A stretch of DNA of 64,000 nt. Origin: Thiocapsa bogorovii. Its GTDB lineage: Bacteria; Pseudomonadota; Gammaproteobacteria; Chromatiales; Chromatiaceae. Position 1 is the stretch's first letter. Every line of letters begins with the position of its first letter. The notes below the pieces were generated by a model, which saw only the letters and a program-made list of their open reading frames with translations, was not told the origin of the DNA and searched no databases. Below, in pieces: positions 1 through 64,000 of this stretch. Position numbers and translations under genes: made by a program. The stretch spans positions 3,100,001 to 3,164,000 of the forward strand of contig NZ_CP089309.1 of the NCBI RefSeq assembly GCF_021228795.1, given 5' to 3'.

Positions 1-96
1 CATGATCACATATTCTCGCCCGCCATCGCTGCGCGGGCCCCGTTTCAAGAGCCAGCCGAAGCGCCCGTTACCCGCGGCGCACGGGAGCCGATACCG

Positions 97-546
97 ATGC
101 TCAGCCCGGAACTGATCAACGAGGCCCGAATCGGTCAGGGGCTTGAGATTTCCAGCAAGAAGCGCTTGCTCGAGACCCTTGCCGAGCTGCTCGCCAACGA
201 CCATCCGCGCTTGAGTACGGAGAACGTCTTCGAGCGCCTCCTCGAGCGCGAACGCCTCGGCAGCACCGGTCTCGGACACGGCGTGGCCCTGCCTCACGCG
301 AGGATCAAAGAGGTCTCGCAGGTGATCGGGGCTTTCGTACAAACGACTCGGGGGGTCGATTACGACGCCGCCGACGGCGAGCCGGTCGATCTGGCCTTCG
401 CGCTCTTGGTTCCGGAGACGGCGACCGAGGAGCACCTCCAACTGCTCGCCTATCTGGCAGGCCGCTTCAGCGAGTCCGCAACGCGGTCGCAACTGCGCGA
501 CGCCGACTCGCCCGCGGCGATTCTGGACCTTTTGAAGGCCACCTAG
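97..546 (+). CDS. ptsN: PTS IIA-like nitrogen regulatory protein PtsN (EIIA-Ntr)
   Basis: Cytoplasmic phosphoacceptor of the nitrogen-related PTS; in the family it takes phosphate from NPr and regulates potassium transport and sensor kinases instead of importing sugar. The 149-residue length is normal for a single EIIA fructose/Ntr domain. The phosphorylated histidine lies in GVALPHAR (His67), preceded by the conserved GLGHG turn. A GGGAG ribosome site at 83-87 is nine bases before the ATG. It is the first visible gene of a run of six same-strand genes that includes HPr kinase, RapZ, HPr and EI, so it is probably phosphorylated by the HPr and EI encoded downstream. Confidence 0.93.
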   Translation: MLSPELINEARIGQGLEISSKKRLLETLAELLANDHPRLSTENVFERLLERERLGSTGLGHGVALPHARIKEVSQVIGAFVQTTRGVDYDAADGEPVDLAFALLVPETATEEHLQLLAYLAGRFSESATRSQLRDADSPAAILDLLKAT

Positions 547-568
547 CGGTCAAGCCGGGCCGCCAGCG

Positions 569-1531
569 ATGATCGAAAGCCTTCAATCTCTGATCGCTCA
601 GACCGGACCCCGGCTGAAGCTGCGCTGGATCACGCCGGAGCCGACGGCCGCGCGTCCGCTGCGCGGCGACGATCCCGGAACCACCCGGCAGTCGCTCATC
701 GGCTCACTGAACTGCATCCACCCCAATCGGCTGCAGGTGATCGGCAATGCCGAGCTGATCTATCTGGCGCACCTGGGCCGGACCGCCTTCGGCGAGACCG
801 TGGAGAAGCTCTTCGGGGATCATCCGACCGCCGTCATCTTCTCCGACGGTATCGAACCGGAGCCCGCCTTCCGCGAGGCCGCCGAGCAGACACGCACGCC
901 GCTCATCGGCTCCTCCCTGGGCGACGAAGAGCTGATCAACCACCTTCGCTACTTCCTGACCCATGCGCTCGCCGAGCGCCGCACGGTGCACGGCGTCTTC
1001 ATCGAGGTCTTGGGCATGGGCGTCCTCTTGGTCGGTGATCCGGCCGTCGGCAAGAGCGAGCTGGCACTCGACCTGATCTCGCGCGGCCACCGGCTCATCG
1101 CCGACGACGCGCCGCGTTTCGCGCGCATCGCCCCGGAGACCTTGGAGGGGACCTGTCCCGAAGCCCTGCGCGATTTTCTCGAGGTTCGCGGTCTGGGGAT
1201 CCTCAACATCCGCGCCATGTTCGGCGAGGGCGCCGTCGTGCGCAGCAAGACGCTGAACCTCATTATCGATCTCCAGCCGCTCGACCAGCAGCAGTTGGAG
1301 TGCATCGATCGACTCAGCGGCAGCCTCTCGGTACGCAACATTCTCGGGGTCGCCGTCCCCAAGATCACGATGCCGGTTGCGCCTGGCCGCAACCTGGCGA
1401 TCTTGGTCGAGGCGGCCGTGCGACACCAGATACTGCGCATTCGCGGCTACGATGCCGGTGTCGACTTCGTCGACCGCCAGGCGCGCGCCATCAGTATCGA
1501 TCGACCCGACCCGCCGAGATCACCGTTATGA
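569..1531 (+). CDS. hprK: HPr kinase/phosphorylase
   Basis: Bifunctional enzyme that phosphorylates, and with Pi dephosphorylates, the regulatory serine of HPr. The 320-residue protein has the N-terminal HprK domain, a Walker A motif GDPAVGKS at residues 156-163 and the family signature LEVRGLGILNIRAMFG at about 204-219. The HPr encoded 1.3 kb downstream keeps a serine in NGKSIMG, a plausible target. Its stop overlaps the most upstream ATG of the next gene (ATGA). In proteobacteria this enzyme sits in a regulatory PTS rather than in classical catabolite repression; that role here is inferred from context. Confidence 0.94.
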   Translation: MIESLQSLIAQTGPRLKLRWITPEPTAARPLRGDDPGTTRQSLIGSLNCIHPNRLQVIGNAELIYLAHLGRTAFGETVEKLFGDHPTAVIFSDGIEPEPAFREAAEQTRTPLIGSSLGDEELINHLRYFLTHALAERRTVHGVFIEVLGMGVLLVGDPAVGKSELALDLISRGHRLIADDAPRFARIAPETLEGTCPEALRDFLEVRGLGILNIRAMFGEGAVVRSKTLNLIIDLQPLDQQQLECIDRLSGSLSVRNILGVAVPKITMPVAPGRNLAILVEAAVRHQILRIRGYDAGVDFVDRQARAISIDRPDPPRSPL

Positions 1532-2457
1532 CCGGACCACCCGCAGAGGAGCACGGGCGCGAACGCGCACAGTCCGTCGGCAAGCCGATGAGGCTGGTCA
1601 TCCTCAGCGGCCTGTCCGGCTCGGGAAAAAGCGTCGCGCTTCACACCCTGGAGGACGTGGGTTTCTACTGCATCGACAACCTGCCGCTCTTCTTGCTGCA
1701 GGATCTCGCTCTCGGACTGCACGAGGGGCTCGACGATGCCTTCACGATGACTGCGGTCGGGATCGACGTGCGGACCAGTCCGGGCAGCGGTCCCGAGGAG
1801 CTCCGACACCTTCCCGAGCTGGTTCGCTCGGCACGCGAGCGCGGTATCGGCTGCGACGTCCTCTTCCTCGACGCACAGACCGAAACCCTGATCAAGCGCT
1901 TCAGCGAGACCCGTCGCAAGCACCCCTTGACCGGCGGGGACCGCTCGTTGCCGGAGGCGATTGCGCTCGAGCGTCGCCTCCTCGAGCCGATTCGCAGCTG
2001 CGCGGATATTCGCATCGACACGACCCAGACCAACGTCCATGAGCTGCGCGATCTCGTGCGCAGCCGCTTGGTCGGCGGCGACTCCCCGAAGGCATCCATC
2101 CTGCTTCAGTCCTTCGGCTTCAAGCACGGTGTCCCCCACGATGTGGACTTCGTCTTCGACCTGCGCAGCTTGCCCAATCCGCATTGGCAACCCGAGCTGC
2201 GCCGCTTGACCGGACGCGATCGGCCCGTCATCGAGTTCCTCGATTCCGCCGAGGCGTTTTGCAGGATGCGCACCGACATCCAGGGGTTCTTCGACCGCTG
2301 GATCCCCAGCTTCGAAACGGACGGGCGCAGCTATCTGACGATCGCGATCGGGTGTACGGGCGGGCAGCACCGCTCGGTCTACATGACCGAATCCCTGCGG
2401 CATCATTTCGAGTCCGAGGGTCATCAGGTCATGGTGCGGCATCGGGAGCTACCTTGA
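1528..2457 (+). CDS. rapZ: RNase adapter / nucleotide-binding protein RapZ
   Basis: RapZ binds nucleotides and, in enterics, hands the sRNA GlmZ to RNase E to control glucosamine-6-phosphate synthase. The P-loop GLSGSGKS stands near the N-terminus, followed by LEDVGFYCIDNLP; the C-terminal part has the GCTGGQHRSV signature. Two starts are possible: ATG 1528, overlapping the hprK stop (ATGA), or ATG 1588, which gives the usual family N-terminus MRLVILSGLSGSGKS and about 289 residues. I report the coupled start; the first 20 residues are therefore uncertain. In this cluster RapZ is the usual partner of PtsN and NPr. Confidence 0.92.
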   Translation: MTGPPAEEHGRERAQSVGKPMRLVILSGLSGSGKSVALHTLEDVGFYCIDNLPLFLLQDLALGLHEGLDDAFTMTAVGIDVRTSPGSGPEELRHLPELVRSARERGIGCDVLFLDAQTETLIKRFSETRRKHPLTGGDRSLPEAIALERRLLEPIRSCADIRIDTTQTNVHELRDLVRSRLVGGDSPKASILLQSFGFKHGVPHDVDFVFDLRSLPNPHWQPELRRLTGRDRPVIEFLDSAEAFCRMRTDIQGFFDRWIPSFETDGRSYLTIAIGCTGGQHRSVYMTESLRHHFESEGHQVMVRHRELP

Positions 2458-2861
2458 GCGTCGGTCTACTCATGATCACCCATCAGCCGTTCGGCGCGGA
2501 CCTGCTTCGGGTCGCGGCGGCAATCTTAGGCGGACCTCCGCCGGGGATCGAGGCGATGGAGGTCGTCAACGACGTGCCCTGCGAGATCTTGGCGGCGCAA
2601 GCCGCCGAGCGCTTGGATCGACTGGACGCGGGCGAGGGCGTCCTAATCCTGACGGATCTCTACGGCTCGACGCCGGCGAATGTCGCGGTATCGCTCCTTG
2701 GGATCCATGAGCGGCTCAGAGTGATTGCAGGACTAAATCTGCCCATGTTGTTGCGCGCTCTGACCTACGCCTCGCTCGACCTGGATACCGTCGCCGAGAA
2801 GGCGCTGCAGGGCGGGCGCGACGGTGTCGTGCTCTGCTCGCGACGAGACGACCGCACATGA
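2454..2861 (+). CDS. PTS EIIA component, mannose/fructose type
   Basis: A 135-residue EIIA-Man-like domain. Starting at TTG 2454 the protein begins with the first core strand and the phospho-histidine in LLMITH (His10), as in ManX. The TTG has a GGGAG ribosome site at 2444-2448, five bases upstream, and overlaps the rapZ stop; ATG 2472 would cut off the first strand. No EIIB, IIC or IID gene is nearby, so this is probably a regulatory IIA accepting phosphate from the adjacent HPr, as in other proteobacterial PTS clusters with hprK. The 3' end overlaps the HPr start (ATGA). Confidence 0.88.
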   Translation: MSVGLLMITHQPFGADLLRVAAAILGGPPPGIEAMEVVNDVPCEILAAQAAERLDRLDAGEGVLILTDLYGSTPANVAVSLLGIHERLRVIAGLNLPMLLRALTYASLDLDTVAEKALQGGRDGVVLCSRRDDRT

Positions 2862-3127
2862 TTCGCAAAGAGATCGAGATCCTCAACAAGCTGGGTCTGC
2901 ATGCCCGTGCGGCGGCCAAGCTCGTGCAATGCGCCGGACGCTTTGCCAGTCACGTCGAGATCGAGCGGCGCGGTCAGAGCGTCAACGGCAAGAGCATTAT
3001 GGGCGTGATGATGCTGGCTGCGAGCCAGGGGACACGAATCACGGTCGAAGCGTCGGGCGAGGACGAGGATGCCGCCATGGCGGCGATCGAGGCGCTGATC
3101 GGCGAGCGCTTCGGAGAGTCCGAATGA
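2858..3127 (+). CDS. HPr-family phosphocarrier (NPr/HPr)
   Basis: An 89-residue HPr with the catalytic histidine in KLGLHARAA (His15) and the regulatory serine in NGKSIMG (Ser46). It relays phosphate from EI to the IIA proteins encoded upstream, and HPr kinase in the same operon could phosphorylate the serine. It overlaps the preceding EIIA stop and the next start by four bases each, indicating translational coupling. Whether to call it PtsH or PtsO (NPr) cannot be settled from the sequence alone. Confidence 0.93.
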   Translation: MIRKEIEILNKLGLHARAAAKLVQCAGRFASHVEIERRGQSVNGKSIMGVMMLAASQGTRITVEASGEDEDAAMAAIEALIGERFGESE

Positions 3128-4866
3128 CCACCTCCTTTCAGGGGATCGGTATCTCGACGAGCCGCTCCCTGGCACTTGGACCGGCCTTCGTGGACGGGCG
3201 CGGCGGCCGAAGCGTCTCGCAGTCCTCGATCGCGGCCGACGAGGTCGCCGCCGAGATCGAGCGTCTCGACTTGGCCGTCACGGCAGCGCGCCAGGCCTTG
3301 AAGGCTGTGCGCAACCAGATCCCGCGCCACACGCCGTTGAACATCGCCGAGTTCATCGACACTCACTTGTTGATGCTCGAGGATGCCGCCCTGGTCGACG
3401 AGGTGCGCCGCATCGTTTCCGACGAGCTCTGCAATGCCGAGTGGGCGTTGCAACGCCAACGCGACACGTTGGTCGCGATTTTCAACGAGATGGACGATCC
3501 CTATCTGCGTACGCGCCGCGACGATGTCGAGCATGTCGTACAGCAGATTCAGACCTTCCTGCAGGGCGCAATCGAGCAGAGCGAGCCCTCGGCCCAGGAT
3601 CTGGACGGTCGCGTCGTGGTGGCGCGCGACCTGACGCCCGCGGATGCGATCCTCCTGCACCATCGCGGTGCAGTCGCATTCGTGACCGAATTCGGCGGGC
3701 CCATGTCCCACACGGCCATTCTGGCGCGCAGTCTCGGGGTGCCCGCCGTGATGGGCATCCACAACATCACCCGCTACCTGCGCCAAGGCGAGCTCATCCT
3801 GGTGGACGGCGAGACCGGTACGGTCCTTGCCGATGCCGACCCACTCACCCTAACCTTTTTCCGCGGCCGGCTGCGCGCGGCAGAGGCCCGTCAGTTGCGT
3901 TTGCGCGGGCTGGTCGGACGCGCCTCCGTCACGCGCGACGGGGTCGACATCGATCTCCTCGCGAATCTCGAGCTTCCCGAAGACGTCGAGCTCGCGACTG
4001 CCAACGGAGCCAGCGGGGTCGGACTCTATCGCACCGAGTTCCTCTATATGAATCGCCGCGATCTCCCCGACGAGGAGGAGCATCTGGCGAACTATGCAGA
4101 GATCGTCGCAGGGCTCGGCGGGATCCCGGTGACCATTCGCACGTTGGACCTAGGGGTCGAAAAGCGCATCGAGACGGCCTCGGATCCGGGGCCCGGGGTC
4201 TCGAACCCCGCGCTCGGACTGCGCGCAATCCGCCTGTGCCTGAAGGAGCCCGACCTTTTTCGCCCGCAATTGCGGGCGATCCTGCGCGCCGCAGCGATCG
4301 GCCCGGTGCGGCTGATGTTGCCCCTCGTATCGAACGTCCATGAAGTGGATACGGTTCTCGCGCTGATCCGACAAATCAAGACTCAGCTCGACCGTGACGG
4401 GCTCGATTACGACCCGAACCTTCCGATCGGCGCCATGATCGAGGTGCCCGCCGCGGCCCTCTGCGCTCGAGCACTGGCCCGGCGTCTGGATTTTCTCTCG
4501 ATCGGGACCAACGACCTCATCCAGTACACGCTTGCGATCGACCGACTCGACGACGGCGTCAACTATCTGTTCGATCCCACCCATCCGGCCATCTTGCGGT
4601 TGGTGCGCATGACCATCGAGGCCGCGCGCGACCTGAACCGACCGGTCAGCATGTGCGGCGAGATGGCCGGCGATCCACGCTTCACCCGACTCCTTCTGGG
4701 AATCGGGCTACGTGAATTCAGCATGCAGCCGGGCGCCATCCTGGACGTCAAAGAGGTCGTGCTGCAGGCCGACACACGCGATCTGAAGCGCCGCACCGCC
4801 GCGCTTTTCGCGCGTCTAGACGACATGGATCCTGGCGCCTTGATCGACGAGCTCAACGCCGCTTAA
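3124..4866 (+). CDS. ptsI: Phosphoenolpyruvate-protein phosphotransferase (enzyme I)
   Basis: EI autophosphorylates from PEP and passes phosphate to HPr. The 580-residue protein has the HPr-binding N-terminal domain, the swivelling domain with GGPMSHTAIL (active His196), and the PEP-binding barrel with IGTNDLIQYTLAIDR and the catalytic cysteine in VSMCGEMAGD (Cys511). There is no N-terminal GAF domain, so this is PtsI-like rather than PtsP. ATG 3124 overlaps the HPr stop; longer upstream readings are out-of-frame artefacts. The TAA stop lies in the left end of a palindromic repeat. Confidence 0.94.
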   Translation: MTTSFQGIGISTSRSLALGPAFVDGRGGRSVSQSSIAADEVAAEIERLDLAVTAARQALKAVRNQIPRHTPLNIAEFIDTHLLMLEDAALVDEVRRIVSDELCNAEWALQRQRDTLVAIFNEMDDPYLRTRRDDVEHVVQQIQTFLQGAIEQSEPSAQDLDGRVVVARDLTPADAILLHHRGAVAFVTEFGGPMSHTAILARSLGVPAVMGIHNITRYLRQGELILVDGETGTVLADADPLTLTFFRGRLRAAEARQLRLRGLVGRASVTRDGVDIDLLANLELPEDVELATANGASGVGLYRTEFLYMNRRDLPDEEEHLANYAEIVAGLGGIPVTIRTLDLGVEKRIETASDPGPGVSNPALGLRAIRLCLKEPDLFRPQLRAILRAAAIGPVRLMLPLVSNVHEVDTVLALIRQIKTQLDRDGLDYDPNLPIGAMIEVPAAALCARALARRLDFLSIGTNDLIQYTLAIDRLDDGVNYLFDPTHPAILRLVRMTIEAARDLNRPVSMCGEMAGDPRFTRLLLGIGLREFSMQPGAILDVKEVVLQADTRDLKRRTAALFARLDDMDPGALIDELNAA

Positions 4867-5080
4867 ACCGCGCTTAAACCGCGTCCGACGGTCTAAATCG
4901 ATGTCGGCCTGAGCATGGCGCCCTTGAGTCCACTAAGGGTCTTATCCCTGACGCGGTTTAAGAAAAAGAAAACCCAAAAAACCTCTAAATTTCTTAAACC
5001 GCGCGGCGCCGACGGTGGTTGGCAGCTGTGAGGTCGCACAGACAAACAAAGCATGCAGGTCACGCCGAGCGCGGTTTAAG
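4863..5080. repeat. Palindromic element pair (type C + type B reversed)
   Basis: Two units, 4863-4961 and 4993-5080, separated by an A-rich spacer of about 31 bp. The first starts with a doubled terminus (TTAAACCGCG twice) and ends GACGCGGTTTAAG; the second runs TTAAACCGCGCGG to GCGCGGTTTAAG. The left end supplies the TAA of ptsI and the right end, on the other strand, the TAA of the phosphohexomutase, so the pair fills the gap between two convergent genes. Confidence 0.85.
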
Positions 5081-6563
5081 CACGCCAACTGGCGAGGATG
5101 TCCATGCAGATCCGGTTCATCTCCTCCGCGCGCTGCGGACTGTCCGCCTCGGTGTAGGCCCGCAGCTCAGGGGCGTTTCCCGATGGGCGCAGGTGTGCGA
5201 TCTCGCCGCTGGCGAAGGTGATCCTGAGACCGTCGGTGACATCCAGATCGGCGACCGGGCCGAAAGCGGCGCCGAACACGGACTGCGCCGCGGCCTTGTC
5301 CCCGGCCGGATCGCCGCGATGGATCTCGCCAAGATGCGCCCGAGCGATCTCGGTCGGAAAATCCTTCAGACGATCGCTCCAGGTGAAGCGGCGCGGGAGA
5401 TCGGCGGACAGGGCCGACACCGGTTTCCCCTGCTCCACGGCGGCCCGCAGGATGGCGATCGCGACCAAGACCGCGTCTCGTGTCGGCAAGGCCGGCAGGA
5501 TCCGGCCCTCCTGCTCGAGGTCGGTCGCGAGCAGGAAACCGCCGTTCGCCTCGTAGCCGACCACCCGGTCCAGTCCTCGGTCGACCAGATCCTGCATCCC
5601 TTCGATGACGAAGGGCGATCCGATACGGGTGCGCAGCACCGTCTCGAACCAGCCGGATCGCTCGACCGCCGTGTTGCTGCTCACGGGCGTCACCACCCCG
5701 CGGGCGCCGAGTTGATGTGCACACAGGATTCCGGCGATGTCCCCGCGCAACCAGTTTCCCGTCTCATCGCCGACCAGCGGACGGTCGCCGTCCCCGTCGG
5801 CCGAAACCAGGGCATCGAAGTTCCCCGTGGCGGCCCAGTCGCGCGCAAGCGCGACGTCGTTTGGGCGGATCGCTTCGGTATCGACAGGGACAAAGACCTC
5901 CGAGAATCCCAGCTGCGTCACACGTGCGCCGAGCCCTTCCAGCACATCGACATAAGCACCCCGAGCGACGCTCGAGTGCTCATAGACACCGACACGCAGG
6001 CCGTCCAGGCTGCCTGACGGGAAGAAGTTGAGATAGCGATCGAGGTAGTCGCGATAGGCAAGGGGATCCTCCTTGGGAAGCGCGGCGGACTGGTCTTCGA
6101 CGAAGGCGCCGGCCGCATCGAAGAGCGTTTCGGCGACCTGAAGCGGCTGTCCGCGGATGCCCTCCTCGTCGCGTTTGAGGACCTCGCCCGTCGGCAGATT
6201 GAACTTGATGCCGTTGCGATCGTCCGGAATGTGGCTGCCGGTGACCATCAAGCTCGGAGCACCGCGGGTCAGTCCCCAGGCGGCAACGGCCGGACTCGGG
6301 ATACGCCCCAGGTAGCGGGGTCGGCAGCCCAGATCCAGCGTCGCACGGGCGCAGGCGACCAGGATTCTGCTTGTGCTGGGTCTCAGATCGCCGCCCAAGC
6401 CGACCTCTGCATCCGGTGTGAGCCCCCCGCTCGCGCGAAGATAGCTGAGAAACCCGGCCGTATAGGCGTAGCACACCCGATCGGTCATCGCCTGCGCCAA
6501 TCCGCGGGCACCGCTGGTTCCGAACGCCACACCGCTCATGTTCATCAAATCGCCGATCTGCAT
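5076..6563 (-). CDS. Phosphohexomutase (phosphomannomutase/phosphoglucomutase family)
   Basis: Alpha-D-phosphohexomutase interconverting hexose 1- and 6-phosphates for polysaccharide or nucleotide-sugar synthesis. About 495 residues in four domains: catalytic phosphoserine loop TGSHIPDDRNG (Ser110), metal loop DGDGDRP at 256-262, sugar loop GYEANGGF at 336-343 and phosphate loop RPSGNAPELR near the C-terminus. The chosen ATG has GAGGAG five bases upstream; an in-frame ATG fifteen bases earlier lacks one. The TAA stop is formed by the end of a palindromic repeat. Substrate preference (mannose, glucose or glucosamine) is not resolved. Convergent with ptsI. Confidence 0.88.
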   Translation of the reverse strand: MQIGDLMNMSGVAFGTSGARGLAQAMTDRVCYAYTAGFLSYLRASGGLTPDAEVGLGGDLRPSTSRILVACARATLDLGCRPRYLGRIPSPAVAAWGLTRGAPSLMVTGSHIPDDRNGIKFNLPTGEVLKRDEEGIRGQPLQVAETLFDAAGAFVEDQSAALPKEDPLAYRDYLDRYLNFFPSGSLDGLRVGVYEHSSVARGAYVDVLEGLGARVTQLGFSEVFVPVDTEAIRPNDVALARDWAATGNFDALVSADGDGDRPLVGDETGNWLRGDIAGILCAHQLGARGVVTPVSSNTAVERSGWFETVLRTRIGSPFVIEGMQDLVDRGLDRVVGYEANGGFLLATDLEQEGRILPALPTRDAVLVAIAILRAAVEQGKPVSALSADLPRRFTWSDRLKDFPTEIARAHLGEIHRGDPAGDKAAAQSVFGAAFGPVADLDVTDGLRITFASGEIAHLRPSGNAPELRAYTEADSPQRAEEMNRICMDILASWRA

Positions 6564-6961
6564 ACACGCTCCTCGCATCGATTCCGGGAAATCGCAGCCC
6601 CGCTGCCAATCCTAACCCGGGGAACAGTTGCGTGGCGTGCGTCGGCGCATGGGATCGCTGCACGGCGAGATACGACTCCCGTTCGACTCGGTCACGGAGA
6701 ATACAGTCCGGGAGGAGGGCCGGAAGGGGGTGTCGCTCGGGGCCACGGATCGGTTAAGCTCGGGGGCGCTGCTGCGTTCGTCTCGGCGCGTCCACCTGCC
6801 GCTTAAAACCAAGAACGATGTGACTCCGGACGGGCACGGCAGCAACCGGTGCAGGTTTACGGACAGGGGCTCGGCTACGTCTGACCGGTCAAACGACACC
6901 GAGCCGAAGGCGACGGATCCGCCGAACTTCCCTGACGATCACCACTTCGAGGAGTACCTCC
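6564..6961. other. Intergenic region without a convincing gene
   Basis: About 400 bp between divergent genes. The only sizeable reading frame has no family-like sequence and runs into the downstream gene. Around 6799-6830 a stretch resembling a decayed end of the palindromic repeat (CTTAAAACC and CTCCGGACG) can be seen. Promoters for both neighbours should lie here, but I see no clear consensus. Confidence 0.5.
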
Positions 6962-7885
6962 ATGCCCGACACGTCTCGCATGATCCCGCTCGTCTCGGCG
7001 GCAACGCTGGCGCTCGTCATCGGCCAAGGCGCTTTCGCCGAACCGCAGGCGAGCGAATCGAGCCAAACCGCGGTCGAGCCCGCGAACGAAGCGGCACCGG
7101 CGGCACCTGCACCGGCGGCACCGGCTGACGTGCCGGCCGATGCGTCCGCCGATGCCTCGACCGCTGCGCCCACACCCCGCGAGGCAGCCCGAGCGAAGGC
7201 CGAGGAGCGTCGCGCCGCCATGATGGCGGAGCGCGAGAAGCGCTACGAAGAGCTGCGCGCCCGTGCGGCCGAGATCGGCCTGGCGCTTCCCGAGACGCCG
7301 CCGTGGGATTCCACCGATCGGCCGCAGATGCCCGAGCCGCCAGCCCTGCCCGAGCGTCGCGGCATGTCGGCCGAGGACATGGAAGCGATGCGCGAACAAC
7401 GACGTGTGATGCGTGAGCAGATGCTTTCCATGACCCCCGAAGAACGCCGTGCGATGCGCGATGCGCATTGGCAGCAAATGCGCGCCGATGCGGCGGAGCG
7501 CGGGATCGAGATGCCCGAAACGCCGCCATGGGCCGAGGCGGAGGAGCGCCGCAAGGAGATGGAGGAGCGGTTCGAGGCGTATCGCAAGACCGTCGAGGCA
7601 ATGAGCGAGGAGCAGATCGAGGCGGCCCGCGCCCTGTTTGGAAGCCCTCCCCCCATGCCCGAGATGCCTCGCATGCCGCCTCAAGGCGGCTATGAGCCCC
7701 CGAGCTATGGGTACGGCTATGGTCCGCAGGGCGGCTATCCGGGCGGGATGCCCTATCCAAGCGAACGAGGGGGCATGGGGCATCCGCACATGATGCCCGA
7801 TTACGGGACCCCCGGTTATGGAGCGCCCGGTTATGGCGCCCCGGGTTACGATCAGGGTCCGCCGCAGCCGGGCATGGGTTACTGA
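6962..7885 (+). CDS. Secreted low-complexity protein, function unknown
   Basis: Not a family I recognise. The N-terminus is a typical Sec signal peptide (about 25 residues, cleavage near AFA-EP). Then come an Ala/Pro-rich linker, a charged helical Glu/Arg/Met-rich middle and a C-terminus rich in Gly, Tyr, Pro and Met with GAPGYGAPGY repeats. The middle contains two copies of an ETPPW-ending unit (ALPETPPW and EMPETPPW), suggesting internal duplication. GAGGAG seven bases before the ATG supports the start. It could be periplasmic or envelope-associated. The LTPEE-like turns and Met-rich helices recall Spy/CpxP or metal-binding proteins only loosely. Confidence 0.75.
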   Translation: MPDTSRMIPLVSAATLALVIGQGAFAEPQASESSQTAVEPANEAAPAAPAPAAPADVPADASADASTAAPTPREAARAKAEERRAAMMAEREKRYEELRARAAEIGLALPETPPWDSTDRPQMPEPPALPERRGMSAEDMEAMREQRRVMREQMLSMTPEERRAMRDAHWQQMRADAAERGIEMPETPPWAEAEERRKEMEERFEAYRKTVEAMSEEQIEAARALFGSPPPMPEMPRMPPQGGYEPPSYGYGYGPQGGYPGGMPYPSERGGMGHPHMMPDYGTPGYGAPGYGAPGYDQGPPQPGMGY

Positions 7886-7957
7886 TCTCGGGCAGCCGGC
7901 TCGTGGGCCGACGGGGTGCCGGCGTCGTGCGGCCGGCACCGTCGGTCCAGTTCGGCG

Positions 7958-8602
7958 TCAGTCGCGTATCCCAGTCTCCGAAGGACCCACGGGCTCGATC
8001 GCGGCGTCCACCCGGAGCCATCGATCGAGCAACCGCTGGACGGACTCGACGCCTTGGCGTTTCAAGGCAGAGAAGAGCATCACCTCGACCCGCCCCGCCA
8101 TATCCGAGACGGCCTGCTCGACCGCATGCTGGGTTGCGCGGGCCGCCCCGGTCTTGAGCTTGTCCGCCTTGGTGAGCAGGACGAGCATCGGCAGATCGGC
8201 CCGTCCGGCCCAATGGAGCATCTGGCGATCGAACTCGGCCAGCGGATGCCGGATATCCATGACGACGACGAGACCGCCAAGCGAGCGGCGCTGCTCGAGA
8301 TACCCGGCCATGTGCTGCTGCCAGTCGCGCTTGACCACATCCGGAACCTTGGCATATCCGTAGCCGGGTAGATCGACAAGGCGACGCATCTCGTCCAGCC
8401 CGAAAAAGATGAGCTGCTGCGTACGTCCGGGCGTCTTGCTCGTGCGCGCGAGCGCGTTCTGGTGACAGAGTGCATTGATCGCGCTGGACTTGCCGGCATT
8501 CGAACGCCCCGCGAATGCAACTTCGCGACCCTCGTCCGCGGGGCATTGATCGACACGCGCGGCGGCGGTCAGGAAATGAGCGCGTTGGTAGAATGGATTC
8601 AT
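7958..8602 (-). CDS. engB: Ribosome biogenesis GTPase YihA/EngB
   Basis: Essential TRAFAC-class GTPase needed for large-subunit assembly. G1 is [10 protein letters not shown]2 includes SKTPGRTQ, G3 is DLPGYGYA, and G4 is LLTKADK. The start used here gives [14 protein letters not shown], aligning with the family N-terminus; the frame stays open about 43 codons further upstream, but that part looks non-coding. Length about 214 residues, as usual. It is convergent with the secreted-protein gene. Confidence 0.92.
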
Positions 8603-8645
8603 CGTAGCGGGTACCGGGGCCGAAGCCGCCGTTTCCGGACGCGGT

Positions 8646-9143
8646 TCAGCTCCAGCACTTGGAGCCGCAGAAGTATAAGTGGTCCCACATCCGGGTCGCC
8701 CAGGACGACTTTTGGTGTCGCGACAGTGCACCTGCGGCGAGAAAAAAACGACTGTAATCCTGATCGCTTTGCAGGATGTGATCGAGCAGCCAATGCTTGA
8801 GGTGCCGCATCAGTCCTTCGTCGATCGGTGCCTGTTCCAGGGCAAGTCGACGCTGCAAGTCCACCATGCTGCGGACGAGCCCCTCATGCTGCCCTTTGTG
8901 GCGTTCGTAATCCGGATAGCCGAAGATGCGCATCAGGCCCTCCTCGACGGCGAAATGGATCTTGGTGTACTCGGCCAGCCGGCCGAGCGCATCGAGCTGG
9001 CGCTCCCGTTCGAGTCCCCCGACGACGGCGTCCTGCACCTCGTTGATCAGGTCGATCAGGGCTTGATGCTGCGCGTCGATCTCGTCGATCCCGACGCTGA
9101 GCGCGGCGGACCACTCCACGAATTGAGTCATCGCTTTTTCCAT
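8646..9143 (-). CDS. Bacteriohemerythrin
   Basis: Four-helix oxygen-binding protein with a non-heme diiron centre. The seven-ligand pattern is visible: DAQH (His26), HFAVEE (His63, Glu67), KGQH (His86), then His117, His122 and Asp127 in the [14 protein letters not shown] segment. It has a 35-residue C-terminal tail with two cysteines near the end. Its ATG overlaps the moaC stop (TAATG), so it is translationally coupled to molybdopterin synthesis, an unusual pairing. Likely role: oxygen storage or sensing in a microaerobic or anaerobic organism (inference). Confidence 0.9.
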
Positions 9144-9688
9144 TAGACGACGGCCTCGTTCGGGCCATCTCGGAGGGGACCGTTTGCACCGGCATTGCAG
9201 TCACCCGCAGGCGCAGCGCTACGGACCCAATGGCCGGATCGCCCTCCCTCCTTTTCGAGTAAGCGTACATCCTCGATACTCATGCCCCGATCCACCGCCT
9301 TGCACATGTCGTAAATGGTCAAGAGGCTGATCTGCACCGCACAGAGCGCCTCCATCTCGACTCCGGTCGAGCCCTTGGTCTCGACCGTGGCCGAACAATA
9401 GACGGTCGAGGTCTCGACGCGCGGCTCCAGCTCGACAGCGACCCGAGTCAAACTCAGCGGATGACACAAGGGCACCAGATCGGCGGTGCGCTTGGCACCC
9501 ATGATCCCGGCGATCCGCGCGATCCCGAGCACATCGCCCTTGTGGTGCTCGCCGCCGAGGATCAGCGCAAGGGTCGATGCCTCCATCCGGATACTCCCCT
9601 CTGCGACGGCCCGACGTTTGGTGACTTCCTTGTCTCCCACATCCACCATATGGGCCGCACCCTTCTTGTCGAAATGTGTGAACGGCAT
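9143..9688 (-). CDS. moaC: Cyclic pyranopterin monophosphate synthase MoaC
   Basis: Second step of molybdenum cofactor synthesis: converts 3',8-cyclo-GTP to cyclic pyranopterin monophosphate. Typical motifs are MVDVGDK near the N-terminus, [15 protein letters not shown] and the catalytic lysine in [10 protein letters not shown]. At 181 residues it has about 20 extra residues after the usual GG(K/R)SG end. No moaA, moaE or moaD gene is adjacent; the next gene in the operon is a hemerythrin. Confidence 0.94.
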
Positions 9689-9825
9689 CTACGATCCGCG
9701 GAGTGGAAGGTCTTAAGGAGTCGGCGAGGGCGCCGACATGGCGAGACAACAAGAGCCTCGGGGAAGGATCCGACCGAGACGCCATGTCGCTCGCTCGCCC
9801 CGAGAAAGGGCAAGCGACGGGGTCA

Positions 9826-10374
9826 TCAGAATGCCGGCTTCTCCGGTGCCTCTTCGAACATCTTCACGCTGTTCATGATCTCTTCGCGTGCGTCTTCGCG
9901 GCCGCCCCAGCCCATGACGCGGACCCACTTTCCTTCATCCAGGTCCTTGTAATGCTCGAAGAAGTGGGAGATCTGATCGAGCAGATGGGCAGGCATGTCG
10001 CGGAAACTCTCGATCTCACGGTAGCCCTTGAAGAGCTTGTCGATCGGTAGCGCCAGGATCTTGGCATCATCCCCGGATTCGTCCGTCATCTTGAGCACAC
10101 CGATCGGACGGCACTTGATGACGGATCCCGAGATCAGCGGATAAGGTGTCACCACGATCACGTCGACCGGGTCGCCATCCGCGGACAAGGTGTTCGGCAC
10201 ATAGCCGTAGTTGCAGGGATAGTGCATTGCCGTGGACATGAAGCGATCGACGAACATGGCGCCGGTCGCCTTGTCCATCTCGTATTTTACCGGTTCGGCA
10301 TGCGACGGTATCTCGATGATAACGTTGATTTCACTCGGGATATTATCGCCGCGTGGGACGCGCTTCGGATCCAT
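9826..10374 (-). CDS. ppa: Inorganic pyrophosphatase (family I, soluble)
   Basis: Hydrolyses PPi to two phosphates, driving biosynthetic reactions. The metal-binding signature DGDPVDVIV is intact, with the upstream NYGYVPNT and the later KxxxGY segment. The 182-residue length matches bacterial hexameric enzymes. It lies downstream, on the same strand, of a PPi-dependent phosphofructokinase about 215 bp away, so two enzymes that compete for PPi are neighbours. Confidence 0.95.
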
Positions 10375-10589
10375 GGGTCAGCCTCTGTGGTTCGGATGGA
10401 ATTGCCGAGACGCGACCGAATCGCCGATGCACGGCGAGTCGCGTTGGCGGGATCAGGTCGAATACGCCCGATTGTAGCCCATCCGGTACCGGGAAATCCC
10501 AATGATCGCGCGCGGACTGAACCGCGGCCGGCGCCGCGCCCGAGATCGTCGCGGCAGGAAGCCGGGGGCTGATTCGCCCCCGGGCCTTC

Positions 10590-11843
10590 TCAGATCTCGA
10601 ATGCCGGCAACCGCTTCTCGACCGCGACGTTCTTGAGCGTGACGTACTTGGGCAGCCCCTTCTCGAATGGCGGATAGTCCTCGCCTTGGATCAGCGGGAT
10701 CAGGTACTCCTTGCAGACCGGCGTGATCCCGAAACCGTCTTCCGAGATGAATTCGCGGGGCATGAACTTCTCGACGTTGGCGACCTCGGACAGGGGCGCC
10801 TCACCGACCTCCCAGCGGTAGGGATCCTGGCTGACCCGCTTGATGGTCGGCATGATGGCGTTGTGCCCCTCGAGGGCGAACTGAACGGCGGCCCGTCCCA
10901 TCGCGTAGGCCTGCTCGACGTCGGTCTTGGAGGCCAGATGACGGGCCGCGCGCTGGAGATAATCGGCCACCGCCCAATGGAATTTATAGCCGGTGGCATC
11001 CTTGATCATATTGGCCACGACCGGCGCCGCTCCGCCCAGCTGCGCATGGCCGAAGGCATCGCGCGTGCCCTGCTCGGCGAGAAAACGTCCGTCGGGATAC
11101 TTCGCGCCCTCGGAGACGACGATCGTGCAATAGCCGTGCTGCTCGACCTTCTGCTTGACCGCAGCGAGGAAGCGCTCCTGGTCGAACTCGATCTCCGGAA
11201 AGAGGATGATCACAGGGATGTCGTGGTCTTCGACCAATCCACCTGCTGCGGCGATCCAGCCCGCATGCCGACCCATGACCTCGAGCACGAAGATCTTGGT
11301 CGAGGTCTTCGCCATCGAGCGCACGTCGAACGAGGCCTCCAGGGTCGAGGTGGCGATGTATTTGGCGACCGATCCGAAGCCCGGGCAGTTGTCGGTGATC
11401 GGCAGATCGTTGTCGACCGTTTTGGGGACATGGACGGCCTGCACCGGGTAACCCATGGTTTCGGAGAGCTGGGAGATCTTGTAGCAGGTGTCGGCGGAGT
11501 CGCCGCCGCCGTTGTAGAAGAAATAGCCGATGTCGTGGGCCTTGAAGACCTCGATCAGACGTTCGTACTCGCGCTTATTGGCCTCCAGGCTCTTGAGCTT
11601 GTAGCGGCAGGAGCCGAATGCGCCCGAGGGCGTGTAGCGCAGCGCGGCGATCGCCTCGTCGGACTCGCGGCTGGTGTCAATCAGATCTTCGGTCAGGGCC
11701 CCGATGATGCCGTTGCGTCCGGCGTAGACCTTGCCGATCCGCACCGAGTGAAGACGCGCGGTCTCGATCACGCCGCAAGCCGAGGCGTTGATGACGGCGG
11801 TCACGCCGCCGGATTGTGCGTAAAACGCGTTCTTGGCTGTCAT
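10590..11843 (-). CDS. pfp: Pyrophosphate-dependent 6-phosphofructokinase
   Basis: Reversible PPi-linked phosphorylation of fructose 6-phosphate. At 417 residues it belongs to the PPi-type clade: the phosphoryl-donor loop reads GGGDS (residues 112-116) rather than GGDGS, and the catalytic loop PKTVDND (140-146) has the lysine typical of PPi enzymes in place of glycine. In methanotrophs and some autotrophs relatives also act on sedoheptulose phosphates and save ATP in the Calvin or RuMP cycles; this may apply here (inference). The start ATG has GGGGA upstream; the frame continues open but without family similarity. Neighbour: ppa. Confidence 0.9.
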   Translation of the reverse strand: MTAKNAFYAQSGGVTAVINASACGVIETARLHSVRIGKVYAGRNGIIGALTEDLIDTSRESDEAIAALRYTPSGAFGSCRYKLKSLEANKREYERLIEVFKAHDIGYFFYNGGGDSADTCYKISQLSETMGYPVQAVHVPKTVDNDLPITDNCPGFGSVAKYIATSTLEASFDVRSMAKTSTKIFVLEVMGRHAGWIAAAGGLVEDHDIPVIILFPEIEFDQERFLAAVKQKVEQHGYCTIVVSEGAKYPDGRFLAEQGTRDAFGHAQLGGAAPVVANMIKDATGYKFHWAVADYLQRAARHLASKTDVEQAYAMGRAAVQFALEGHNAIMPTIKRVSQDPYRWEVGEAPLSEVANVEKFMPREFISEDGFGITPVCKEYLIPLIQGEDYPPFEKGLPKYVTLKNVAVEKRLPAFEI

Positions 11844-12168
11844 GTCTGTCCCCTTGTTTTTAGGATGCTTGTCGTTAGGTGCCGGCGCTTGTGCGACGAT
11901 GCGGTCAGTGGGTGTCCGCTTTGTGCTCAGTGCTTGCGGCCAGGTAGGTCCCCGCGCTGCCCCGCGACGGCACACTCGGGCTAAGCCGTGTCACCGGCAA
12001 CACGCGGGCCTTGTTGGTTGCGCAGCGCCGTGCGATCGTGGAGATCGTGCCCGGCGCGGCTTCGAATTAAGAATAACACCGATAACTGAAGTCAAGTCAT
12101 TCGAACCGCTTCCGAGTGTTGCGAATCCGAGAGACTGGATGGCTAAATGCCTGTCGTTCGAACCTGGT
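11844..12168. other. Intergenic leader region upstream of pfp
   Basis: About 325 bp with no convincing gene. A possible sigma70-like promoter for pfp lies at 12066-12095 and would give a leader of about 220 nt. Whether this leader is structured or regulatory is not evident. Confidence 0.4.
12066..12095 (-). promoter_or_regulatory. Putative sigma70-type promoter for pfp
   Basis: On the minus strand TTGACT (12090-12095) is followed after 18 bp by CTTAAT (12066-12071), in a locally A/T-rich patch of an otherwise GC-rich sequence. The -35 match is good and the -10 match weak. Confidence 0.4.
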
Positions 12169-12360
12169 CTAAACCGCGTCCAGAGCGAGATGCTGAATTT
12201 CGAGTGAACTCGACGTTTGATGCCCCCATGTCCCTTTGCGCGATACGGATTAAGCTTTTTATTTCTCAATACATTAAACCGCGCGGACTCCAGCGGCCGT
12301 CAAGTTTGCCAGGGCCAATCCCATCCAAAAGCATCGCATACCGCGCTGGGCGCGGTTTAA
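12169..12360. repeat. Palindromic element pair (type A + type B reversed)
   Basis: Unit 12169-12254 starts CTAAACCGCGTCCAGAGCG and has a decayed right end (GGATTAAG); unit 12273-12360 runs TTAAACCGCGCGG to GGGCGCGGTTTAA. An A/T-rich spacer of about 18 bp lies between. The right end supplies the TAA of ubiI on the minus strand. Confidence 0.82.
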
Positions 12361-13619
12361 ATCGGACGCGCCAGCGGCGGCAGGTCGCTCCCTAGACCGA
12401 GCGCACGCTCCATGAAGAGCGCCTTGATGGGGCCGATTCGGTCGGTCAAGGTCAATCCCAGGCTGCGTGCCGCAGCCAAAGGCGGGACGTCGTTGCTGAA
12501 GGTGCGCTTGATCAGGTCCATGGCGGCGAGCATGGCGGTGTTGTCGCCGCGACGCGCCCGCTCGTAATGGCGCAGCGCCCACAGACCGGCGATGTCGCGT
12601 CCCCGTTCCAGCGCGAGATCGATCGCCGCGGCCAGCTCGGCGGCGTCGAGGAACCCCAGGTTCACGCCCTGTCCGGCGAGCGGATGGACCGCATGGGCGG
12701 CATCGCCGACCAGGGCCAACCCGGGCAGGACGTACTGCTTGGCATGCTGGAGCCGCAGCGGAAAGGCTGCGCGCGGGCCCTCGACGACGAGCGCACCGAG
12801 CCGCGCCTCGGAGGCATCCGTCAGGGCGGCCGAGAAGGCGGCATCGCCCATCGCCAGCAACTCGGCGGCACGCTCTTCGGTGGCGGACCACACGATCGAG
12901 CAGCGCCCGTCCGCCAGCGGCAGCAATGCCAGCGGTCCGGTCGGCAGGAAGCGCTGCCAAGCGGTCTCTTGGTGCCATTCCTGCGGTCGGACGTTGGCTA
13001 CGATCGCCCGCTGGTCGTAGTCCCGGCCTTCGGTCTCGATGCCCGAGAGCTCGCGCACCAGGGAATCACGCCCGTCCGCGGCGACCAGCAGGCGACCCGC
13101 AATGACCTGCCCGTCACCGAGCACCACCCGCGACTCGGTCTCCGTGCGTTCGATCTCGACGATGGATGCGGGGCAGACGAGCCGGATGTCGGGTGAGGAC
13201 TCGAGCGTCTCCCACAGCGCGAGCTGGATGACGCGGTTCTCGACGATGTGTCCGAGATCGGGTTCGCCGAGCGATTGGGCATCGAAATGGATGCTCCCGC
13301 CGCCGAGTGCATCCCAGACACACATCTTGCGATAGGGGTTGGCGCCGAGGGCCGCGATGCGCTCCCACGCGCCGAGGCGCGCGAGGATCCGCTGACTGGC
13401 CCGACTCAAGGCCGAGACACGCAAGTCGATCTCGCCCGCGGGCCAATCGCGCCGCGGTTCGCGGGTCTCGATGACCGCGATCTGCAGGCCTTTGCCGGAA
13501 CAGGCGCGGGCGAGCGCGGCCCCCACCATTCCGCCACCGACCACGACGAGATCGAACGCAGACCCCTCGGACGCAGTCGCTTCCGGCTCGATCGGCGACA
13601 GTAAATCAGCTTCGGGCAT
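12357..13619 (-). CDS. ubiI: UbiH/UbiF/VisC-family FAD hydroxylase, probably UbiI
   Basis: Flavoprotein monooxygenase of ubiquinone synthesis. N-terminal FAD dinucleotide motif VVVGGGMVGAALA, mid-domain LVAADGRDS, and the C-terminal family motif GDAAHAVHPLAGQGVNLGF. About 420 residues, with some 20 residues before the Rossmann fold. The order pepP-ubiH-this gene matches E. coli pepP-ubiH-ubiI, and a coq7 gene elsewhere in the window would cover C6 hydroxylation, so C5 hydroxylase UbiI is the best assignment. It overlaps ubiH by 14 bp. The stop codon is donated by a palindromic repeat. Confidence 0.88.
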   Translation of the reverse strand: MPEADLLSPIEPEATASEGSAFDLVVVGGGMVGAALARACSGKGLQIAVIETREPRRDWPAGEIDLRVSALSRASQRILARLGAWERIAALGANPYRKMCVWDALGGGSIHFDAQSLGEPDLGHIVENRVIQLALWETLESSPDIRLVCPASIVEIERTETESRVVLGDGQVIAGRLLVAADGRDSLVRELSGIETEGRDYDQRAIVANVRPQEWHQETAWQRFLPTGPLALLPLADGRCSIVWSATEERAAELLAMGDAAFSAALTDASEARLGALVVEGPRAAFPLRLQHAKQYVLPGLALVGDAAHAVHPLAGQGVNLGFLDAAELAAAIDLALERGRDIAGLWALRHYERARRGDNTAMLAAMDLIKRTFSNDVPPLAAARSLGLTLTDRIGPIKALFMERALGLGSDLPPLARPI

Positions 13620-14844
13620 CGGCCTTCTCCAAAGGAACCCCGCAGGCGAGGCGAGGCAGGCGCCCGCCCACGCCCATGAAGCGCTGCGCTACGCGGTGGC
13701 GCGCCGGGGGGATGAGATCCAGACCCAACATGGCCGCGTTGCGGGCGAGCCGCAGCGGCGTCCACGGGTTGACGAAGACGCGGGCGAGCAGATCGGTCAG
13801 TCGTGCGGTGCTCGGCTGATCCGATCCACGCCAGTTGCGATAGTCCGAGAGGGCGGCCGGACCGCCGAGGTCGGCGCCGGCGCGAGCGCTCTGGGCGATG
13901 ACCTCGGCAAGCGCAGCGACATCGCGCAGACCCAGATTGAAGCCTTGGCCCGCGACGGGATGGAGGGTATGTGCCGCATTGCCGATGAGCACGACACGCG
14001 GTTGCACCGGGTTGCGCGTGAGCACCAGCTTCAGGGGGTAGGCGCGACGTGGACTCACCTGCTGAAAACGCCCGAGTCGGTAGCCGAATCGGGCCTGCAG
14101 GCGCTCGAGAAAGGCGTCGTCCGAAAGCGCGAGCAGTGCGCTCGTCTCCTCGCCGCGACAGGTCCAGACCACCGAGTAGCGGCCGCCCGTCATCGGCAGA
14201 AGGGCGAGCGGCCCCGTGTCGGTGAAGCGCTCGAAGGCGACGCCGGTGCGGGGGCGATCGGGCGAAACCGTCGTGATGATGGCGTCTTGCGCGTAGCGCT
14301 CGTCGCGGGTCTCGAGGTCGAGTCGTTGGCGCACCGCCGAGTCGCCGCCGTCGGCCGCGACCAGTAGGGGGGTGGTCAGACGCAGGTGCTCGTCGCCGTG
14401 CTGCACCTCGATATCGACCCGGTCGGCCGCGACGCGATACTCCGAGAGCCGCGCAGGACAGAGCAGCTCCACATCGGGAGACAGCGCGAGCGCGGAGCGA
14501 ATGGCCGCCCCCATCACGCGCGCCGGAGCGACATAGCCGAGGGCTTCCACACCGGCATCGCCCGGACCGAGCCGCGTGAACCCGCAATGCCCGCGATCGG
14601 AGACATGGACTTGGCGAATCGGCTCTGCCTCCGGGGAGATGTCCGGCCAGACGCCGATCGCTTCGAGGATGCGTCGACTGCCCCAGGACAAGGCAATGAC
14701 GCGCTCGTCGTAGCTCGGCTGGTGCTCGGCGGAGGCAGGAACCGCCTCCACGACCGCGATCCGCAAACCGCAGCCGGAGAGGGCACACGCCAGACTCCCG
14801 CCCACCAAGCCTCCGCCGATAATGACCAGATCGTATTCGTGCAT
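13606..14844 (-). CDS. ubiH: 2-octaprenyl-6-methoxyphenol hydroxylase UbiH
   Basis: FAD-dependent C1 hydroxylase of ubiquinone synthesis. Motifs: IIGGGLVGGSLA at the N-terminus, LVAADGGDS in the middle, GNAAHTLHPVAGQGFNLGLRD near the C-terminus. The 412-residue length is normal. It sits between pepP and ubiI as in E. coli, but a 200-bp pair of palindromic repeats separates it from pepP. The end of one unit lies just upstream of the start, where AAAGG forms a weak ribosome site. Confidence 0.91.
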   Translation of the reverse strand: MHEYDLVIIGGGLVGGSLACALSGCGLRIAVVEAVPASAEHQPSYDERVIALSWGSRRILEAIGVWPDISPEAEPIRQVHVSDRGHCGFTRLGPGDAGVEALGYVAPARVMGAAIRSALALSPDVELLCPARLSEYRVAADRVDIEVQHGDEHLRLTTPLLVAADGGDSAVRQRLDLETRDERYAQDAIITTVSPDRPRTGVAFERFTDTGPLALLPMTGGRYSVVWTCRGEETSALLALSDDAFLERLQARFGYRLGRFQQVSPRRAYPLKLVLTRNPVQPRVVLIGNAAHTLHPVAGQGFNLGLRDVAALAEVIAQSARAGADLGGPAALSDYRNWRGSDQPSTARLTDLLARVFVNPWTPLRLARNAAMLGLDLIPPARHRVAQRFMGVGGRLPRLACGVPLEKADARS

Positions 14845-14851
14845 GCTTGCC

Positions 14852-15054
14852 TTTAAACCGCGCCCGGTGCGGTATGCGGTATGCGTGATGTGTTTGAGTG
14901 GTTTGGCCGCAGCAGCTCCGACGATTGTCGGAGCCGGCGCAGTTTAAAGTACTATAAAATATTAAATTCTAAACCGCGTCTCACCGAGATCGTGGACATC
15001 TCCAAAGCCAAACGCAAAATGAATATGACGCATGTCGCTCCGGACGCGGTTTAG
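14852..15054. repeat. Palindromic element pair (type B + type A reversed)
   Basis: Unit 14852-14948 runs TTTAAACCGCGCCCGG to GGCGCAGTTTAAAG and contains an inner hairpin (GCTCCGAC/GTCGGAGC). Unit 14969-15054 runs CTAAACCGCGTCTC to GGACGCGGTTTAG. The spacer is about 20 bp of A/T. The right end forms the TAA of pepP on the minus strand. Confidence 0.85.
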
Positions 15055-16358
15055 TTGTCCGCCATGAGGGATTCGATTGCATCGGGTTCCTTTGGTGCCG
15101 CAGCAGAGAGGATCTCGTTGCCCGACTCCGTGATCAGCACATCGTCCTCGATGCGGATCCCGATCTGTCGGAAGGGTTCGGGGATCGCATCCGAATCGGC
15201 CAGATAGAGTCCCGGTTCCACCGTCAACACCATTCCGGGTTCGAAGGGCCGCCACCCACCTCCTTGTTTATAGCTTCCGACGTCGTGGACATCCATCCCC
15301 AGCCAATGTCCGGTGCGGTGCATGTAGTAGGGCTTGTGCGCTTCGTCCTTGAGTAGCTTGGCGAGCTTGCCCTTGAGCACGCCGAGATGGATCAGGCCCT
15401 TGGTCAAGACCTTGACCGCTTCGTCGTGCGGCTCGTTCCAGAGATTGCCGGGCCTGGCCTTGGCGATCGCCGCCGTCTGAGCCTCGAGCACCAGCTCGTA
15501 GAGCTCGCGCTGGGGCGCACTGAAGCGCCCGTTCACGGGAAAGGTGCGGGTGATGTCGGAGGCATACCCCTCGAGCTCGCATCCGGCATCGATCAGGACG
15601 AGATCCCCGTCGCGCAGAGGCGCTCGGTTCTCGACATAATGCAGGGTGCAGGCATTGGCTCCGCCGCCGACGATGGGCGAGTAGGCCTGGTCGCGCGCAC
15701 CCGAAGCGGCGCAGACGTGGTGGAACTCGGTCTCGAGCCGCGACTCGTTCATGCCGGGCTCGCAGATCTGCATCAGCCGCCGGTGGGCCGCGGCCGAGAT
15801 CTCCGCGGCTCGGCGCATCTGTTTGATCTCGGACGTGCTCTTGCGCAGCCGCATCTCGTGCAGGACCGACTCGATGGTCACGAAGGTCTCGGGCGCGGAG
15901 GCACCGGCGCGGATGTTCGCGCGAACCCGGTTGATCCAGCCCATGACCCGAGCGTCGAGCGCCGCATCGCTGCCGATCGAAAAATACAGCCGCTCGCGAC
16001 CGTCGATCAGGGTCGGCATGACCGTATCGATCTCGCCCAGCGGATACGCCTGATCGGCCCCGAAATCCGCCGTCGCACCCTCGACACCGGCGCGCCGGCC
16101 ATCCCACTGCTCGCGCTCCGGATCGCGAGGTCGACAAAACAACACGTACTCGCCGTCTTTGCGTTTCGGCGCAATCACGGCAAAGGCCTCGGGTTCGGCA
16201 AAGCCGGTCAGGTAGACGAAGTCGCTATTCTGGCGAAAGGGGTAATGCACATCGCGGTTGCGCACGACCTCGCGCGCGGCCGGAACGATTGCGATGCCGT
16301 TCGGGCCGATCGCTTTAGCCAGGGCGCGGCGGCGTCGTTTGTACTCGGCCGCCGTCAT
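15051..16358 (-). CDS. pepP: Xaa-Pro aminopeptidase
   Basis: Metallopeptidase removing N-terminal residues before proline. The N-terminal AMP_N domain covers about residues 1-150; the C-terminal pita-bread fold has IDAGCE and SDITRTFPVNG (Asp ligands), HRTGHWLGMDVHD (His) and the two glutamate ligands in TVEPGLY and RIEDDVL. The 435-residue length is normal. It overlaps ygfB by four bases and continues the conserved ygfB-pepP-ubiH-ubiI order. The last codon and stop abut the palindromic repeat, which contributes the TAA. Confidence 0.94.
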   Translation of the reverse strand: MTAAEYKRRRRALAKAIGPNGIAIVPAAREVVRNRDVHYPFRQNSDFVYLTGFAEPEAFAVIAPKRKDGEYVLFCRPRDPEREQWDGRRAGVEGATADFGADQAYPLGEIDTVMPTLIDGRERLYFSIGSDAALDARVMGWINRVRANIRAGASAPETFVTIESVLHEMRLRKSTSEIKQMRRAAEISAAAHRRLMQICEPGMNESRLETEFHHVCAASGARDQAYSPIVGGGANACTLHYVENRAPLRDGDLVLIDAGCELEGYASDITRTFPVNGRFSAPQRELYELVLEAQTAAIAKARPGNLWNEPHDEAVKVLTKGLIHLGVLKGKLAKLLKDEAHKPYYMHRTGHWLGMDVHDVGSYKQGGGWRPFEPGMVLTVEPGLYLADSDAIPEPFRQIGIRIEDDVLITESGNEILSAAAPKEPDAIESLMADN

Positions 16359-16975
16359 GATTCGGGCTGACGAGCGCGCGCGAGGACGCGCTCCAGATAG
16401 ATCGTCATCGCCGCAACCCGGATGAATTCACTCACTTCGGTCAATGCCTCTTCGTTTTGCTCGTCGTCGTCGAGTCGGTCGAGATCCATTCGGGTCACGT
16501 CCGTAAAATCACGCAGAATCTCGTTCGTCTCGGCAGAGGGCTGCGCTGCGGCAGGGTCGAGCGTGCCCCAGGCGTACAGAAACCCGCGAACCCAGTCATA
16601 GAGGGCCGTCGCCCGTTCTGCAAGGGGTCGACTGTCGTCGGGCAAGAACAGCGTGAGGCCGAATTCGGACGCCTCGAGCTCCTCGCGTGTCAGTCTTGCC
16701 AGCTCCGATAGGGCCTCGCGCCCCCCGTCGATCTGCAGGTCGTCCGCCTCGGGGGCGAGCGAGAGCTGCTGCAACCAAGTAGACTCGGGGTCGGCATCGC
16801 CGCCGCACATCAGGCCACAGAGGATGCCATGTGCCTCGCTGGGCGTTGCGCAGAGTGCACCCGCCGCCAAATAACGGGCAAGCCGATCGTCGTCGATATT
16901 CGTGGCGACCTCCTCTTGAGAAAACAGGGCGGTGAACGGGGACGAGAGCCGGGAGAGCGAGCGCCCGAACGGCAT
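16355..16975 (-). CDS. ygfB: UPF0149 family protein YgfB
   Basis: Small acidic protein of the YecA/YgfB family; the homologue in Pseudomonas affects antibiotic resistance, but the general function is unclear. Family motifs AHGILCGLMCGG and a C-terminal EFIRVAAMTIYLE are present. The frame opens at ATG 16975 without a ribosome site and carries about 25 residues beyond the usual N-terminus. A near-perfect AAGAGGAGGT lies inside the frame (about 16909-16918), close to where the family protein normally begins (near DDDRLARYL), but no ATG, GTG or TTG follows in frame. The true start is therefore uncertain. Divergent from the zapB-like gene. Confidence 0.85.
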   Translation of the reverse strand: MPFGRSLSRLSSPFTALFSQEEVATNIDDDRLARYLAAGALCATPSEAHGILCGLMCGGDADPESTWLQQLSLAPEADDLQIDGGREALSELARLTREELEASEFGLTLFLPDDSRPLAERATALYDWVRGFLYAWGTLDPAAAQPSAETNEILRDFTDVTRMDLDRLDDDEQNEEALTEVSEFIRVAAMTIYLERVLARARQPES

Positions 16976-17059
16976 TCGATAATAACATGCGGTCCCTTGC
17001 GATTGACCGCCCTCCGCACGCCTTCTATAGTGCGACGAAATTCAACGGAGTCGTGGACT

Positions 17060-17269
17060 TTGGCACATTTCGACCTCGACCAATTGGAGCAACAGGTGGA
17101 GGCGTTGATCCGCCTCAACCAGCGCCTGCGCGATGAAAACAAATCCCTGCGTTCTCGCCAAGAGAGCCTGGTTGCGGAGCGCGGCGAGCTGATCGAAAAG
17201 ACCGAGCAAGCACGCAGCCGAGTCGAGGCCATGTTGTCGCGGTTGCGCGCGATGGAGGAGAGTCTGTGA
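17060..17269 (+). CDS. ZapB-like coiled-coil cell-division protein (TIGR02449 type)
   Basis: A 69-residue, almost entirely helical protein with heptad-like Leu spacing, of the short family found directly before zapA in gammaproteobacteria. Start is a TTG with GGAG at 17047-17050, nine bases upstream; the protein begins LAHFDLDQLEQQVEAL (TTG read as Met). Its end overlaps the zapA GTG start by four bases (GTGA). Probably a structural partner of ZapA at the division ring (inference from context and fold). Confidence 0.82.
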   Translation: MAHFDLDQLEQQVEALIRLNQRLRDENKSLRSRQESLVAERGELIEKTEQARSRVEAMLSRLRAMEESL

Positions 17270-17595
17270 GCGACGAGCCGATTCAGGTCAACATCAGGAT
17301 CCTCGACAAGGACTACCGCATCGCTTGCGCGCCGCACGAAGAAGACGGGCTGCGCGAATCGGCACGGATGCTCGACGGCAAGATGCGCGAAATCCGCAAA
17401 ACCGGTCGCGTCATCGGTACCGATCGCATCGCCGTGATGGCGGCCCTGAATATCGCCCACGATCTGTTTCAGCTTCAGAAAGCCCGCGGTGTCGATAGCG
17501 GCGAGCTTGACCCGCGGCTCGCGCTCCTGCAGGAGCGAGTCGCGCAAGCGCTGGCAGGCGAACAGGCGCTGGACGCGTCAGGCGAAAGGGTATAG
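17266..17595 (+). CDS. zapA: Cell division protein ZapA
   Basis: Promotes FtsZ bundling at the Z-ring. The N-terminal part has the family pattern VNIRILDKDYRIACAPHEE followed by a helical dimerisation segment (DRIAVMAALNIAHDLFQL). About 109 residues. GTG start overlapping the previous stop. The gene is followed by 6S RNA and fau, the standard gammaproteobacterial order. Confidence 0.92.
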   Translation: MSDEPIQVNIRILDKDYRIACAPHEEDGLRESARMLDGKMREIRKTGRVIGTDRIAVMAALNIAHDLFQLQKARGVDSGELDPRLALLQERVAQALAGEQALDASGERV

Positions 17596-17602
17596 CCTTC
17601 TG

Positions 17603-17802
17603 TCTCAGACATCCCCTGCAGTGTCCGATCGTGGCCTGGGTATTTTCTTGAGCCTAATCGCTGCCCTGGGGACATAGAAGCGAGGCCGTTGTGCATGTCC
17701 GTCTTCGAGCGGGTAGCCTGAAGCCGAGCCGAGTGTTCCCACTTGAACCTCTTGGTTCAAGAACAAAAGGCCTGCAACGGCACAGGCGGGGGGTGTCCCT
17801 TC
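17603..17802 (+). ncRNA. ssrS: 6S RNA
   Basis: Lies between zapA and fau, the conserved place for ssrS. The 3' half contains the signature hairpin CTTGAACCTCTTGGTTCAAG followed by GCCTGCAACGGCAC, and the centre has TTGAGCC and GTGCATGTCCG blocks as in Pseudomonas and E. coli 6S RNA. The ends pair (GACATCCCC near 17608 with GGGGGTGTC near 17789). The RNA binds the sigma70 holoenzyme as a promoter mimic in stationary phase. Exact ends are estimated. Confidence 0.88.
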
Positions 17803-17812
17803 CATTCCCGCC

Positions 17813-18472
17813 ATGACCCACCCGAAACATCTTCGCCAAGACTTGCGCGCGAGTCGGCGAGCATTGTGCCGCCAGACCCAGCGTGAGCATGCGCATCTCG
17901 TTGCTCGACTGCTTCGTCGCGAACATCGCTACCGACGCGCCCGCCGAATCGCGGCTTATTGGCCGGCCGACGGCGAGCTCGACCCAGGCCCCTTGCTGAA
18001 CGACGCACGCGAGGGCGGAAAAGCGGTCTATCTTCCGGTCTTGAGCGGAAGCATCGGGCACCGATCCAGCATCAAACTTCGCTTTGTGCGTTGGATCATC
18101 GGCGAGACGATGCGCTCGAATCGTTTCGGCATCCCCGAACCGACGCGGCGCGGCCGCCACATCCGCCCGGCTCGCCATCTCGACCTGATCCTGGTTCCGC
18201 TGGTGGGATTCGACAGCGCCTGCAATCGTATCGGCATGGGCGGCGGCTACTACGACCGCACCCTGGCCTATCTGAAGCCCCCGCGATCCTGGCGACGGCC
18301 CCGACTGATCGGTTTGGCCCATGAGTGCCAGCGCATCGAGAGGATCGAGCCTCACCCCTGGGATGTCCCGCTCGACGCCGTCGTGACCGAACGGCGAATC
18401 TATTTTAAATCGCGTTTAAATCGCGACCCGAGCGATAAATCGGGTGTGGAGATCCGCTCGGTTTCTTCTTGA
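17813..18472 (+). CDS. fau: 5-formyltetrahydrofolate cyclo-ligase with repeat-derived C-terminus
   Basis: Converts 5-formyl-THF to 5,10-methenyl-THF. Family motifs: basic N-terminus with KxxLRxxLRxxR-like spacing, LVPLVGFDSACNRIGMGGGYYDRTL, and the terminal DVPLDAVVTERRIYF, where most relatives end. The frame then continues about 22 residues (KSRLNRDP...VSS) that are encoded by a palindromic element starting at 18403. The TGA lies inside that element. The tail is unlikely to be part of the enzyme fold. Co-oriented with 6S RNA, as in other gammaproteobacteria. Confidence 0.92.
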   Translation: MTHPKHLRQDLRASRRALCRQTQREHAHLVARLLRREHRYRRARRIAAYWPADGELDPGPLLNDAREGGKAVYLPVLSGSIGHRSSIKLRFVRWIIGETMRSNRFGIPEPTRRGRHIRPARHLDLILVPLVGFDSACNRIGMGGGYYDRTLAYLKPPRSWRRPRLIGLAHECQRIERIEPHPWDVPLDAVVTERRIYFKSRLNRDPSDKSGVEIRSVSS

Positions 18473-18502
18473 GCCTGCCCCCTTTGCGCGGCGCGATTTA
18501 AA
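18403..18502 (+). repeat. Palindromic element, type C with TTTAAATCGCG ends
   Basis: Begins with a doubled TTTAAATCGCG and ends GGCGCGATTTAAA. The CC/GG of the common termini is replaced on both arms (AAATCGCG with CGCGATTT), so pairing is retained. It overlaps the 3' end of fau. Confidence 0.8.
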
Positions 18503-18521
18503 GTGAGTTCAGGAAGCAGGA

Positions 18522-18549
18522 GGTTGGGCACGCTGCGCTTTGCCCAACC
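18522..18549. repeat. Short hairpin repeat GGTTGGGCA...TGCCCAACC
   Basis: A 28-bp inverted repeat with loop CGCTGCGCTT. A related copy in the opposite orientation is at 30414-30440. It is distinct from the TAAACCGCG family. Confidence 0.6.
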
Positions 18550-18578
18550 GACGGGTATCGCCATTTCCGGGTAACCCC

Positions 18579-18767
18579 TTAAACCGCGCCCGGTGCAGTG
18601 TGCGTAATGAGTTGGAGTGAATTGGCCGCGCCAGCTCCGACCACCGTCGGAGCTGGCGCGGTTTAGATGGCCTTTTCATCATCTAAACCGCGCCCCGCCG
18701 AGTCCGTTGTTCGCGAAGATGCAGTGCTCATGCCGTAACCTCGCACATCACTCCGAGCGCGGTTTAG
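18579..18767. repeat. Palindromic element pair (type B + reversed unit)
   Basis: Unit 18579-18666 runs CTTAAACCGCGCCCGG to GGCGCGGTTTAG with an inner perfect hairpin (CGCCAGCTCCGAC and its complement); unit 18682-18767 runs TCTAAACCGCGCCCCG to GAGCGCGGTTTAG. Spacer about 15 bp. The second unit is read through by ilvA on the minus strand and supplies its last codons and stop. Confidence 0.84.
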
Positions 18768-20280
18768 ATCCGGCAAACAGCCGATAGGCCGGATTCTCGG
18801 TCTCTTCCCAGTACTGATAACCCAGGGTATCGAGCGCCTCGCGGAAGGCATCCGTTTCGTGCGGCGGAATCTGCGCGCCCATCAGGACCCGTCCGTAGGC
18901 AGCGCCGTGGTTGCGGTAGTGAAACAGGGTGATGTTCCAACGCTTCCCGAGGGCCGAGAGAAAATCCAGCAGCGCGCCCGGGCGCTCCGGAAACTCGAAC
19001 CGCACCAGCGTTTCGCTCTCGATCCCTTCGGCGTGCCCGCCCACCATGTATCGGATGTGCAGCTTCGCCGTCTCGTTCTCGGTCATGTCGAGCACGCCGA
19101 AGCCTTTCTCCACGAGGCGGCCGATCAGCTCGGCGCGTTCCTCGTCGGCGCGCGCTAGCTCGACACCGACGAAGACCTGCGCCCGTACCGCATCCGAATA
19201 GCGATAGTTGAACTCGGTGATCTGGCGCCGCCCGATCACGCGGCAGAAGGCCAGAAAGCTGCCGGGACGCTCGGGGATCTCGACGGCAAGCAGGGCTTCA
19301 CGCCGCTCGCCGAGCTCGGCCCGCTCGGCGATATGACGCAGTCGATCGAAGTTGACGTTGGCGCCGCTCTCGATCGCAATCAGATGCTCGCCCTTGATCT
19401 TGTGTGTCTCGACATACCGCTTCATGCCGGCAACCGCAAGCGCACCGGCCGGCTCGGCGATCCCGCGGGTGTCGTCGAAGATGTCTTTGACCGCGGCGCA
19501 GATCTCGTCGGTGCTTACGAGAACCACCTCGTCGACACGCTCTCGGGCGACGCGAAAGGTCTCCTCGCCGATGAGCTTCACGGCCACGCCGTCGGCGAAC
19601 AGTCCGACCTGGGCAAGCTCCACGCGCCGCCCCGCGGCGAGCGCCGCGTGCAGCGTGGGCGCATCCTGCGGCTCCACGCCGATGATGCGCACCTCCGGCA
19701 TCAGCCATTTGACGTAGGCCGCCACGCCCGCGATCAGTCCGCCGCCGCCCACCGGGACGAAGATCGCGTAGGGCGGGACCGGATGCTGGCGCAGGATCTC
19801 CATCCCGATCGTCCCCTGACCGGCAATGACGTCGGGGTCATCGAAGGGGTGCAGGAAGGTCAGTCCTTTCTCCTCGACCAAGGTCATCGCATGGGCAAAG
19901 GCCTCGTCGTAGGAGTCTCCATGCAGAACGGCCTTGCCGCCGAGACGACGCACCGCGCGTACCTTGATGGCCGGCGTTGTCCGCGGCATGACGATGGTGG
20001 CCGGCACCCCCAGCTTGGCTGCACCGAGCGCAACCCCTTGTGCGTGATTGCCTGCACTGGCCGCGATTACGCCGCGCGCGCGCACCTCCGGATCCAGATG
20101 GATCAGCTTGTTGTACGCCCCGCGCAGCTTGAACGAGAACACGGGCTGCAAGTCCTCGCGCTTGAGAAAGACCGCGTTGTCGAGCCGCGCGGAGAGCTGC
20201 GGCGCGTGAGTGAGGGGTGTCTCGTGCGCGACATCGTAGACGCGAGCACGCAGGATCCGTTCGATATAGGCGTCGGGCAT
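18748..20280 (-). CDS. ilvA: Threonine ammonia-lyase (biosynthetic) with repeat-derived tail
   Basis: PLP enzyme making 2-oxobutanoate for isoleucine synthesis. The catalytic lysine is in FSFKLRGAYNK (Lys51), the phosphate loop is GGGGLIAG, and two ACT-like regulatory domains fill roughly residues 325-500, so isoleucine feedback is expected. The family end YRLFAG is followed by six residues, SKPRSE, encoded by a palindromic element that also gives the TGA. The ATG is immediately preceded by another copy of the element (20281-20367), leaving CGCGGTTTAG where a ribosome site should be. Length 510. Confidence 0.94.
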   Translation of the reverse strand: MPDAYIERILRARVYDVAHETPLTHAPQLSARLDNAVFLKREDLQPVFSFKLRGAYNKLIHLDPEVRARGVIAASAGNHAQGVALGAAKLGVPATIVMPRTTPAIKVRAVRRLGGKAVLHGDSYDEAFAHAMTLVEEKGLTFLHPFDDPDVIAGQGTIGMEILRQHPVPPYAIFVPVGGGGLIAGVAAYVKWLMPEVRIIGVEPQDAPTLHAALAAGRRVELAQVGLFADGVAVKLIGEETFRVARERVDEVVLVSTDEICAAVKDIFDDTRGIAEPAGALAVAGMKRYVETHKIKGEHLIAIESGANVNFDRLRHIAERAELGERREALLAVEIPERPGSFLAFCRVIGRRQITEFNYRYSDAVRAQVFVGVELARADEERAELIGRLVEKGFGVLDMTENETAKLHIRYMVGGHAEGIESETLVRFEFPERPGALLDFLSALGKRWNITLFHYRNHGAAYGRVLMGAQIPPHETDAFREALDTLGYQYWEETENPAYRLFAGSKPRSE

Positions 20281-20367
20281 CTAAACCGCGTCCGGAGTGA
20301 TATGCATTGTTCTTGGATTGGAGTCGTGTTGAGTGAATACAGGAGCGTCGGAGCCGACGCGGTTTAG
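20281..20367 (+). repeat. Palindromic element, single type B unit
   Basis: Runs CTAAACCGCGTCCGGAG to GCCGACGCGGTTTAG. It abuts the start codon of ilvA with no spacer. It closely resembles the single unit after rpiA at 21485-21571 (shared TTCTTGGATTGGAG core). Confidence 0.85.
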
Positions 20368-20598
20368 AACTTCAAGAATACGAACCTTTATACCGTATCT
20401 CCACCGAGGGCCGGAGGGACACTCGGCATTGGACGCACTCGAAACGAAGCATCTCACTCTCAGCGCGGTGTCACGCCGGACGGATCTGTGGGGTTTCTGG
20501 GCTCTGGTATGATACTGCCGGAGCGGCAAAAGGGCAGGTTTTACCGATCCGCGCAAGGCACAACCAACGGTCGGCGCTGAGCCGACGGCGGCTGGAAG
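20368..20598. other. Intergenic segment upstream of ilvA
   Basis: About 230 bp between two palindromic elements. Nothing recognisable as a gene. A promoter for ilvA would have to lie here or within the single element, which would place the element in the ilvA leader. Confidence 0.4.
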
Positions 20599-20792
20599 CT
20601 AAACCGCGTCCAGCGCGAGATGCTCGTTTGCGAGCGTGTTCGACGATCGCTGCATCTACGGCCCTTAACGGGGACGCGGTTTGAAATAGTAAATTTTTTA
20701 ATCTCTTAAACCGCGCCGACTCCGGCGGCCGTCAAGCCTGCCGGGACCGATCCCATCCAAATACATCGCACGCCGCTCCGAGCGCGGTTTAA
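20599..20792. repeat. Palindromic element pair (type A + type B reversed)
   Basis: Unit 20599-20683 runs CTAAACCGCGTCCAGCGCG to GGGGACGCGGTTTGA; unit 20705-20792 runs CTTAAACCGCGCCGACTCC to GAGCGCGGTTTAA. The spacer is about 21 bp with a T6 run. The pair lies about 33 bp upstream of rpiA, so it is between promoter and gene or part of the promoter region. Confidence 0.84.
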
Positions 20793-20825
20793 CGCCTCAC
20801 ACTAGACCAACACACCGGAGTACAC

Positions 20826-21485
20826 ATGAACACACAAGACGCCATGAAAAAACAGGCCGCCGAGGCTGCACTTGCCTATGTCGAGGACGGCATTATCGGG
20901 GTCGGTACGGGCTCGACCGTGAATCACTTCATCGATGCGCTCGCCGGCATCAAGGGGCGCATCGAGGGTGCTGTGTCCAGCTCGGTCGCCTCGACCGAAC
21001 GACTCAAGGGGCACGGGATCCCGGTCTACGACCTCAACGCCGTCGGCGAGCTCTCGCTCTATGTCGACGGGGCGGACGAGTCCAACGCGCAGCTCCAGTT
21101 GATCAAGGGCGGCGGCGGTGCGCTCACCCGCGAAAAGATCGTCGCTGCGGCGAGCCGGCAGTTCGTCTGTATTGCCGACGAGAGCAAGCTGGTCAGAGTC
21201 CTGGGTGCCTTCCCGCTGCCTGTCGAGGTGATTCCGATGGCGCGCAGCTATGTTGCGCGTGAGCTGGTCCAACTGGGCGGTACCCCGGTCTGGCGCGACG
21301 GTTTCGTGACCGACAACGGCAACCTGATCCTGGACGTGCAGCATCTGGAGATCATGGAGCCCGCCAAACTGGAACAAACCATCAACAATATCGCGGGCGT
21401 GGTCACCGTCGGGATCTTTGCCCTGCGTCCGGCCGATGTGTTGATTTTGGGAACCCCGGGCGGGCCCAAGACGCTGCGGGCCTAA
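20826..21485 (+). CDS. rpiA: Ribose-5-phosphate isomerase A
   Basis: Interconverts ribose 5-phosphate and ribulose 5-phosphate in the pentose phosphate and Calvin cycles. Motifs: [11 protein letters not shown] near the N-terminus, YVDGADE (catalytic Asp), [12 protein letters not shown] and the lysine in ADESKLV. The 219-residue length is normal. The stop TAA is one base before a palindromic element. Neighbour of ilvA, divergently oriented, as in several gammaproteobacteria. Confidence 0.95.
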
Positions 21486-21571
21486 CTAAACCGCGTCCGG
21501 AGCGGCGTGAGTCGTTCTTGGATTGGAGCTGCCTCGGTCGGAACCTGGAAACTCCGAGCTGACGCGGTTTA
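21485..21571 (+). repeat. Palindromic element, single type B unit
   Basis: Runs ACTAAACCGCGTCCGGAGCG to GCTGACGCGGTTTAG, immediately after the rpiA stop codon. Confidence 0.85.
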
Positions 21572-21624
21572 GGATTCTGAAAGAGAACTTTATCTCGGAG
21601 TCAACAAGAGGAGAGGCGACCGCG

Positions 21625-22092
21625 ATGGCGCGCCAACGAAATCTGAAGTCGGCTCATGAACCCGAAGCGCCCGTATACGGGGAGGACCTCGTCGCTTGGG
21701 CGTTCGCGAATGCGCGCTTGTTGAGGGAAAGACGTTTCGACAGCCTGGACGTGGAGAACATCGCCGAGGAGCTGGAGGATATGGGAAGGAGTGAAAAACG
21801 TGCACTTGCGAGCCATCTGCGCGTCTTGCTCCTGCACCTCCTGACATGGCAAGAGCAACCGGCCAGACGCGGCCCTTCATGGCGGCGCTCGATCCGGAAC
21901 GCCCGTCAAGAGATCGAAGACATCCTCGCGGAGAGCCCGAGTCTTGCGCAGCGAATCCCCGAGATGATCGAGCAGGCGTACCCCAAGGCGTTGGAATCGG
22001 CGATCGACGAGACCGGCTTGCCTTCGAGCAGCTTTCCGCCTCGATGCCTCTTTCGACAGGATGAGCTTCTGAGCTCGGCCTTCTGGCCCTAA
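21625..22092 (+). CDS. DUF29 family protein
   Basis: A 155-residue DUF29 protein: YGEDLVAWAFANARLLRERRFDSLDVENIAEELEDMGRSEKRAL is characteristic, followed by the helical HLRVLLLHLLTWQ segment. Function is unknown; the family is patchy and often multicopy in cyanobacteria and Chromatiales. The ATG has GAGAGG seven bases upstream; the frame is open for 34 codons before it but enters the repeat. The TAA stop is the start of a palindromic element (CCC TAA ACC). Confidence 0.85.
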   Translation: MARQRNLKSAHEPEAPVYGEDLVAWAFANARLLRERRFDSLDVENIAEELEDMGRSEKRALASHLRVLLLHLLTWQEQPARRGPSWRRSIRNARQEIEDILAESPSLAQRIPEMIEQAYPKALESAIDETGLPSSSFPPRCLFRQDELLSSAFWP

Positions 22093-22242
22093 ACCGCGTC
22101 CAGAGCGACATGCGTCGTTTTTAGTGTGCGTTTGGCTTCGGAGATGTCCTCGCTCTCGGTGAGACGCGGTTTAGAATTTGATATTTTTTAATAGCTTGAA
22201 CCGCGCCAGCTCCGACGGTCGTCGGAGCTGGCGCGGTTCAAG
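22090..22242. repeat. Palindromic element pair: type A unit plus minimal perfect hairpin
   Basis: Unit 22090-22174 runs CTAAACCGCGTCCAGAGCG to GTGAGACGCGGTTTAG. After a 20-bp A/T spacer, 22195-22242 is a 22-bp perfect stem with a 4-base loop: CTTGAACCGCGCCAGCTCC and its complement. It looks like a type B unit reduced to its stem. The T-to-C change in TGAACC is matched by GGTTCA on the other arm. Confidence 0.85.
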
Positions 22243-22246
22243 CCAC

Positions 22247-22273
22247 AAAAAAACGGGGCCCGAAGGCCCCGTC
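22247..22273 (-). terminator. Rho-independent terminator of the porin gene
   Basis: On the minus strand CGGGGCC-TTCG-GGCCCCG forms a tight GC stem with a stable UUCG-type loop, followed by a run of seven T. It begins about 30 bp after the porin stop. Confidence 0.9.
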
Positions 22274-22301
22274 GTGCGTTCCATGCCAAGCCGATATCGG
22301 C

Positions 22302-23588
22302 TTAGAAGCTGTGCATCATACCCAGCGAGAAGCCGTCCCACTGCGCGCCGTTGATCACGTCCGCGTCGTCGCTGTCGACCTGCGTGTACAGCACGTAGGC
22401 CTTGGTCCGCTTGCTGAAGTTGTGATCGAAGCCGATCGCCCAGGTGTAATAATCGCCTTCAAGCGAATTCTTGAAGGTATCGACGTTGTCGAAGCTCGCT
22501 TCGAAGTCGTTGTCGTTGTTGCCGCTGCCGTACATGGCCTTGACCATGTTGTTGCCGAAGGCGTAGCCGGCTTGGACCTGCCACAGCTCCTTCTGCTCCG
22601 GAACAGGAAAACCGACGCCGCCATTCTGAGCCCACAATTGGCCGGCCGGGAGGTTGTCCTGATTCTCGTAGATGGCGGTCAACGTGAAGCCGTTCCAGTC
22701 GAGCAAGCCCAGACCGATACGCCACTTGCTGAAATCGTCGCCGACGAAGTTCGGGTTGGCGATCGGGTCACCCGTGACCGGATCGATGGCGATCGGGTCG
22801 CCGAGCAGGACCGTGGTGGAGTCCATATAGAGGTCGTTGCCCAACGCCTCGTAAGCGGCCGAGAGATAGAACGGGCCGTTGCTGTAGATACCGGCAATCG
22901 AGTAGCCTTCAGCGATGCTGTCGGCGAAGATATTTCCGTTCGACGAGATGACGGTCGAGCCGCCGCCCGCATGCACCGCACCCATCAGCTGGAAGCCTGC
23001 GAGGCTCGGGCTGATATAGGCAATCGCGTTATCCACACGCAGATCCTGGAAGCCGACAGTGCCGTTGTAGTCGGCCATGGTGTCGGAGAAGAGGTCCAGC
23101 TTGGCGGTGGAGATCTTCAGCGGGGTATCGTGACGGCCGACCAGGAAGGTACCCCAGTCGCCGGCCAGACCCAGGAAGCTGTTACGCATGGTCGGCGAGT
23201 TGTTGGCGCCGGTGGCGGCCAGTTGACGCGTCTCTTCGGTCATCTGGATGCCGAACTCGACTTGGTAGATCGCCTTCAGGCCGTTGCCGAGATCCTCGGA
23301 GCCCTTGATACCGATGCGGTTGGCGCGACCTTCGCCGGGGATGTAACCGCCGCCGTTCAAGCCCCAGCCCTGGAAGTTTTGATCGCGATCAGGGATCGGG
23401 GGGCGGGTCTGGAAACCGGTTTCGGGGTCAATGGTGCCGGGGAACACGGAGCCCTGGGAGATGACGTTGGTCACGTCGGCCCAGTCGATGGACATGTTCA
23501 GCTTGCCGTACAGGATAGCTTCGGCCATTGCGGCGCCCGGGGCGACCAGCGCGGCAGCGACCGCGAGGCTAAGGATCTTCTTGTTCAT
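22302..23588 (-). CDS. Outer-membrane porin (gram-negative general porin family)
   Basis: A 428-residue beta-barrel porin. The first 22 residues are a Sec signal (MNKKILSLAVAAALVAPGAAMA). The mature part starts EAILYGKLNMSIDW, shows alternating amphipathic strands and ends in phenylalanine (LGMMHSF), the Bam recognition signal. An acidic loop carries 'DPIAIDPVTGDPI'. GGAGAAG precedes the ATG; the longer frame upstream has no signal peptide. A strong promoter and a clear terminator flank it, so it is monocistronic and probably abundant. Solute specificity is unknown. Confidence 0.9.
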   Translation of the reverse strand: MNKKILSLAVAAALVAPGAAMAEAILYGKLNMSIDWADVTNVISQGSVFPGTIDPETGFQTRPPIPDRDQNFQGWGLNGGGYIPGEGRANRIGIKGSEDLGNGLKAIYQVEFGIQMTEETRQLAATGANNSPTMRNSFLGLAGDWGTFLVGRHDTPLKISTAKLDLFSDTMADYNGTVGFQDLRVDNAIAYISPSLAGFQLMGAVHAGGGSTVISSNGNIFADSIAEGYSIAGIYSNGPFYLSAAYEALGNDLYMDSTTVLLGDPIAIDPVTGDPIANPNFVGDDFSKWRIGLGLLDWNGFTLTAIYENQDNLPAGQLWAQNGGVGFPVPEQKELWQVQAGYAFGNNMVKAMYGSGNNDNDFEASFDNVDTFKNSLEGDYYTWAIGFDHNFSKRTKAYVLYTQVDSDDADVINGAQWDGFSLGMMHSF

Positions 23589-23658
23589 ACTCTTCTCCGC
23601 TGTTGTGAATTTGTCAGGTAGACTGCAGAAACCGACGCAATCATGCTTTGCGCACTGA

Positions 23659-23687
23659 ACTATAGTGTAAGGCGGAGTGTTTTGCAA
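23659..23687 (-). promoter_or_regulatory. Sigma70-type promoter of the porin gene
   Basis: On the minus strand TTGCAA (23682-23687) and TATAGT (23659-23664) are separated by exactly 17 bp. Transcription would begin near 23652, giving a 5' leader of about 63 nt. Confidence 0.75.
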
Positions 23688-23689
23688 CA

Positions 23690-24077
23690 GAGTGGGGCAA
23701 AAAAAGACACACATGTTTAAAGTGTTGCTTTTTAGCATCGAAAGGGGTTCGGTTCAGGTCGCTTGTGGCCTGTGTGCAGGTCCAGCCGTTCGGCAAAGTT
23801 GCCGTTTTTCCACAACGAACGTCACGTAAATCCTCGATGATCGGCGACCGCCTTGCTTGAGTGTCGCGCCGAAGCGTTCTTGATCCGGCGACCGAAACGG
23901 CACAGATGATTCGCCACACCGGATCCTTCCGGAAACCGAGGCACGCCGGGTGCTGGATTGGCGTCGATGATGTCGATGCGACAATGATTGGACGTCGCGC
24001 CGGGTGTACAGCGGGGGTCGGTTTCGGGTAATCGACAAGCCGGGGCTGGCGTGGAGGGGGTGGTGACGTGCGGGGTG
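23690..24077. other. Intergenic region between tRNA-Gln and the porin gene
   Basis: No convincing gene; the readable frames are Ser/Pro/Arg-rich and unlike known families. The A/T-rich stretch near 23695-23745 just upstream of the porin promoter could carry upstream elements or regulator sites. Confidence 0.4.
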
Positions 24078-24151
24078 TGGCTGGGGGACTAGGATTCGAA
24101 CCTAGGTTGACGGAGTCAGAGTCCGCTGTCCTACCACTAGACGATCCCCCA
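24078..24151 (-). tRNA. tRNA-Gln (anticodon CTG)
   Basis: The 74-nt minus-strand cloverleaf begins TGGGGGA and ends TCCCCCA-GCCA, with an encoded CCA. The anticodon arm is GCGGA-CTCTGAC-TCCGT, giving CTG for glutamine; the T arm is CCTAG-GTTCGAA-TCCTAGT-like. It reads CAG codons. Confidence 0.95.
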
Positions 24152-24286
24152 AAATCGGATCGTGCCGCCGGCATCGGTGACGAATGATGCTCGGCGAACC
24201 GGTCGCGGCGTGAGCGTGTGTTCGCTGCGGAACCTGAGGAAGGTGGCTCGGGTGTGCCGAGTCCGCAGCCGGGCGCGACCGAGTTC

Positions 24287-24676
24287 TTAACGCTTCGAGA
24301 ACTGAGGACGTTTACGGGCCTTGTGGAGACCGACCTTTTTGCGCTCGACCTCGCGGGCGTCGCGGGTCAGAAACCCGGCGCGCCGCATCGGCGAGCGTAG
24401 GTTCTCGTCGAAAAGCACGAGCGCACGGGCGATGCCGTGTCGAATTGCGCCGGCTTGTCCCGTATTTCCACCGCCGACGACGGTGGCCTTGATGTCCACG
24501 CGATCGAGCAATCCGGCGGTCTCGAGCGGCTGGCGCACGACCATTCGAGCCGTCTCGCGGCCGAAGAACTGATCAAGTGGGCGATCGTTGACCGTGATGT
24601 TTCCCGACCCGAGGGTCAGGAAGATCCGGGCGGCGGACGTCTTGCGTCGACCGATGGCGTGTTGTCTCTCGGACAT
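24287..24676 (-). CDS. rpsI: 30S ribosomal protein S9
   Basis: A 129-residue S9: [12 protein letters not shown] near the N-terminus, [19 protein letters not shown] in the middle, and the strictly conserved C-terminal [11 protein letters not shown] that reaches the P-site tRNA. It follows rplM by 11 bp on the same strand, the universal bacterial pair. Confidence 0.97.
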
Positions 24677-24687
24677 GCGTCTGATTC

Positions 24688-25125
24688 CTAAACGTTGAGC
24701 TCAAGGACTTGCGGCTGTTGCGCCTGATGACCGTGTTCCGGCCCGGCGTAGACACGCAGCTTCTTGAACATGGCCCGCCCGAGCGGTCCGCGCGGCAGCA
24801 TCCCCTTCACGGCGATCTCGATGGCGCGCTCGGGTTTGGACTCGAGCAGCTTGGCGAGATTCGTCGACTTGAGATTGCCGACGTAGCCGGTGTGGCGGTA
24901 ATACATCTTGTCTTCGCGCTTGTTTCCGGTGACCCGGACCTTCTCGGCATTGACGACAACCATATAGTCGCCGGTGTCGACGTGAGGGGTGTACTGCGGC
25001 TTGTGCTTGCCACGCAGGCGAAGGGCCAACTCGCTCGCGAGCCGCCCGAGGGTCTTGCCGTCGGCATCGACCAGATACCAGGCTCGGCGGACTTCCGCCG
25101 GTTTTGCACTCACAGTCGTCGTCAT
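24688..25125 (-). CDS. rplM: 50S ribosomal protein L13
   Basis: A 145-residue L13 with [36 protein letters not shown] and [20 protein letters not shown]. First gene of the rplM-rpsI operon; in E. coli L13 represses its own mRNA, so the roughly 195-bp leader between it and the palindromic repeat could carry the regulatory site, though none is evident. A longer frame upstream is non-coding. GGAG lies eight bases before the ATG. Confidence 0.96.
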
Positions 25126-25321
25126 GTCCTTCGCTCCGGGATGCCGTGCTCGCGTTGTCTCGACATCGACCAATCTGCACGGCATTGTGCCGGTGCGATT
25201 CGAGTGCCGAGGCGCGCGCGGGCCGTCGATTTCATTTTCTGTGTCGAGAAAGACCGCGAAGTCTACGTGACGAAATCGTCGCACGCAACCCGAAATTTAA
25301 GCCGCGATTCAGGCCGGTAAC

Positions 25322-25517
25322 CTTAAACCGCGCCCGGCGCGGTATGCGACGTTTCTGGATGGGATCGGCCCCGGCAGATTTGACGAGCGTTCGAACCAGC
25401 GCGGTTTAAGGCATTAAAAACATAGTATGTTAAAACTCCGTCCCCGCCAGAGACTCTGGATGCACCGGACGTCGAGCTCACTCGAAAATTCAGCATCTCG
25501 CTATGAACGCGGTTCAG
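25322..25517. repeat. Palindromic element pair (type B + type A reversed)
   Basis: Unit 25322-25410 runs CTTAAACCGCGCCCGGCGCGG to CCAGCGCGGTTTAAG; unit 25430-25517 runs TTAAAACTCCGTCCC to GAACGCGGTTCAG, with a decayed left arm. Spacer about 19 bp. The right end gives the TGA stop of the ferredoxin gene on the minus strand. Confidence 0.82.
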
Positions 25518-25825
25518 GGCAGCCGCAGTCGATTTACGACCCGTCCGCCGATGAGGTGCTCTTGGAGGATCTCCTCCAGGTCCTCGCTGTCGACGTAGGT
25601 GTACCAGGTGTCCTCTGGATAGACCACGATCACGGGTCCTTCGGCGCAACGGTCGAGACAGCCGGCGGTATTGATGCGCACCCCGCCACGTCCCGTCAGC
25701 CCCAGCTCCTTGGTGCGGCGCTTTAGGAAATCCCGCATCGCCGTCGCCCCGCACTGGTTGCAGCATTGGCTGCCGTCCTCGCGCTGGTTGGTGCAGAAGA
25801 AGACATGGTAGCGATAGTACGACAT
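25514..25825 (-). CDS. (2Fe-2S) ferredoxin, thioredoxin-like
   Basis: A 103-residue thioredoxin-fold ferredoxin. Candidate cluster cysteines are Cys11 (VFFCTNQRE), one of Cys21/22/25 (SQCCNQC) and Cys56/Cys60 (AGCLDRC), the usual spacing for this family. The C-terminal EDTWYTYVDSEDLEEILQEHL matches proteobacterial members. Electron-transfer partner unknown. The gene is divergent from a GlcF-like iron-sulfur protein. Its TGA comes from the end of a palindromic element. Confidence 0.9.
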   Translation of the reverse strand: MSYYRYHVFFCTNQREDGSQCCNQCGATAMRDFLKRRTKELGLTGRGGVRINTAGCLDRCAEGPVIVVYPEDTWYTYVDSEDLEEILQEHLIGGRVVNRLRLP

Positions 25826-25957
25826 CTTAAATGACCTGAATTGAACGCAAGGCGACCGAGGAAGGGTAACATAATCAAGGTCCGCAGCGACCGAGCGCCA
25901 CGTCCGAGGCAATAGGTTCGCCGGCATGGACGCACCCCGAACGAACCGACCGAGCCA

Positions 25958-27223
25958 GTGGACGACACCCCGCGATTGAAGACCTCGACTGGAGACCCGC
26001 GCAGCCTTTCGCAGACCGGCGCAATCCATGAGCTGCTGCAGCTTGCCGATCAGTGCGTCAAATGCGGGCTGTGCCTGCCCCACTGCCCGACGTTTCAGCA
26101 GGCACGCCAAGAGGCGGATTCGCCGCGTGGGCGGATCGCCTTGATCCAGGGATGGGCAGGCGGGGATCTGGCGATGACCGCGACCCTCGCCGGGCATCTC
26201 GACGGCTGCCTGGGCTGCCTGAACTGCCAGCGCGTCTGCCCCTCGGAGGTCGCCTACGGGCGTATCCTCGACCAGGCGAATGCACTGCGCACTGCCGCTT
26301 CACCGGCACCATGGCGGAACCTCAAGCGGCTCGCGCTCGGCGTCTTGTCCAGCGCCCGGTTGATGGGCCGATTTGCCGTGCTTCCTCGTCTGTACCGTTG
26401 TTTCGGTCTGGCCCGAGCGGTGGAGCTGATGCGGTTCGACCGGCTCCCCGCACTGCGGCCGTATCATCGCATGGCGACTGCGATGGGGGCCGTCGCGCGA
26501 CCGATCGCCCCGCTGAATCTCGAGGGGCCCGAGGGCGCGGACTGCGATCTCTTCCTCGGCTGCATGGGCTCCGCCGCGGAGGGGCGTGCCGTCGAGGCGA
26601 CCTTGAAGGTCGCGGCTCGACTGAATCTGCGCCTTCGCATCGTTTCGCCCGACACCTGCTGCGGGGCCATGCTCAGACACAACGGATTGCCCGCGCAGGC
26701 CGACGCACAGCGCGAGGCTTGCGTACGCATCCATGGCGACCGCCCGCTTGTCGGATTGGCGAGCGCCTGTGTGGCCGAGCTTCGAGGCGATCCGGCGTTG
26801 GGCGACACTCGGGAGCTGTGCGCCTTCCTGGATGGGGTCGCGTGGCCCGGGTCCTTGCGGATCCGACCCGATCGGCGTCGCGTCCTGGTCCACGAGCCCT
26901 GCTCGCATCGCAATCAGCTCGGCGGAAATGCAGCCGTTTATCGTCTGCTCGGGCGGATCCCCGGTCTCGCGGTCACGCCGATGCCGCCGGGTCAGGGATG
27001 CTGCGGTGCCGCCGGGACCTATCTATTCCAGCACCCGGTCATGGCCGAGGCCCTGCTTGCCGACCTGCTGGCACCGGTGCGCCTCGATCCCCCGGACGTG
27101 ATCGTCACCACCAATCCGGGGTGCGCCCTGCATCTGGCCGCAGGGGTTCGCGAGGCCGGGTTGGAGATCGCGGTCCTGCATCCCGTCGAGTTGATCGCCG
27201 CTGCACTCGACCCCGCGCCTTAG
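25958..27223 (+). CDS. GlcF-like iron-sulfur oxidoreductase subunit
   Basis: Resembles the Fe-S subunit of glycolate oxidase. It has two 4Fe-4S motifs, CVKCGLCLPHC (Cys33-43) and CLGCLNCQRVC (Cys84-94), then two cysteine-rich CCG domains with DTCCGAM and QGCCGAAG, the type that binds an additional cluster or heterodisulfide-like centre. 421 residues; GTG start, since an ATG 32 bases upstream is out of frame. No glcD or glcE is adjacent, so its flavoprotein partner is elsewhere or different. A role in glycolate oxidation would fit the phosphoglycolate phosphatase in this window, but this is inference. Confidence 0.8.
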   Translation: MDDTPRLKTSTGDPRSLSQTGAIHELLQLADQCVKCGLCLPHCPTFQQARQEADSPRGRIALIQGWAGGDLAMTATLAGHLDGCLGCLNCQRVCPSEVAYGRILDQANALRTAASPAPWRNLKRLALGVLSSARLMGRFAVLPRLYRCFGLARAVELMRFDRLPALRPYHRMATAMGAVARPIAPLNLEGPEGADCDLFLGCMGSAAEGRAVEATLKVAARLNLRLRIVSPDTCCGAMLRHNGLPAQADAQREACVRIHGDRPLVGLASACVAELRGDPALGDTRELCAFLDGVAWPGSLRIRPDRRRVLVHEPCSHRNQLGGNAAVYRLLGRIPGLAVTPMPPGQGCCGAAGTYLFQHPVMAEALLADLLAPVRLDPPDVIVTTNPGCALHLAAGVREAGLEIAVLHPVELIAAALDPAP

Positions 27224-27416
27224 AGGCCCTCTGATGGCGCCTGTTGTCGTCATCGACAACAACAACGACTGGATTCGGTGCTCCTCTAATTTCCGGCTCG
27301 TGACGTCAGAGTCGAGAAGCGCGATGGAACCGGGCCCAGCTGACCGCATACTCGTCACACGGCGGGGAATCCCCGATACTGACCGCAACGCAACACCCTT
27401 CGACCGGAGCAACCGA

Positions 27417-28061
27417 ATGACGACACGCCGTTTGACGCCCATCGACCAGGTCCTCATCAACGCCGATCATGCCTTGCGAACCCTGTTCGGGCGCCCTCAG
27501 ACCACCGAACGACCTAACCCGGCAGAGGACATCCCGGAGGCGGATCTCACCGACGAGCAGCGTCGGCATGTCGCCCGCCTGATGCGGATCAACCACACCG
27601 GCGAGGTGTGTGCCCAAGCCCTTTATCAGGGCCAGGCGCTGACCGCCAAGCTGCCGGATACGCGCAAACGCCTGGAGCGCTCCGCCAAGGAAGAGAACGA
27701 TCACCTCGCCTGGTGTGCCGCGCGCCTGGAAGACCTTGGAGACCGCAAGAGCCTCTTGAACCCGCTTTGGTACGCGGGCTCCTTCGCGATGGGCGCGGCG
27801 GCCGGGCTGGCCGGCGACAAATGGAGCCTCGGATTCGTCGTCGAGACCGAACGCCAGGTCGAAGACCACCTCGACGAGCATCTGGAACAGATCCCGATCG
27901 ACGACGAGAAGACACGCACGATTCTTGAGCAGATGAAGGCCGACGAGGTCCACCATGCGCAGATTGCCCATGCCGCAGGGGGTGCCGAGCTGCCGGCACC
28001 GATTCGGTCGACGATGCGTCTGACGTCGAAGGTGATGACGGGGACGGTCTACTGGGTCTGA
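27417..28061 (+). CDS. coq7: Demethoxyubiquinone hydroxylase Coq7
   Basis: Diiron carboxylate hydroxylase doing the C6 step of ubiquinone synthesis in bacteria lacking UbiF. The 214-residue protein has the ligands: Glu63 in NHTGEV, Glu93 and His96 in EENDH, a glutamate in VETERQVEDH, and Glu177/His180 in ADEVHH. GGAGC precedes the ATG. Together with UbiH and UbiI elsewhere in the window it completes the three ring hydroxylations. The TGA stop is the left end of a palindromic element. The coq7-speD-osmC-crp neighbourhood is conserved in gammaproteobacteria. Confidence 0.93.
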   Translation: MTTRRLTPIDQVLINADHALRTLFGRPQTTERPNPAEDIPEADLTDEQRRHVARLMRINHTGEVCAQALYQGQALTAKLPDTRKRLERSAKEENDHLAWCAARLEDLGDRKSLLNPLWYAGSFAMGAAAGLAGDKWSLGFVVETERQVEDHLDEHLEQIPIDDEKTRTILEQMKADEVHHAQIAHAAGGAELPAPIRSTMRLTSKVMTGTVYWV

Positions 28062-28143
28062 ACCGCGCTCTCAGGTGCATGAGCTTTCCGAACGATCTCG
28101 AGTCTCGGGGCCGCCAATCACCGTCGGCGCGGCGCGGTTCAGG
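28058..28143 (+). repeat. Palindromic element, single unit with TGAACC ends
   Basis: Runs TCTGAACCGCGCTCTC to GGCGCGGCGCGGTTCAGG. Both arms carry the A-to-G change (TGAACC with GGTTCA), keeping the pairing. It lies at the end of coq7. Confidence 0.8.
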
Positions 28144-28269
28144 AAATTTGGATTTTTCGGGGCGTCCAGCGACCGGGATGAGCGAGCACATCACGAACCG
28201 TGCGAGCGCCCTGGATCTGCACGACCGCACCCGATCCCAAAATCATCCTGAATTCCGCACTAGCGGAAT

Positions 28270-29091
28270 TCAGCCTGTGAACTCGAGGTTGCGCCCCAGG
28301 TTACGTCCGTAAAAGATCTCGGTGAGCTCGCGGCGCAGCAGCTTCTGGATCCGTTGGTGCTCACGCTCCGACAGATCCTTGGCCTCGACGCAGAAGAGAT
28401 AGTCGTCGAGCCGGAAGTGCTTGATGACCATCTTGGTGTGGAAGAGGTTCTCTTGGTAGACGTTCACGTCGACCATCTGATAGCGGTTCTTGGTGTCGCG
28501 CGACAGATAGTTTTGGATCGAGCTGATGTTGTGGTCGATGAAGTGCTTGCGACCGCCGACATCGCGCGTGAAGCCGCGCACCCGGTAGTCCATGATGACC
28601 ACGTCGGACTCCAGCGCGTGGATCAAATAGTTCAAGGCCCGCAGCGGCGAGATCCGCCCGCAGGTCGACACATCGATATCCGCGCGAAAGGTGCTGATCC
28701 CGGTTTGAGGATTGCTTTCCGGGTAGGTGTGGACCGTGATGTGGCTCTTGTCCAGATGGGCGACGACGGCATCGGGCAAGGGGCCGGGCGAGGCGGTGTT
28801 GGAGATCTGTCCGGCCGCGATCGGCTCCTCGGAGATCAGCATCGTGACCGACGCACCCTGGGGGTCGTAGTCCTGGTGTGCCACGTTGAGAATGGTCGCG
28901 CCGATGATCTCCGCAACATCCGTCAGAATCGCAGTGAGCCGTTCCGCGTTGTAGGCCTCGTCGATATACTGGATGTAGGCCTCGCGCTGCTCGTCCGAGT
29001 CCGCATAACAGACATCGTAGATGTTGAAGCTGAGCGTCTTGGTGAGGTTGTTGAACCCCTCCAGACGCAGCTTTTTCAGAGTCATGGGCAT
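28270..29091 (-). CDS. speD: S-adenosylmethionine decarboxylase proenzyme
   Basis: Pyruvoyl enzyme making the aminopropyl donor for spermidine. The long E. coli-type class (273 residues). Self-cleavage is expected between Lys115 and Ser116 in [14 protein letters not shown], with the ADIDVSTCG catalytic cysteine downstream. A full AGGAGGT at 29101-29107 is nine bases before the chosen ATG; a second ATG six bases later is less well placed. Downstream on the same strand as the OsmC-like gene. No speE lies nearby. Confidence 0.94.
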
Positions 29092-29127
29092 CGGCGTGAG
29101 ACCTCCTGGACAACGAGAGCGCGCACG

Positions 29128-29577
29128 CTACCGTTCCGGTTCCACGGATGCAAGGGCGGCATCGAGGTCGCGGATCTCGAAGTCGTGCGTGACGGTTGCG
29201 GTCGCGCCGAGCATGATGGACGCCGAGCAGTATTTTTCGGCACTGAGCTTGATCGCTCGCTCGACCCGTTGCGGGTCGAGCCCGCGTCCGGTCACGATGA
29301 AATGGACATGGATGTCGGTAAAGACCTTGGGGTCGGTCTCCGCGCGCTCCGCCGTCAACTCGACCACGCAGTCCGTCACCGCCTGCCGCGCCTTGCGCAG
29401 GATGAGCAGCACGTCGAACTGGGTGCAACCGCCCAAGCCGATCAGCAGCATCTCCATCGGGCGCACACCCATGTTCCGACCCCCAAGATCGGGTGGACCG
29501 TCCATGACGATCGCATGACCCGAGCCGGCCTCTCCGAGCATCGCGGCCCCTTCGATCCATTTCACACGCGCCTTCAT
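29128..29577 (-). CDS. OsmC/YhfA-family protein
   Basis: A 149-residue OsmC-like protein with the two family cysteines in GGCTQFDVLLIL and EKYCSASIML, which in relatives reduce organic hydroperoxides. The GMGVRPMEMLLIGLGGC-like block is typical of the YhfA branch. It is divergent from crp, as yhfA is in E. coli. The upstream extension of the frame lies across the promoter region and is not coding. Confidence 0.88.
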   Translation of the reverse strand: MKARVKWIEGAAMLGEAGSGHAIVMDGPPDLGGRNMGVRPMEMLLIGLGGCTQFDVLLILRKARQAVTDCVVELTAERAETDPKVFTDIHVHFIVTGRGLDPQRVERAIKLSAEKYCSASIMLGATATVTHDFEIRDLDAALASVEPER

Positions 29578-29673
29578 GTCGAGTCTCCGCCGTCGTTCAT
29601 ACAAAAAAAGAAAGGTCCGACACGCAACCTGCAACCTGCAAAGCGCTTGCGCTCGGGGTTCGACCCCTCGGTG

Positions 29674-29703
29674 TTCGACAAGGGGCAAACGCACGCCTAG
29701 AAT
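29674..29703 (+). promoter_or_regulatory. Possible promoter of crp
   Basis: TCGACA (29675-29680) and TAGAAT (29698-29703) are separated by 17 bp, about 37 bp before the crp ATG. Moderate matches to the sigma70 consensus. Confidence 0.35.
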
Positions 29704-29739
29704 CCAGGCCATGTCCGCGACAGACAGGCACAGCGATCC

Positions 29740-30396
29740 ATGACCATTCTGACGCCGCCCAAACAAGATCCCCGTTGGTTGGAGCCCTTGCTGCGTTACT
29801 GTCATGCCAAGAGCTACGACAAGAACGTGGACTTCATCCGTCAAGGCGAGGCGGCCGATACTTTGTATTATCTCATCGAAGGTTCGGTTGCCGCGATGAT
29901 CGACGACCCCGAGGAGCGTCGCGAGCTGCTGCTCGCCTACATCAACAAGGGCGAGTTCATCGGCGAGATGGGGCTTTTCGTCCCTCAAAAGACACGTAGC
30001 GTGATCATCCGCACCCGGACCAAGTGCAAGGTAGCGGAGATCAGCTACCAACGGCTCGATCGCCTGCTCGACGTCGAGCTCAAAGAGTACGCGAAGGATT
30101 TTCTTTACAGCGTCGGACTCCAGCTTTCCCAGCGCCTGCGCCAGACCAGTCGCAAGGTCGGTCACCTGGCGTTCTTGGACGTCACGGGGCGGATCGCCGG
30201 CACCCTGCTGGACCTCTGCAAACAACCCGATGCCATGACCCATCCCGACGGGATGCAGATCCGTGTCACCCGACAGGAGCTCTCCCGCAACGTCGGCTGC
30301 TCGCGCGAGATGGCCGGGCGGGTGCTCAAAAGCCTGGAGGAGCAGGGACTGGTCAGCGTCAAGGGAAAGACGATCGTGGTGTTCGGGACGCGGTAG
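29740..30396 (+). CDS. crp: cAMP-activated global regulator CRP (Vfr type)
   Basis: CRP/FNR-family activator of 218 residues. The cAMP pocket is intact: GEFIGEMGLF (71-80) and TRS (85-87). The recognition helix CSREMAGRVLK has the Arg, Glu and Arg that read TGTGA half-sites in E. coli CRP. The C-terminus GKTIVVFGTR is typical. There are no FNR cysteines. Divergent from the OsmC-like gene; it precedes a convergent trp cluster, the same arrangement as vfr in pseudomonads. Confidence 0.93.
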   Translation: MTILTPPKQDPRWLEPLLRYCHAKSYDKNVDFIRQGEAADTLYYLIEGSVAAMIDDPEERRELLLAYINKGEFIGEMGLFVPQKTRSVIIRTRTKCKVAEISYQRLDRLLDVELKEYAKDFLYSVGLQLSQRLRQTSRKVGHLAFLDVTGRIAGTLLDLCKQPDAMTHPDGMQIRVTRQELSRNVGCSREMAGRVLKSLEEQGLVSVKGKTIVVFGTR

Positions 30397-30413
30397 GGGC
30401 TCGCTAGCCTTGT

Positions 30414-30440
30414 GTTGGGCAAAGCGAAGCGTGTGCAACC
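30414..30440. repeat. Short hairpin repeat GTTGGGCAAAGCGAAGCG...CAACC
   Basis: Matches the reverse complement of the hairpin at 18522-18549 with few changes. It lies between the convergent crp and trpC genes; the remaining roughly 150 bp there show no gene. Confidence 0.5.
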
Positions 30441-30587
30441 TGCGCCGGCATCACAGGGAATCTTTTGGCGCCCTGCGTTTTGCTCAACCGAGCCTTCTTT
30501 GCGATGGCCTCGAGTTGCGCTCGATTCGCTGGCCGTCGGGGAGGCCGAAGAGTCGACTGCAAGTCGACGATCCCGGGGGAATCGAGC

Positions 30588-31394
30588 TCAGGACGCCCCG
30601 AAGAACAGCCGCGCCAACTCATCGCCCGGATCATCGGCACGCATAAAGGCTTCGCCGACGAGGAAGGCGTTCACACCGCTTGCACGCATCCGGCCGACAT
30701 CGTCCGGGTTCAGGATGCCGCTCTCGGTGACGAGGAGCCGGTCGCTCGGGACCCGATCCAGCAGTCCAAGCGTCGTGTCCAGGGTCACCTCGAAGGTCCG
30801 CAGATTGCGGTTGTTGATCCCGATCAGATGCCCCGGGACCGCCAGCGCTCGCTCCAGCTCTTCCGCGTCGTGGACCTCGACCAGCACGTCCAGCCCAAGC
30901 TTTCCGGCCAGGTCACTCAGCTCGGCGAGCCGGGCATCGTCCAGGCAGGCCGCGATCAACAGAATGCAGTCCGCCCCCAAGGTTCGAGCCTCGTAGACCT
31001 GATAAGGGTCGACGATAAAGTCCTTGCGGATTACCGGAAGCGCACAGGCCACGCGCGCGACCTTAAGGTCCTCGTCGCTCCCCTGGAAAAAATCCCGGTC
31101 GGTCAACACGGAGAGACAGGCCGCACCATTGCGGGCATAGCTCTGCGCGATCTCGGCGGGCCGAAAATCCGGGCGCAGCACACCCTTGCTTGGACTGGCT
31201 TTTTTGATCTCGGAGATCACTGCAGGGGCGCCGGCCTCGACCTTGGCCAGAAGCGCGCGCGCAAATCCGCGCGGCGGATCGATCCCGTCTAATCGGGCAA
31301 CGAGTCGATCGAGCGGAACACGGGCCGACCGTGCAGAGACCTCTTCGACCTTCCGATGAATGATCTTTTTGAGGATGTCGGGCGTATCGCGCAT
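30588..31394 (-). CDS. trpC: Indole-3-glycerol phosphate synthase
   Basis: Fourth step of tryptophan synthesis. TIM-barrel motifs: [49 protein letters not shown] and VTESGI. About 268 residues, not fused to trpF. ATG 31394 lies two bases after the trpD stop; an in-frame TTG six bases earlier is less likely. Last gene of the trp cluster, convergent with crp. Confidence 0.95.
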
Positions 31395-31396
31395 GG

Positions 31397-32437
31397 TCAA
31401 GCCCCGTCCTTTGCGCGATCGAAGCTCGTCGTGAGGGCGATCAAACGCTCGAGCCGACGCTGCGCCTCGCCGCTGGAGATAGCGAAGTCGGCGCGCGCCA
31501 GTCCGGCGGCGAGACTCTCGGCACGGCCGGCGGCATAGATGGCCGCGCCGGCATTCAGCTGAACGATATCCCGTGCCGGCCCCGGCCGGTTGGCGAGCAC
31601 GCCGCGCAGCATCACCAGACTTTCGGACGGATCCCCGACGCGGATTGCATCCAGATCCGCTCGCACGAGACCGAAGTCCTCGGGATGAATGGCGTAGCGG
31701 TGGATCACGCCGTCCTTCAGCTCGGCCACGTCGGTGATGTCGCCGATGCTGATCTCGTCCAGTCCGTCTCGAGCATGGACCACCAGCACATGACGACTGC
31801 CGAGACGCTGCAGCACCAGTGCCAGCGGCTCGAGCAGATCCTCGCTGAAGACACCCAGGACCTGATTTGGCGCACCGGCCGGATTGGTCAGCGGACCCAG
31901 GACGTTGAAGATGGTCCGCACGCCCAGCTCCTTGCGCGGACCGATCGCATGCTTCATGGCGCTGTGGTGTCCCGGCGCGAACATGAAGCCGACGCCCACC
32001 TCACGCACGCAGCGCGCGACCTGCTCGGAGGTCAGATCCAGGCGCACCCCCGCCTCTTCGAGCACGTCGGCCGCACCGGAGCGACTCGAGACGGAACGGT
32101 TGCCGTGCTTGGCGACATGACAACCCGCTGCCGCCGCGACGAACATGCTGGTCGTCGAGACGTTGAAGGTGCCGGATGAATCGCCGCCGGTGCCGACGAT
32201 GTCGACCACATGATCGAGCCCGCCGATATCGACGCCGGTCGCCAGTTCACGCATCACGGCAGCCGCCGCCGCGATCTCGGGCACCGCCTCGCCCTTCATG
32301 CGCAGCGCGATCAGGAAGCCCGCGATCTGTGCCGAGGTCGCCCCGCCGGTCATGATGGTACGCATGACCGAGGTCATCTCCTCGCCGGTCAGATCACGGT
32401 GGTCCAGGCAGCGGTTGATCGCCTCTTTCAGCTCCAT
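31397..32437 (-). CDS. trpD: Anthranilate phosphoribosyltransferase
   Basis: Second step of tryptophan synthesis. Motifs: [17 protein letters not shown] (PRPP loop), [18 protein letters not shown] and [11 protein letters not shown]. The usual start MELKEAI corresponds to ATG 32437, giving 346 residues. Two bases upstream begins a palindromic element, so no ribosome site is visible. The frame also stays open through that element to an ATG at 32500, which would add 21 residues encoded by the repeat. Which start is used is uncertain. Confidence 0.93.
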
Positions 32438-32438
32438 G

Positions 32439-32636
32439 GTTAAAACGCGCTCTTCGGTTTCTGCGAGGTTTTCATGTGGGGTTGACCTTATCAGGCTCAT
32501 TGATCGCCGGTGCGGCGCGTTTTAAGTGATTATTTTTTATTCTTTAAACATCCTAAACCGCGTCTCGCCAGCCCGCTGGTGGACTTCGGCGTTGACGTCG
32601 CCGCCGAGACCAGTTGTCGGGATGGAGGCGGTTTAG
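32439..32636. repeat. Palindromic element pair between trpG and trpD
   Basis: Unit 32439-32526 runs GTTAAAACGCGCTC to CGGCGCGTTTTAAG; both arms share the C-to-A/G-to-T change (AAAACGCG with CGCGTTTT). Unit 32551-32636 runs CCTAAACCGCGTCTCG to GAGGCGGTTTAG. Spacer about 25 bp of A/T. It separates trpG from trpD inside what would otherwise be a single operon. Confidence 0.82.
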
Positions 32637-32692
32637 CGCCGTCCACCAGCGCCGCAGCGGGATTCGGTGGACTTCTCTCTCGCTCGTCCACC

Positions 32693-33310
32693 CTACCCGT
32701 CGGACCGGGGGCCGCGATCACCGTCAATAGGCGCGGTCTGCAAAAAGTTGCGAAGCAGATCGTGCCCGTGCTTTGTCAGGATCGATTCCGGATGGAACTG
32801 CACGCCTTCGACCGCAAGCTCGCGATGTCGCACGCCCATGATGGCCTCGCGCTCGCCCTCGGCGGTCTCGGTCCAGGCCGTGATCTCCAAACACTCCGGC
32901 AGGGTCTCCTGCTCGATCACCAACGAGTGGTATCGGGTCGCCTCGAAGGGGTTATCCAGTCCCTTGAATACACCGACACCCGTATGGTGGATCGCCGAGG
33001 TCTTTCCATGCATCACGCTCGGCGCCTTGACGATGTGTCCGCCGAACGCCTGCCCGATGGATTGATGGCCCAGGCAGACACCGAGGATGGGTACCCGCCC
33101 GGCCATCGCCTTGATGAGCGGGACCGAGATCCCGGCCTCGTTCGGCGTGCAGGGTCCCGGCGAGATCACGATCCGCTCGGGCGCCAGCGCAATCGCCTCG
33201 TCGAGACTCAGCTCGTCGTTGCGCACCACGCTCACCTCCGCACCCAGCTCTCCCAGGTATTGCACCAGGTTGTAGGTGAAGGAGTCGTAGTTGTCGATCA
33301 TCAGGAGCAT
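32693..33310 (-). CDS. trpG: Anthranilate synthase component II (glutamine amidotransferase)
   Basis: Supplies ammonia from glutamine to TrpE. Class I amidotransferase triad: Cys79 in [12 protein letters not shown], His173 and Glu175 in GVQFHPESI. The start [14 protein letters not shown] is the family's. About 205 residues with a short extra C-terminus. Separated from trpE by a degraded toxin-antitoxin module. A homologous protein can also serve p-aminobenzoate synthesis. Confidence 0.95.
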
Positions 33311-33358
33311 AATGAATGCCACGCACTCTTCAGAAACGGAAATACCATCATCCGCGGC

Positions 33359-33436
33359 CTAGCTCGGGGGCGCCAATAACAGCCGTGCCGAGACGAGCGC
33401 CCGCCGTGCCTTATTAAGGCCGGCATCGGGGGTCAT
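33359..33436 (-). pseudogene. Truncated HEPN-domain gene (N-terminal remnant)
   Basis: A 25-codon frame whose ATG overlaps the stop of the adjacent MNT nucleotidyltransferase (ATGA). It reads MTPDAGLNKARRALVSARLL, matching the N-terminus of HEPN-domain toxins, then stops at TAG after LAPPS. The remaining 90 or so residues, including the RX4-6H active site, are missing. The overlap with the MNT gene is the usual arrangement of HEPN/MNT modules, so this looks like the stub of a lost partner. Confidence 0.6.
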
Positions 33437-33762
33437 AAGGGAATTCCGTCACGCCGAATGGTCTCGATCAGACCTTGATTGGCAAACCCCGCGGGGTGCT
33501 TCCACTCCTCCAGCCAGATCGGCAGAGGGTCGACCAGAATACCCGTGTCCAGCATGAGATCGAAGGCGATGCCTGCCATGTCCACCGCCGCATCGGCGCG
33601 ATTCCCTTGCGGACCTCCGAGAAGCACCGCAAGGTCCACGTCGCTCAAATCGTCGGCATCCCCACGGGCGCGGCTGCCATAGAGCACGGCACCGGCAACG
33701 TCGTACCGCGCACGCAACCGATCGACGAATCGTCGGGCAGCGCTTTCCACGTTCGTATTCAT
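33433..33762 (-). CDS. MNT-type nucleotidyltransferase (orphan antitoxin)
   Basis: A 109-residue minimal nucleotidyltransferase with the GS(x)10DxD-type motif GSRARGDADDLSDVDLAV. In HEPN/MNT modules this protein is the antitoxin that AMPylates or masks the HEPN RNase. Here the HEPN partner is truncated, so the gene is an orphan and may be drifting. It sits between trpE and trpG on the same strand, an insertion into the trp cluster. Confidence 0.85.
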   Translation of the reverse strand: MNTNVESAARRFVDRLRARYDVAGAVLYGSRARGDADDLSDVDLAVLLGGPQGNRADAAVDMAGIAFDLMLDTGILVDPLPIWLEEWKHPAGFANQGLIETIRRDGIPL

Positions 33763-33763
33763 C

Positions 33764-33844
33764 CAAAACCTCGCCGGCGTTTACGGGTTGCGCAATCGCT
33801 TCGACCATGCTCTGGTCAAGATTCCTGACGACGAGATTGGCCAT
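33764..33844 (-). pseudogene. Remnant of a FitA/ribbon-helix-helix antitoxin
   Basis: The frame starts MANLVVRNLDQSMVEAI, matching the first residues of FitA-type antitoxins (MANLVVRNLDDxLVxAL). After about 18 residues the similarity ends and the frame runs into the nucleotidyltransferase gene in another frame. No VapC/FitB toxin follows. Likely a scar of a second toxin-antitoxin module. Confidence 0.5.
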
Positions 33845-33895
33845 GAGTCTGCTCCGGCGAACCAGAATGCGTGTGCGATGATCGCAAGCCGAGGT

Positions 33896-35389
33896 TCAAA
33901 CGACCCGCCCGGCGCCGCGTTCGATCCCCGCCTCCGCCAAGGCCACGGCGCGAAACACCGCGCGGCCCTTGCTCATGGTCTCCTTCCACTCGGCGTCCGG
34001 GACCGAGTCGGCCACGATGCCGGCGCCGGCCTGTATGTGGAGCACACCGTCCTTGATCACGGCGGTGCGGATCGCGATCGCCGTGTCCATATTGCCGTTC
34101 CAGGAGAGATAACCGACCGCGCCCGAGTAGATACCGCGTTTGACGGGTTCCAGCTCGTCGATGATCTCCATCGCGCGGATCTTGGGTGCGCCCGAGACGG
34201 TCCCGGCCGGGAAGGTCGCACGCAGCACGTCGATGGCGTTCATGCCCTCGCGCAGATCACCGACCACGTTGGAGACGATGTGCATCACGTGGGAGTAGCG
34301 CTCGACGATCATCTTGTCGGTCACGCGCACGCTGCCGATCGCGGCTACGCGCCCGGCGTCGTTGCGTCCCAGGTCGATCAGCATCAGGTGCTCGGCCAGC
34401 TCCTTGGGGTCGTCCAGCAGCTCGGCTTCGAGTGCCTGGTCCTCCGCCTCGGTCTCGCCGCGGCGGCGGGTACCGGCGATCGGGCGGACCGTGAGCACGC
34501 CGTCCTCGAGCCGGGTCAGGATCTCGGGCGAAGAGCCCACGATGTGAAAATCGCCCAGGTCGAGGAAATACATGTAGGGGGACGGATTCAGTCCGCGCAG
34601 CGCCCGATAGAGATCCAGCGGCGGCGCCTGGAAGGGGATGGAGAGACGCTGCGAGATGACCACCTGCATGCAGTCGCCGGCCAGGATGTAGTCCTTGATG
34701 CGCTCGACCGCGTGTTTGAAGCCGTCTTCGGTGAAGCCGGAGACGAAGTCGGTCTCGCTCACCGTGCGTCCCTGCTCCGCGGAGCGTCGCGGCGCACCGC
34801 AGCGCATTCGTTCGCACAGCGCGTCGATGCGCGCCTCCCCGGCCTCCAGGGTATCGCCTGCGCTCGGGTCGAGGTTGAGAATGATGTACATCCGTCCGCT
34901 GAGATTGTCGAAGACGACCACCTCGTCGGAGACCATCAGCAGGACGTCCGGCGTCTGCAGCTGATCCGGGTTGGGGCAGGTCGCCAGACGCGGCTCGATA
35001 TAGCGGATGGTGTCGTAGCCGAAATAGCCGACCAGACCGCCGGTGAAACGCGGCAGACAGGCGAGATCGGCAACCTTGAAACGCTGCTGGTAGGCACCGA
35101 TCCAGGCCAGCGGGTCCGCCGTCTCGACCGACTCGATGACCTCGCCGTCACGCTCGACACGGATCTCTTGGCCGCTTACCCGCAGCAGGGTGCGGCAGGG
35201 CAGGCCGATGATGGAATAACGCCCCCACTTCTCCCCGCCCTGCACGGATTCGAGCAGATAGGAATAAGGCCCCTCGGCGAGCTTGAGATAGACGCTGAGC
35301 GGGGTGTCGAGGTCGGCAAGGACCTCGCGCAGGATCGGAATACGGTTGTGTCCCTGGTCGGCCAGGGCGCGAAAGGCAGCGGGGGTCAT
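33896..35389 (-). CDS. trpE: Anthranilate synthase component I
   Basis: First committed step of tryptophan synthesis from chorismate. 497 residues with the N-terminal regulatory region ([18 protein letters not shown], the tryptophan-binding LLES element), and the chorismate-binding domain with [31 protein letters not shown] and [15 protein letters not shown]. Tryptophan feedback is expected from the LLES motif. Upstream neighbours gph and rpe follow the pseudomonad-type order. Confidence 0.95.
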
Positions 35390-35528
35390 CGGGGTCTCCG
35401 GGCAATGGGATTCAAGGCAGGTCGGAACGCGGTCTCAACCTCACCATCGCCACCCGGTCATCGCTCGCCTCGTCCCGTTTCTCATGTTCTTCGTTGATTC
35501 CGGATGCCGCCATGTCGGCGTAGCCCAA

Positions 35529-36203
35529 TTATGCCTCGGCCGCCAACAGGCCCTTGAGCTCGACCATGGAGTCGATCACCGCGTTCGGCTTGGCCTCGCG
35601 GATGTCTTGTCCGTGGTTGTAGCCATAGCTCATGCAGATGATTCCGAAGCCCGCGGCACGCGCGGCTTTCACGTCGCTCACCGAGTCGCCGATCATGAGC
35701 GCATCAGCGGGTTCCACACCGAAGTGTTTCGCCGCGTGTAGCAACGGCATCGGATCCGGCTTCTTTTTCGGTAGCGTATCACCACTGACCACCAGGCCGA
35801 AATTCTCACGGATTCCCAGATCACGCAACAGCGGTTCGGTGAATTGTGCGGCCTTGTTGGTCACGCATCCGAGCTGATACCCCGCGCCTTTCATGAAGGC
35901 GATACCCTCGATCACGCCCGGATAGAGCACCGAGCGCTTGGAGGTATTCTCCGCATAGAGTTCCAGAAAGATCGGGAGCGCCGCCTCGAAATCCGCCTCG
36001 TCGGGTTCGCCGTCGAGCTGGCCGATCAGCGCCCGGCGCACCAGCCGCTCCACTCCGTTCCCCACCCAGTTACGCACGGCCTCCTCGCCTCGGGGCGGAC
36101 GGCCGAGCCGTTCCATCATGGCATCGACACAAAAGGCCAGATCCGGGACGCTGTCCACGAGCGTGCCGTCCACATCGATCAGGATCATCTTCGGTCGCAG
36201 CAT
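35529..36203 (-). CDS. gph: Phosphoglycolate phosphatase
   Basis: HAD hydrolase removing phosphate from 2-phosphoglycolate, the product of Rubisco oxygenation and DNA repair. The nucleophile is in DVDGTLVDS, motif II includes VTNK, motif III the lysine in PKKKPDP, and motif IV is IGDSVSDVKAARAAG. 224 residues. Paired with rpe as in most gammaproteobacteria; in an autotroph it would belong to photorespiratory salvage. Confidence 0.93.
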   Translation of the reverse strand: MLRPKMILIDVDGTLVDSVPDLAFCVDAMMERLGRPPRGEEAVRNWVGNGVERLVRRALIGQLDGEPDEADFEAALPIFLELYAENTSKRSVLYPGVIEGIAFMKGAGYQLGCVTNKAAQFTEPLLRDLGIRENFGLVVSGDTLPKKKPDPMPLLHAAKHFGVEPADALMIGDSVSDVKAARAAGFGIICMSYGYNHGQDIREAKPNAVIDSMVELKGLLAAEA

Positions 36204-36240
36204 GCGGGTACAACTCCACCAATCATCAATAGAGAACGCC

Positions 36241-36272
36241 CGTAGGCCGGATAAGCGAAGCGCAATACGGCA
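36241..36272. repeat. Short intergenic repeat GTAGGCCGGATAAGCGAAGCGCA...
   Basis: A small imperfect hairpin (GCCGGATA...AATACGGC) between gph and the palindromic element downstream of rpe. The wording resembles REP-like intergenic repeats frequent in gammaproteobacteria. Single copy in this window. Confidence 0.4.
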
Positions 36273-36293
36273 ACCGACTCAGGCCCTTAAACA

Positions 36294-36382
36294 CCTAAAC
36301 CGCGTCGACTCAAAGCGCTGTGGGACGCTCGGACGTATCGACCAAACTCGAGTCCAGACCTTAACCCCGGACGCGGTTCAGC
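36294..36382. repeat. Palindromic element, single unit
   Basis: Runs CTAAACCGCGTCGACTC to CCGGACGCGGTTCAG, with an inner GACTC...GAGTC match. The right end gives the TGA of rpe on the minus strand. It separates rpe from gph. Confidence 0.82.
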
Positions 36383-37061
36383 GCGCCATCTGCTCGCGCA
36401 TCTCCCGGATAATGCTGTCGTAGCGATGCGGATCGCTCTCGCGGCCCTTTCCGAAGATCCCTGAGCCGGAGACGAAGGTGTCCGCGCCAGCCGCCTTGAT
36501 CTCGCCGATGTTGTCCGCCTTCACGCCGCCGTCGATCTCGAGCCGGATGTCGAATCCGGAGGCATCGATCCTCTTGCGCGCCGCACGCAGCTTTTCCAGG
36601 GTCGCCGGGATGAAGCTCTGACCGCCGAAACCGGGGTTGACCGACATCAGGAGGATCATGTCGATCTTGTCCATCACGTAGTCGAGATAGCTCAGCGACG
36701 TCGCCGGGTTGAACACCAGACCGGCCTTGCAGCCCTCGTTGCGGATCAACTGAAGGGTGCGGTCGATGTGTTCGCTCGCCTCCGGGTGGAAGGTGATATA
36801 GGTCGCGCCTGCGGCGGCGAAGTCCGGGATGATCCGATCGACCGGCTTGACCATCAGATGCACGTCGATCGGCGCCGTCACGCCATGCTTGCGCAGCGCC
36901 TCGCAGACCAGCGGACCGATGGTGAGGTTCGGCACGTAATGGTTGTCCATCACGTCGAAGTGCACGATGTCCGCGCCGGCGGCGAGGACGTTGTCGACCT
37001 CTTCGCCGAGCCGGGCGAAATCTGCCGAGAGGATGGACGGTGCGATCAGATCAGGCGTCAT
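36378..37061 (-). CDS. rpe: Ribulose-phosphate 3-epimerase
   Basis: Interconverts ribulose 5-phosphate and xylulose 5-phosphate. Motifs: [43 protein letters not shown] and [11 protein letters not shown]. 227 residues. In the Calvin cycle it works with the rpiA product in this window. Stop codon TGA supplied by the end of a palindromic element. Confidence 0.96.
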
Positions 37062-37197
37062 GCTCTTGTCCTCTGCGATCTCGCGGACCGCGGCACACCT
37101 GCCTCGGCCCGGATCGGTTTCGATGTGGAAAGTGAGGAACTCTAACCGAAGCGGACCGGATTTTCACTCGGCGTGAGGCGGGAGCGCACGCCGACGT

Positions 37198-38019
37198 CTA
37201 GGCCGCTCGGGCCTCCGTGATGGTCTCGTAGGCACGCCGGATCTCCTGCGTCTTCTGCGAGGCCATCCGCATCGCCTCCTCCGGCAGACCCTTAGCCATC
37301 AGCTTGTCCGGGTGATGCTGACTCATCAGACGCCGATACGCCTTCTTGATCTCAGCATCGCTTGCCTTGGGGCCGACCCCCAGCGTCGCGTAGGCGCTGG
37401 CGAGCGGCGGCGGTCGTGTCGCCGTCGAGGACCTGCCGCGGCCGGCCTGCCCGGTCGCGCCCGCATACATTCGCTGCTGAAGCACCAAGAGGTTTTCCAG
37501 CTGTCGATAGGCGAAGGCCGAGACGTTGAGCCCGCGCCGAATGGTCTCGAGCGCGCGCCGCTGGTCCGGTGTCGGGGCGCCGTCGACGTAGGCGGTCAGG
37601 AGCTGCACCTCGAGGAACAGGTGAATCAAGGTTCCTTGGCCTGTACAGACCGCCTTGAGTGCGGCGATGGTGCCCGCCAGATCGAAGTCGGGCGACTTGC
37701 CTTTGTTGAAGAGGTCGATCGCCACCCGTCGCTGGTCGGGGCCCAATGACATCCGATCCATGACGGAGCGCGCCAGGGCGACCTCCGCCTCGCTGACGCG
37801 CCCGTCGGCCTTGGCGACATGGCCCATGACCAGGAAGGTCGTCTCGAAGAAACGCGCCTGGACCCGTGCCCGCTGCGCACCGGTCAAGGCCGGACGCCGA
37901 GCGCCGCCGATCCAGCCCCGATCCACGCCCTGACCCAAGGCCGCACCGAACACCGCGCCGACCGGACCTCCCACGACCAGACCGATGGCGCCGCCGACGG
38001 CTGTGCCGACCCAACCCAT
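37198..38019 (-). CDS. djlA: Co-chaperone DjlA-like protein (TerB + DnaJ domains)
   Basis: A 273-residue protein. A Gly/Ala-rich N-terminal membrane segment (about residues 5-33) precedes a TerB-like acidic helical domain (FFETTFLVMGHVAKADGRVSE...), and a C-terminal J domain carries YATLGVGPKASDAEIKKAYR and the essential HPD in SQHHPDK. This is the DjlA architecture: a membrane-anchored DnaK activator linked to envelope stress and capsule regulation. It follows the CbiM-like gene by a short gap. Confidence 0.9.
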   Translation of the reverse strand: MGWVGTAVGGAIGLVVGGPVGAVFGAALGQGVDRGWIGGARRPALTGAQRARVQARFFETTFLVMGHVAKADGRVSEAEVALARSVMDRMSLGPDQRRVAIDLFNKGKSPDFDLAGTIAALKAVCTGQGTLIHLFLEVQLLTAYVDGAPTPDQRRALETIRRGLNVSAFAYRQLENLLVLQQRMYAGATGQAGRGRSSTATRPPPLASAYATLGVGPKASDAEIKKAYRRLMSQHHPDKLMAKGLPEEAMRMASQKTQEIRRAYETITEARAA

Positions 38020-38032
38020 GTCGAGAACTCCC

Positions 38033-38698
38033 TTATTTTCCTTTCAGATATTGTTCATCGCTGAAGGAGTAGACCCACTGCGGTTTGAAGGCCACCAGCA
38101 CGGCCAAGATCCAACCGTTCAGAAAGGCCTCCGGCATGAACATCAAGGGGAAGAAGGGTAGCACCGTTTCACTGAGATCCGCGAAGCTGTAAGCGCCGCT
38201 GAAGACCAGCAACCAGGCGGCCAGGTAGCCCGTCAGTACGCCCACCAGACCGGCGGTCAGAAACCCGTTCACCAGCACATAGACGAAGAACTGCTTGGGC
38301 AGATACCAACGAATCAGGATCAAGGCGACCTGGGTCAAGGTCGCCGGCACGACACCCGTGAGGAGCGCATTGATCGCAAATCCGTCCCACCCCGTTCCCG
38401 CGTTCAGGACCACCCCCAGCAGCGCCAACGCCGCCCCGATCACCGCCAAGGACCATCCGAACATCAGGGTCATGGCCGTCACCCCGAGTAGATGAAACGA
38501 CAACCCGGACTGTACCTGAACGTCCATATGCCAGAGCACCAACAGCGCAACGACCGACCCGAGAAAGACGTTCAGCTGCTCCATGTCGCGAAACTTCCGC
38601 CAAGGCGTCAATCTCAGGGCGAGCAGGAGGATCAATGCAAAGAGAACGTTGACGGCCCAAAGCAGGGCTGGAGAGAACAGCGTACCGTCGATCGTCAT
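38033..38698 (-). CDS. CbiM-like ECF-type integral membrane protein
   Basis: A 221-residue protein with about six membrane helices, of the CbiM/energy-coupling permease-like family (COG3235 type). FSPALLWAVNVLFALILLLAL opens it; FHLLGVTAMTLMFGWSLAVIG resembles the metal-binding-loop region of CbiM, but the strict N-terminal MHIMEG metal motif is absent. No CbiQ or CbiO is adjacent. Substrate not predictable. A ribosome site was not checked in detail. Confidence 0.75.
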   Translation of the reverse strand: MTIDGTLFSPALLWAVNVLFALILLLALRLTPWRKFRDMEQLNVFLGSVVALLVLWHMDVQVQSGLSFHLLGVTAMTLMFGWSLAVIGAALALLGVVLNAGTGWDGFAINALLTGVVPATLTQVALILIRWYLPKQFFVYVLVNGFLTAGLVGVLTGYLAAWLLVFSGAYSFADLSETVLPFFPLMFMPEAFLNGWILAVLVAFKPQWVYSFSDEQYLKGK

Positions 38699-38967
38699 GT
38701 CGAGCCTGTCGGAGGTGGCTTGGTCGGGGTGACCTCATCCCTCAGAAATTAGGTAGGTTTTCGGGAGGATCAACCGTGCGGCTGCGATGTCGGTCTTCGG
38801 AGAGGGCGGCGTCGGGGCATCCGAGCGTCAGTCTAAGCGTTTCAAGGGAGGAAGGTTGCGGTCGGGTCGGCAAGTGTCGCCGGCGCGATGAGCACGGTGA
38901 TCGTCGAGATGACGGCCGCGTGACCGTGCGTGGTTGGCGTAGAACTCGCGAGGGTAAGCGCACCGAC

Positions 38968-39405
38968 TCAAAGATCCGTCATCATGGCAGCCATCTCCTC
39001 CGCTCGCTCCGGCAGTGCACCGTCGGCCATCGGGTAGATGATGCCCTCTTCTTTGTAGTTGTGCTGCTGAACCAGGAAATGCAGCGTCTCGAGGATGCCG
39101 AGAAACCCGTCCTTCTGGCGCGCATCGACCGTCTCGCCGAGCTCGGCGAGGAGCTGTCGCATCTGCGCATGCTCGCTGCACATGATCTCGATCGGATTTT
39201 CCGCGACGAGAAAGACCCGGGCGAGTGCGGGGAAGACGATGTCTTCCTCAAGCGCGAAATGACGGTCCATCGCGGCGACGAGTGCGGCGGCAGCAGCGCC
39301 GATGGCAGACCAATCCGAGCCGCCGGCACTGGCTTCGGCGGCTGCGAGAAGCCGGTCGCAGCGGTGGTGATCCTCTGTGAAGGTGTTGGTGATGGCCGTC
39401 ATCAT
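38968..39405 (-). CDS. Hemerythrin HHE-domain protein
   Basis: A 145-residue HHE cation-binding protein: His in TEDHHRCDRLL, HFALEEDIVFP (His and Glu), SEHAQMRQLL, and LVQQHNYKEEGIIYP. This is the YtfE/DUF542-like or general HHE class, different from the bacteriohemerythrin at 8.6-9.1 kb. It may bind oxygen or nitric oxide or help Fe-S repair (family knowledge). It is isolated, with 270-400 bp of empty DNA on each side. Confidence 0.87.
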   Translation of the reverse strand: MMTAITNTFTEDHHRCDRLLAAAEASAGGSDWSAIGAAAAALVAAMDRHFALEEDIVFPALARVFLVAENPIEIMCSEHAQMRQLLAELGETVDARQKDGFLGILETLHFLVQQHNYKEEGIIYPMADGALPERAEEMAAMMTDL

Positions 39406-39808
39406 TACGCTATTTTTCCCGTGCTGAATCTTGAGGTGCGGTCATTCTCTGGCGCGTTGGAGGTCGACGCCTCGACGTGAGTCAGACGACAGGCGCGGGA
39501 AAAGGGTTGTTTGTCAGATAGGTTCCGCCAACGGGTGTTCAGTGCGGATCTCGGGATCGTCGAGTGGATCTCGACGCAGCTGGCCTGACGGCCCGCTGGA
39601 CTTGGAGACGCCCCTGGGGTCGCACCCGGCGAGTCGGCGCGGGCGACAGGCACCGGGCATCCGTGGGTTCTGGTGGATGGGACACGAAATCCGCGGGGCG
39701 CCACTAAAACGCATCTATGTTCAAGGAAGTTAGGCTCAGGTCTCTCATTGCACATCGGGGGGCACTGGACTATCGTTTCTCCGGGCGATCACACCCCGGA
39801 ACCGGAAA
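39406..39808. other. Intergenic region next to the transposase remnant
   Basis: About 400 bp without a convincing gene. The possible frames are Pro/Ser/Arg-rich and unlike known proteins. It is the border between the djlA-hemerythrin block and the accessory patch with the broken transposase. Confidence 0.4.
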
Positions 39809-40729
39809 ATGGCCAGACCTCTGCGGCTTGAGTTTTCCGGTGCGCTCTGTCATGTCACGTTGCGAGGGAACGAGCGCTGCAGCATCTTTCTCGGAGAAGT
39901 CGACAAGGTCCGGGCGGCGTTACTCGACGTCGTTGCGGGGACCTGTAAGCGCTTCAGCTGGATCTGCCATGCCTATTGCTTCATGTCCGACCACCACCCC
40001 TTGTTGGTGGAGATGCCAGATGCCGCTCCGTCGAAGGTCATGCGACAGCTGAACGGCATCTATACCCAGCACGTCAACCCCACCCACGGCCGTGTCCGCC
40101 ATCTCTTTCAGGGGAGATTCAAAGCCATATTGGTCGAGCGGGAAAGCTACCTGCTGGAACTGGCCAGCTACGCGGTACTGAACTTGGTTCGGGCCGGGAT
40201 GGTGCGAACCCCCGGCGAGTGGCCCTGGAGCGGCTACCTGGCGACGGCCGGGGAAACGCCAGCCCCAGAGTTCGTGGCCACAGATCGGCTGTTGCGGGCG
40301 TTCGCCGAGACCCGGGACGATGCGGTTGTTCGGTACCGACGGTTTGTCGCCGAAGGGATCGGCGCCGCTGGTCGTCGGATGGACTTTAAAGGCCAGATCT
40401 ACCTAGGTTCCGAGCCTTTCGTCGCACTCGTGCAGGCGTTGATCGATCCCAACCGACAGTTGCAGGAAATCCCGAAATGCCAGCTGCGCGCGCAGCCGCA
40501 ACCCTTGGACGAATACGTCTCATGCTACCCGGATCGAGAACGCCCGCTTGCCGAAGCCTAACGCACGGGAGCTTACAGCATGCAGACACTGGCGGAGCAT
40601 TGCGGCATCAGTCGCATGACTGTGAGTCGGGCGGTGCGATACAACGAGCGGACCTCCATTGGCCCGGATGCCACATGCAGTGGCTCGATGGGTTTTGGCT
40701 CACCGATCGATCTCGATAACGGGGAATAG
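39809..40729 (+). pseudogene. REP-associated tyrosine transposase (RAYT), degraded
   Basis: Y1/TnpA-REP family: MARPLRLEFSGALCHVTLRGN, RQLNGIYTQHVN and GRVRHLFQGRFKAI are diagnostic. The catalytic HUH motif, normally NHYHLL, reads DHHPLL (residues 61-66), losing the second histidine. The presumed catalytic tyrosine is kept (Tyr121 in ASYAVLNLVRAG), but NPVRA has become NLVRA. The frame stops with TAA at 40559-40561 and then continues in the same frame into a good C-terminal helix-turn-helix (GAYSMQTLAEHCGISRMTVSRAV) until TAG 40727-40729. It therefore has at least a nonsense mutation and a damaged active site. It is a candidate relic of the machinery for the palindromic repeats, though a link is unproven. 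Confidence 0.8.
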
Positions 40730-40731
40730 CC

Positions 40732-42549
40732 GTGGAAACACCATCACGAGCCTTTCTCCGCTCTTGGCAAGCGCTGAGTCTGGCCTTCTGCACCTTCCTG
40801 CTTGGTGCATTCGTGGCCCGCGCCTGGTTGCTTCAGGATCTAGCGGGCCAATTCATGAATTGTCGGCTGTGCATTCTTCCGGGGGTCGTGAAGGCGGACG
40901 CCCCCTTTCTGACGGTGCTCGCCTGGATCTTTCTAATCGCGTTGGCAAGGGCAACGATCTGGTGGTCCCTCCCATTGCGCGCCCTCGCGGTCGCGGGCCT
41001 GCTGATCTACCTAGCAGATCTCACGGTGATGTCGCAATTCTTCACGCGACTGACCGTTCCTGATCTGCGCATCTATCTTGCGCAACCCGAGATCGTGTTA
41101 CGACATCTAACCGCCTTTTCATTACATCAATTGATTGTAGGGATCCTCATTCTCGTGTCACTCGCGACCTTGACTTTTCGGCGACTGGCGACACGACCTT
41201 CTCGTCGTCATCTCCAGATCTGGACGATCTCTATCCTTGTCTTGATCTCGCTCAATGAGTTCGCGATCCCAGCGCCGAATCTCGTTCATGAGTGGGCCAT
41301 TCGGAACGTCCTGCTAGTTAACCAATCATCCGGCGTGTCACGCGATTACAGTGACGACACTCGCCAGCGGCAACACGAGATCGCCATGGCCGCCGCGCAA
41401 AATCAGAGATGCCGGGAGGGGCGTCATCGTCGAGACACTATCGTCATCCTGATCCTCGAATCCTGGTCCACCTACCATAGCGCTTACTGGTCTGGATTCA
41501 ATGATTGGACGCCTCGATTGGACGAGCTCGCCAAAACTGGCTTAAATTTCTCCCGATTTCATGCAGGTGGGCCGAACACGAACGAAGGGCTAATCGCGAT
41601 TTTGACCGGACGCGACTTCTCGTTGCCGATCTCCAGACCCCATGAGGTTCAACCATTCGAGACGGCTTGGGGGCTTATCGAAACACTGCCACGCCAGATC
41701 GGAAAACAGGGTTACCACACCGCCTTCTTGACCTCCGCGAACCTCGCGTTTACCCGGAAGGGGGAATGGCTTCGTGACATCGGCTTCGAGTATGTCGAGG
41801 GTCATGAGTATTCGGGCTACGCCGGCATCCCTCGGCATCATTTCGATTCCGTACCCGACGCTCGATTGCTGCGTCGCGCCAGGGACTATATCGCTCAATC
41901 AAGGGACAATCAGCGACCACTTTTTTTGGTCATCGAAACAGTAAGCTCCCATCATCCCTTTGTCCACCCCGACACGCGGGAGCGCAGCGAAGAGGCCGTG
42001 TTTCGTTATGTGGATGCCTCGGCCGCAACCTTTATCGATGATCTCCGGGCCGGCGGATTCTTCGACGATGGTGTGTTGATCGTGACCAGTGACCATCGCG
42101 CCATGACCATCTTGCCGGCACGAGAGCAACATGCCTTCGGGCGTTCCGCCGCGTCACTGATCCCCATGTTCATTCTGACGGGCGCTGCTACGGGCGAGCG
42201 TATCGACGATCTGTTCCACCAAGCCGACATCATGCCCACACTGCTCGCGCATGTGAGCGCCGAGATCTGTCACGAGGGGCCGGCGCGCGATCTTCTTGCG
42301 CCCCTGTTGCATCCTGGGCTCACGGAGCCGCGCTGCGTCTTCCATGCTCGGGGCGACCGCCGAGATCAGGTGGATGTCTTATGCGAGGACGGTAGTGGCA
42401 CGGTACGTGTGAACGGGGATGCGAGCCAGTTCATTCAGGTCGAGGGGATTGAGCCGCCAGCTCAAGATGCATTGCTGGACGCGATCGCGCGGGAGCGGAT
42501 CCGGGCTAGCGCAGGCTTGAATCCCTCGTCGACGAGTCGGTCGCACTGA
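40732..42549 (+). CDS. Membrane-anchored sulfatase-family protein (LtaS-like)
   Basis: A 605-residue alkaline-phosphatase-superfamily protein. Four or five N-terminal membrane helices span roughly residues 10-170, then an extracytoplasmic sulfatase domain: ILILESWS (metal Glu), GGPNTNEGLIAILTG with Thr283 as the likely nucleophile, and VTSDHRAM (metal Asp/His). This matches phosphoglycerol- or phosphoethanolamine-transferase-like enzymes that decorate envelope glycans. A GTG start is assumed, right after the transposase remnant. Codon use looks less GC-biased than its neighbours (ATT, TTA, CAA are common), consistent with horizontal transfer. Substrate unknown. Confidence 0.78.
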   Translation: METPSRAFLRSWQALSLAFCTFLLGAFVARAWLLQDLAGQFMNCRLCILPGVVKADAPFLTVLAWIFLIALARATIWWSLPLRALAVAGLLIYLADLTVMSQFFTRLTVPDLRIYLAQPEIVLRHLTAFSLHQLIVGILILVSLATLTFRRLATRPSRRHLQIWTISILVLISLNEFAIPAPNLVHEWAIRNVLLVNQSSGVSRDYSDDTRQRQHEIAMAAAQNQRCREGRHRRDTIVILILESWSTYHSAYWSGFNDWTPRLDELAKTGLNFSRFHAGGPNTNEGLIAILTGRDFSLPISRPHEVQPFETAWGLIETLPRQIGKQGYHTAFLTSANLAFTRKGEWLRDIGFEYVEGHEYSGYAGIPRHHFDSVPDARLLRRARDYIAQSRDNQRPLFLVIETVSSHHPFVHPDTRERSEEAVFRYVDASAATFIDDLRAGGFFDDGVLIVTSDHRAMTILPAREQHAFGRSAASLIPMFILTGAATGERIDDLFHQADIMPTLLAHVSAEICHEGPARDLLAPLLHPGLTEPRCVFHARGDRRDQVDVLCEDGSGTVRVNGDASQFIQVEGIEPPAQDALLDAIARERIRASAGLNPSSTSRSH

Positions 42550-42758
42550 GCATCCGTTCGGGTGCGCCCGGTAAGGATCGCGACCTCAGGGTTTCGAGTA
42601 GACCTGGCGCTTTCCGGATGCTAGCCCATCTTTGACGTGGTCGGGGCCGATTTCATGCCGGCGGGCCATCCATGCCATTGTTTCATATGTACACGACGGC
42701 CCCAATCCGAAAAGTAGTGCCGTATTATTTCTGCCTACCCTTAGGTGCCCGGCGGCGC

Positions 42759-43436
42759 ATGGGCTGGCGTACGGGCATCTACATCCGTCGCACGCACACC
42801 CGCAACAGCGCCACCGGCGAGCGCTATCACACCCACCGCCTGGTGCGCTCCACGCGCGTCCGCAGCAAGGTTCGGCAGATCACGATTTTGAACCTGGGGC
42901 GCCATTTCGCGGTGCCGCCGGGGGAGGGGCCGACGCTGTGCGTGCGCCTGGAGGAGTTGCTCGGCGGGCAGGGCGTGCTGCCGGAGGGGGCGCCCTCGTT
43001 CTCGGTCGAGCGCACGGCGGTCCTCGGGGCGATGATCGCCCGGATGGCCGCGCCGGGCTCCGAGCGTGCCACCCGGAGCTGGTTTGTGGAGACCAGCGGG
43101 TTGGGCGAGTCGCTGGACATCGACTTCGAGGCCATGAATCTGAAGCGGTTCTACCGCGCATCGGATGCCCTGCTGCGCCACCGTGCCACGCTCGAGAAGA
43201 TGCTGTTCGCCCGGGGCAGCGAGTTCTTCGGGTTGGATTGGACGGTCACGCTCTACTTCGATGCGGAGGCGGCGATATCGATCCAGACGGCCGAGCGCGC
43301 CGAGGGACATCTGTTCATCTGGCACTCCGAAATGTGGAGGGAAGGCGCCGGGTACAATTCGTTCCTTTTGTTGGTGCATCGTCGCCTGCTATCGTTGTTC
43401 CATCCATCGAGAACGGATGCTGCCCGACGACGTTGA
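42759..43436 (+). pseudogene. IS1634-family transposase remnant (internal deletion, 3' truncated)
   Basis: The N-terminal part IYIRRTHTRNSATGERYHTHRLV and VRQITILNLGRHFAVP, and the later MIARMAAPGSERATRSW, IDFEAMNLKRFYRASDALLRH and FGLDWTVTLYF, all belong to IS1634-type DDE transposases. Some 60-70 residues normally between these blocks are missing, and the sequence stops resembling the family after TLYF, before most of the catalytic domain. About a third of the gene is left. It lies directly upstream of baeS. Confidence 0.75.
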
Positions 43437-43521
43437 GCTCACCGAGCGTCGTCAACCCCGCCCGCTGCCGACTCAAGGTTCATGGGCCGCTCATGCCGAG
43501 GCGTCCCGAGCTGCCCTCAAG

Positions 43522-45054
43522 ATGTCACTCTCCATCCACACCAAGGTCTTCCTCATGCTCTTGCTCGCCTGCGTTCTGGTGTTGTCGGGCACCCAGGCGT
43601 TCGTGCACTGGTCGCTCCAACGCGGATTGGTCGAGCTGGCCGAGGCGCGCGAGCAAGCGCGAATCGAGGTCATCGGCGAGCGTCTCACCGAGATCTATGC
43701 CCGAGAGGAGAGTTGGGCTGCGTTGCGGGCGTCGCCGCGGCTGTGGCTCGGTGCGCTGCTGGGGCGCGATTGGCCGCCCGAGGGGCGACGTGGCCGACCG
43801 GGTGAGATCTCGCGCCCGCCGCCCTGGGCGCGCCGCTTCATCGGGCCGCATCACGAGGCGGACGGCGGCGATCGCTTCGTTTGGCCACCGGCGCCGACGT
43901 TGCGAGACGAGCGACGGGACCAAGGTGCACCGATCGAGCAGCGTCTGATGCTGCTCGACGCCGAGGGCACCTTGATCTACGGACGACCCGAGTTGTTGGC
44001 CGACACTCGGCGTTTCCCATTGCATCTCGACGGTACGCCCATCGGCGAGCTTGCGGTGATCGCGGGTCCCCCGGTCGCGGAGCTCGCCGATCTGCATTTC
44101 GTCGAGCGTCAGGGCGGGCGACTCTGGCTGATCGTCGCGGCGATGCTGGCACTCGCGGCCGCCTTGGCCTATCCCTTGTCCAGTCGACTCATCCGGCCGG
44201 TGAACGAGTTCCAGCGGACCGCTCGCCGACTGGCGGCCGGGGACTATGACGCACGCGTCGCGATCCGAGGCGGAGACGAGATCGCCCGCTTGGGCCGGGA
44301 CATCAACGCCCTGGCGGATGCCCTGGGGCGCAACGACCGTGCGCGTCGTCAGTGGGTCGCGGACATCTCCCATGAGCTGCGCACGCCGATCTCTCTGTTG
44401 CGAGCGCATCTGGAAGCGATGCAGGACGGCGTGAGGCCGCTGGAGCGCGCGCAGATCGATCGCCTGCACGGGGACGTGCTGCGTCTCTCTCGCCTGGTCG
44501 AAGACCTGAACGACCTCGCGACGACGGATCTCGGCGCACTCGCCTACCGCATGCAGGAGATCGACCTTGCCGAGCTCCTCCGCGAGCATATCGAGGCCTT
44601 CAGGACGCGTTTCGAGGCCGCGGGGCTCGACTTGGTGTTCGACAATCGGCTTGCCGGTGGGCGTGACCCGGATCCGGCCGTTGGTGCTCCGCTGTGCGCG
44701 GACGCGGGCCGTATCTCCCAACTCTTCGGTAATCTGCTTCACAATAGCCTGAGCTACACCGATTCGGGCGGGGGCCTGACGGTGACCTTGGACGCAGCGC
44801 CGCTCGGCGGCTATCGGATCACCTTCGAGGATACGGCGCCTGGCGTCCCGACCGAAGATCTGCCGCGGCTCTTCGAGCGTCTGTATCGCGTCGATGCCTC
44901 GCGCAGCCGCCACACGGGCGGCGCCGGACTGGGTCTTGCGATCGCGAAGAACGTGGTGCTGGCTCATGGCGGCACCATCGAGGCACAAGCAGCAGACGCG
45001 GGCGGCTGTGCGATCCGGATCGAGCTGCCGGCAGACCGAGGAACGAGGATTTAG
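43522..45054 (+). CDS. baeS: Sensor histidine kinase BaeS-like
   Basis: Envelope-stress sensor kinase of about 510 residues. A first membrane helix at about residues 8-27, a periplasmic sensor domain (to about 200), a second helix (LIVAAMLALAAALAYPLSSRLI), a HAMP domain, the DHp box DISHELRTP with His284, and an ATPase with NLLHNSLSYTDSGG (N box) and GGAGLGLAI (G box). The sequence around MQDGVR and GALAYR follows E. coli BaeS closely. An upstream in-frame ATG at 43420 is an alternative start. baeR follows without a gap. Confidence 0.9.
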   Translation: MSLSIHTKVFLMLLLACVLVLSGTQAFVHWSLQRGLVELAEAREQARIEVIGERLTEIYAREESWAALRASPRLWLGALLGRDWPPEGRRGRPGEISRPPPWARRFIGPHHEADGGDRFVWPPAPTLRDERRDQGAPIEQRLMLLDAEGTLIYGRPELLADTRRFPLHLDGTPIGELAVIAGPPVAELADLHFVERQGGRLWLIVAAMLALAAALAYPLSSRLIRPVNEFQRTARRLAAGDYDARVAIRGGDEIARLGRDINALADALGRNDRARRQWVADISHELRTPISLLRAHLEAMQDGVRPLERAQIDRLHGDVLRLSRLVEDLNDLATTDLGALAYRMQEIDLAELLREHIEAFRTRFEAAGLDLVFDNRLAGGRDPDPAVGAPLCADAGRISQLFGNLLHNSLSYTDSGGGLTVTLDAAPLGGYRITFEDTAPGVPTEDLPRLFERLYRVDASRSRHTGGAGLGLAIAKNVVLAHGGTIEAQAADAGGCAIRIELPADRGTRI

Positions 45055-45774
45055 ATGAGCCAAATCGCACTGCCGTTGATTCTCATCGTCGAGGACGAGG
45101 AGCGCTTGGCCGACGTGGTCGGCGATTATCTGCGTGCGGCCGGCTTCCGGGTCCAGCATCTGGCGACCGGCACGGGTGCAGTCGCCTGGATCGAGCGGGA
45201 AGGACCGGATCTGATCTTGCTCGACCTGATGTTGCCGGGTCAGGACGGGTTGAGCATCTGTCGCGAGGTGCGCAGCCGCAGTCAGGTGCCCGTCATCATG
45301 ACGACGGCACGGGTCGAGGAGATCGATCGTCTCCTCGGGCTTGAGCTGGGTGCCGACGACTATGTCTGTAAGCCCTACAGCCCGCGGGAGTTGGTGGCCC
45401 GCGTCAAGGCCGTCCTGAGACGCACGAGCAGGGCGCTCGAGCCGCGCCGGACAGGTTTCTTGACGCTTGAGCCGGAGCGATTGCAGGTCTCGCACGACGG
45501 CAAGGTCATCACGCTGACCGCCGTGGAGCTCGCATTGCTCGCCGCGCTCCATCAGGCCGCAGGTCGAATCCTCTCGCGCGACCACCTCATGGACCGGATT
45601 TACCCGGACAACCGGGTCGTTTCCGATCGCACCATCGACAGCCATATCAAGAAGCTCCGGCGCCGACTCGCCGAGCTGGTGCCCGAGGTCGAGCTGATCC
45701 ACTCGGTTTACGGCGTCGGTTATCGGTATGAGGAGCCCGACCCGAAAGATCCCGTCTCGCGGGGACCGAGCTGA
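45055..45774 (+). CDS. baeR: Response regulator BaeR-like (OmpR family)
   Basis: A 239-residue OmpR/PhoB-type regulator: acidic pocket VEDEE, phospho-Asp57 in LLDLMLPG, the conserved Thr/Lys (MTTAR, CKPYSP), and a winged-helix output domain with SDRTIDSHIKKLRRRL. Its ATG directly follows the baeS TAG. The Spy/CpxP-like gene 160 bp downstream is the type of target BaeR activates in enterics, so local autoregulation is likely (inference). Confidence 0.92.
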   Translation: MSQIALPLILIVEDEERLADVVGDYLRAAGFRVQHLATGTGAVAWIEREGPDLILLDLMLPGQDGLSICREVRSRSQVPVIMTTARVEEIDRLLGLELGADDYVCKPYSPRELVARVKAVLRRTSRALEPRRTGFLTLEPERLQVSHDGKVITLTAVELALLAALHQAAGRILSRDHLMDRIYPDNRVVSDRTIDSHIKKLRRRLAELVPEVELIHSVYGVGYRYEEPDPKDPVSRGPS

Positions 45775-45936
45775 GCCTCGACCGGTTGGCTCGGCTCAGT
45801 CCGCTTCCACGAAATCTGCACGATTGCTGCTCAGCTCCTGCACCCTCGTCACCTAACCTACAGTGGGTCGGGGATCGACTCGACATCGCATCGGGACCCT
45901 CCCGAGACGCAACGAAGACATCAAAGGTGACGCATT

Positions 45937-46494
45937 ATGAATACAGGCAACAGCTTTGGCATCGCAGCCTTGGCAATAGCCGTCACGGCACTTTTCGCCA
46001 CCACCTCGGCCTTCGCCGAACCAGGCGGCCACGGCCAGGAGCCAAGCGCGTTCGCGAGCCAACGCATGGAACGGATGACCCGAACCCTGGATCTGACACC
46101 CGAGCAGCAGACCGAGATCCGAACCATCCTGGAGGAGCAACGCGCACGGGAGCTGCAAGAGCGCCAGGACCTGCAAGCACGTATCGACGCCGTTCTCACG
46201 TCCGAACAACGCGAGCGCATCGAGGAGCAGCGCGAGACCCGGATTAAAAAACGTCTCGATGGGCTCGCCGAGCGACTCGACCTGAGCGAGGATCAGGTCG
46301 CCCAAGTACGCTCCATCATGGCGACCGATAACGACGACTCGGGCATGACCCGAGACGAGATCAGAGAGCAGATCAAGACCGTCCTGACGGAGGATCAGCT
46401 CAAGCGGTTCGAGGCCCGCGGACCGGGTTCCAAGCGCGGAGCCTCGGGTGAACCCTGTGAGTCGGGCAAGACGGGCAGCGGGCCGGAGTCCTGA
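45937..46494 (+). CDS. Periplasmic Spy/CpxP-like LTxxQ protein
   Basis: A 185-residue exported protein. Signal peptide of about 27 residues (cut near SAFA-EP), then four LTxxQ-type motifs: LTPEQQ, LTSEQR, LSEDQV and LTEDQL, in a highly charged helical domain. This is the Spy/CpxP chaperone family, expressed under envelope stress. It stands right after baeSR and is therefore probably a member of that regulon. The C-terminus is a Gly/Ser-rich tail with one cysteine. Confidence 0.82.
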   Translation: MNTGNSFGIAALAIAVTALFATTSAFAEPGGHGQEPSAFASQRMERMTRTLDLTPEQQTEIRTILEEQRARELQERQDLQARIDAVLTSEQRERIEEQRETRIKKRLDGLAERLDLSEDQVAQVRSIMATDNDDSGMTRDEIREQIKTVLTEDQLKRFEARGPGSKRGASGEPCESGKTGSGPES

Positions 46495-46708
46495 TGCCGT
46501 GAGCCCCGGCCGATGGCGGCTTGATTGCGCTGCGGCCGGAACGCCCGGCGAGCGGGACGAGCGCATGGAAATCGCCGTACCGTACCCGTGTCGAGTCCGT
46601 TACCCCATATCCGCAGCGGTTGCTTCTTCGATAGACTGCGGGCGATTCTTCGCTTGATCATGTGCTTGGGCGTTTCGGTCCATCATCGACACGATTAAGG
46701 AGGACGCA

Positions 46709-47749
46709 ATGGAGCTCAGACCACTCGGCCGCACGGACATCCGAGTCAGTGCACTTTGCCTCGGCACCATGACCTTCGGCGAGCAGAACACCGAGGCCGA
46801 TGCACATGCCCAGCTCGACCGCGCGCTCGCCGCGGGCATCAACTTCATCGACACGGCCGAGATGTATCCGGTGCCGCCGCGCGCGGAGACCATCGGCCGT
46901 ACCGAAGCCTACATCGGGACCTGGTTCGCGTCGCGCGGCTGCCGTGACCGGGTGGTTCTGGCGTCCAAGGTGGCGGGGCCGGGCGCTTGGCTGCCGCATC
47001 TTCGCGGCGGCAAGTCGCGGCTGGACCGCGCCAACATCGTGACGGCATTGGACGGCAGCTTGAAGCGATTGCAGACCGACTGGATCGACCTCTATCAGCT
47101 CCATTGGCCGGACCGTGAGACCAATTACTTCGGCAAGCTCGGCTATTCGCCGGTGGATGACGCGTACAGCGTTCCCTTGCTGGAGACACTCGAGGTCCTC
47201 GCCGATCAGGTCCGGGCCGGCAAGATCCGCCACATCGGCGTCTCCAACGAAACCCCCTGGGGCCTAATGCGCTTTCTCGCGCTCGCGCAGGAGCATGGCC
47301 TGCCGCGCATGGTCAGCATCCAGAACCCCTACAGCCTGCTGAACCGGACCTTCGAGGTCGGCCTCGCCGAGGTCGCCGTTCGGGAGGACTGCGGTCTCCT
47401 GGCTTACTCGCCGCTCGGCTTCGGCGTGCTCTCGGGGAAGTATCTGAACGGCGCACGCCCGTCCCGTGCCCGCGTCACCCTCTTCGAGCGCTTCAGCCGC
47501 TATTCCAATCCGCAGGCCGAGCTCGCCACGTCCGAGTATGTCGCACTCGCCCGCCGCCACGGACTCGACCCGGCGCAGATGGCACTCGCCTGGGTGACGA
47601 GTCGCCCCTTCGTCACCTCAAACATCATCGGTGCGACGGCGCTGGAGCAGTTGGAGGCCAACCTCGCCAGCGCAGATCTCAGGCTCTCGGACGATGTGAT
47701 CGCGGAGATCGAGGCAATCCATACGCTGCAGCCGAATCCGGCGCCTTAA
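46709..47749 (+). CDS. tas: Aldo/keto reductase, Tas type
   Basis: NADP(H)-dependent aldo/keto reductase of 346 residues. The (beta/alpha)8 catalytic residues are visible: Asp48 and Tyr53 in FIDTAEMYP, Lys in LASKVAG, His in LYQLHWPDR. The region NYFGKLGYSPVDD is typical of E. coli Tas. An AAGGAGG-like ribosome site (TTAAGGAGGAC) precedes the ATG. Physiological substrate unknown. It ends in TTAAACC, a possible trace of a palindromic element's left end without a right partner. Confidence 0.9.
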   Translation: MELRPLGRTDIRVSALCLGTMTFGEQNTEADAHAQLDRALAAGINFIDTAEMYPVPPRAETIGRTEAYIGTWFASRGCRDRVVLASKVAGPGAWLPHLRGGKSRLDRANIVTALDGSLKRLQTDWIDLYQLHWPDRETNYFGKLGYSPVDDAYSVPLLETLEVLADQVRAGKIRHIGVSNETPWGLMRFLALAQEHGLPRMVSIQNPYSLLNRTFEVGLAEVAVREDCGLLAYSPLGFGVLSGKYLNGARPSRARVTLFERFSRYSNPQAELATSEYVALARRHGLDPAQMALAWVTSRPFVTSNIIGATALEQLEANLASADLRLSDDVIAEIEAIHTLQPNPAP

Positions 47750-47843
47750 ACCGGGCTGGTAGGTGCGATTTCCTTCGCGCGCCGCACCCCGCCGATGCGA
47801 ATCAATGCGCACCGACGCCGGACCTCGCGCCCATGAAGGTCTC

Positions 47844-48656
47844 ATGAAGGTCTACGGCATCGACTTCACCAGTCGACCGAGTCGCCGCAAGCCCATCACC
47901 TGCCTGGAGTGCGGTTTCGACGGCCTGCGACTCAAGGCGGGCGAGCTGACCGAATGGCGAGACTTCGAGGGTTTCGAGACCGCTTTGCTCCGACCCGGGC
48001 CCTGGATCGCCGGGATCGATTGCCCCTTCGGTCAATCACGCACCTTTATCGAAAACATCGGCTGGCCAGACACCTGGGACGGCTATGTGAATCATGCGGC
48101 AGGGCTCGGCCGGGACGGCTTCCGCGCTGCGCTGGATGGGTATCGCGCGGTCCGTCCGCCGGGCGACAGAGAGCATCGCCGTGCGACGGACCGTGCGACC
48201 GGGGCGATCAGCCCGCAGAAGCTCTACGGCACGCCGGTCGGACTCATGTTCTTCGAGGGCGCGCCGCGGCTACGCAAGGCCGGCGTGAGGATTCCAGGGC
48301 TCCAAGACGGCGACCCCGAGCGGCTGGTCGTCGAAGCCTATCCCGGCGTCCTCGCCCGTCGGCTCATCGGCAAGGCGAGCTACAAACAGGACACGCGGTC
48401 CAAACAGACAGCGCAGCGGGACGACACCAGGAGAAGGCTCCTCGCGCTGATTCTCGACGGCAAGACTCAACCCATCTATGGCCTGAAGGTCGAGGCGGAT
48501 CCGAACCTTGCCGAGGATCCGAGCGGTGACCGACTCGACGCCCTGCTGTGCGCCATCCAGGCGGCTTGGGCCTGGACGCAACGAGAGAAGGGGTTCGGGA
48601 TGCCCGACGCGATCGACCCTCTGGAAGGTGCGATCGCGGACCCTGCCGGACGCTGA
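47844..48656 (+). CDS. DUF429 family protein (predicted nuclease-like fold)
   Basis: A 270-residue DUF429 protein: begins MKVYGIDFTSRPSRRKPITC, has AGIDCPFGQ with a further acidic residue in SGDRLDALLCAIQAAWAW near the C-terminus, suggesting an RNase H-like core. Function not established. The second of two near-identical ATGAAGGTCT starts is used, because the first reaches a stop; GAAGGT lies just upstream. Neighbours give no clear context. Confidence 0.82.
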   Translation: MKVYGIDFTSRPSRRKPITCLECGFDGLRLKAGELTEWRDFEGFETALLRPGPWIAGIDCPFGQSRTFIENIGWPDTWDGYVNHAAGLGRDGFRAALDGYRAVRPPGDREHRRATDRATGAISPQKLYGTPVGLMFFEGAPRLRKAGVRIPGLQDGDPERLVVEAYPGVLARRLIGKASYKQDTRSKQTAQRDDTRRRLLALILDGKTQPIYGLKVEADPNLAEDPSGDRLDALLCAIQAAWAWTQREKGFGMPDAIDPLEGAIADPAGR

Positions 48657-48743
48657 AGCGACGATGCGCCAGCGATCGAAACGGACCTGATTGCGCGTCG
48701 GCCGGGATTCCGATGCCCGGAGATCACCTCATCGAGCAGCCGA

Positions 48744-49670
48744 TCAGTCGGAGAGCCGGGGCGATGCGTGCGCCATCACCACACCCGGATGTCCGCATTT
48801 GAGTCCGGCCAGCTTGACCGCCTGCATGACCGTCTCGCCGGCGGGCAGTCCGTGCAGCAGACCGTGGATCACCCCGGCGTTGAAGACATCGCCGGCGCCC
48901 AGCGTATCGACGACTCGCGTCGGGACATAGGCCGGCACCCGCTGGACCCGGCCCCCGCGCGCCAGAAAGGCCGCGCCTTGCGCACCGAGGGCAACAACGC
49001 AAAGCCGTGCATCGCTGTGTACGAGGAGATCCGCCAGGAAATCATCCGGATCCTCGAATCCGCAGGCGCCCGCAAAGCCGCGACTCGCCAGCAACACCTG
49101 CGGGCCATGGAGCAGCGCCTCGATCCCGGGACGGTGTTTCTCGAGCTCGACCGAGATCGGTACATCCGGGGCCTCGTCGCGGACACGGCAAATCATCCGT
49201 GCTGTCTCCCGGGGGTTTCGCCCTTCGAAATGGACCCAAGCGAGTCCATCGAGTGAGACCCGGCCGAAATCCTCCGCACTCAGCTCCGGTAGGTCCCGAA
49301 AATGCACAATCGTCCGGCTGCCGCCGGCGCGGCTGAGCAGGATCGAAGAGGTCGGGGTGGTCCCGCCGGGTACGCGCACGGCATCGCGTACCTCGATGCC
49401 GCGACCGGCAAGGTCGTCGAGGATGAGGTCGGCCGCCGCGTCGTCGCCCAAGGTGCCGACCCAACGGCAGCGGTGTCCAAGTTGCGACAGGACGGCGAGG
49501 CTGTTGGTGACGTTGCCGCCGCGTACCCTGCGCATGGCCAGAGCACGGATCTCGTCGTCTTCGGCCGGATAGACCTCGAGCTCGTTGACGAGGTCGAGCA
49601 CGGCGATCCCGACACCCAGCACGGATCCGGTGGCACGCGTCCGGACGGACTCTGCTGGATCAGAGATCAC
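48744..49670 (-). CDS. PfkB-family sugar kinase (ketohexokinase-like)
   Basis: A 308-residue ribokinase-family protein. N-terminal VLGVGIAVLDLVNELEVYPAEDDEIRA and GGNVTNSLAVLSQLG bind the sugar; the C-terminal catalytic motif DTLGAGDVFNAGVIHG is intact. The layout resembles ketohexokinase and related fructose/tagatose kinases; the true substrate is uncertain. GTG 49670 is assumed, overlapping the stop of the upstream FGE-like gene by 11 bp, so the two are probably co-translated. Confidence 0.82.
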   Translation of the reverse strand: MISDPAESVRTRATGSVLGVGIAVLDLVNELEVYPAEDDEIRALAMRRVRGGNVTNSLAVLSQLGHRCRWVGTLGDDAAADLILDDLAGRGIEVRDAVRVPGGTTPTSSILLSRAGGSRTIVHFRDLPELSAEDFGRVSLDGLAWVHFEGRNPRETARMICRVRDEAPDVPISVELEKHRPGIEALLHGPQVLLASRGFAGACGFEDPDDFLADLLVHSDARLCVVALGAQGAAFLARGGRVQRVPAYVPTRVVDTLGAGDVFNAGVIHGLLHGLPAGETVMQAVKLAGLKCGHPGVVMAHASPRLSD

Positions 49671-51075
49671 GTGCAACGCGAAACCCCAGCATATCCAGAC
49701 GCGTGCCCGGAACAAAGCGTGCGCGAACATAGGTCCGCATCGAGGCCGACGGCTTGTTGAACGCACCGCCCCGGGCAACACGATAGGTGCAAGGACCGTC
49801 CGTGCGGGCGCGCCCGTCGCGTGGTGCGTCGTCGTAGCCCGGCTGATAACAGTCCGCGACCCACTCCATGACATTCCCGGCCGTGTCGTGTAGACCGAAG
49901 GGGCTCGATTCAAAGCTCCCCACGGGCGCCGTCGATCGGTTGTCCCAGGCGCTGCCGCAATCGAAACAGACCGCGCGATTCTCCTCCAGCCCGAATCCCC
50001 ACCAGTAGGATCCGCGTCCGCCGGCGCGCGCCGCATACTCCCATTCAGCCTCGCTGGGCAGCCGGTAGCTGCGTCCGGTCTCGCGAGACAGCCAGGAGGT
50101 GTAGCCTCGGGCATCGTCCCAGCTCACCCCGACCACCGGGCGGTTGCCTCGGCCCCAGCCGAAGTCCTTGGGAAGTCCCCGGCCGGTGGCCCGGGCGAAA
50201 CGATCGTATTCCCCGAAGGTAACCTCGTAGACACCCATCAGGAAGGGCGCGATCTCGACCTCGCGCGCCGGCCCGAAATCGCTTGCGACCGTGAGATTCC
50301 GGCCCATCCGGAAACGCCCTCCGGGGAGCCTCGCGAGCGTCGGGCCATACCCGCCGTCGCGCAGCCGATCACGCTGGGTCGGGATCGAAACGATTGATGG
50401 CGCCGCGGGATCGGGCGTCGACGCGTAGCCTGGCAGCAGCGCACCTTCGGCGGTCGCGGTCTCCGGTCCCGAGTATTCCGGAAGGACGGTTTGCGGCGCC
50501 GCCGGGGCCGGCGCGCGATCGGCACGCAGCCACACGACGATGACGAGCAACGCGAGCACCGGGAGAAGAAGCAGCGGCCAGAGACCAAGGCGGATTGCGC
50601 GGCGTCGGGTCCGAGGTGCCTCGGCCGCGGGCCTGCCCGGCGATGTCGGATCAAGCACCGGCGGCTCGCTTCCCTGCGCCTGCAGATCGAGCAGGGCTTG
50701 TCTCAAGCGGCCGACCTCGTCTTGGGCGGCCTTCAAGGAGAGGTCGCGACGCTCGACCTCTTTGCGCAGGCCGTCGAAGACCAGATGCTGATCCTCCAAC
50801 ACGTCTTCGAGGCGTCGGCATTCCTCGGTGATCGCGTCGAGGGCCTGTTCTTTCCCGCCGAGAGTCCGCTGAAGGCCCTCGAGCTCCTGACGAAGGGCGA
50901 GTTGCTCCGCGGCCGAGGCTGCTCCGACCTCGGTCGCGGAACGCTCAGCCAACTGGCGATTGATGCGCACGACCTCCTGCTGGGCCTCGCGACGCACTTC
51001 GCCGAGGGCCTGGCGCAGTGACTCGGTCTCGGTGCGATCGCGTTGCGGAGGCTGTAGGTTCGTTTTGTCGACCAT
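49660..51075 (-). CDS. Membrane-anchored SUMF1/FGE-like protein with coiled coil
   Basis: A 471-residue protein. Residues about 15-135 are a coiled coil, about 160-185 a single membrane helix (LWPLLLLPVLALLVIVVWL), and the C-terminal half a formylglycine-generating-enzyme-like domain: GGRFRMG, FLMGVYEVTFGEYDRFA, VGVSWDDARGYTSWLS, RLPSEAEWEYAARAG and FGLHDTAGNVMEWVADCY, ending LDMLGFRVARDL. Such domains often serve as C-type-lectin-like binding modules rather than true sulfatase activators. Co-transcribed with the PfkB kinase. Confidence 0.83.
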   Translation of the reverse strand: MVDKTNLQPPQRDRTETESLRQALGEVRREAQQEVVRINRQLAERSATEVGAASAAEQLALRQELEGLQRTLGGKEQALDAITEECRRLEDVLEDQHLVFDGLRKEVERRDLSLKAAQDEVGRLRQALLDLQAQGSEPPVLDPTSPGRPAAEAPRTRRRAIRLGLWPLLLLPVLALLVIVVWLRADRAPAPAAPQTVLPEYSGPETATAEGALLPGYASTPDPAAPSIVSIPTQRDRLRDGGYGPTLARLPGGRFRMGRNLTVASDFGPAREVEIAPFLMGVYEVTFGEYDRFARATGRGLPKDFGWGRGNRPVVGVSWDDARGYTSWLSRETGRSYRLPSEAEWEYAARAGGRGSYWWGFGLEENRAVCFDCGSAWDNRSTAPVGSFESSPFGLHDTAGNVMEWVADCYQPGYDDAPRDGRARTDGPCTYRVARGGAFNKPSASMRTYVRARFVPGTRLDMLGFRVARDL

Positions 51076-51330
51076 TCAGGAGGGTATCGAGTTGGTTGAG
51101 CGTCGGACGACATCGTCGGATCATGCTGCCAGCGAGTACCGGTCCGACGCGTAAGATTCGCATGATCGGCCGTTGGTTGCACCCCAAGGCTGAACCGAAA
51201 CAGCCGCCTCGGGCAACACCGAGTGCGACACATCGCGCACGAGCGGCCGCGACCGTCTCGCCCCGGAACACGCCATCGGCATCGAAGAGGTCGGCAATGC
51301 ATTCGATATCCCATCCGGACAGAGGCTCAC

Positions 51331-52878
51331 ATGACCATCCTCGGTAGCGTGGCGGCCGGCCATCCCTTGACTGCCGAGGCGGCCGCCGAGACCCTGCGTG
51401 CCGGCGGCAATGCGTTCGATGCGGCGCTCGCGGCTCTCTGCGTGGCCTGCATCGCCGAGCCGGTACTGGCCTCGCTCGGCGGTGGCGGGTTTCTGCTCGC
51501 CCGACCCGCCGACTCGGCGCCCGAGCTCTTCGACTTCTTCGCGCAGACCCCGCGACGACACCGCCCGGAGCAGGAGCTGGATTTCTATCCGATCCTCGCC
51601 GACTTCGGCGACGCCACACAGGAATTCCACATCGGGCAAGGATCGATCGCGACACCGGGGGCGATCGCCGGTCTTGTCGCGATCCATCGCGAGCACTGTC
51701 GGCTCCCTCTCGACGTCATCGTCGCGCCGGCCCGCCGCCTCGCCCGGGACGGCGTGATCGTGAATCGCGTCCAGCGGGATATCGCCGAGATCGTCGCACC
51801 GATCCTGCACGCGAGCCCGGCGGCACTCGCGCTCTATGCCGACCCGGAGCAACCCGATCGGCTTGCTCCGGTCGGTGCGCGGCTGCGCAATCCTCAGTTC
51901 GCCGAGGCGCTCGAGAGGATCGCCCGCGAAGGCGCGGACCCGTTCTATCGGGGCGACTTAGGAGCGCGCTTAGTGCGCGATTGCGCCGAGCACGGAGGAC
52001 ATCTGAGCGCCGCGGATCTCGCCGACTACCGGGTGGAGCGACGCGCACCGCTCGTCCACCCCTATCGCGGGGCGCGCCTCTACACCAATCCGCCACCCTC
52101 GCAGGGCGGCTTCCTGCTCGGCGTCACCCTGGGCCTGCTCGGCGCCGTCGAGCCGGCCCGCCTCGGACGCGGCAGCCCCGAGCATCTTCACGCGCTCGCC
52201 CTTGCCCAAGAGCTGACCCAGCGCCTGCGTCGCGCGCAGCCGGCTGCACATGCCGAGCCACTGTCCGCGCTCGAGCCGGGCATCCTGGATGGCTATCGCA
52301 GGCTCATGGAAGATACGGCGACCTTTAGCCGCGGGACCACGCAGATCAGCGTTGCCGACCGCGAAGGCAACCTCGCCAGCGTGACCCTCTCCAACGGCGA
52401 GGGTGCCGGCTATGTGCTGCCCGGCACCGGCATCATGCTGAACAATATGCTGGGCGAAGAGGACATCAACCCGCACGGCTTCCATCGCTGGCCGACCAAT
52501 CGGCGGATCAGCTCGATGATGGCGCCGAGCCTGCTGGCACGGGCGGATGGGGGTTGGGTTGTGACCGGCTCGTCCGGATCCAACCGGATCCGCAGCGCCA
52601 TCCTGCAGGTGGTCTCCAATCTGATCGACTTCGGGCTCGATCTGGAGGCTGCCGTGTCCTCTCCCAGGATGCATTACGAAGACGGGGTGCTGAATCTCGA
52701 GCCGCCGATCACGGCCGAAACGATCGCCGTGCTCGGTACGCACTGGCCGGGGCTCAAGGTCTGGAATCGGGGAAGTGTCTTCTTCGGCGGCGCCCATAGC
52801 GTGGCCGTCGCCCCGGACGGCAGCACGCACGGCGCGGGCGATCCGCGGCGCGGCGGGGTTGCGCTGCAGGTCCGTTAA
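51331..52878 (+). CDS. Gamma-glutamyltransferase family protein
   Basis: Ntn-hydrolase of 515 residues. The autoprocessing nucleophile Thr336 is in SRGTTQISVADREGNLAS; the C-terminal GTGIMLNNMLGEED and SSMMAPSLL blocks match the family. There is no signal peptide, and the protein is shorter than periplasmic GGT, so a cytoplasmic GGT-like or cephalosporin-acylase-like enzyme is possible. AGAGG precedes the ATG. The TAA lies two bases before a palindromic element. Divergent from the FGE-like gene. Confidence 0.88.
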   Translation: MTILGSVAAGHPLTAEAAAETLRAGGNAFDAALAALCVACIAEPVLASLGGGGFLLARPADSAPELFDFFAQTPRRHRPEQELDFYPILADFGDATQEFHIGQGSIATPGAIAGLVAIHREHCRLPLDVIVAPARRLARDGVIVNRVQRDIAEIVAPILHASPAALALYADPEQPDRLAPVGARLRNPQFAEALERIAREGADPFYRGDLGARLVRDCAEHGGHLSAADLADYRVERRAPLVHPYRGARLYTNPPPSQGGFLLGVTLGLLGAVEPARLGRGSPEHLHALALAQELTQRLRRAQPAAHAEPLSALEPGILDGYRRLMEDTATFSRGTTQISVADREGNLASVTLSNGEGAGYVLPGTGIMLNNMLGEEDINPHGFHRWPTNRRISSMMAPSLLARADGGWVVTGSSGSNRIRSAILQVVSNLIDFGLDLEAAVSSPRMHYEDGVLNLEPPITAETIAVLGTHWPGLKVWNRGSVFFGGAHSVAVAPDGSTHGAGDPRRGGVALQVR

Positions 52879-52879
52879 A

Positions 52880-53075
52880 CCTAAACCGCGCACGGCGCCG
52901 TATGTGGTGTTTTTGGATAGGAACAGCCTTGGCAAACTCGACGATCGTTGGAGGTGGCGCGGTTTAAAGTTCTAAAAAATATCGACTTTTAAACTGCGTC
53001 TCCACCAGAGATGGTGAAATCCCCAAGGCCGAATACAACGTGAAGATGACGAATGTCGCTCTGGACGCGGTTTAG
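52880..53075. repeat. Palindromic element pair (type B + type A reversed)
   Basis: Unit 52880-52968 runs CCTAAACCGCGCACGG to GGTGGCGCGGTTTAAAG; unit 52989-53075 runs TTTTAAACTGCGTCTCC to CTGGACGCGGTTTAG. Spacer about 20 bp. The right end supplies the TAA of the retropepsin-like gene; the left is adjacent to the ggt stop. It fills the convergent gap. Confidence 0.85.
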
Positions 53076-53614
53076 TTGCTCGAATAGGGGCGCAGGATCA
53101 TCTCCCCGCCGCGCAGCAGAAGCTCCATGCGCCTGAGGTAGGCCATGCCCAGCAACACCTGATCGCCCTGCATGTTGGGGAGGATGGTCGCGCTGAGGTC
53201 GTAGGCGATCAGCCCGCCGACATCGACGGTATCCAACCGCGCGACCCAGGTGCGCACATCGCCGTTTCCGGTCTTGCTGACCCCGCCGGGTTGGAGCGTC
53301 AAGCCGAGCGTCTGCGCGACCATGTAGGGCATCGCGACATCAACGGCCCCGGTATCGACCAAAAACTCGATGGGGGTCCCGTTGATCCGACCGGTGGTCA
53401 CGTATTGACTCACCTGATTCTCTTTGAGGACCACCTCGGGCACGTCGCCGGCACCGAGATAGGCGACCGGGTTCGGATTCGGATTCTCCCGCCGCGCAGC
53501 CAGATCGCGCGCCAGCAGGATCACCAGCAGACTCGCGAGCAGAAACACGGGGATCGGCAATTTGCGTCTGAGCCAAGCGACTGTGTTGTCTCGGATCCGG
53601 TGCAGTCTGATCAT
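53072..53614 (-). CDS. Membrane-anchored retropepsin-like aspartic protease (copy 1)
   Basis: A 180-residue clan AA protease of the TIGR02281 type. An N-terminal helix at about residues 18-36 anchors a periplasmic domain with the single aspartic motif FLVDTGAVDVAMP (Asp87), followed by the second hydrophobic motif ATILPNMQGDQVLLGMAYL. It should work as a homodimer, like retroviral proteases. Strongly similar to the next gene upstream, indicating tandem duplication. The TAA is donated by a palindromic element. The ATG used is the most downstream that keeps the membrane helix. Confidence 0.85.
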   Translation of the reverse strand: MIRLHRIRDNTVAWLRRKLPIPVFLLASLLVILLARDLAARRENPNPNPVAYLGAGDVPEVVLKENQVSQYVTTGRINGTPIEFLVDTGAVDVAMPYMVAQTLGLTLQPGGVSKTGNGDVRTWVARLDTVDVGGLIAYDLSATILPNMQGDQVLLGMAYLRRMELLLRGGEMILRPYSSN

Positions 53615-53830
53615 CGTTCGTCGGGGTGCGTCGATACCATTGAAGCGCCGTCGGCGTTGACTCCGAGCCCGATTGCAGGGCGGGATCGCCGCAGGCCGCG
53701 CGCCCGGCATGACGCTCGAGCCGTCGCGCCGATGCACGGGTTGGGCTGAGCTTAAACCGAAACCACAAGGATGACGAGGTTGTGTCGTCGAGAGTCGGGC
53801 CGGCACGAGAGGCCGGCGCCGCGACGCGGA

Positions 53831-54388
53831 TCAAGATGATCCGAGGTGAGGACGCAGGGTCAGCACACCGCCCCGCTGGATCAGCTCGAGATGTCTCAGA
53901 TAACTCATGCCCAGAAGGACTTCGTCTCCCGGCATGTTCGGCAAGACCGTGGCGCGGACATTGTGCGCGACCAATCCGCCGAGATCGACGGTGTCGAGCC
54001 GCGTCGTCCAGGTCCGCACCATGCCGTTTGCGGTCTTGCTCATTCCGCCGGGTCTGAGCGGCAGCGACAGGCGCTCGGCCAAGGACAGGGGCAAGGCCAC
54101 GTCGGTGGCGCCGGTGTCGATCAGAAAGCGTACCGGCGCGCCGTTGATCCGACCGCCGGCGACATAGTGCCCGGCGCGGTTGCGTTCGAGTCGAATCTCG
54201 GGGACCCCGCTGCCGCTGTGCAGCGCAACCGGATCCGGGTTGGGATTGTCGCGGCCGGTGATGATGCCGTCGAAGAACATTGCCAGCAGCGCCAACCCGA
54301 CGATCCATGCCGCGAACAACATTGCCCGCCCGACCTTCGAAGGCATGTCGTCGGCGCCCGGCGGCGCGCTGTTCGTCGGTCCATCCAT
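53831..54388 (-). CDS. Membrane-anchored retropepsin-like aspartic protease (copy 2)
   Basis: A 185-residue paralogue of the downstream gene: the same plan with a membrane helix at about residues 22-42, catalytic motif FLIDTGATDVALP (Asp91) and ATVLPNMPGDEVLLGMSYL. Shared blocks such as PGG-SKT-NG and RLDTVDLGGL show common origin. GGAG lies six bases before the ATG. Role unknown; a related retropepsin in Rickettsia processes surface proteins, but this is only family-level knowledge. Confidence 0.85.
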   Translation of the reverse strand: MDGPTNSAPPGADDMPSKVGRAMLFAAWIVGLALLAMFFDGIITGRDNPNPDPVALHSGSGVPEIRLERNRAGHYVAGGRINGAPVRFLIDTGATDVALPLSLAERLSLPLRPGGMSKTANGMVRTWTTRLDTVDLGGLVAHNVRATVLPNMPGDEVLLGMSYLRHLELIQRGGVLTLRPHLGSS

Positions 54389-54642
54389 ACTCGGCTCCTT
54401 CGGGGGCGAAATGATCGCCGGTTGCGACCTTTCGCAAAGCCCAATCTATGGCCTTTGGCGACTTCTCCTTCAAGTGGTTCACTTGGATCGGGGCAGGCGG
54501 CGGATGCCGGCCCCGGAGGTGTCCATGTATCCGCACACCTGAACGACGGCGTGCACATCAGTCCGTGCGAATCGATTCGCACCGGCGCCCCGACCGAGCC
54601 GCTCCGACCGGGCTGTGCCGGAACAAGCGGATGGGTCGAAGA

Positions 54643-55383
54643 TTAACGCGCGGGCACTGCCCCTTGTCCGGCCATGCGCTGAAACTGCACCCGATAATAG
54701 GCGGCCGCGCTTTGTCCGTTCGCCACCACATCGTAGACGCGCCAACCCGTCTGCGATTTGTACATCCGAAACTCGAGCTTGGAGGGATAGCCCTGCGCGC
54801 CCAGCAGCGCCACGTTGACGCTGACGTCGCCGCGCGGGCCCGTGCGCGGCGGCAACATGCGGATCTGCTGCCCCTGATAGTCCATCAACCGTGATGCCAG
54901 TGTGCCGAGGAAATCCGCCTCCAAGCGCGCGGCCATCGCCTTCTTTTCCTCTGCACTCATGCCCTCGGCCCCCCGACCGGCCACCCATTTGGCCATGTAT
55001 TCGAAGTCGAAATACGGGGCGATCTCGCGGTCGAGGAAGGCGGCGACCTGGAGCCGATTCGGCACCTCTTCGCGGGCGAGAAATTCGAGGAGCTTATCCA
55101 TGCCCTCTTTGAGCGTCGCGCTGGCCTCGGCTGCGGGCCCCTTAGGCATCTGCGCCCCCCGGGCTGCGGCTTCGGGGGACTCCGGACGCGTCGGGCGAGC
55201 CGGCGCAGCGGGCATTTCCGGCATGGCGGGCATGGCCGGATAAGCGCCCCCGTAGGGCATCTGCGTCGGGCCGTAGCCGTAGGCGTCCGGCATGGGTGGG
55301 GGAGCGTAGCCGTAAGGCTGGGCGGAAGCGCCCGCGGCGGCTCCCAGTAAAACGAGGAGCGGCACCAAAGAACGAGACTTCAT
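54643..55383 (-). CDS. MlaC/Ttg2D-like periplasmic protein
   Basis: A 246-residue exported protein. Signal peptide of about 21 residues (cut near ASA-QP); a Tyr/Pro/Met/Gly-rich low-complexity stretch (about 22-60, YGYAPPP and MPAMPEMP repeats); then an MlaC-type domain (EVPNRLQVAAFLDREIAPYFDFEYMAKWVAG, GWRVYDVVANGQSAAAYYRVQF). In the Mla system MlaC carries phospholipids across the periplasm. No mla ABC genes are adjacent. GGAGGAATTCG precedes the ATG. The N-terminal low-complexity region recalls the secreted protein at 7 kb. Confidence 0.85.
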   Translation of the reverse strand: MKSRSLVPLLVLLGAAAGASAQPYGYAPPPMPDAYGYGPTQMPYGGAYPAMPAMPEMPAAPARPTRPESPEAAARGAQMPKGPAAEASATLKEGMDKLLEFLAREEVPNRLQVAAFLDREIAPYFDFEYMAKWVAGRGAEGMSAEEKKAMAARLEADFLGTLASRLMDYQGQQIRMLPPRTGPRGDVSVNVALLGAQGYPSKLEFRMYKSQTGWRVYDVVANGQSAAAYYRVQFQRMAGQGAVPAR

Positions 55384-55569
55384 CGAATTCCTCCTAAACA
55401 TAAACATATTGTTTTTTCGTCGTCCGCCAAACGCCAGGCTGTTGCCCGGCTCGCTCGGAGCGTGCCAACGGGCTCGGCGAAAAGCAAGCCGCTCGGTATA
55501 AACTATCAAGCATCGACAGGACTCGGAAACGCCCGAATCCGGCACACACCACGAGAGAGCAAACACGCC

Positions 55570-55911
55570 ATGCCCCTATCGCGCGTACACTACCGAGTTG
55601 TCGGACAAGACGACTATGCGCTGGAGATCACCCTGGAGCCCACGGGTGCGTATCGGGTCGATTGCGGCGACCACACCAGCCATAAACCACGACAAGGCGC
55701 GCTCGACGAGCGTCAGACCCGCGAGATCGCCGCGCTGATCGGCGCCTTGGGCGAGCCCCGAGAGCACCCGGCACCCGCGGGAGCGACCGGATTCATCGCC
55801 GAGCTGACCCTCGGCTCCCCGCCCGACGTACGCGTCTATCGCGTCTGGGAAGGCGAGCTGGCGGAAGAGCCGGACGTGATGGCGCTGATCCGCGCGCTGG
55901 AAGTCATTTGA
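55570..55911 (+). CDS. Conserved small protein, function unknown
   Basis: A 113-residue soluble protein without recognised motifs; begins MPLSRVHYRVVGQDDYALEI and has alternating strand/helix character (acidic, Glu/Asp/Arg-rich). A GAGAG ribosome site precedes the ATG. Codon use matches neighbouring genes, supporting a real gene. It is co-directional with the MaoC-like gene about 75 bp downstream. Confidence 0.7.
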   Translation: MPLSRVHYRVVGQDDYALEITLEPTGAYRVDCGDHTSHKPRQGALDERQTREIAALIGALGEPREHPAPAGATGFIAELTLGSPPDVRVYRVWEGELAEEPDVMALIRALEVI

Positions 55912-55984
55912 ACGGCGTGGCGATCGCCGCGAAGGCCGCGGATCCCCGTTACGGGCACGGCTGGACAGCTGGGAGACCCCACCC

Positions 55985-56455
55985 ATGACACCAACCCGCT
56001 GCTTGACCGCCGCGATGCTCGAGGTCGGCATGCGCCACGAGGCGCGCCTGAGCTTTAGCCGCGAGGAGGTCGACCGCTACTGCGCCCTGGTCGGCGATCA
56101 CAACGCGATCCATCGCGACCTCGACGCGGCGCGGGTGCGGTTCCCGGATGCCCGCGACATCATCGTTCCGGGTGGACTCGTCCAGACCCGCATCTCCGCG
56201 CTCTTCGGAACCGAGTTTCCCGGCGACGGGACACTGGGCCTGACCTTCTCGCCCGAGCGCCTGCGCCGCCCACTGTATCCGGGCGACGAGCTGATCGTCA
56301 CGTTGGAGGTCGCGCGGCTGATCCGCGGCGGAATCGTCGAGATGCAGATCGGCATCATCGATCCCGAAGGGAACCGCATCAGCGAGGCCACGGCCAAGGT
56401 GGTGGCGCCGGACGCGGCCTATCGGGCTTGGTGGGAGGCGAACATCGGCGGCTGA
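55985..56455 (+). CDS. MaoC-like hotdog-fold dehydratase
   Basis: A 156-residue single-hotdog (R)-hydratase-like protein with the catalytic dyad in VGDHNAIHRD (Asp38, His43) and the following PGGLVQTRISALFG. Family members hydrate enoyl-CoA or act in fatty-acid and polyhydroxyalkanoate metabolism; many purple sulfur bacteria store PHB, but no pha genes are here. Substrate uncertain. Confidence 0.82.
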   Translation: MTPTRCLTAAMLEVGMRHEARLSFSREEVDRYCALVGDHNAIHRDLDAARVRFPDARDIIVPGGLVQTRISALFGTEFPGDGTLGLTFSPERLRRPLYPGDELIVTLEVARLIRGGIVEMQIGIIDPEGNRISEATAKVVAPDAAYRAWWEANIGG

Positions 56456-56672
56456 GGGTGAAGGTTCCGGGCTCAAGTGATTCCCGGACAAACGACGATC
56501 TTGTGGGGGCGATGCAGCGGTGAAGGGCGACTTTAGTCGCCCGAAGCGAACCGAGCAAAAACAAGACACACAACCGACGAGAGAATACCTTTTCCACGAT
56601 CGGCGTTCTCGATGACGACAACGAATCGTGCTTTGTTTTGCAGTGCTCCCGATCCGCTGTCGGGAAATCGTT

Positions 56673-57506
56673 TCAGAAGCCTCCGGGGTTTGGGGTGACG
56701 CGTTCCCCGTCGAGGAAGGCGGCAAGATAGCGGGCGGTCTGTTCGGGTGCCTGATAAAAGAAGCCGTGTCCGCCGCCCTTGATCTGAATCACCGAGGCGT
56801 CGGGGATGCGCTCGCCGATGATCCATGCATTGCGCGGGGGGATGACAACATCCTCGGTGCCCGTCATCAGCAGTGTCGGGGCGGCGATCTCGGACAGTCG
56901 TGGACAGACTCCGGGCCAGGCGCCGAGTGACTCGGCTTGACGCATCAGATTCGCGTCGTCGATCGGTGCCGTGATGGGAGGGAAGATCTGCATCGGGTCC
57001 GGGATCTCCCGCAGCCAGTCGGGCGGGAAGAGGTTCTCGAACATCCGCCGGATGCGCTCCTCCAAGGTTCCGGACATGTCCACCAGTCTTCGCCAGACCG
57101 CCTCGTCCGGCCAGATCGCCTCCGCACCGCCGCAGGATGCGGACAGGAGGACGAGCTGCTCGACACGCTCCGGATGCGCGAGGGCCAGCTCCTGCGCGAT
57201 ATAGGATCCCATGGACCAGCCCAGGACGTGAGCGCGGTCGATGTGCAGCGCCTGCAGCAACAGATGGCTATCTTTGGCGAAGCGCGCGATCGAGTAGTCT
57301 TGATCCGAGGAGGTGCTGTAACCCATGCCCCGATTGTCGAAGACGATGACCGGGCGGGTCCGGGCCAGCGTCTCGAGGATCGTCGGGGGCCACATCTCCA
57401 TCAGCCCGCCGTAGCCCATGATCATGAGCACGGGGACACCGTCTCCCGATGGCCCGAAGATGCGGTAGGCGATCTCGATGTCGTCGATGGACGCGCGTTC
57501 GATCAT
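56673..57506 (-). CDS. Alpha/beta hydrolase
   Basis: A 277-residue alpha/beta-hydrolase fold protein. The nucleophile elbow is GWSMGS (Ser98), oxyanion strand VLMIMGYGG, FDNRGMGYS, acid candidate in GTEDVVIPP and catalytic His in GGGHGFFYQ. This matches the TAP-like or esterase/haloperoxidase group with wide substrate range. Nothing in the neighbourhood defines the substrate. Confidence 0.87.
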   Translation of the reverse strand: MIERASIDDIEIAYRIFGPSGDGVPVLMIMGYGGLMEMWPPTILETLARTRPVIVFDNRGMGYSTSSDQDYSIARFAKDSHLLLQALHIDRAHVLGWSMGSYIAQELALAHPERVEQLVLLSASCGGAEAIWPDEAVWRRLVDMSGTLEERIRRMFENLFPPDWLREIPDPMQIFPPITAPIDDANLMRQAESLGAWPGVCPRLSEIAAPTLLMTGTEDVVIPPRNAWIIGERIPDASVIQIKGGGHGFFYQAPEQTARYLAAFLDGERVTPNPGGF

Positions 57507-57658
57507 GCTGTCGATTCCGTTGATGTCTGCCGATCCCGAAGCGGGGCTCGGGCTCTCGAATCCAGGTCGGTCAACTCCGGGCTACTCGGCTCCGGAGTGG
57601 ACAGCCGCAGCGGCCCAGAGCACGCCGACTGCGGCGAGAAAACACAAGCCCCGCGACC

Positions 57659-60334
57659 TCAAGCCGCCGCTCGGCCAAGCCCGCCCGGGGGGCGGCGCAC
57701 GATCAGTTCTTGAGTCGGATAGGCGAACTGGATACCTTCTTCCTGGAACTTGCGGTAGATCGCGAGGTTGATGGCCTGTTGGATGTCCATGTAGAGCGTG
57801 AAATCCGCACCGATGACATAGTAGACCACCTCGAAGTCCAGCGAGAAATCACCGTAGGCGGCGAAGTGGGCACGATCGAAACGGGCGAACCGCTGGGCGC
57901 GGATGATCTCCTCGATCATCTTCGGGATGCGCTCGAGCCGATCCGGCGGGGTCTCGTAGACGACGCCCAGCTTGAAGACCACGCGACGCTCGCGCATGTG
58001 TTTGTAGTTGCGCAGCGTGCTGTTGAGCAGATTGGTGTTGGACATGACCACCATCTCGCCTGAAAGGCTGCGGATGCGCGTGGTCTTCACGCCGATGCTG
58101 TCGACGACGCCCAGGGTTTCACCGGCGATGACGAAATCTCCGACCTTGAAGGGTTTGTCCAGGATGATGGCCATGGAATGGAAAACGTCGGAGAGGATGT
58201 TCTGCACCGCAAAGGCCACGGCGATACCGCCGACACCCAGCGCACCGATCAGACCGGCGATCGGATACTTGAAGTGGGCCATGACCGAGACCACGACCAC
58301 GATCCACACCCCGACCCGCAGAAAGAACAACAGAAGCCCATAGCCCGTGACGGCCGAAGGGTCTTGCCGCTCCTTCTTGCTGCGCTGTCGCTGCACGAAT
58401 TCCACCAGGCCCGCGGTCGCCCAGATCCCGAACTGCACGTAGACGGCGACCACCAAGAGCGTCCACAGCCAGAGCTTCACCTGACCTTGAGCTAGGCCGG
58501 ACACGGTCATCGCCGCGTAGAAGGCGACGATCAGGACGAACACCTGGCTGGTATTGCGGATCAGGGCCAAGACGGCAGCGCGCGCGGTCTTGCGCTCCGT
58601 CTCCGGACCCTCGACCAGCTTGGGCAGGACGTTGCGCCGCAGCAGGGTGCGCAGGAAGGACACGAGCATCAGGACCAAGGTGAAGATCACTGCTCCGGTG
58701 ACCAGATCGCGTGCATAGATCCCTTGATCCTGGATGACGAAGAGCTCCTTGTTCCACCAAGACTCCAATTGGAGCTTGGCCGCGTCCAGGCGCTGATGGA
58801 GCGAACGCGCGCTCACCGAGGGTTCGAGCTGGTCGCGCAGGCGCTGGGCAAGCGACTGCACCTGATCCTTCACGAGCAGCATCTCCCGCGCGCGCTCCTC
58901 CTGCGCCTCGAGCGCCCCGACACGCTCTCGGATCGCCTGCTCGACCCCGGCGGCGAGATCCGCACGGGCGAGACGGCGGGCGAGCGCGAGCTGCCTGGTC
59001 CGCAAGGCGTCGAGCTCGGCCTGCGCGAAGGCGCCCTCATCGGCCATGTCTCTGATCAGCGACTGTGTCTCGCGCAGCCAGGTCGGCCAGAGTGCGCTCT
59101 CCTCGCCCTGCAAAAGCGCGTAACGTCGCTCGTAAAGGGTCCGCGCGGAACCAGCGAGGCCCACCGCTTGATGCAGGTATTCGACGCCTTTACGCGCTGC
59201 CGCGAGCTCCGCTTCGCGCGTGAGCACCTGCTCCTGCGCGCGATCGCGGTCCGCGGCATCGGACGTCATAAGCCCCAAGCGGCGCCGCGCCTGGAACAGC
59301 GCCAGCTCTGCAGCATCGCCGGCCTCTACGAGAGAGGCGATATCGGCACGCGCCGCCTCTTCTCGGGCCTGTATCTCGGCAAGCCGTTCGTCCAATGCCT
59401 CGCGCGTGAAGACGACATCGCCGGCGACATGGGCAATCAGGGTCTGTAGCCGGACGAGCCGCGCTGCAGCCAAGGCATCCTCGCGCTCGGCCAAGGCTGC
59501 GCCGACCAGAGCGGCCTGGCGCTCCTGAAGGGTCACAAGAACCGCCAGTCGGGCAACCTCCAGATCCCGTTCGAGCGTCGCAATGTCGAGCCGTTCCGAG
59601 GCCTGCCCGTTGGCCTGATCCCGAGCGGCCGCTAAGCGATCTCGGGCGAGGCGTCGCTCGCGCACCGCCGCTTCATGTTTTCGATCGGCTGCGGCGACCC
59701 GCCGATCGGCCTGGCTGCGCAAACGCGCGGCGTCTTCCTGCGCGTGCTCGGCAAGATTGCGCTTGGCCCGAAGCTCGTCCAGCAATCGCAGCGGATAGGG
59801 CGGCTCGACGCCGAGATCCGGCGCCTCGGCTGTCTCGTCCGCCGCCTGCGACTCGGCCAGCGTTTCAATCAACTCGCGGAGCCGCGCGGCAAGGACGGAC
59901 TCGCGCTGGACCGCGGTACGGAGCTCGCCGAGCAGGGCGATGCGTGCATCCTCCGCCAAACCGTCGAGCCGCTCCGGGGCGTCGTCCTGCTCGGGACCCT
60001 GATCCACCGTCGTCAACTCCGAGATGCGCGCGTCGATCAGCGACAAGATCTCGGCATAGTCATCCGCGGTCGTGCGTGGCTCGGTAAACCCCGGTAGTCC
60101 GACCTGCGCCGGATCGAAGGCGATTCCGGGTTCATCAGGGCCTCGTCCGCGGGTTTGCTCCGGGACTTGATCCGGGGCTTCGGAGAGCACCGACGTTCCC
60201 GCATCGACGGCGCTGACATCAGCGGAACCGGACTGATCGGATCGGGAGGGCCGGGATTCGGCGTGGGCGTTCAGGGATGAGCCAAGGAGGGCGAGGGCAA
60301 AGATCGAAACCTGTACGAGGCTGGCATTCGTCAA
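57659..60334 (-). CDS. Large MscS-family mechanosensitive channel (MscK-like)
   Basis: An 891-residue protein. Signal peptide (to about residue 25), a long Glu/Arg/Ala-rich periplasmic coiled-coil region (about 75-500), several membrane helices (about 535-720), and the MscS core: the pore helix GALGVGGIAVAFAVQNIL, FKVGDFVIAGETLGVVDSIG and NSTLRNYKHMRERRV in the beta domain. The pore helix has fewer alanine/glycine pairs than E. coli MscS. Probably an osmotic release valve. The C-terminus ends RRPPGGLGRAAA. Confidence 0.88.
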   Translation of the reverse strand: MTNASLVQVSIFALALLGSSLNAHAESRPSRSDQSGSADVSAVDAGTSVLSEAPDQVPEQTRGRGPDEPGIAFDPAQVGLPGFTEPRTTADDYAEILSLIDARISELTTVDQGPEQDDAPERLDGLAEDARIALLGELRTAVQRESVLAARLRELIETLAESQAADETAEAPDLGVEPPYPLRLLDELRAKRNLAEHAQEDAARLRSQADRRVAAADRKHEAAVRERRLARDRLAAARDQANGQASERLDIATLERDLEVARLAVLVTLQERQAALVGAALAEREDALAAARLVRLQTLIAHVAGDVVFTREALDERLAEIQAREEAARADIASLVEAGDAAELALFQARRRLGLMTSDAADRDRAQEQVLTREAELAAARKGVEYLHQAVGLAGSARTLYERRYALLQGEESALWPTWLRETQSLIRDMADEGAFAQAELDALRTRQLALARRLARADLAAGVEQAIRERVGALEAQEERAREMLLVKDQVQSLAQRLRDQLEPSVSARSLHQRLDAAKLQLESWWNKELFVIQDQGIYARDLVTGAVIFTLVLMLVSFLRTLLRRNVLPKLVEGPETERKTARAAVLALIRNTSQVFVLIVAFYAAMTVSGLAQGQVKLWLWTLLVVAVYVQFGIWATAGLVEFVQRQRSKKERQDPSAVTGYGLLLFFLRVGVWIVVVVSVMAHFKYPIAGLIGALGVGGIAVAFAVQNILSDVFHSMAIILDKPFKVGDFVIAGETLGVVDSIGVKTTRIRSLSGEMVVMSNTNLLNSTLRNYKHMRERRVVFKLGVVYETPPDRLERIPKMIEEIIRAQRFARFDRAHFAAYGDFSLDFEVVYYVIGADFTLYMDIQQAINLAIYRKFQEEGIQFAYPTQELIVRRPPGGLGRAAA

Positions 60335-60642
60335 ACGGTCACCTGTTTGATGGTTATCGCCAGGACGGCATTTCGCGACAGTTTAACGTGGATCGAAGGA
60401 GGGATGCGAAGACCGCCCAGTCGTGCGATCGACAGGGCTGGGCTGATGCCGGCTGACCCGACTCGGGGCCACTGTGACTCGATGCCGAGATGGGTCCGGT
60501 CGGGACATCCCGGACCACTCCCGGATCGGTGCACGATTGCAAACCCGGCAAACTGTAATGATACTCGCCGTTTCGAACGATCCGACCGACGGATCGTGAC
60601 TCAACCCCATCGAATTCAATGCAGGCGGAAAGGAGTCTTCTC

Positions 60643-61206
60643 ATGAACGACACGCAATCCATCGAACGTTACGGCATCGTTGCCCAACTTTTTCACTGGG
60701 TGGTCGCTGCCCTGCTCTTTGCCATGCTCGGCACGAATCTTCTGCGCGAGATGGCCGAGAAAGGCTCGGATGCGCGGACCGAGTGGCTGAATCTGCACAT
60801 GTCGCTCGGTATCCTGCTGTTCGTGATCGTGATCCTGCGTTTGGTTTGGACCAAGAAGACGCGCCAGCCTGCGCCCCTGCCCGGTTCGTGGATCACCCGC
60901 ATGCTCGCCAAGGCGGCTCATGTGCTGCTGAATCTGGCGACCCTCCTGGTGCCGATCGGCGGCTATCTGCGCATCGCCTCCAAGGACGTTCCGGCGGATT
61001 TCTTCGGGACCCCGATCCCATCGATCGTCGGCGACATGCCTTGGCTACACGACATCGCCAAGATCGGACACGGGACCTACATGGAATATTTCTTCTACAT
61101 CCTGATCAGCCTGCATATCCTGGCGGCGCTTTGGCATCAGTACGTGCGCAAAGACGGCGCCATCGATCGAATGGTCCCTTGGGGGAAGACGACGGCCGTC
61201 AGCTGA
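60643..61206 (+). CDS. Cytochrome b561
   Basis: A 187-residue di-heme membrane protein with four helices. Heme-ligand candidates are His18 (LFHWVV), His52 (NLHMSLG), His143 (KIGHGT) and His158 (SLHILAALWHQ). Family members move electrons between quinol and periplasmic or superoxide acceptors. AAGGAG seven bases before the ATG sets the start. The gene stands alone upstream of the CoA-disulfide reductase, about 370 bp away. Confidence 0.88.
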   Translation: MNDTQSIERYGIVAQLFHWVVAALLFAMLGTNLLREMAEKGSDARTEWLNLHMSLGILLFVIVILRLVWTKKTRQPAPLPGSWITRMLAKAAHVLLNLATLLVPIGGYLRIASKDVPADFFGTPIPSIVGDMPWLHDIAKIGHGTYMEYFFYILISLHILAALWHQYVRKDGAIDRMVPWGKTTAVS

Positions 61207-61577
61207 AGCGATTTCCGGGAATCATGCCCGGAACACCTGTCGGGGCAGGATGTCCGTAGAGCTGAAGGGGGCGACGTGAGTCTCCCCCTTTCGGTTAAAA
61301 CCTTTCCGAAAATCACCCGACGACCCTCGAATAACGGCGTCGGTCTGCTTGGCCCGCTCCGCACTCCCGGCTTCTCGCCCGGGCTTGATCCGGATCAGTC
61401 TCGTCTCGCGGACTTTTGCGGATCCGCAATTCCGACGGCAGCGGAATCGCTCACACTGCCCGTGCTGGACCGCTCGACCGAGAACGCCCTATCAATCGAC
61501 TCCGCCGCATTGCTCGATTGCGCATCCGGCCGGCCGCGCCTGCTCACCCGTTTCCGCTCAACCGAGAGACCTGATCT
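61207..61577. other. Intergenic region with a possible terminator
   Basis: About 370 bp with no convincing gene. AAGGGGG and CCCCCTT at about 61264-61291 can form a stem after the cytochrome b561 gene; the following sequence has only a short T run, so terminator function is tentative. Confidence 0.4.
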
Positions 61578-63281
61578 ATGTCATCGCAACCCCTGCGTAT
61601 CGTCGTCGTCGGCGGATCCGCCGCCGGCCCCAAGGCCGCCGCCAAGGCCCGCCGGATGGACGAGCATGCCGAGATCACGCTGATCCAGCGCGAGCCCGAT
61701 CTGTCTATGGCGTCCTGCGGCTTCCCCTACTATGTCGGCGGTACCTTCGACGACCGCAACATGCTTGTCTGCACGCCTGCGGGAATCGTCCGAGACCCGG
61801 CCTTTTACGGCAAGGCCAAACGCATCCACGCCTTGGTGCGCACCGAGGCGACCGAGATCGACCGGGTCTCGAAGACCGTGACCTATCGGGATCTACCCAC
61901 CGGCGAGCAGTCCACGATCCCTTACGATCGACTGGTCATCGCAACGGGCGCGACGCCGCTTCGCCCCTCCGTGCCGGGAATCGAGCTCGATGGGGTCACG
62001 ACGCTGCATTCGATGGCCGATGCCGACGCCTTGCGGGCGGTCCGCGACGAGAAGAAGACGACCAAGGCCGTGGTCGTCGGCGGCGGACTCATCGGGTTCG
62101 AGGTCTGCGAGGCGCTGCGGCTCGCCGGGATTCACACGACCGTGATCGAGAAGACCCCGAAGATCCTGCCTTTCCTCGATCCCGACCTATCCAAGCTTGT
62201 TGAAAACCACGTCCGTGCGCACGGCCCCGACATCATTGTCGGCAACGGCGTTGCTGAGCTGCTCGGGGAGAACGGCAAGCTCGTCGGCGTCAAGCTCGAC
62301 AACGGCACCGAGCTGCCCTGCGAGGTGGCCGTCATCGCCGTCGGGGTCAGACCCAACGTCAAGCTCGCCGAAAACGCCGGGATCGAGATCGGCCCGGTCG
62401 GAGGCATCCGCGTCAACCAATACATGCAGACCTCCGACCCGGACGTCTATGCCGTCGGAGACTGCGTCGAATGCACCTCGCTGGTTAGCGGCAAAGCGGT
62501 GCGCGCGCCCTATGGAGACCTCGCCAACCTACAGGGACGCGTCGCCGGTCAGAACCTGGTGAGGGAAGGCAGCGCCCGCTTCCCCGGCATCATCCAGACG
62601 GGTATCTGCAAGATCTTCGACTACACGGTCGGATTCACGGGACTCTCGGCCAAGGATGCCCGCGAGTCGGGATTCGACGACATCGAAACGGCGATCATCT
62701 CCGGGCTCGACATCCCCGGCTACATGAGCGGCAAGCTGCTGATCAGCAAGTTGGTTGCCGACCGCAAGACCGGTCGCATCCTCGGTTTCCAGTGCATCGG
62801 CCCCGGCGATGTCAGCAAGCGTGTGGCGACGGTTGCGATGGCGATCCGCGGCAAGCTGACCGTCGAGGACATGGTCAACGCCGATCTGCCCTACGCCCCG
62901 CCTTACTCGCTCGCCATCGATCATGTGATCAGCGCAGCGCAGGTGATGGACAACAAGCTCCAGGGTCGCATGCAGGGTCTCTCGGCAAGCGAGGTCAAAC
63001 AGCGCATCGACTCCGGCGCCGACTGCTTCATCCTGGACACCCGCAGCCCCCAGGAATTCGAGGAGACCCGCCTGGGCATCGGCGAGACCCTCATCCCGCT
63101 CGGTGCATTACGCGATCGATTGGGCGAGCTGCCGCAGGACAAATCCAAGGAGATTATCCTCTACTGCAAGATCTCGCTCCGCGGCTACGAAGGCGCGGCC
63201 ATTCTCAACGCGCATGGCTGGCACAACGTGAAGGTGATGGAAGGCGGCGTCGTGGCCTGGCCTTACGCGAAGGAAAAGTAG
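61578..63281 (+). CDS. CoA-disulfide reductase-like FAD protein with C-terminal rhodanese
   Basis: A 567-residue fusion. The FAD/NAD pyridine-nucleotide-disulfide reductase part (about 1-450) has VVVGGSAAGPKAAAKARR, the single redox-active Cys47 in SMASCGFPYY, and VVGGGLIGFEVCEAL (NAD). The rhodanese domain (about 465-567) has active Cys530 in LYCKISLRG. Such fusions (CoADR-RHD, Npsr) reduce CoA persulfide or polysulfide, fitting a sulfur-metabolising organism. The substrate is inferred from family knowledge. Convergent with the P-II-like gene. Confidence 0.87.
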   Translation: MSSQPLRIVVVGGSAAGPKAAAKARRMDEHAEITLIQREPDLSMASCGFPYYVGGTFDDRNMLVCTPAGIVRDPAFYGKAKRIHALVRTEATEIDRVSKTVTYRDLPTGEQSTIPYDRLVIATGATPLRPSVPGIELDGVTTLHSMADADALRAVRDEKKTTKAVVVGGGLIGFEVCEALRLAGIHTTVIEKTPKILPFLDPDLSKLVENHVRAHGPDIIVGNGVAELLGENGKLVGVKLDNGTELPCEVAVIAVGVRPNVKLAENAGIEIGPVGGIRVNQYMQTSDPDVYAVGDCVECTSLVSGKAVRAPYGDLANLQGRVAGQNLVREGSARFPGIIQTGICKIFDYTVGFTGLSAKDARESGFDDIETAIISGLDIPGYMSGKLLISKLVADRKTGRILGFQCIGPGDVSKRVATVAMAIRGKLTVEDMVNADLPYAPPYSLAIDHVISAAQVMDNKLQGRMQGLSASEVKQRIDSGADCFILDTRSPQEFEETRLGIGETLIPLGALRDRLGELPQDKSKEIILYCKISLRGYEGAAILNAHGWHNVKVMEGGVVAWPYAKEK

Positions 63282-63797
63282 CCGGATCGCTGTTTGCCGA
63301 CGACATCGTAGGGCCGCGGTCGACTCCCGGGCGAGAGAACGCAATCGGGTCGATTCGGTGCCTTCTCGGCCTTCTTCACGGCGATCCGGTCGAGCATGGG
63401 GGAATGCATGCGGATTTCCTCCAGAGGCTCACCGGGCTCATTAGCGATGTCCGCCGGGAGTGCGAACGGGGTGGCGAAGGTGAGCGGCGTCATCATCATC
63501 AAGCCGCCGTCCGGGCGATGGATCGCCGCTTGTTCTATAGACGCGATCGAACAGCGCATCGGCCTCGTCCGCGGCGCCGTAGACCGCTTCGAACACGGCG
63601 TCCTGGTAGTCGCTGGCCACCAGGATGCTGACGACATCCTTGTCCGCCTCGATCGCGATGCCCGGCAGTCCGAGCCGCTCGCGCGCGCCGATGCCGCGGG
63701 CGTGGTAGACCAGCGCGCCGGTGGCCCCCATCGCTTGTGCGGCCTTGATGACGGCGTCGCCGCGCCCGGCCGAGACGATGCAGCTGATCATGGCCAC
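63263..63797 (-). pseudogene. P-II-like regulator, apparently frameshifted
   Basis: Minus-strand frame 1 reads ISCIVSAGRGDAVIKAAQAMG and YHARGIGARERLGLPGIAIEADKDVVSILV, typical of P-II family nitrogen-regulator-like proteins, up to ALFDRVY. Frame 2 then continues naturally with IEQAAIHRPDGGLMMMTPLTF and FALPADI. Joining them needs two bases (TATATA to TATA slippage) near 63533-63545. Without it the protein is out of frame and loses its C-terminal part. It follows a DUF1538 membrane gene on the same strand. The start (GTG 63797 or ATG 63791) is not certain. A sequencing error cannot be excluded. Confidence 0.65.
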
Positions 63798-63802
63798 ATC
63801 GG

Positions 63803-64000
63803 TCAGATAGGTGATCTTCTCGTCCTTCGTACCTGTGTTTGAATCTCCTGCTCGTGGTGGATGGCCGGCGCATGCCGCGCGGCCCGCTCCCGCAGTTTGG
63901 CCCGCATGCCTGCCCAAAGGCCGGTCAACAGCACGCTGATGATCGGGCCGATGGAGGCCATACAGAGGATCCCGAAGCCTTCGACGGCCTGGGTCGCGTT
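63803..64000 (-). CDS. DUF1538 family membrane protein, C-terminal part (partial)
   Basis: The last 65 codons of a gene that begins outside the window. A membrane helix, GFGILCMASIGPIISVLLTGLWA, is followed by a charged tail ending RRTRRSP(I). It resembles DUF1538 (UmpA/UmpB-type) proteins, reported as cation/proton antiporters in Halomonas, often with a P-II-like gene next to them. The 5' end and full length cannot be judged. TGA at 63803-63805. Confidence 0.6.
   Translation of the reverse strand, partial: NATQAVEGFGILCMASIGPIISVLLTGLWAGMRAKLRERAARHAPAIHHEQEIQTQVRRTRRSPI

Follow-up and report, generated by a model that had tools for sequence, protein, structure and literature searches.

The window analysed here is a stretch of 64,000 nucleotides of Thiocapsa bogorovii (NCBI RefSeq assembly GCF_021228795.1, contig NZ_CP089309.1, positions 3,100,001 to 3,164,000). 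It contains 23 short palindromic units, alone or in pairs, a number of which touch the stop codon of a gene (Table 1). All 23 positions listed in a first-pass annotation proved to be real units, each matched by one covariance model; the 46 units used to build this model came from the own genome, and 19 of them lie in the window and match by construction. There are 18 occurrences of TAAACCGCG and 13 of CGCGGTTTA in the window, while counts in 20 order-1 Markov controls ranged from 0 to 2. The length of 85-100 bp given in that annotation has to be revised, as most units measure 82-86 bp; unit 14852 is 93 bp long while unit 22195, through an internal deletion, is only 44 bp. The left end of units 4863 and 18403 is duplicated (11 bp), one arm of units 12169 and 25430 is badly decayed, and units 14852, 20599, 32551, 36294, and 52989 carry one arm mismatch each. 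The joint changes in both arms claimed for 18403, 22195, 28058, and 32439 are present. The absence of units from 37 to 52 kb holds within the window, where the covariance model has no match in that part, but not as a property of the region: the close relative G004 carries pairs at the equivalents of 45.7 and 48.7 kb. At gathering score, the only Rfam matches in the window were 6S RNA and tRNA, with none for the units.

Table 1 Units and pairs of units in the window
Feature	Coordinates	Strand	Units	Contact with stop codons	Other copies and congeners
Pair	4864..5078	.	4864/4875-4960, 4995-5078	Left end, stop of + gene ending 4866; right end, stop of - gene with 3' end 5076	G004 without second unit
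Pair	12170..12359	.	12170-12252 (right arm decayed), 12275-12359	Right end, stop of - gene 12357-13619	
Pair	14854..15053	.	14854-14946 (8-bp internal duplication), 14970-15053	Right end, stop of - gene 15051-16358	G001, another pair at the site; G008, no element
Single unit	18406..18500	.	Arms TAAATCGCG/CGCGATTTA; left end duplicated		
Pair	18580..18766	.	18580-18665, 18684-18766		Second unit with compensatory TAA/TGA change vs G004
Single unit	20282..20366	.			Shared by six congeners at the same site
Complete pair	20600..20791	.	B unit forward, A unit reverse		Whole pair repeated many times in own genome and congeners, mostly at 80-86 % identity
Single unit	21487..21571	.			
Pair	22090..22240	.	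C unit and internally deleted 44-bp unit (22197-22240)	Left end, stop of + gene ending 22092	Found again in congeners as ~157-bp element
Pair	25324..25518	.	Second unit decayed		G010, G002, G008, no element; G003, single unit
Single unit	28059..28141	.	Arms TGAACCGCG/CGCGGTTCA	Left end, stop of + gene ending 28061	TAA form in G010, G002
Two units	32441..32635	.	32441-32524 (arms TAAAACGCG/CGCGTTTTA), 32554-32635		G002 counterpart of 32554-32635 is TAAATCGCG/CGCGATTTA
Single unit	36296..36380	.		Right end, stop of - gene 36378-37061	
Pair	52882..53074	.	A forward, C reverse	Right end, stop of - gene with 3' end 53072	

Pair architecture

The usual mobile form is an element of ~193 bp in which two hairpins of ~85 bp, heads outward, flank an AT-rich linker of 22-23 bp. 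The head-out orientation was seen in 111 of 114 strongly oriented neighbours, the spacing of 22-23 bp in 103 of 142 cases, and both outer ends of the 193-bp pair start with TAAACCGCGYCC. Head-out pairs numbered 126. The two hairpins are of different classes: one B or C unit was combined with one A or D unit in 104 of the 105 pairs with both units typed, 22 of 127 pairs having been left out because of an untyped unit. When typing was done by base 10, this rule was broken in 17 of 74 two-unit islands. Deletion between the repeated ends of a pair was probably the origin of many single units. At two sites, a pair in one species corresponds to a single unit in another, and the change would have run from pair to single unit. 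Heads without a partner (40 of 501) were, by eye, mostly decayed units or chance matches; one of them, in locus L133, was the end of an insertion sequence (IS) and led to the parent described below.

Insertion sites and a parent insertion sequence

Insertion takes place at YTAR with duplication of TA, as judged from the flanks of 126 pairs and from empty orthologous sites. Y precedes TA in 125 and R follows it in 121 of the 126 flanks. A 4-nt duplication of YTAR was considered and excluded because Y and R vary independently. Direct duplications in the outer flanks of the same 126 pairs numbered, observed versus expected, 12 versus 7.6 (2 bp), 2 versus 2.4 (3 bp), 2 versus 0.5 (4 bp), and 2 versus 0.07 (7 bp). 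From sequence alone, a duplicated TA and an element body ending in TA look the same. Near-gapless alignment to another genome, revealing an empty site, was obtained for 15 of 194 queries made of joined flanks; TA was present at the junction in ten of these 15 and missing in the other five. Further empty sites were also seen. At site 25322, the difference from the empty site is 11 bp, which TA duplication alone does not account for.

Seven copies of the parent IS, 1274-1277 bp in length, were found. Both of its ends read TAAACC.CGYCYAG..CGGGATRCGTARTTTT and match the heads of the units over ~32 bp. Its transposase belongs to the IS630 family (NF033545 at 3e-45) and carries PF13358 and PF13592. 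Compared with each of six IS ends, the type C consensus had 22-27 matches over 32 positions, the control of 538 free YTAR sites giving a mean of 9.8 and a highest value of 27. A close transposase (E 1e-25) is absent from 10 of 11 Thiocapsa genomes, that of T. bogorovii included. The exception, G006, has the parent IS and 0 strict copies of the unit. The best transposase elsewhere in the genus is 26-28 % identical, and G001 contains a relic at 40 %. Fifty DDE_3 loci were scanned for unit ends. A DDE_3 gene beside a unit in G042 (L126) was considered a neighbour rather than the parent, its gene side having, by eye, no matching end. A fragment in G007 (L135) seemed to be bounded by similar ends, but was rejected since these do not match.

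Filled and empty orthologous sites, the TA duplication, and an IS630-type parent with the same ends bear out the suggestion, made from the window alone, of a non-autonomous mobile element. The best explanation in full, which we regard as highly probable, is that the elements are MITEs of a Chromatiaceae IS630 (Tc1/mariner-type) insertion sequence. The transposase of this IS would have mobilised the pairs in trans.

The first-pass annotation had also asked for a search beyond the window. Copies abound elsewhere: a strict pattern gave 166 genome-wide in T. bogorovii (0 for the reversed-pattern control), and relaxed settings gave 50 units in 394 kb. Of the 210 genomes examined from the order, 28 carry the family, and 10 of 61 genera are represented; it is found in Chromatiaceae. 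Within Thiocapsa, strict copy numbers range from 0 to 515, the highest being that of a congener. Viral contigs searched for the units gave no match.

Stop codons, hairpin conservation, and alternative explanations

In 91 of 194 islands, an end coincides exactly with a stop codon, which is rebuilt as TAA, as judged with gene calls from a home-made hexamer finder. This contact was seen again in a pattern scan (78 of 162; 120 loci), and in all eight cases checked the gene of the empty orthologue also ends at the insertion point. YTAR sites were occupied to 31 % at stop codons, 10 % elsewhere between genes, and 0.2 % in coding sequence, where only two of the 194 insertions were found; within convergent gaps alone, occupancy was 38 % at stop codons versus 17 %. 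Since A is the first base of the element body, insertion into a TAA or TAG stop rebuilds it in frame as TAA. The habit is probably one of retention rather than of targeting, because copies of the parent IS are not enriched at stops (5 of 25 in an open-frame test versus 20 % of random YTAA sites). Copies at the 3' ends of genes would be kept as being harmless there, and the transcribed hairpin may be helpful, possibly as a weak terminator or as a barrier to 3' exonucleases.

The hairpin appears to be under selection because its stem diverges less than the interior and double changes restore pairing. After insertion, the 9-bp terminal stem diverged by 3.6 % versus 14 % for the interior, the neutral expectation for the stem after the detection filter being 10.5-12 %; the flanks, like the interior, changed far more than the stem. 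All 11 double changes in the stem restored pairing, and 69 changes were one-sided. Orthologous comparisons numbered 186; 31 of them, with an interior divergence above 30 % and thus a possible replacement of the element, were dropped before the final count. The arm pairs covary in these comparisons, which support the earlier claim that matching changes imply a preserved hairpin. In transcript orientation, GU mismatches outnumber AC mismatches by 28 to 15, the events not being independent; this excess is a hint of RNA-level selection.

The alternative named in the first-pass annotation, a structured RNA or terminator family, may be kept only as a possibility. Only the terminal stem is retained in the RNAalifold consensus fold, and a terminator scan of 20 kb yielded 17 candidates versus 14.2 expected (sd 4.7), which is near background. 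The outer ends of the units carry TTTA only. A run of at least five T is present on one strand of the linker in 47 of 57 pairs, ~10 nt past the stem in the linkers read. A role at the 3' end, in termination or in mRNA protection, may be proposed.

With their short linkers the inverted pairs look like BIMEs, and Y1_Tnp genes are present in all 11 Thiocapsa genomes (4-19 matches each), as would suit REP/BIME-like repeats with dispersal by a REP-associated tyrosine transposase (RAYT; Y1, IS200-like). A unit was indeed present inside 6 of the 30 Y1 loci examined, but at a distance of 992-1333 bp from the Y1 match, on which ground spread by RAYT was rejected. Moreover, Y1 genes also occur in congeners with 0 strict copies (14 in G005, 4 in G006, and 4 in G009), and an IS630 origin agrees better with the YTAR/TA pattern and the ends of the units than a REP/BIME origin, which is extremely improbable. 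Bidirectional intrinsic terminators that were inherited vertically and never moved are very unlikely as well. Many units are common to orthologous sites, the layout at gene ends is that of A-tract, GC stem, and T-tract, and 13 of 39 islands in G000 lie between convergent genes versus 37 of 258 gaps; against this stand the empty sites, the different pairs at site 14853 in different species, the range of strict copy numbers within the genus, and the IS ends at the unit heads. The reading is thus refuted as a full account, although it may apply to old single units.

Conceivable, albeit on balance doubtful, is that the elements are purely selfish MITEs from which the host gains nothing, with mere tolerance behind the stop-codon bias and with arms kept alike by DNA-level quasi-palindrome correction. 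The near absence of coding insertions points to strong purging, and correction, with one arm templating the other, yields double changes without selection. However, correction should, in our argument, leave the per-site rate unlowered, while the arms diverge well below the neutral expectation, and the excess of one-sided over double changes also speaks against it. We put forward only tentatively that the mobile element has taken one-quarter to one-half of the eligible YTAA/YTAG stops in the sampled regions and that the host relies on the hairpin. Selection would then act at the RNA level, the hairpin might end or protect mRNAs, and any TAA or TAG would become TAA on a silent insertion, a reading that we hold with equal reserve.

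Relation to known elements and significance

An IS630-derived MITE is a known kind of element; the pair architecture and the stop-codon habit are unusual. MITEPlu5 of Photorhabdus belongs with ERIC. The comparisons that follow are with the elements as described in parts of the cited papers. MITEPlu5, of which strain TT01 has 467 complete copies, also has a terminal TA that is both target and duplication, similarity to IS630-type ends, and strong secondary structure; it differs in being a single 123-bp element with other termini, of the CCC type (PMC6267812). RUP of pneumococcus, a 107-bp element linked to IS630-Spn1, is likewise an IS630-ended MITE with a TA target, strong secondary structure, and enrichment between convergent genes (PMC2229807, PMC3049150). 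RUP is one element, whereas two hairpins of different class and an AT-rich linker are combined here; the parts of PMC2229807 and PMC3049150 consulted contain no statement on RUP insertion in stop codons. The Correia/NEMIS elements of Neisseria are also small, with TA termini, terminal repeats, and base-paired transcripts, but, compared by description only, have another host and 107- and 155-bp forms (PMC2229807). MITEPsy1 of Pseudomonas syringae uses nearly the same site (CTAG or YTAA); it is IS5-like with a 4-nt duplication, whereas here only TA can be doubled (PMC3189936). SPRITE of pneumococcus is a hairpin repeat near gene 3' ends for which co-option as a terminator was proposed; it differs by an 18-bp duplex with a U-rich tract, and no IS630 link is stated in the part of the paper covered (PMC3049150). 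The present family was not described by title or abstract among the literature matches listed, subscription papers lying mostly outside the scope of that search; parts of PMC5944118 were within it, and the family is not mentioned in the accessible part of PMC10892978, on the T. bogorovii genome.

In conclusion, a transposon may spread through a compact genome cheaply, reaching hundreds of copies, when the stop codon that it strikes is rebuilt. With selection on the hairpin keeping the element in place after its spread, the family would be a clear case of this sequence of events. The congeners, at ~80-95 % identity and with filled, empty, and replaced sites, offer a natural experiment on mobile DNA domesticated into the 3' ends of genes, and with the source transposon named, its mobilisation can be assayed.

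Occurrence in the window and in the Chromatiales

The window covers positions 3100001-3164000 of G000:C1. The arm TAAACCGCG occurs 18 times and the arm CGCGGTTTA 13 times in these 64 kb, against 0-2 each in Markov sequences. A covariance model of the ~85-bp hairpin unit, built from 46 units of the Thiocapsa bogorovii genome (G000), 19 of these from the window, matched all 23 places listed in the first-pass annotation and one further, weaker place, while the stretch described there as free of elements gave no match from 36.4 to 52.8 kb. Copies are also present outside the window, as a strict pattern detected 166 in the complete genome of 5,649,927 bases, in which the reversed control pattern had 0 matches. 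The coordinates of individual features are collected in the table.

Features of the window and of related genomes (G, genome; L, locus; C, contig)
Feature	Position	Detail
Extra weak model match	window 20392-20469	E 0.0018
Tandem duplication of left end, 11-bp steps	window 4864-4883	
Tandem duplication of left end, 11-bp steps	window 18406-18425	one further step in G004 (L031 18597-18640)
ORF with Y1_Tnp (RAYT-like) domain	window 39809-40561 (+)	within element-free stretch
6S RNA	window 17610-17796 (+)	Rfam
tRNA	window 24081-24151 (-)	Rfam
Filled site, pair	G010 259097-259290 (joined-region coordinates)	empty ..GGTC-TAG-CATAG.. in G000
Filled site, pair	G001 45909-46101 (joined-region coordinates)	empty ..GGGC-TAA-GTCC.. 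in G010
82-bp single element	G126:C33:50373-50454	both halves resemble IS ends
82-bp single element	G126:C39:144839-144920	both halves resemble IS ends

Among 210 Chromatiales genomes, 28 had the strict pattern (10 of 61 genera); within Thiocapsa it was present in 8 of 11, at 100 to 515 copies. Thiocapsa genomes without strict copies gave 8 (G005), 25 (G009) and 1 (G006) model matches at E 0.01, strands counted apart; the lone match in G006 may be an insertion sequence (IS) end itself. The 80 stretches listed, of at least 120 in a pattern scan of named genomes, belonged to Thiocapsa, Thiobaca, Lamprocystis, Thiocystis and to MAGs with Chromatiaceae as title; the four genera are members of the Chromatiaceae. 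No match to the units was present in the viral contigs searched. In four compared regions, units made up 7-13 % of the intergenic DNA as delimited by gene calls made in this analysis.

In five Thiocapsa genomes an 84-bp unit lies 1315-1333 bp from a Y1 match (L011, L015, L017, L027, L029), perhaps at one orthologous site. The G001, G004, G010 and G002 orthologues of the gaps at window 4864, 28058, 32439 and 52880 also contain GTCGTT arrays, GATTTCCGG..CCGGAAATCGCC-ended stretches and stretches bearing TAGGATGGGTAGAGC.

Paired form, target site and parent IS

In its mobile form the element usually consists of two units with outward heads. A DNA search with window 20000-23500 repeatedly returned query positions ~600-793 and 2090-2247 without flanks. 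Among 502 distinct units in 2.5 Mb of DNA examined, 111 of 114 strongly oriented neighbours were head-out and 103 of 142 spacings were 22-23 bp; the linker is 84 % AT. A type B or C unit was combined with an A or D unit in 104 of the 105 pairs with both units typed (from 127 head-out pairs); judged by base 10 alone, 57 of 74 two-unit islands in the four regions obeyed this rule and 17 broke it. Near-identical pairs in G028 demonstrate recent spread. At two sites (window 4864 and G000:C1:3301770) a pair corresponds to a single unit in G004, which looks like deletion between repeated ends. The site at window 14854-15053 is occupied by a D-C pair in five genomes (G000, G004, G010, G002 and G003). 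In G001 it has a B-A pair, and in G008 no element; the differing pairs indicate replacement or repeated insertion.

In 126 pairs, the base 5' of TA was C (62), T (63) or A (1) and that 3' of it A (64), G (57), C (3) or T (2). The two sides were independent (CA 33, TA 31, TG 29, CG 27), and nowhere else in the flanks was there a bias of similar size. This is the pattern expected of insertion at YTAR with doubling of TA. When the flanks of 194 islands (single units or pairs) from four genomes were joined with one TA retained, 15 aligned almost without gaps to another genome; ten of these empty sites had TA at the junction, nine of them TAR, and five lacked TA.

A scan of 50 IS630 (DDE_3) loci found one, from G006, that was bounded by TAAACCGAGCCTAGCCCGAGATACGTAATTTT and TAAACCCCGCCCAGAGCGGGATACGTAATTTT; its transposase belongs to the IS630 family by NCBIfam (3e-45) and Pfam. 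Homologues at E 1e-25 occur in 12 of 210 genomes including G006, with 59-88 % identity in the others. Both ends are present in seven IS copies, including three from G196; these copies measure 1274-1277 bp and have like ends, and a pyrimidine precedes TA at every IS end listed. Compared with six IS ends, the type C head consensus was identical in 22-27 of 32 bases; the average for free YTAR sites was 9.8, one reaching 27. A single unit may descend from a minimal form such as the G126 82-bp elements. A transposase homologue and units occur together in G098, which has 31 strict copies and an intact frame, and in G100, which has 80 and a broken frame. No other genome with at least 20 strict copies had a homologue at E 1e-25; mobilisation of the pairs in trans by the IS transposase is thus an inference. 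In size and copy number, and in having IS630 ends and a doubled TA, the units are MITEs like RUP (PMC2229807, PMC3049150) and MITEPlu5 (PMC6267812). The accessible parts of the literature searched contained no description of the two-hairpin layout, of the YTAR/stop-codon habit with a rebuilt stop or of measured stem conservation in such elements.

Conservation of the terminal stem

After 31 of 186 orthologous comparisons were dropped as possibly replaced elements, the remaining 155 showed divergences of 3.6 % in the 9-bp arms, 14.2 % in the interior and 11.3 % in the flanks; for such divergences, a neutral simulation with perfect arms at the start and the detection filter put the arms at 10.5-12 %. 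The 1628 base pairs compared contained 69 one-sided changes (27 to G-U, 42 broken) and 11 two-sided ones, against 1.3 two-sided changes predicted under independence. The earlier claim that the arms change jointly holds: all 11 double changes were Watson-Crick, though they represent about five or six sites and reciprocal comparisons and hence are not independent events, and one (G010 125517) lies within a poor alignment. Position 10, unused for detection, covaried in 46 units (23 U-A, 22 C-G, 1 other), in part following unit type. Constraint was strongest at A3 and G7, and A2 was most variable (9 %); A to G at A2 retains a stop codon (TAA/TGA) and can retain the base pair. Arm divergence before dropping was similar in stop-contact units (3.1 %) and others (4.1 %).

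Stop codons and possible function

As the element body starts with A after TA, a TAA or TAG at the insertion point is restored as TAA. In regions of ~390 kb in G000, G004, G010 and G001, 91 of 194 islands had their exact end at a called gene's stop codon. Stop-codon YTAR sites were 31 % occupied, with 204 further sites free, against 10 % (101/986) of other intergenic and 0.2 % (2/827) of coding sites. The odds ratio for stop-codon occupancy was 3.9, with a p-value that is not independent because the four genomes share insertions. The bias was seen in each genome (23-48 % of stop sites vs 8-16 % of others), in convergent gaps alone (38 % vs 17 %) and in tandem gaps alone (31 % vs 10 %). Stops carried 78 of 162 islands in the 120 pattern-scan loci, which were selected for holding a copy and come partly from the same genomes. 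In the window, 7 of 14 islands end a gene, that at 4864-5078 at both ends. In all eight near-gapless cases with a filled copy ending a gene, the gene of the empty orthologue has the same end point; insertion had therefore not shortened any of those genes. By a cruder test (open frame of at least 80 codons), 11 of 20 G028 loci with young copies lay at stops. For the parent IS, of which some copies had a single end available, the test gave only 5 of 25, and for random YTAA sites 20 %. The parent IS L133/L297 (G006:C159) ends a 456-codon open frame and provides its stop TAA. On these sequence comparisons, we read the bias as probable retention rather than targeting, perhaps including a host benefit.

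Against a classical terminator, the stem is followed by TTTA only, the linker T-run is one-stranded (47 of 57 pairs) and ~10 nt from the stem, and a terminator scan stayed close to background. Six units folded singly gave z-scores of -2.4 to -4.2 in five and -1.6 in one; for unit 18580, among the five, an inner hairpin is preferred to the terminal stem. The apparent maintenance of the hairpin by selection at gene ends suggests that it may act as a weak bidirectional terminator or as a barrier to 3' exonucleases.
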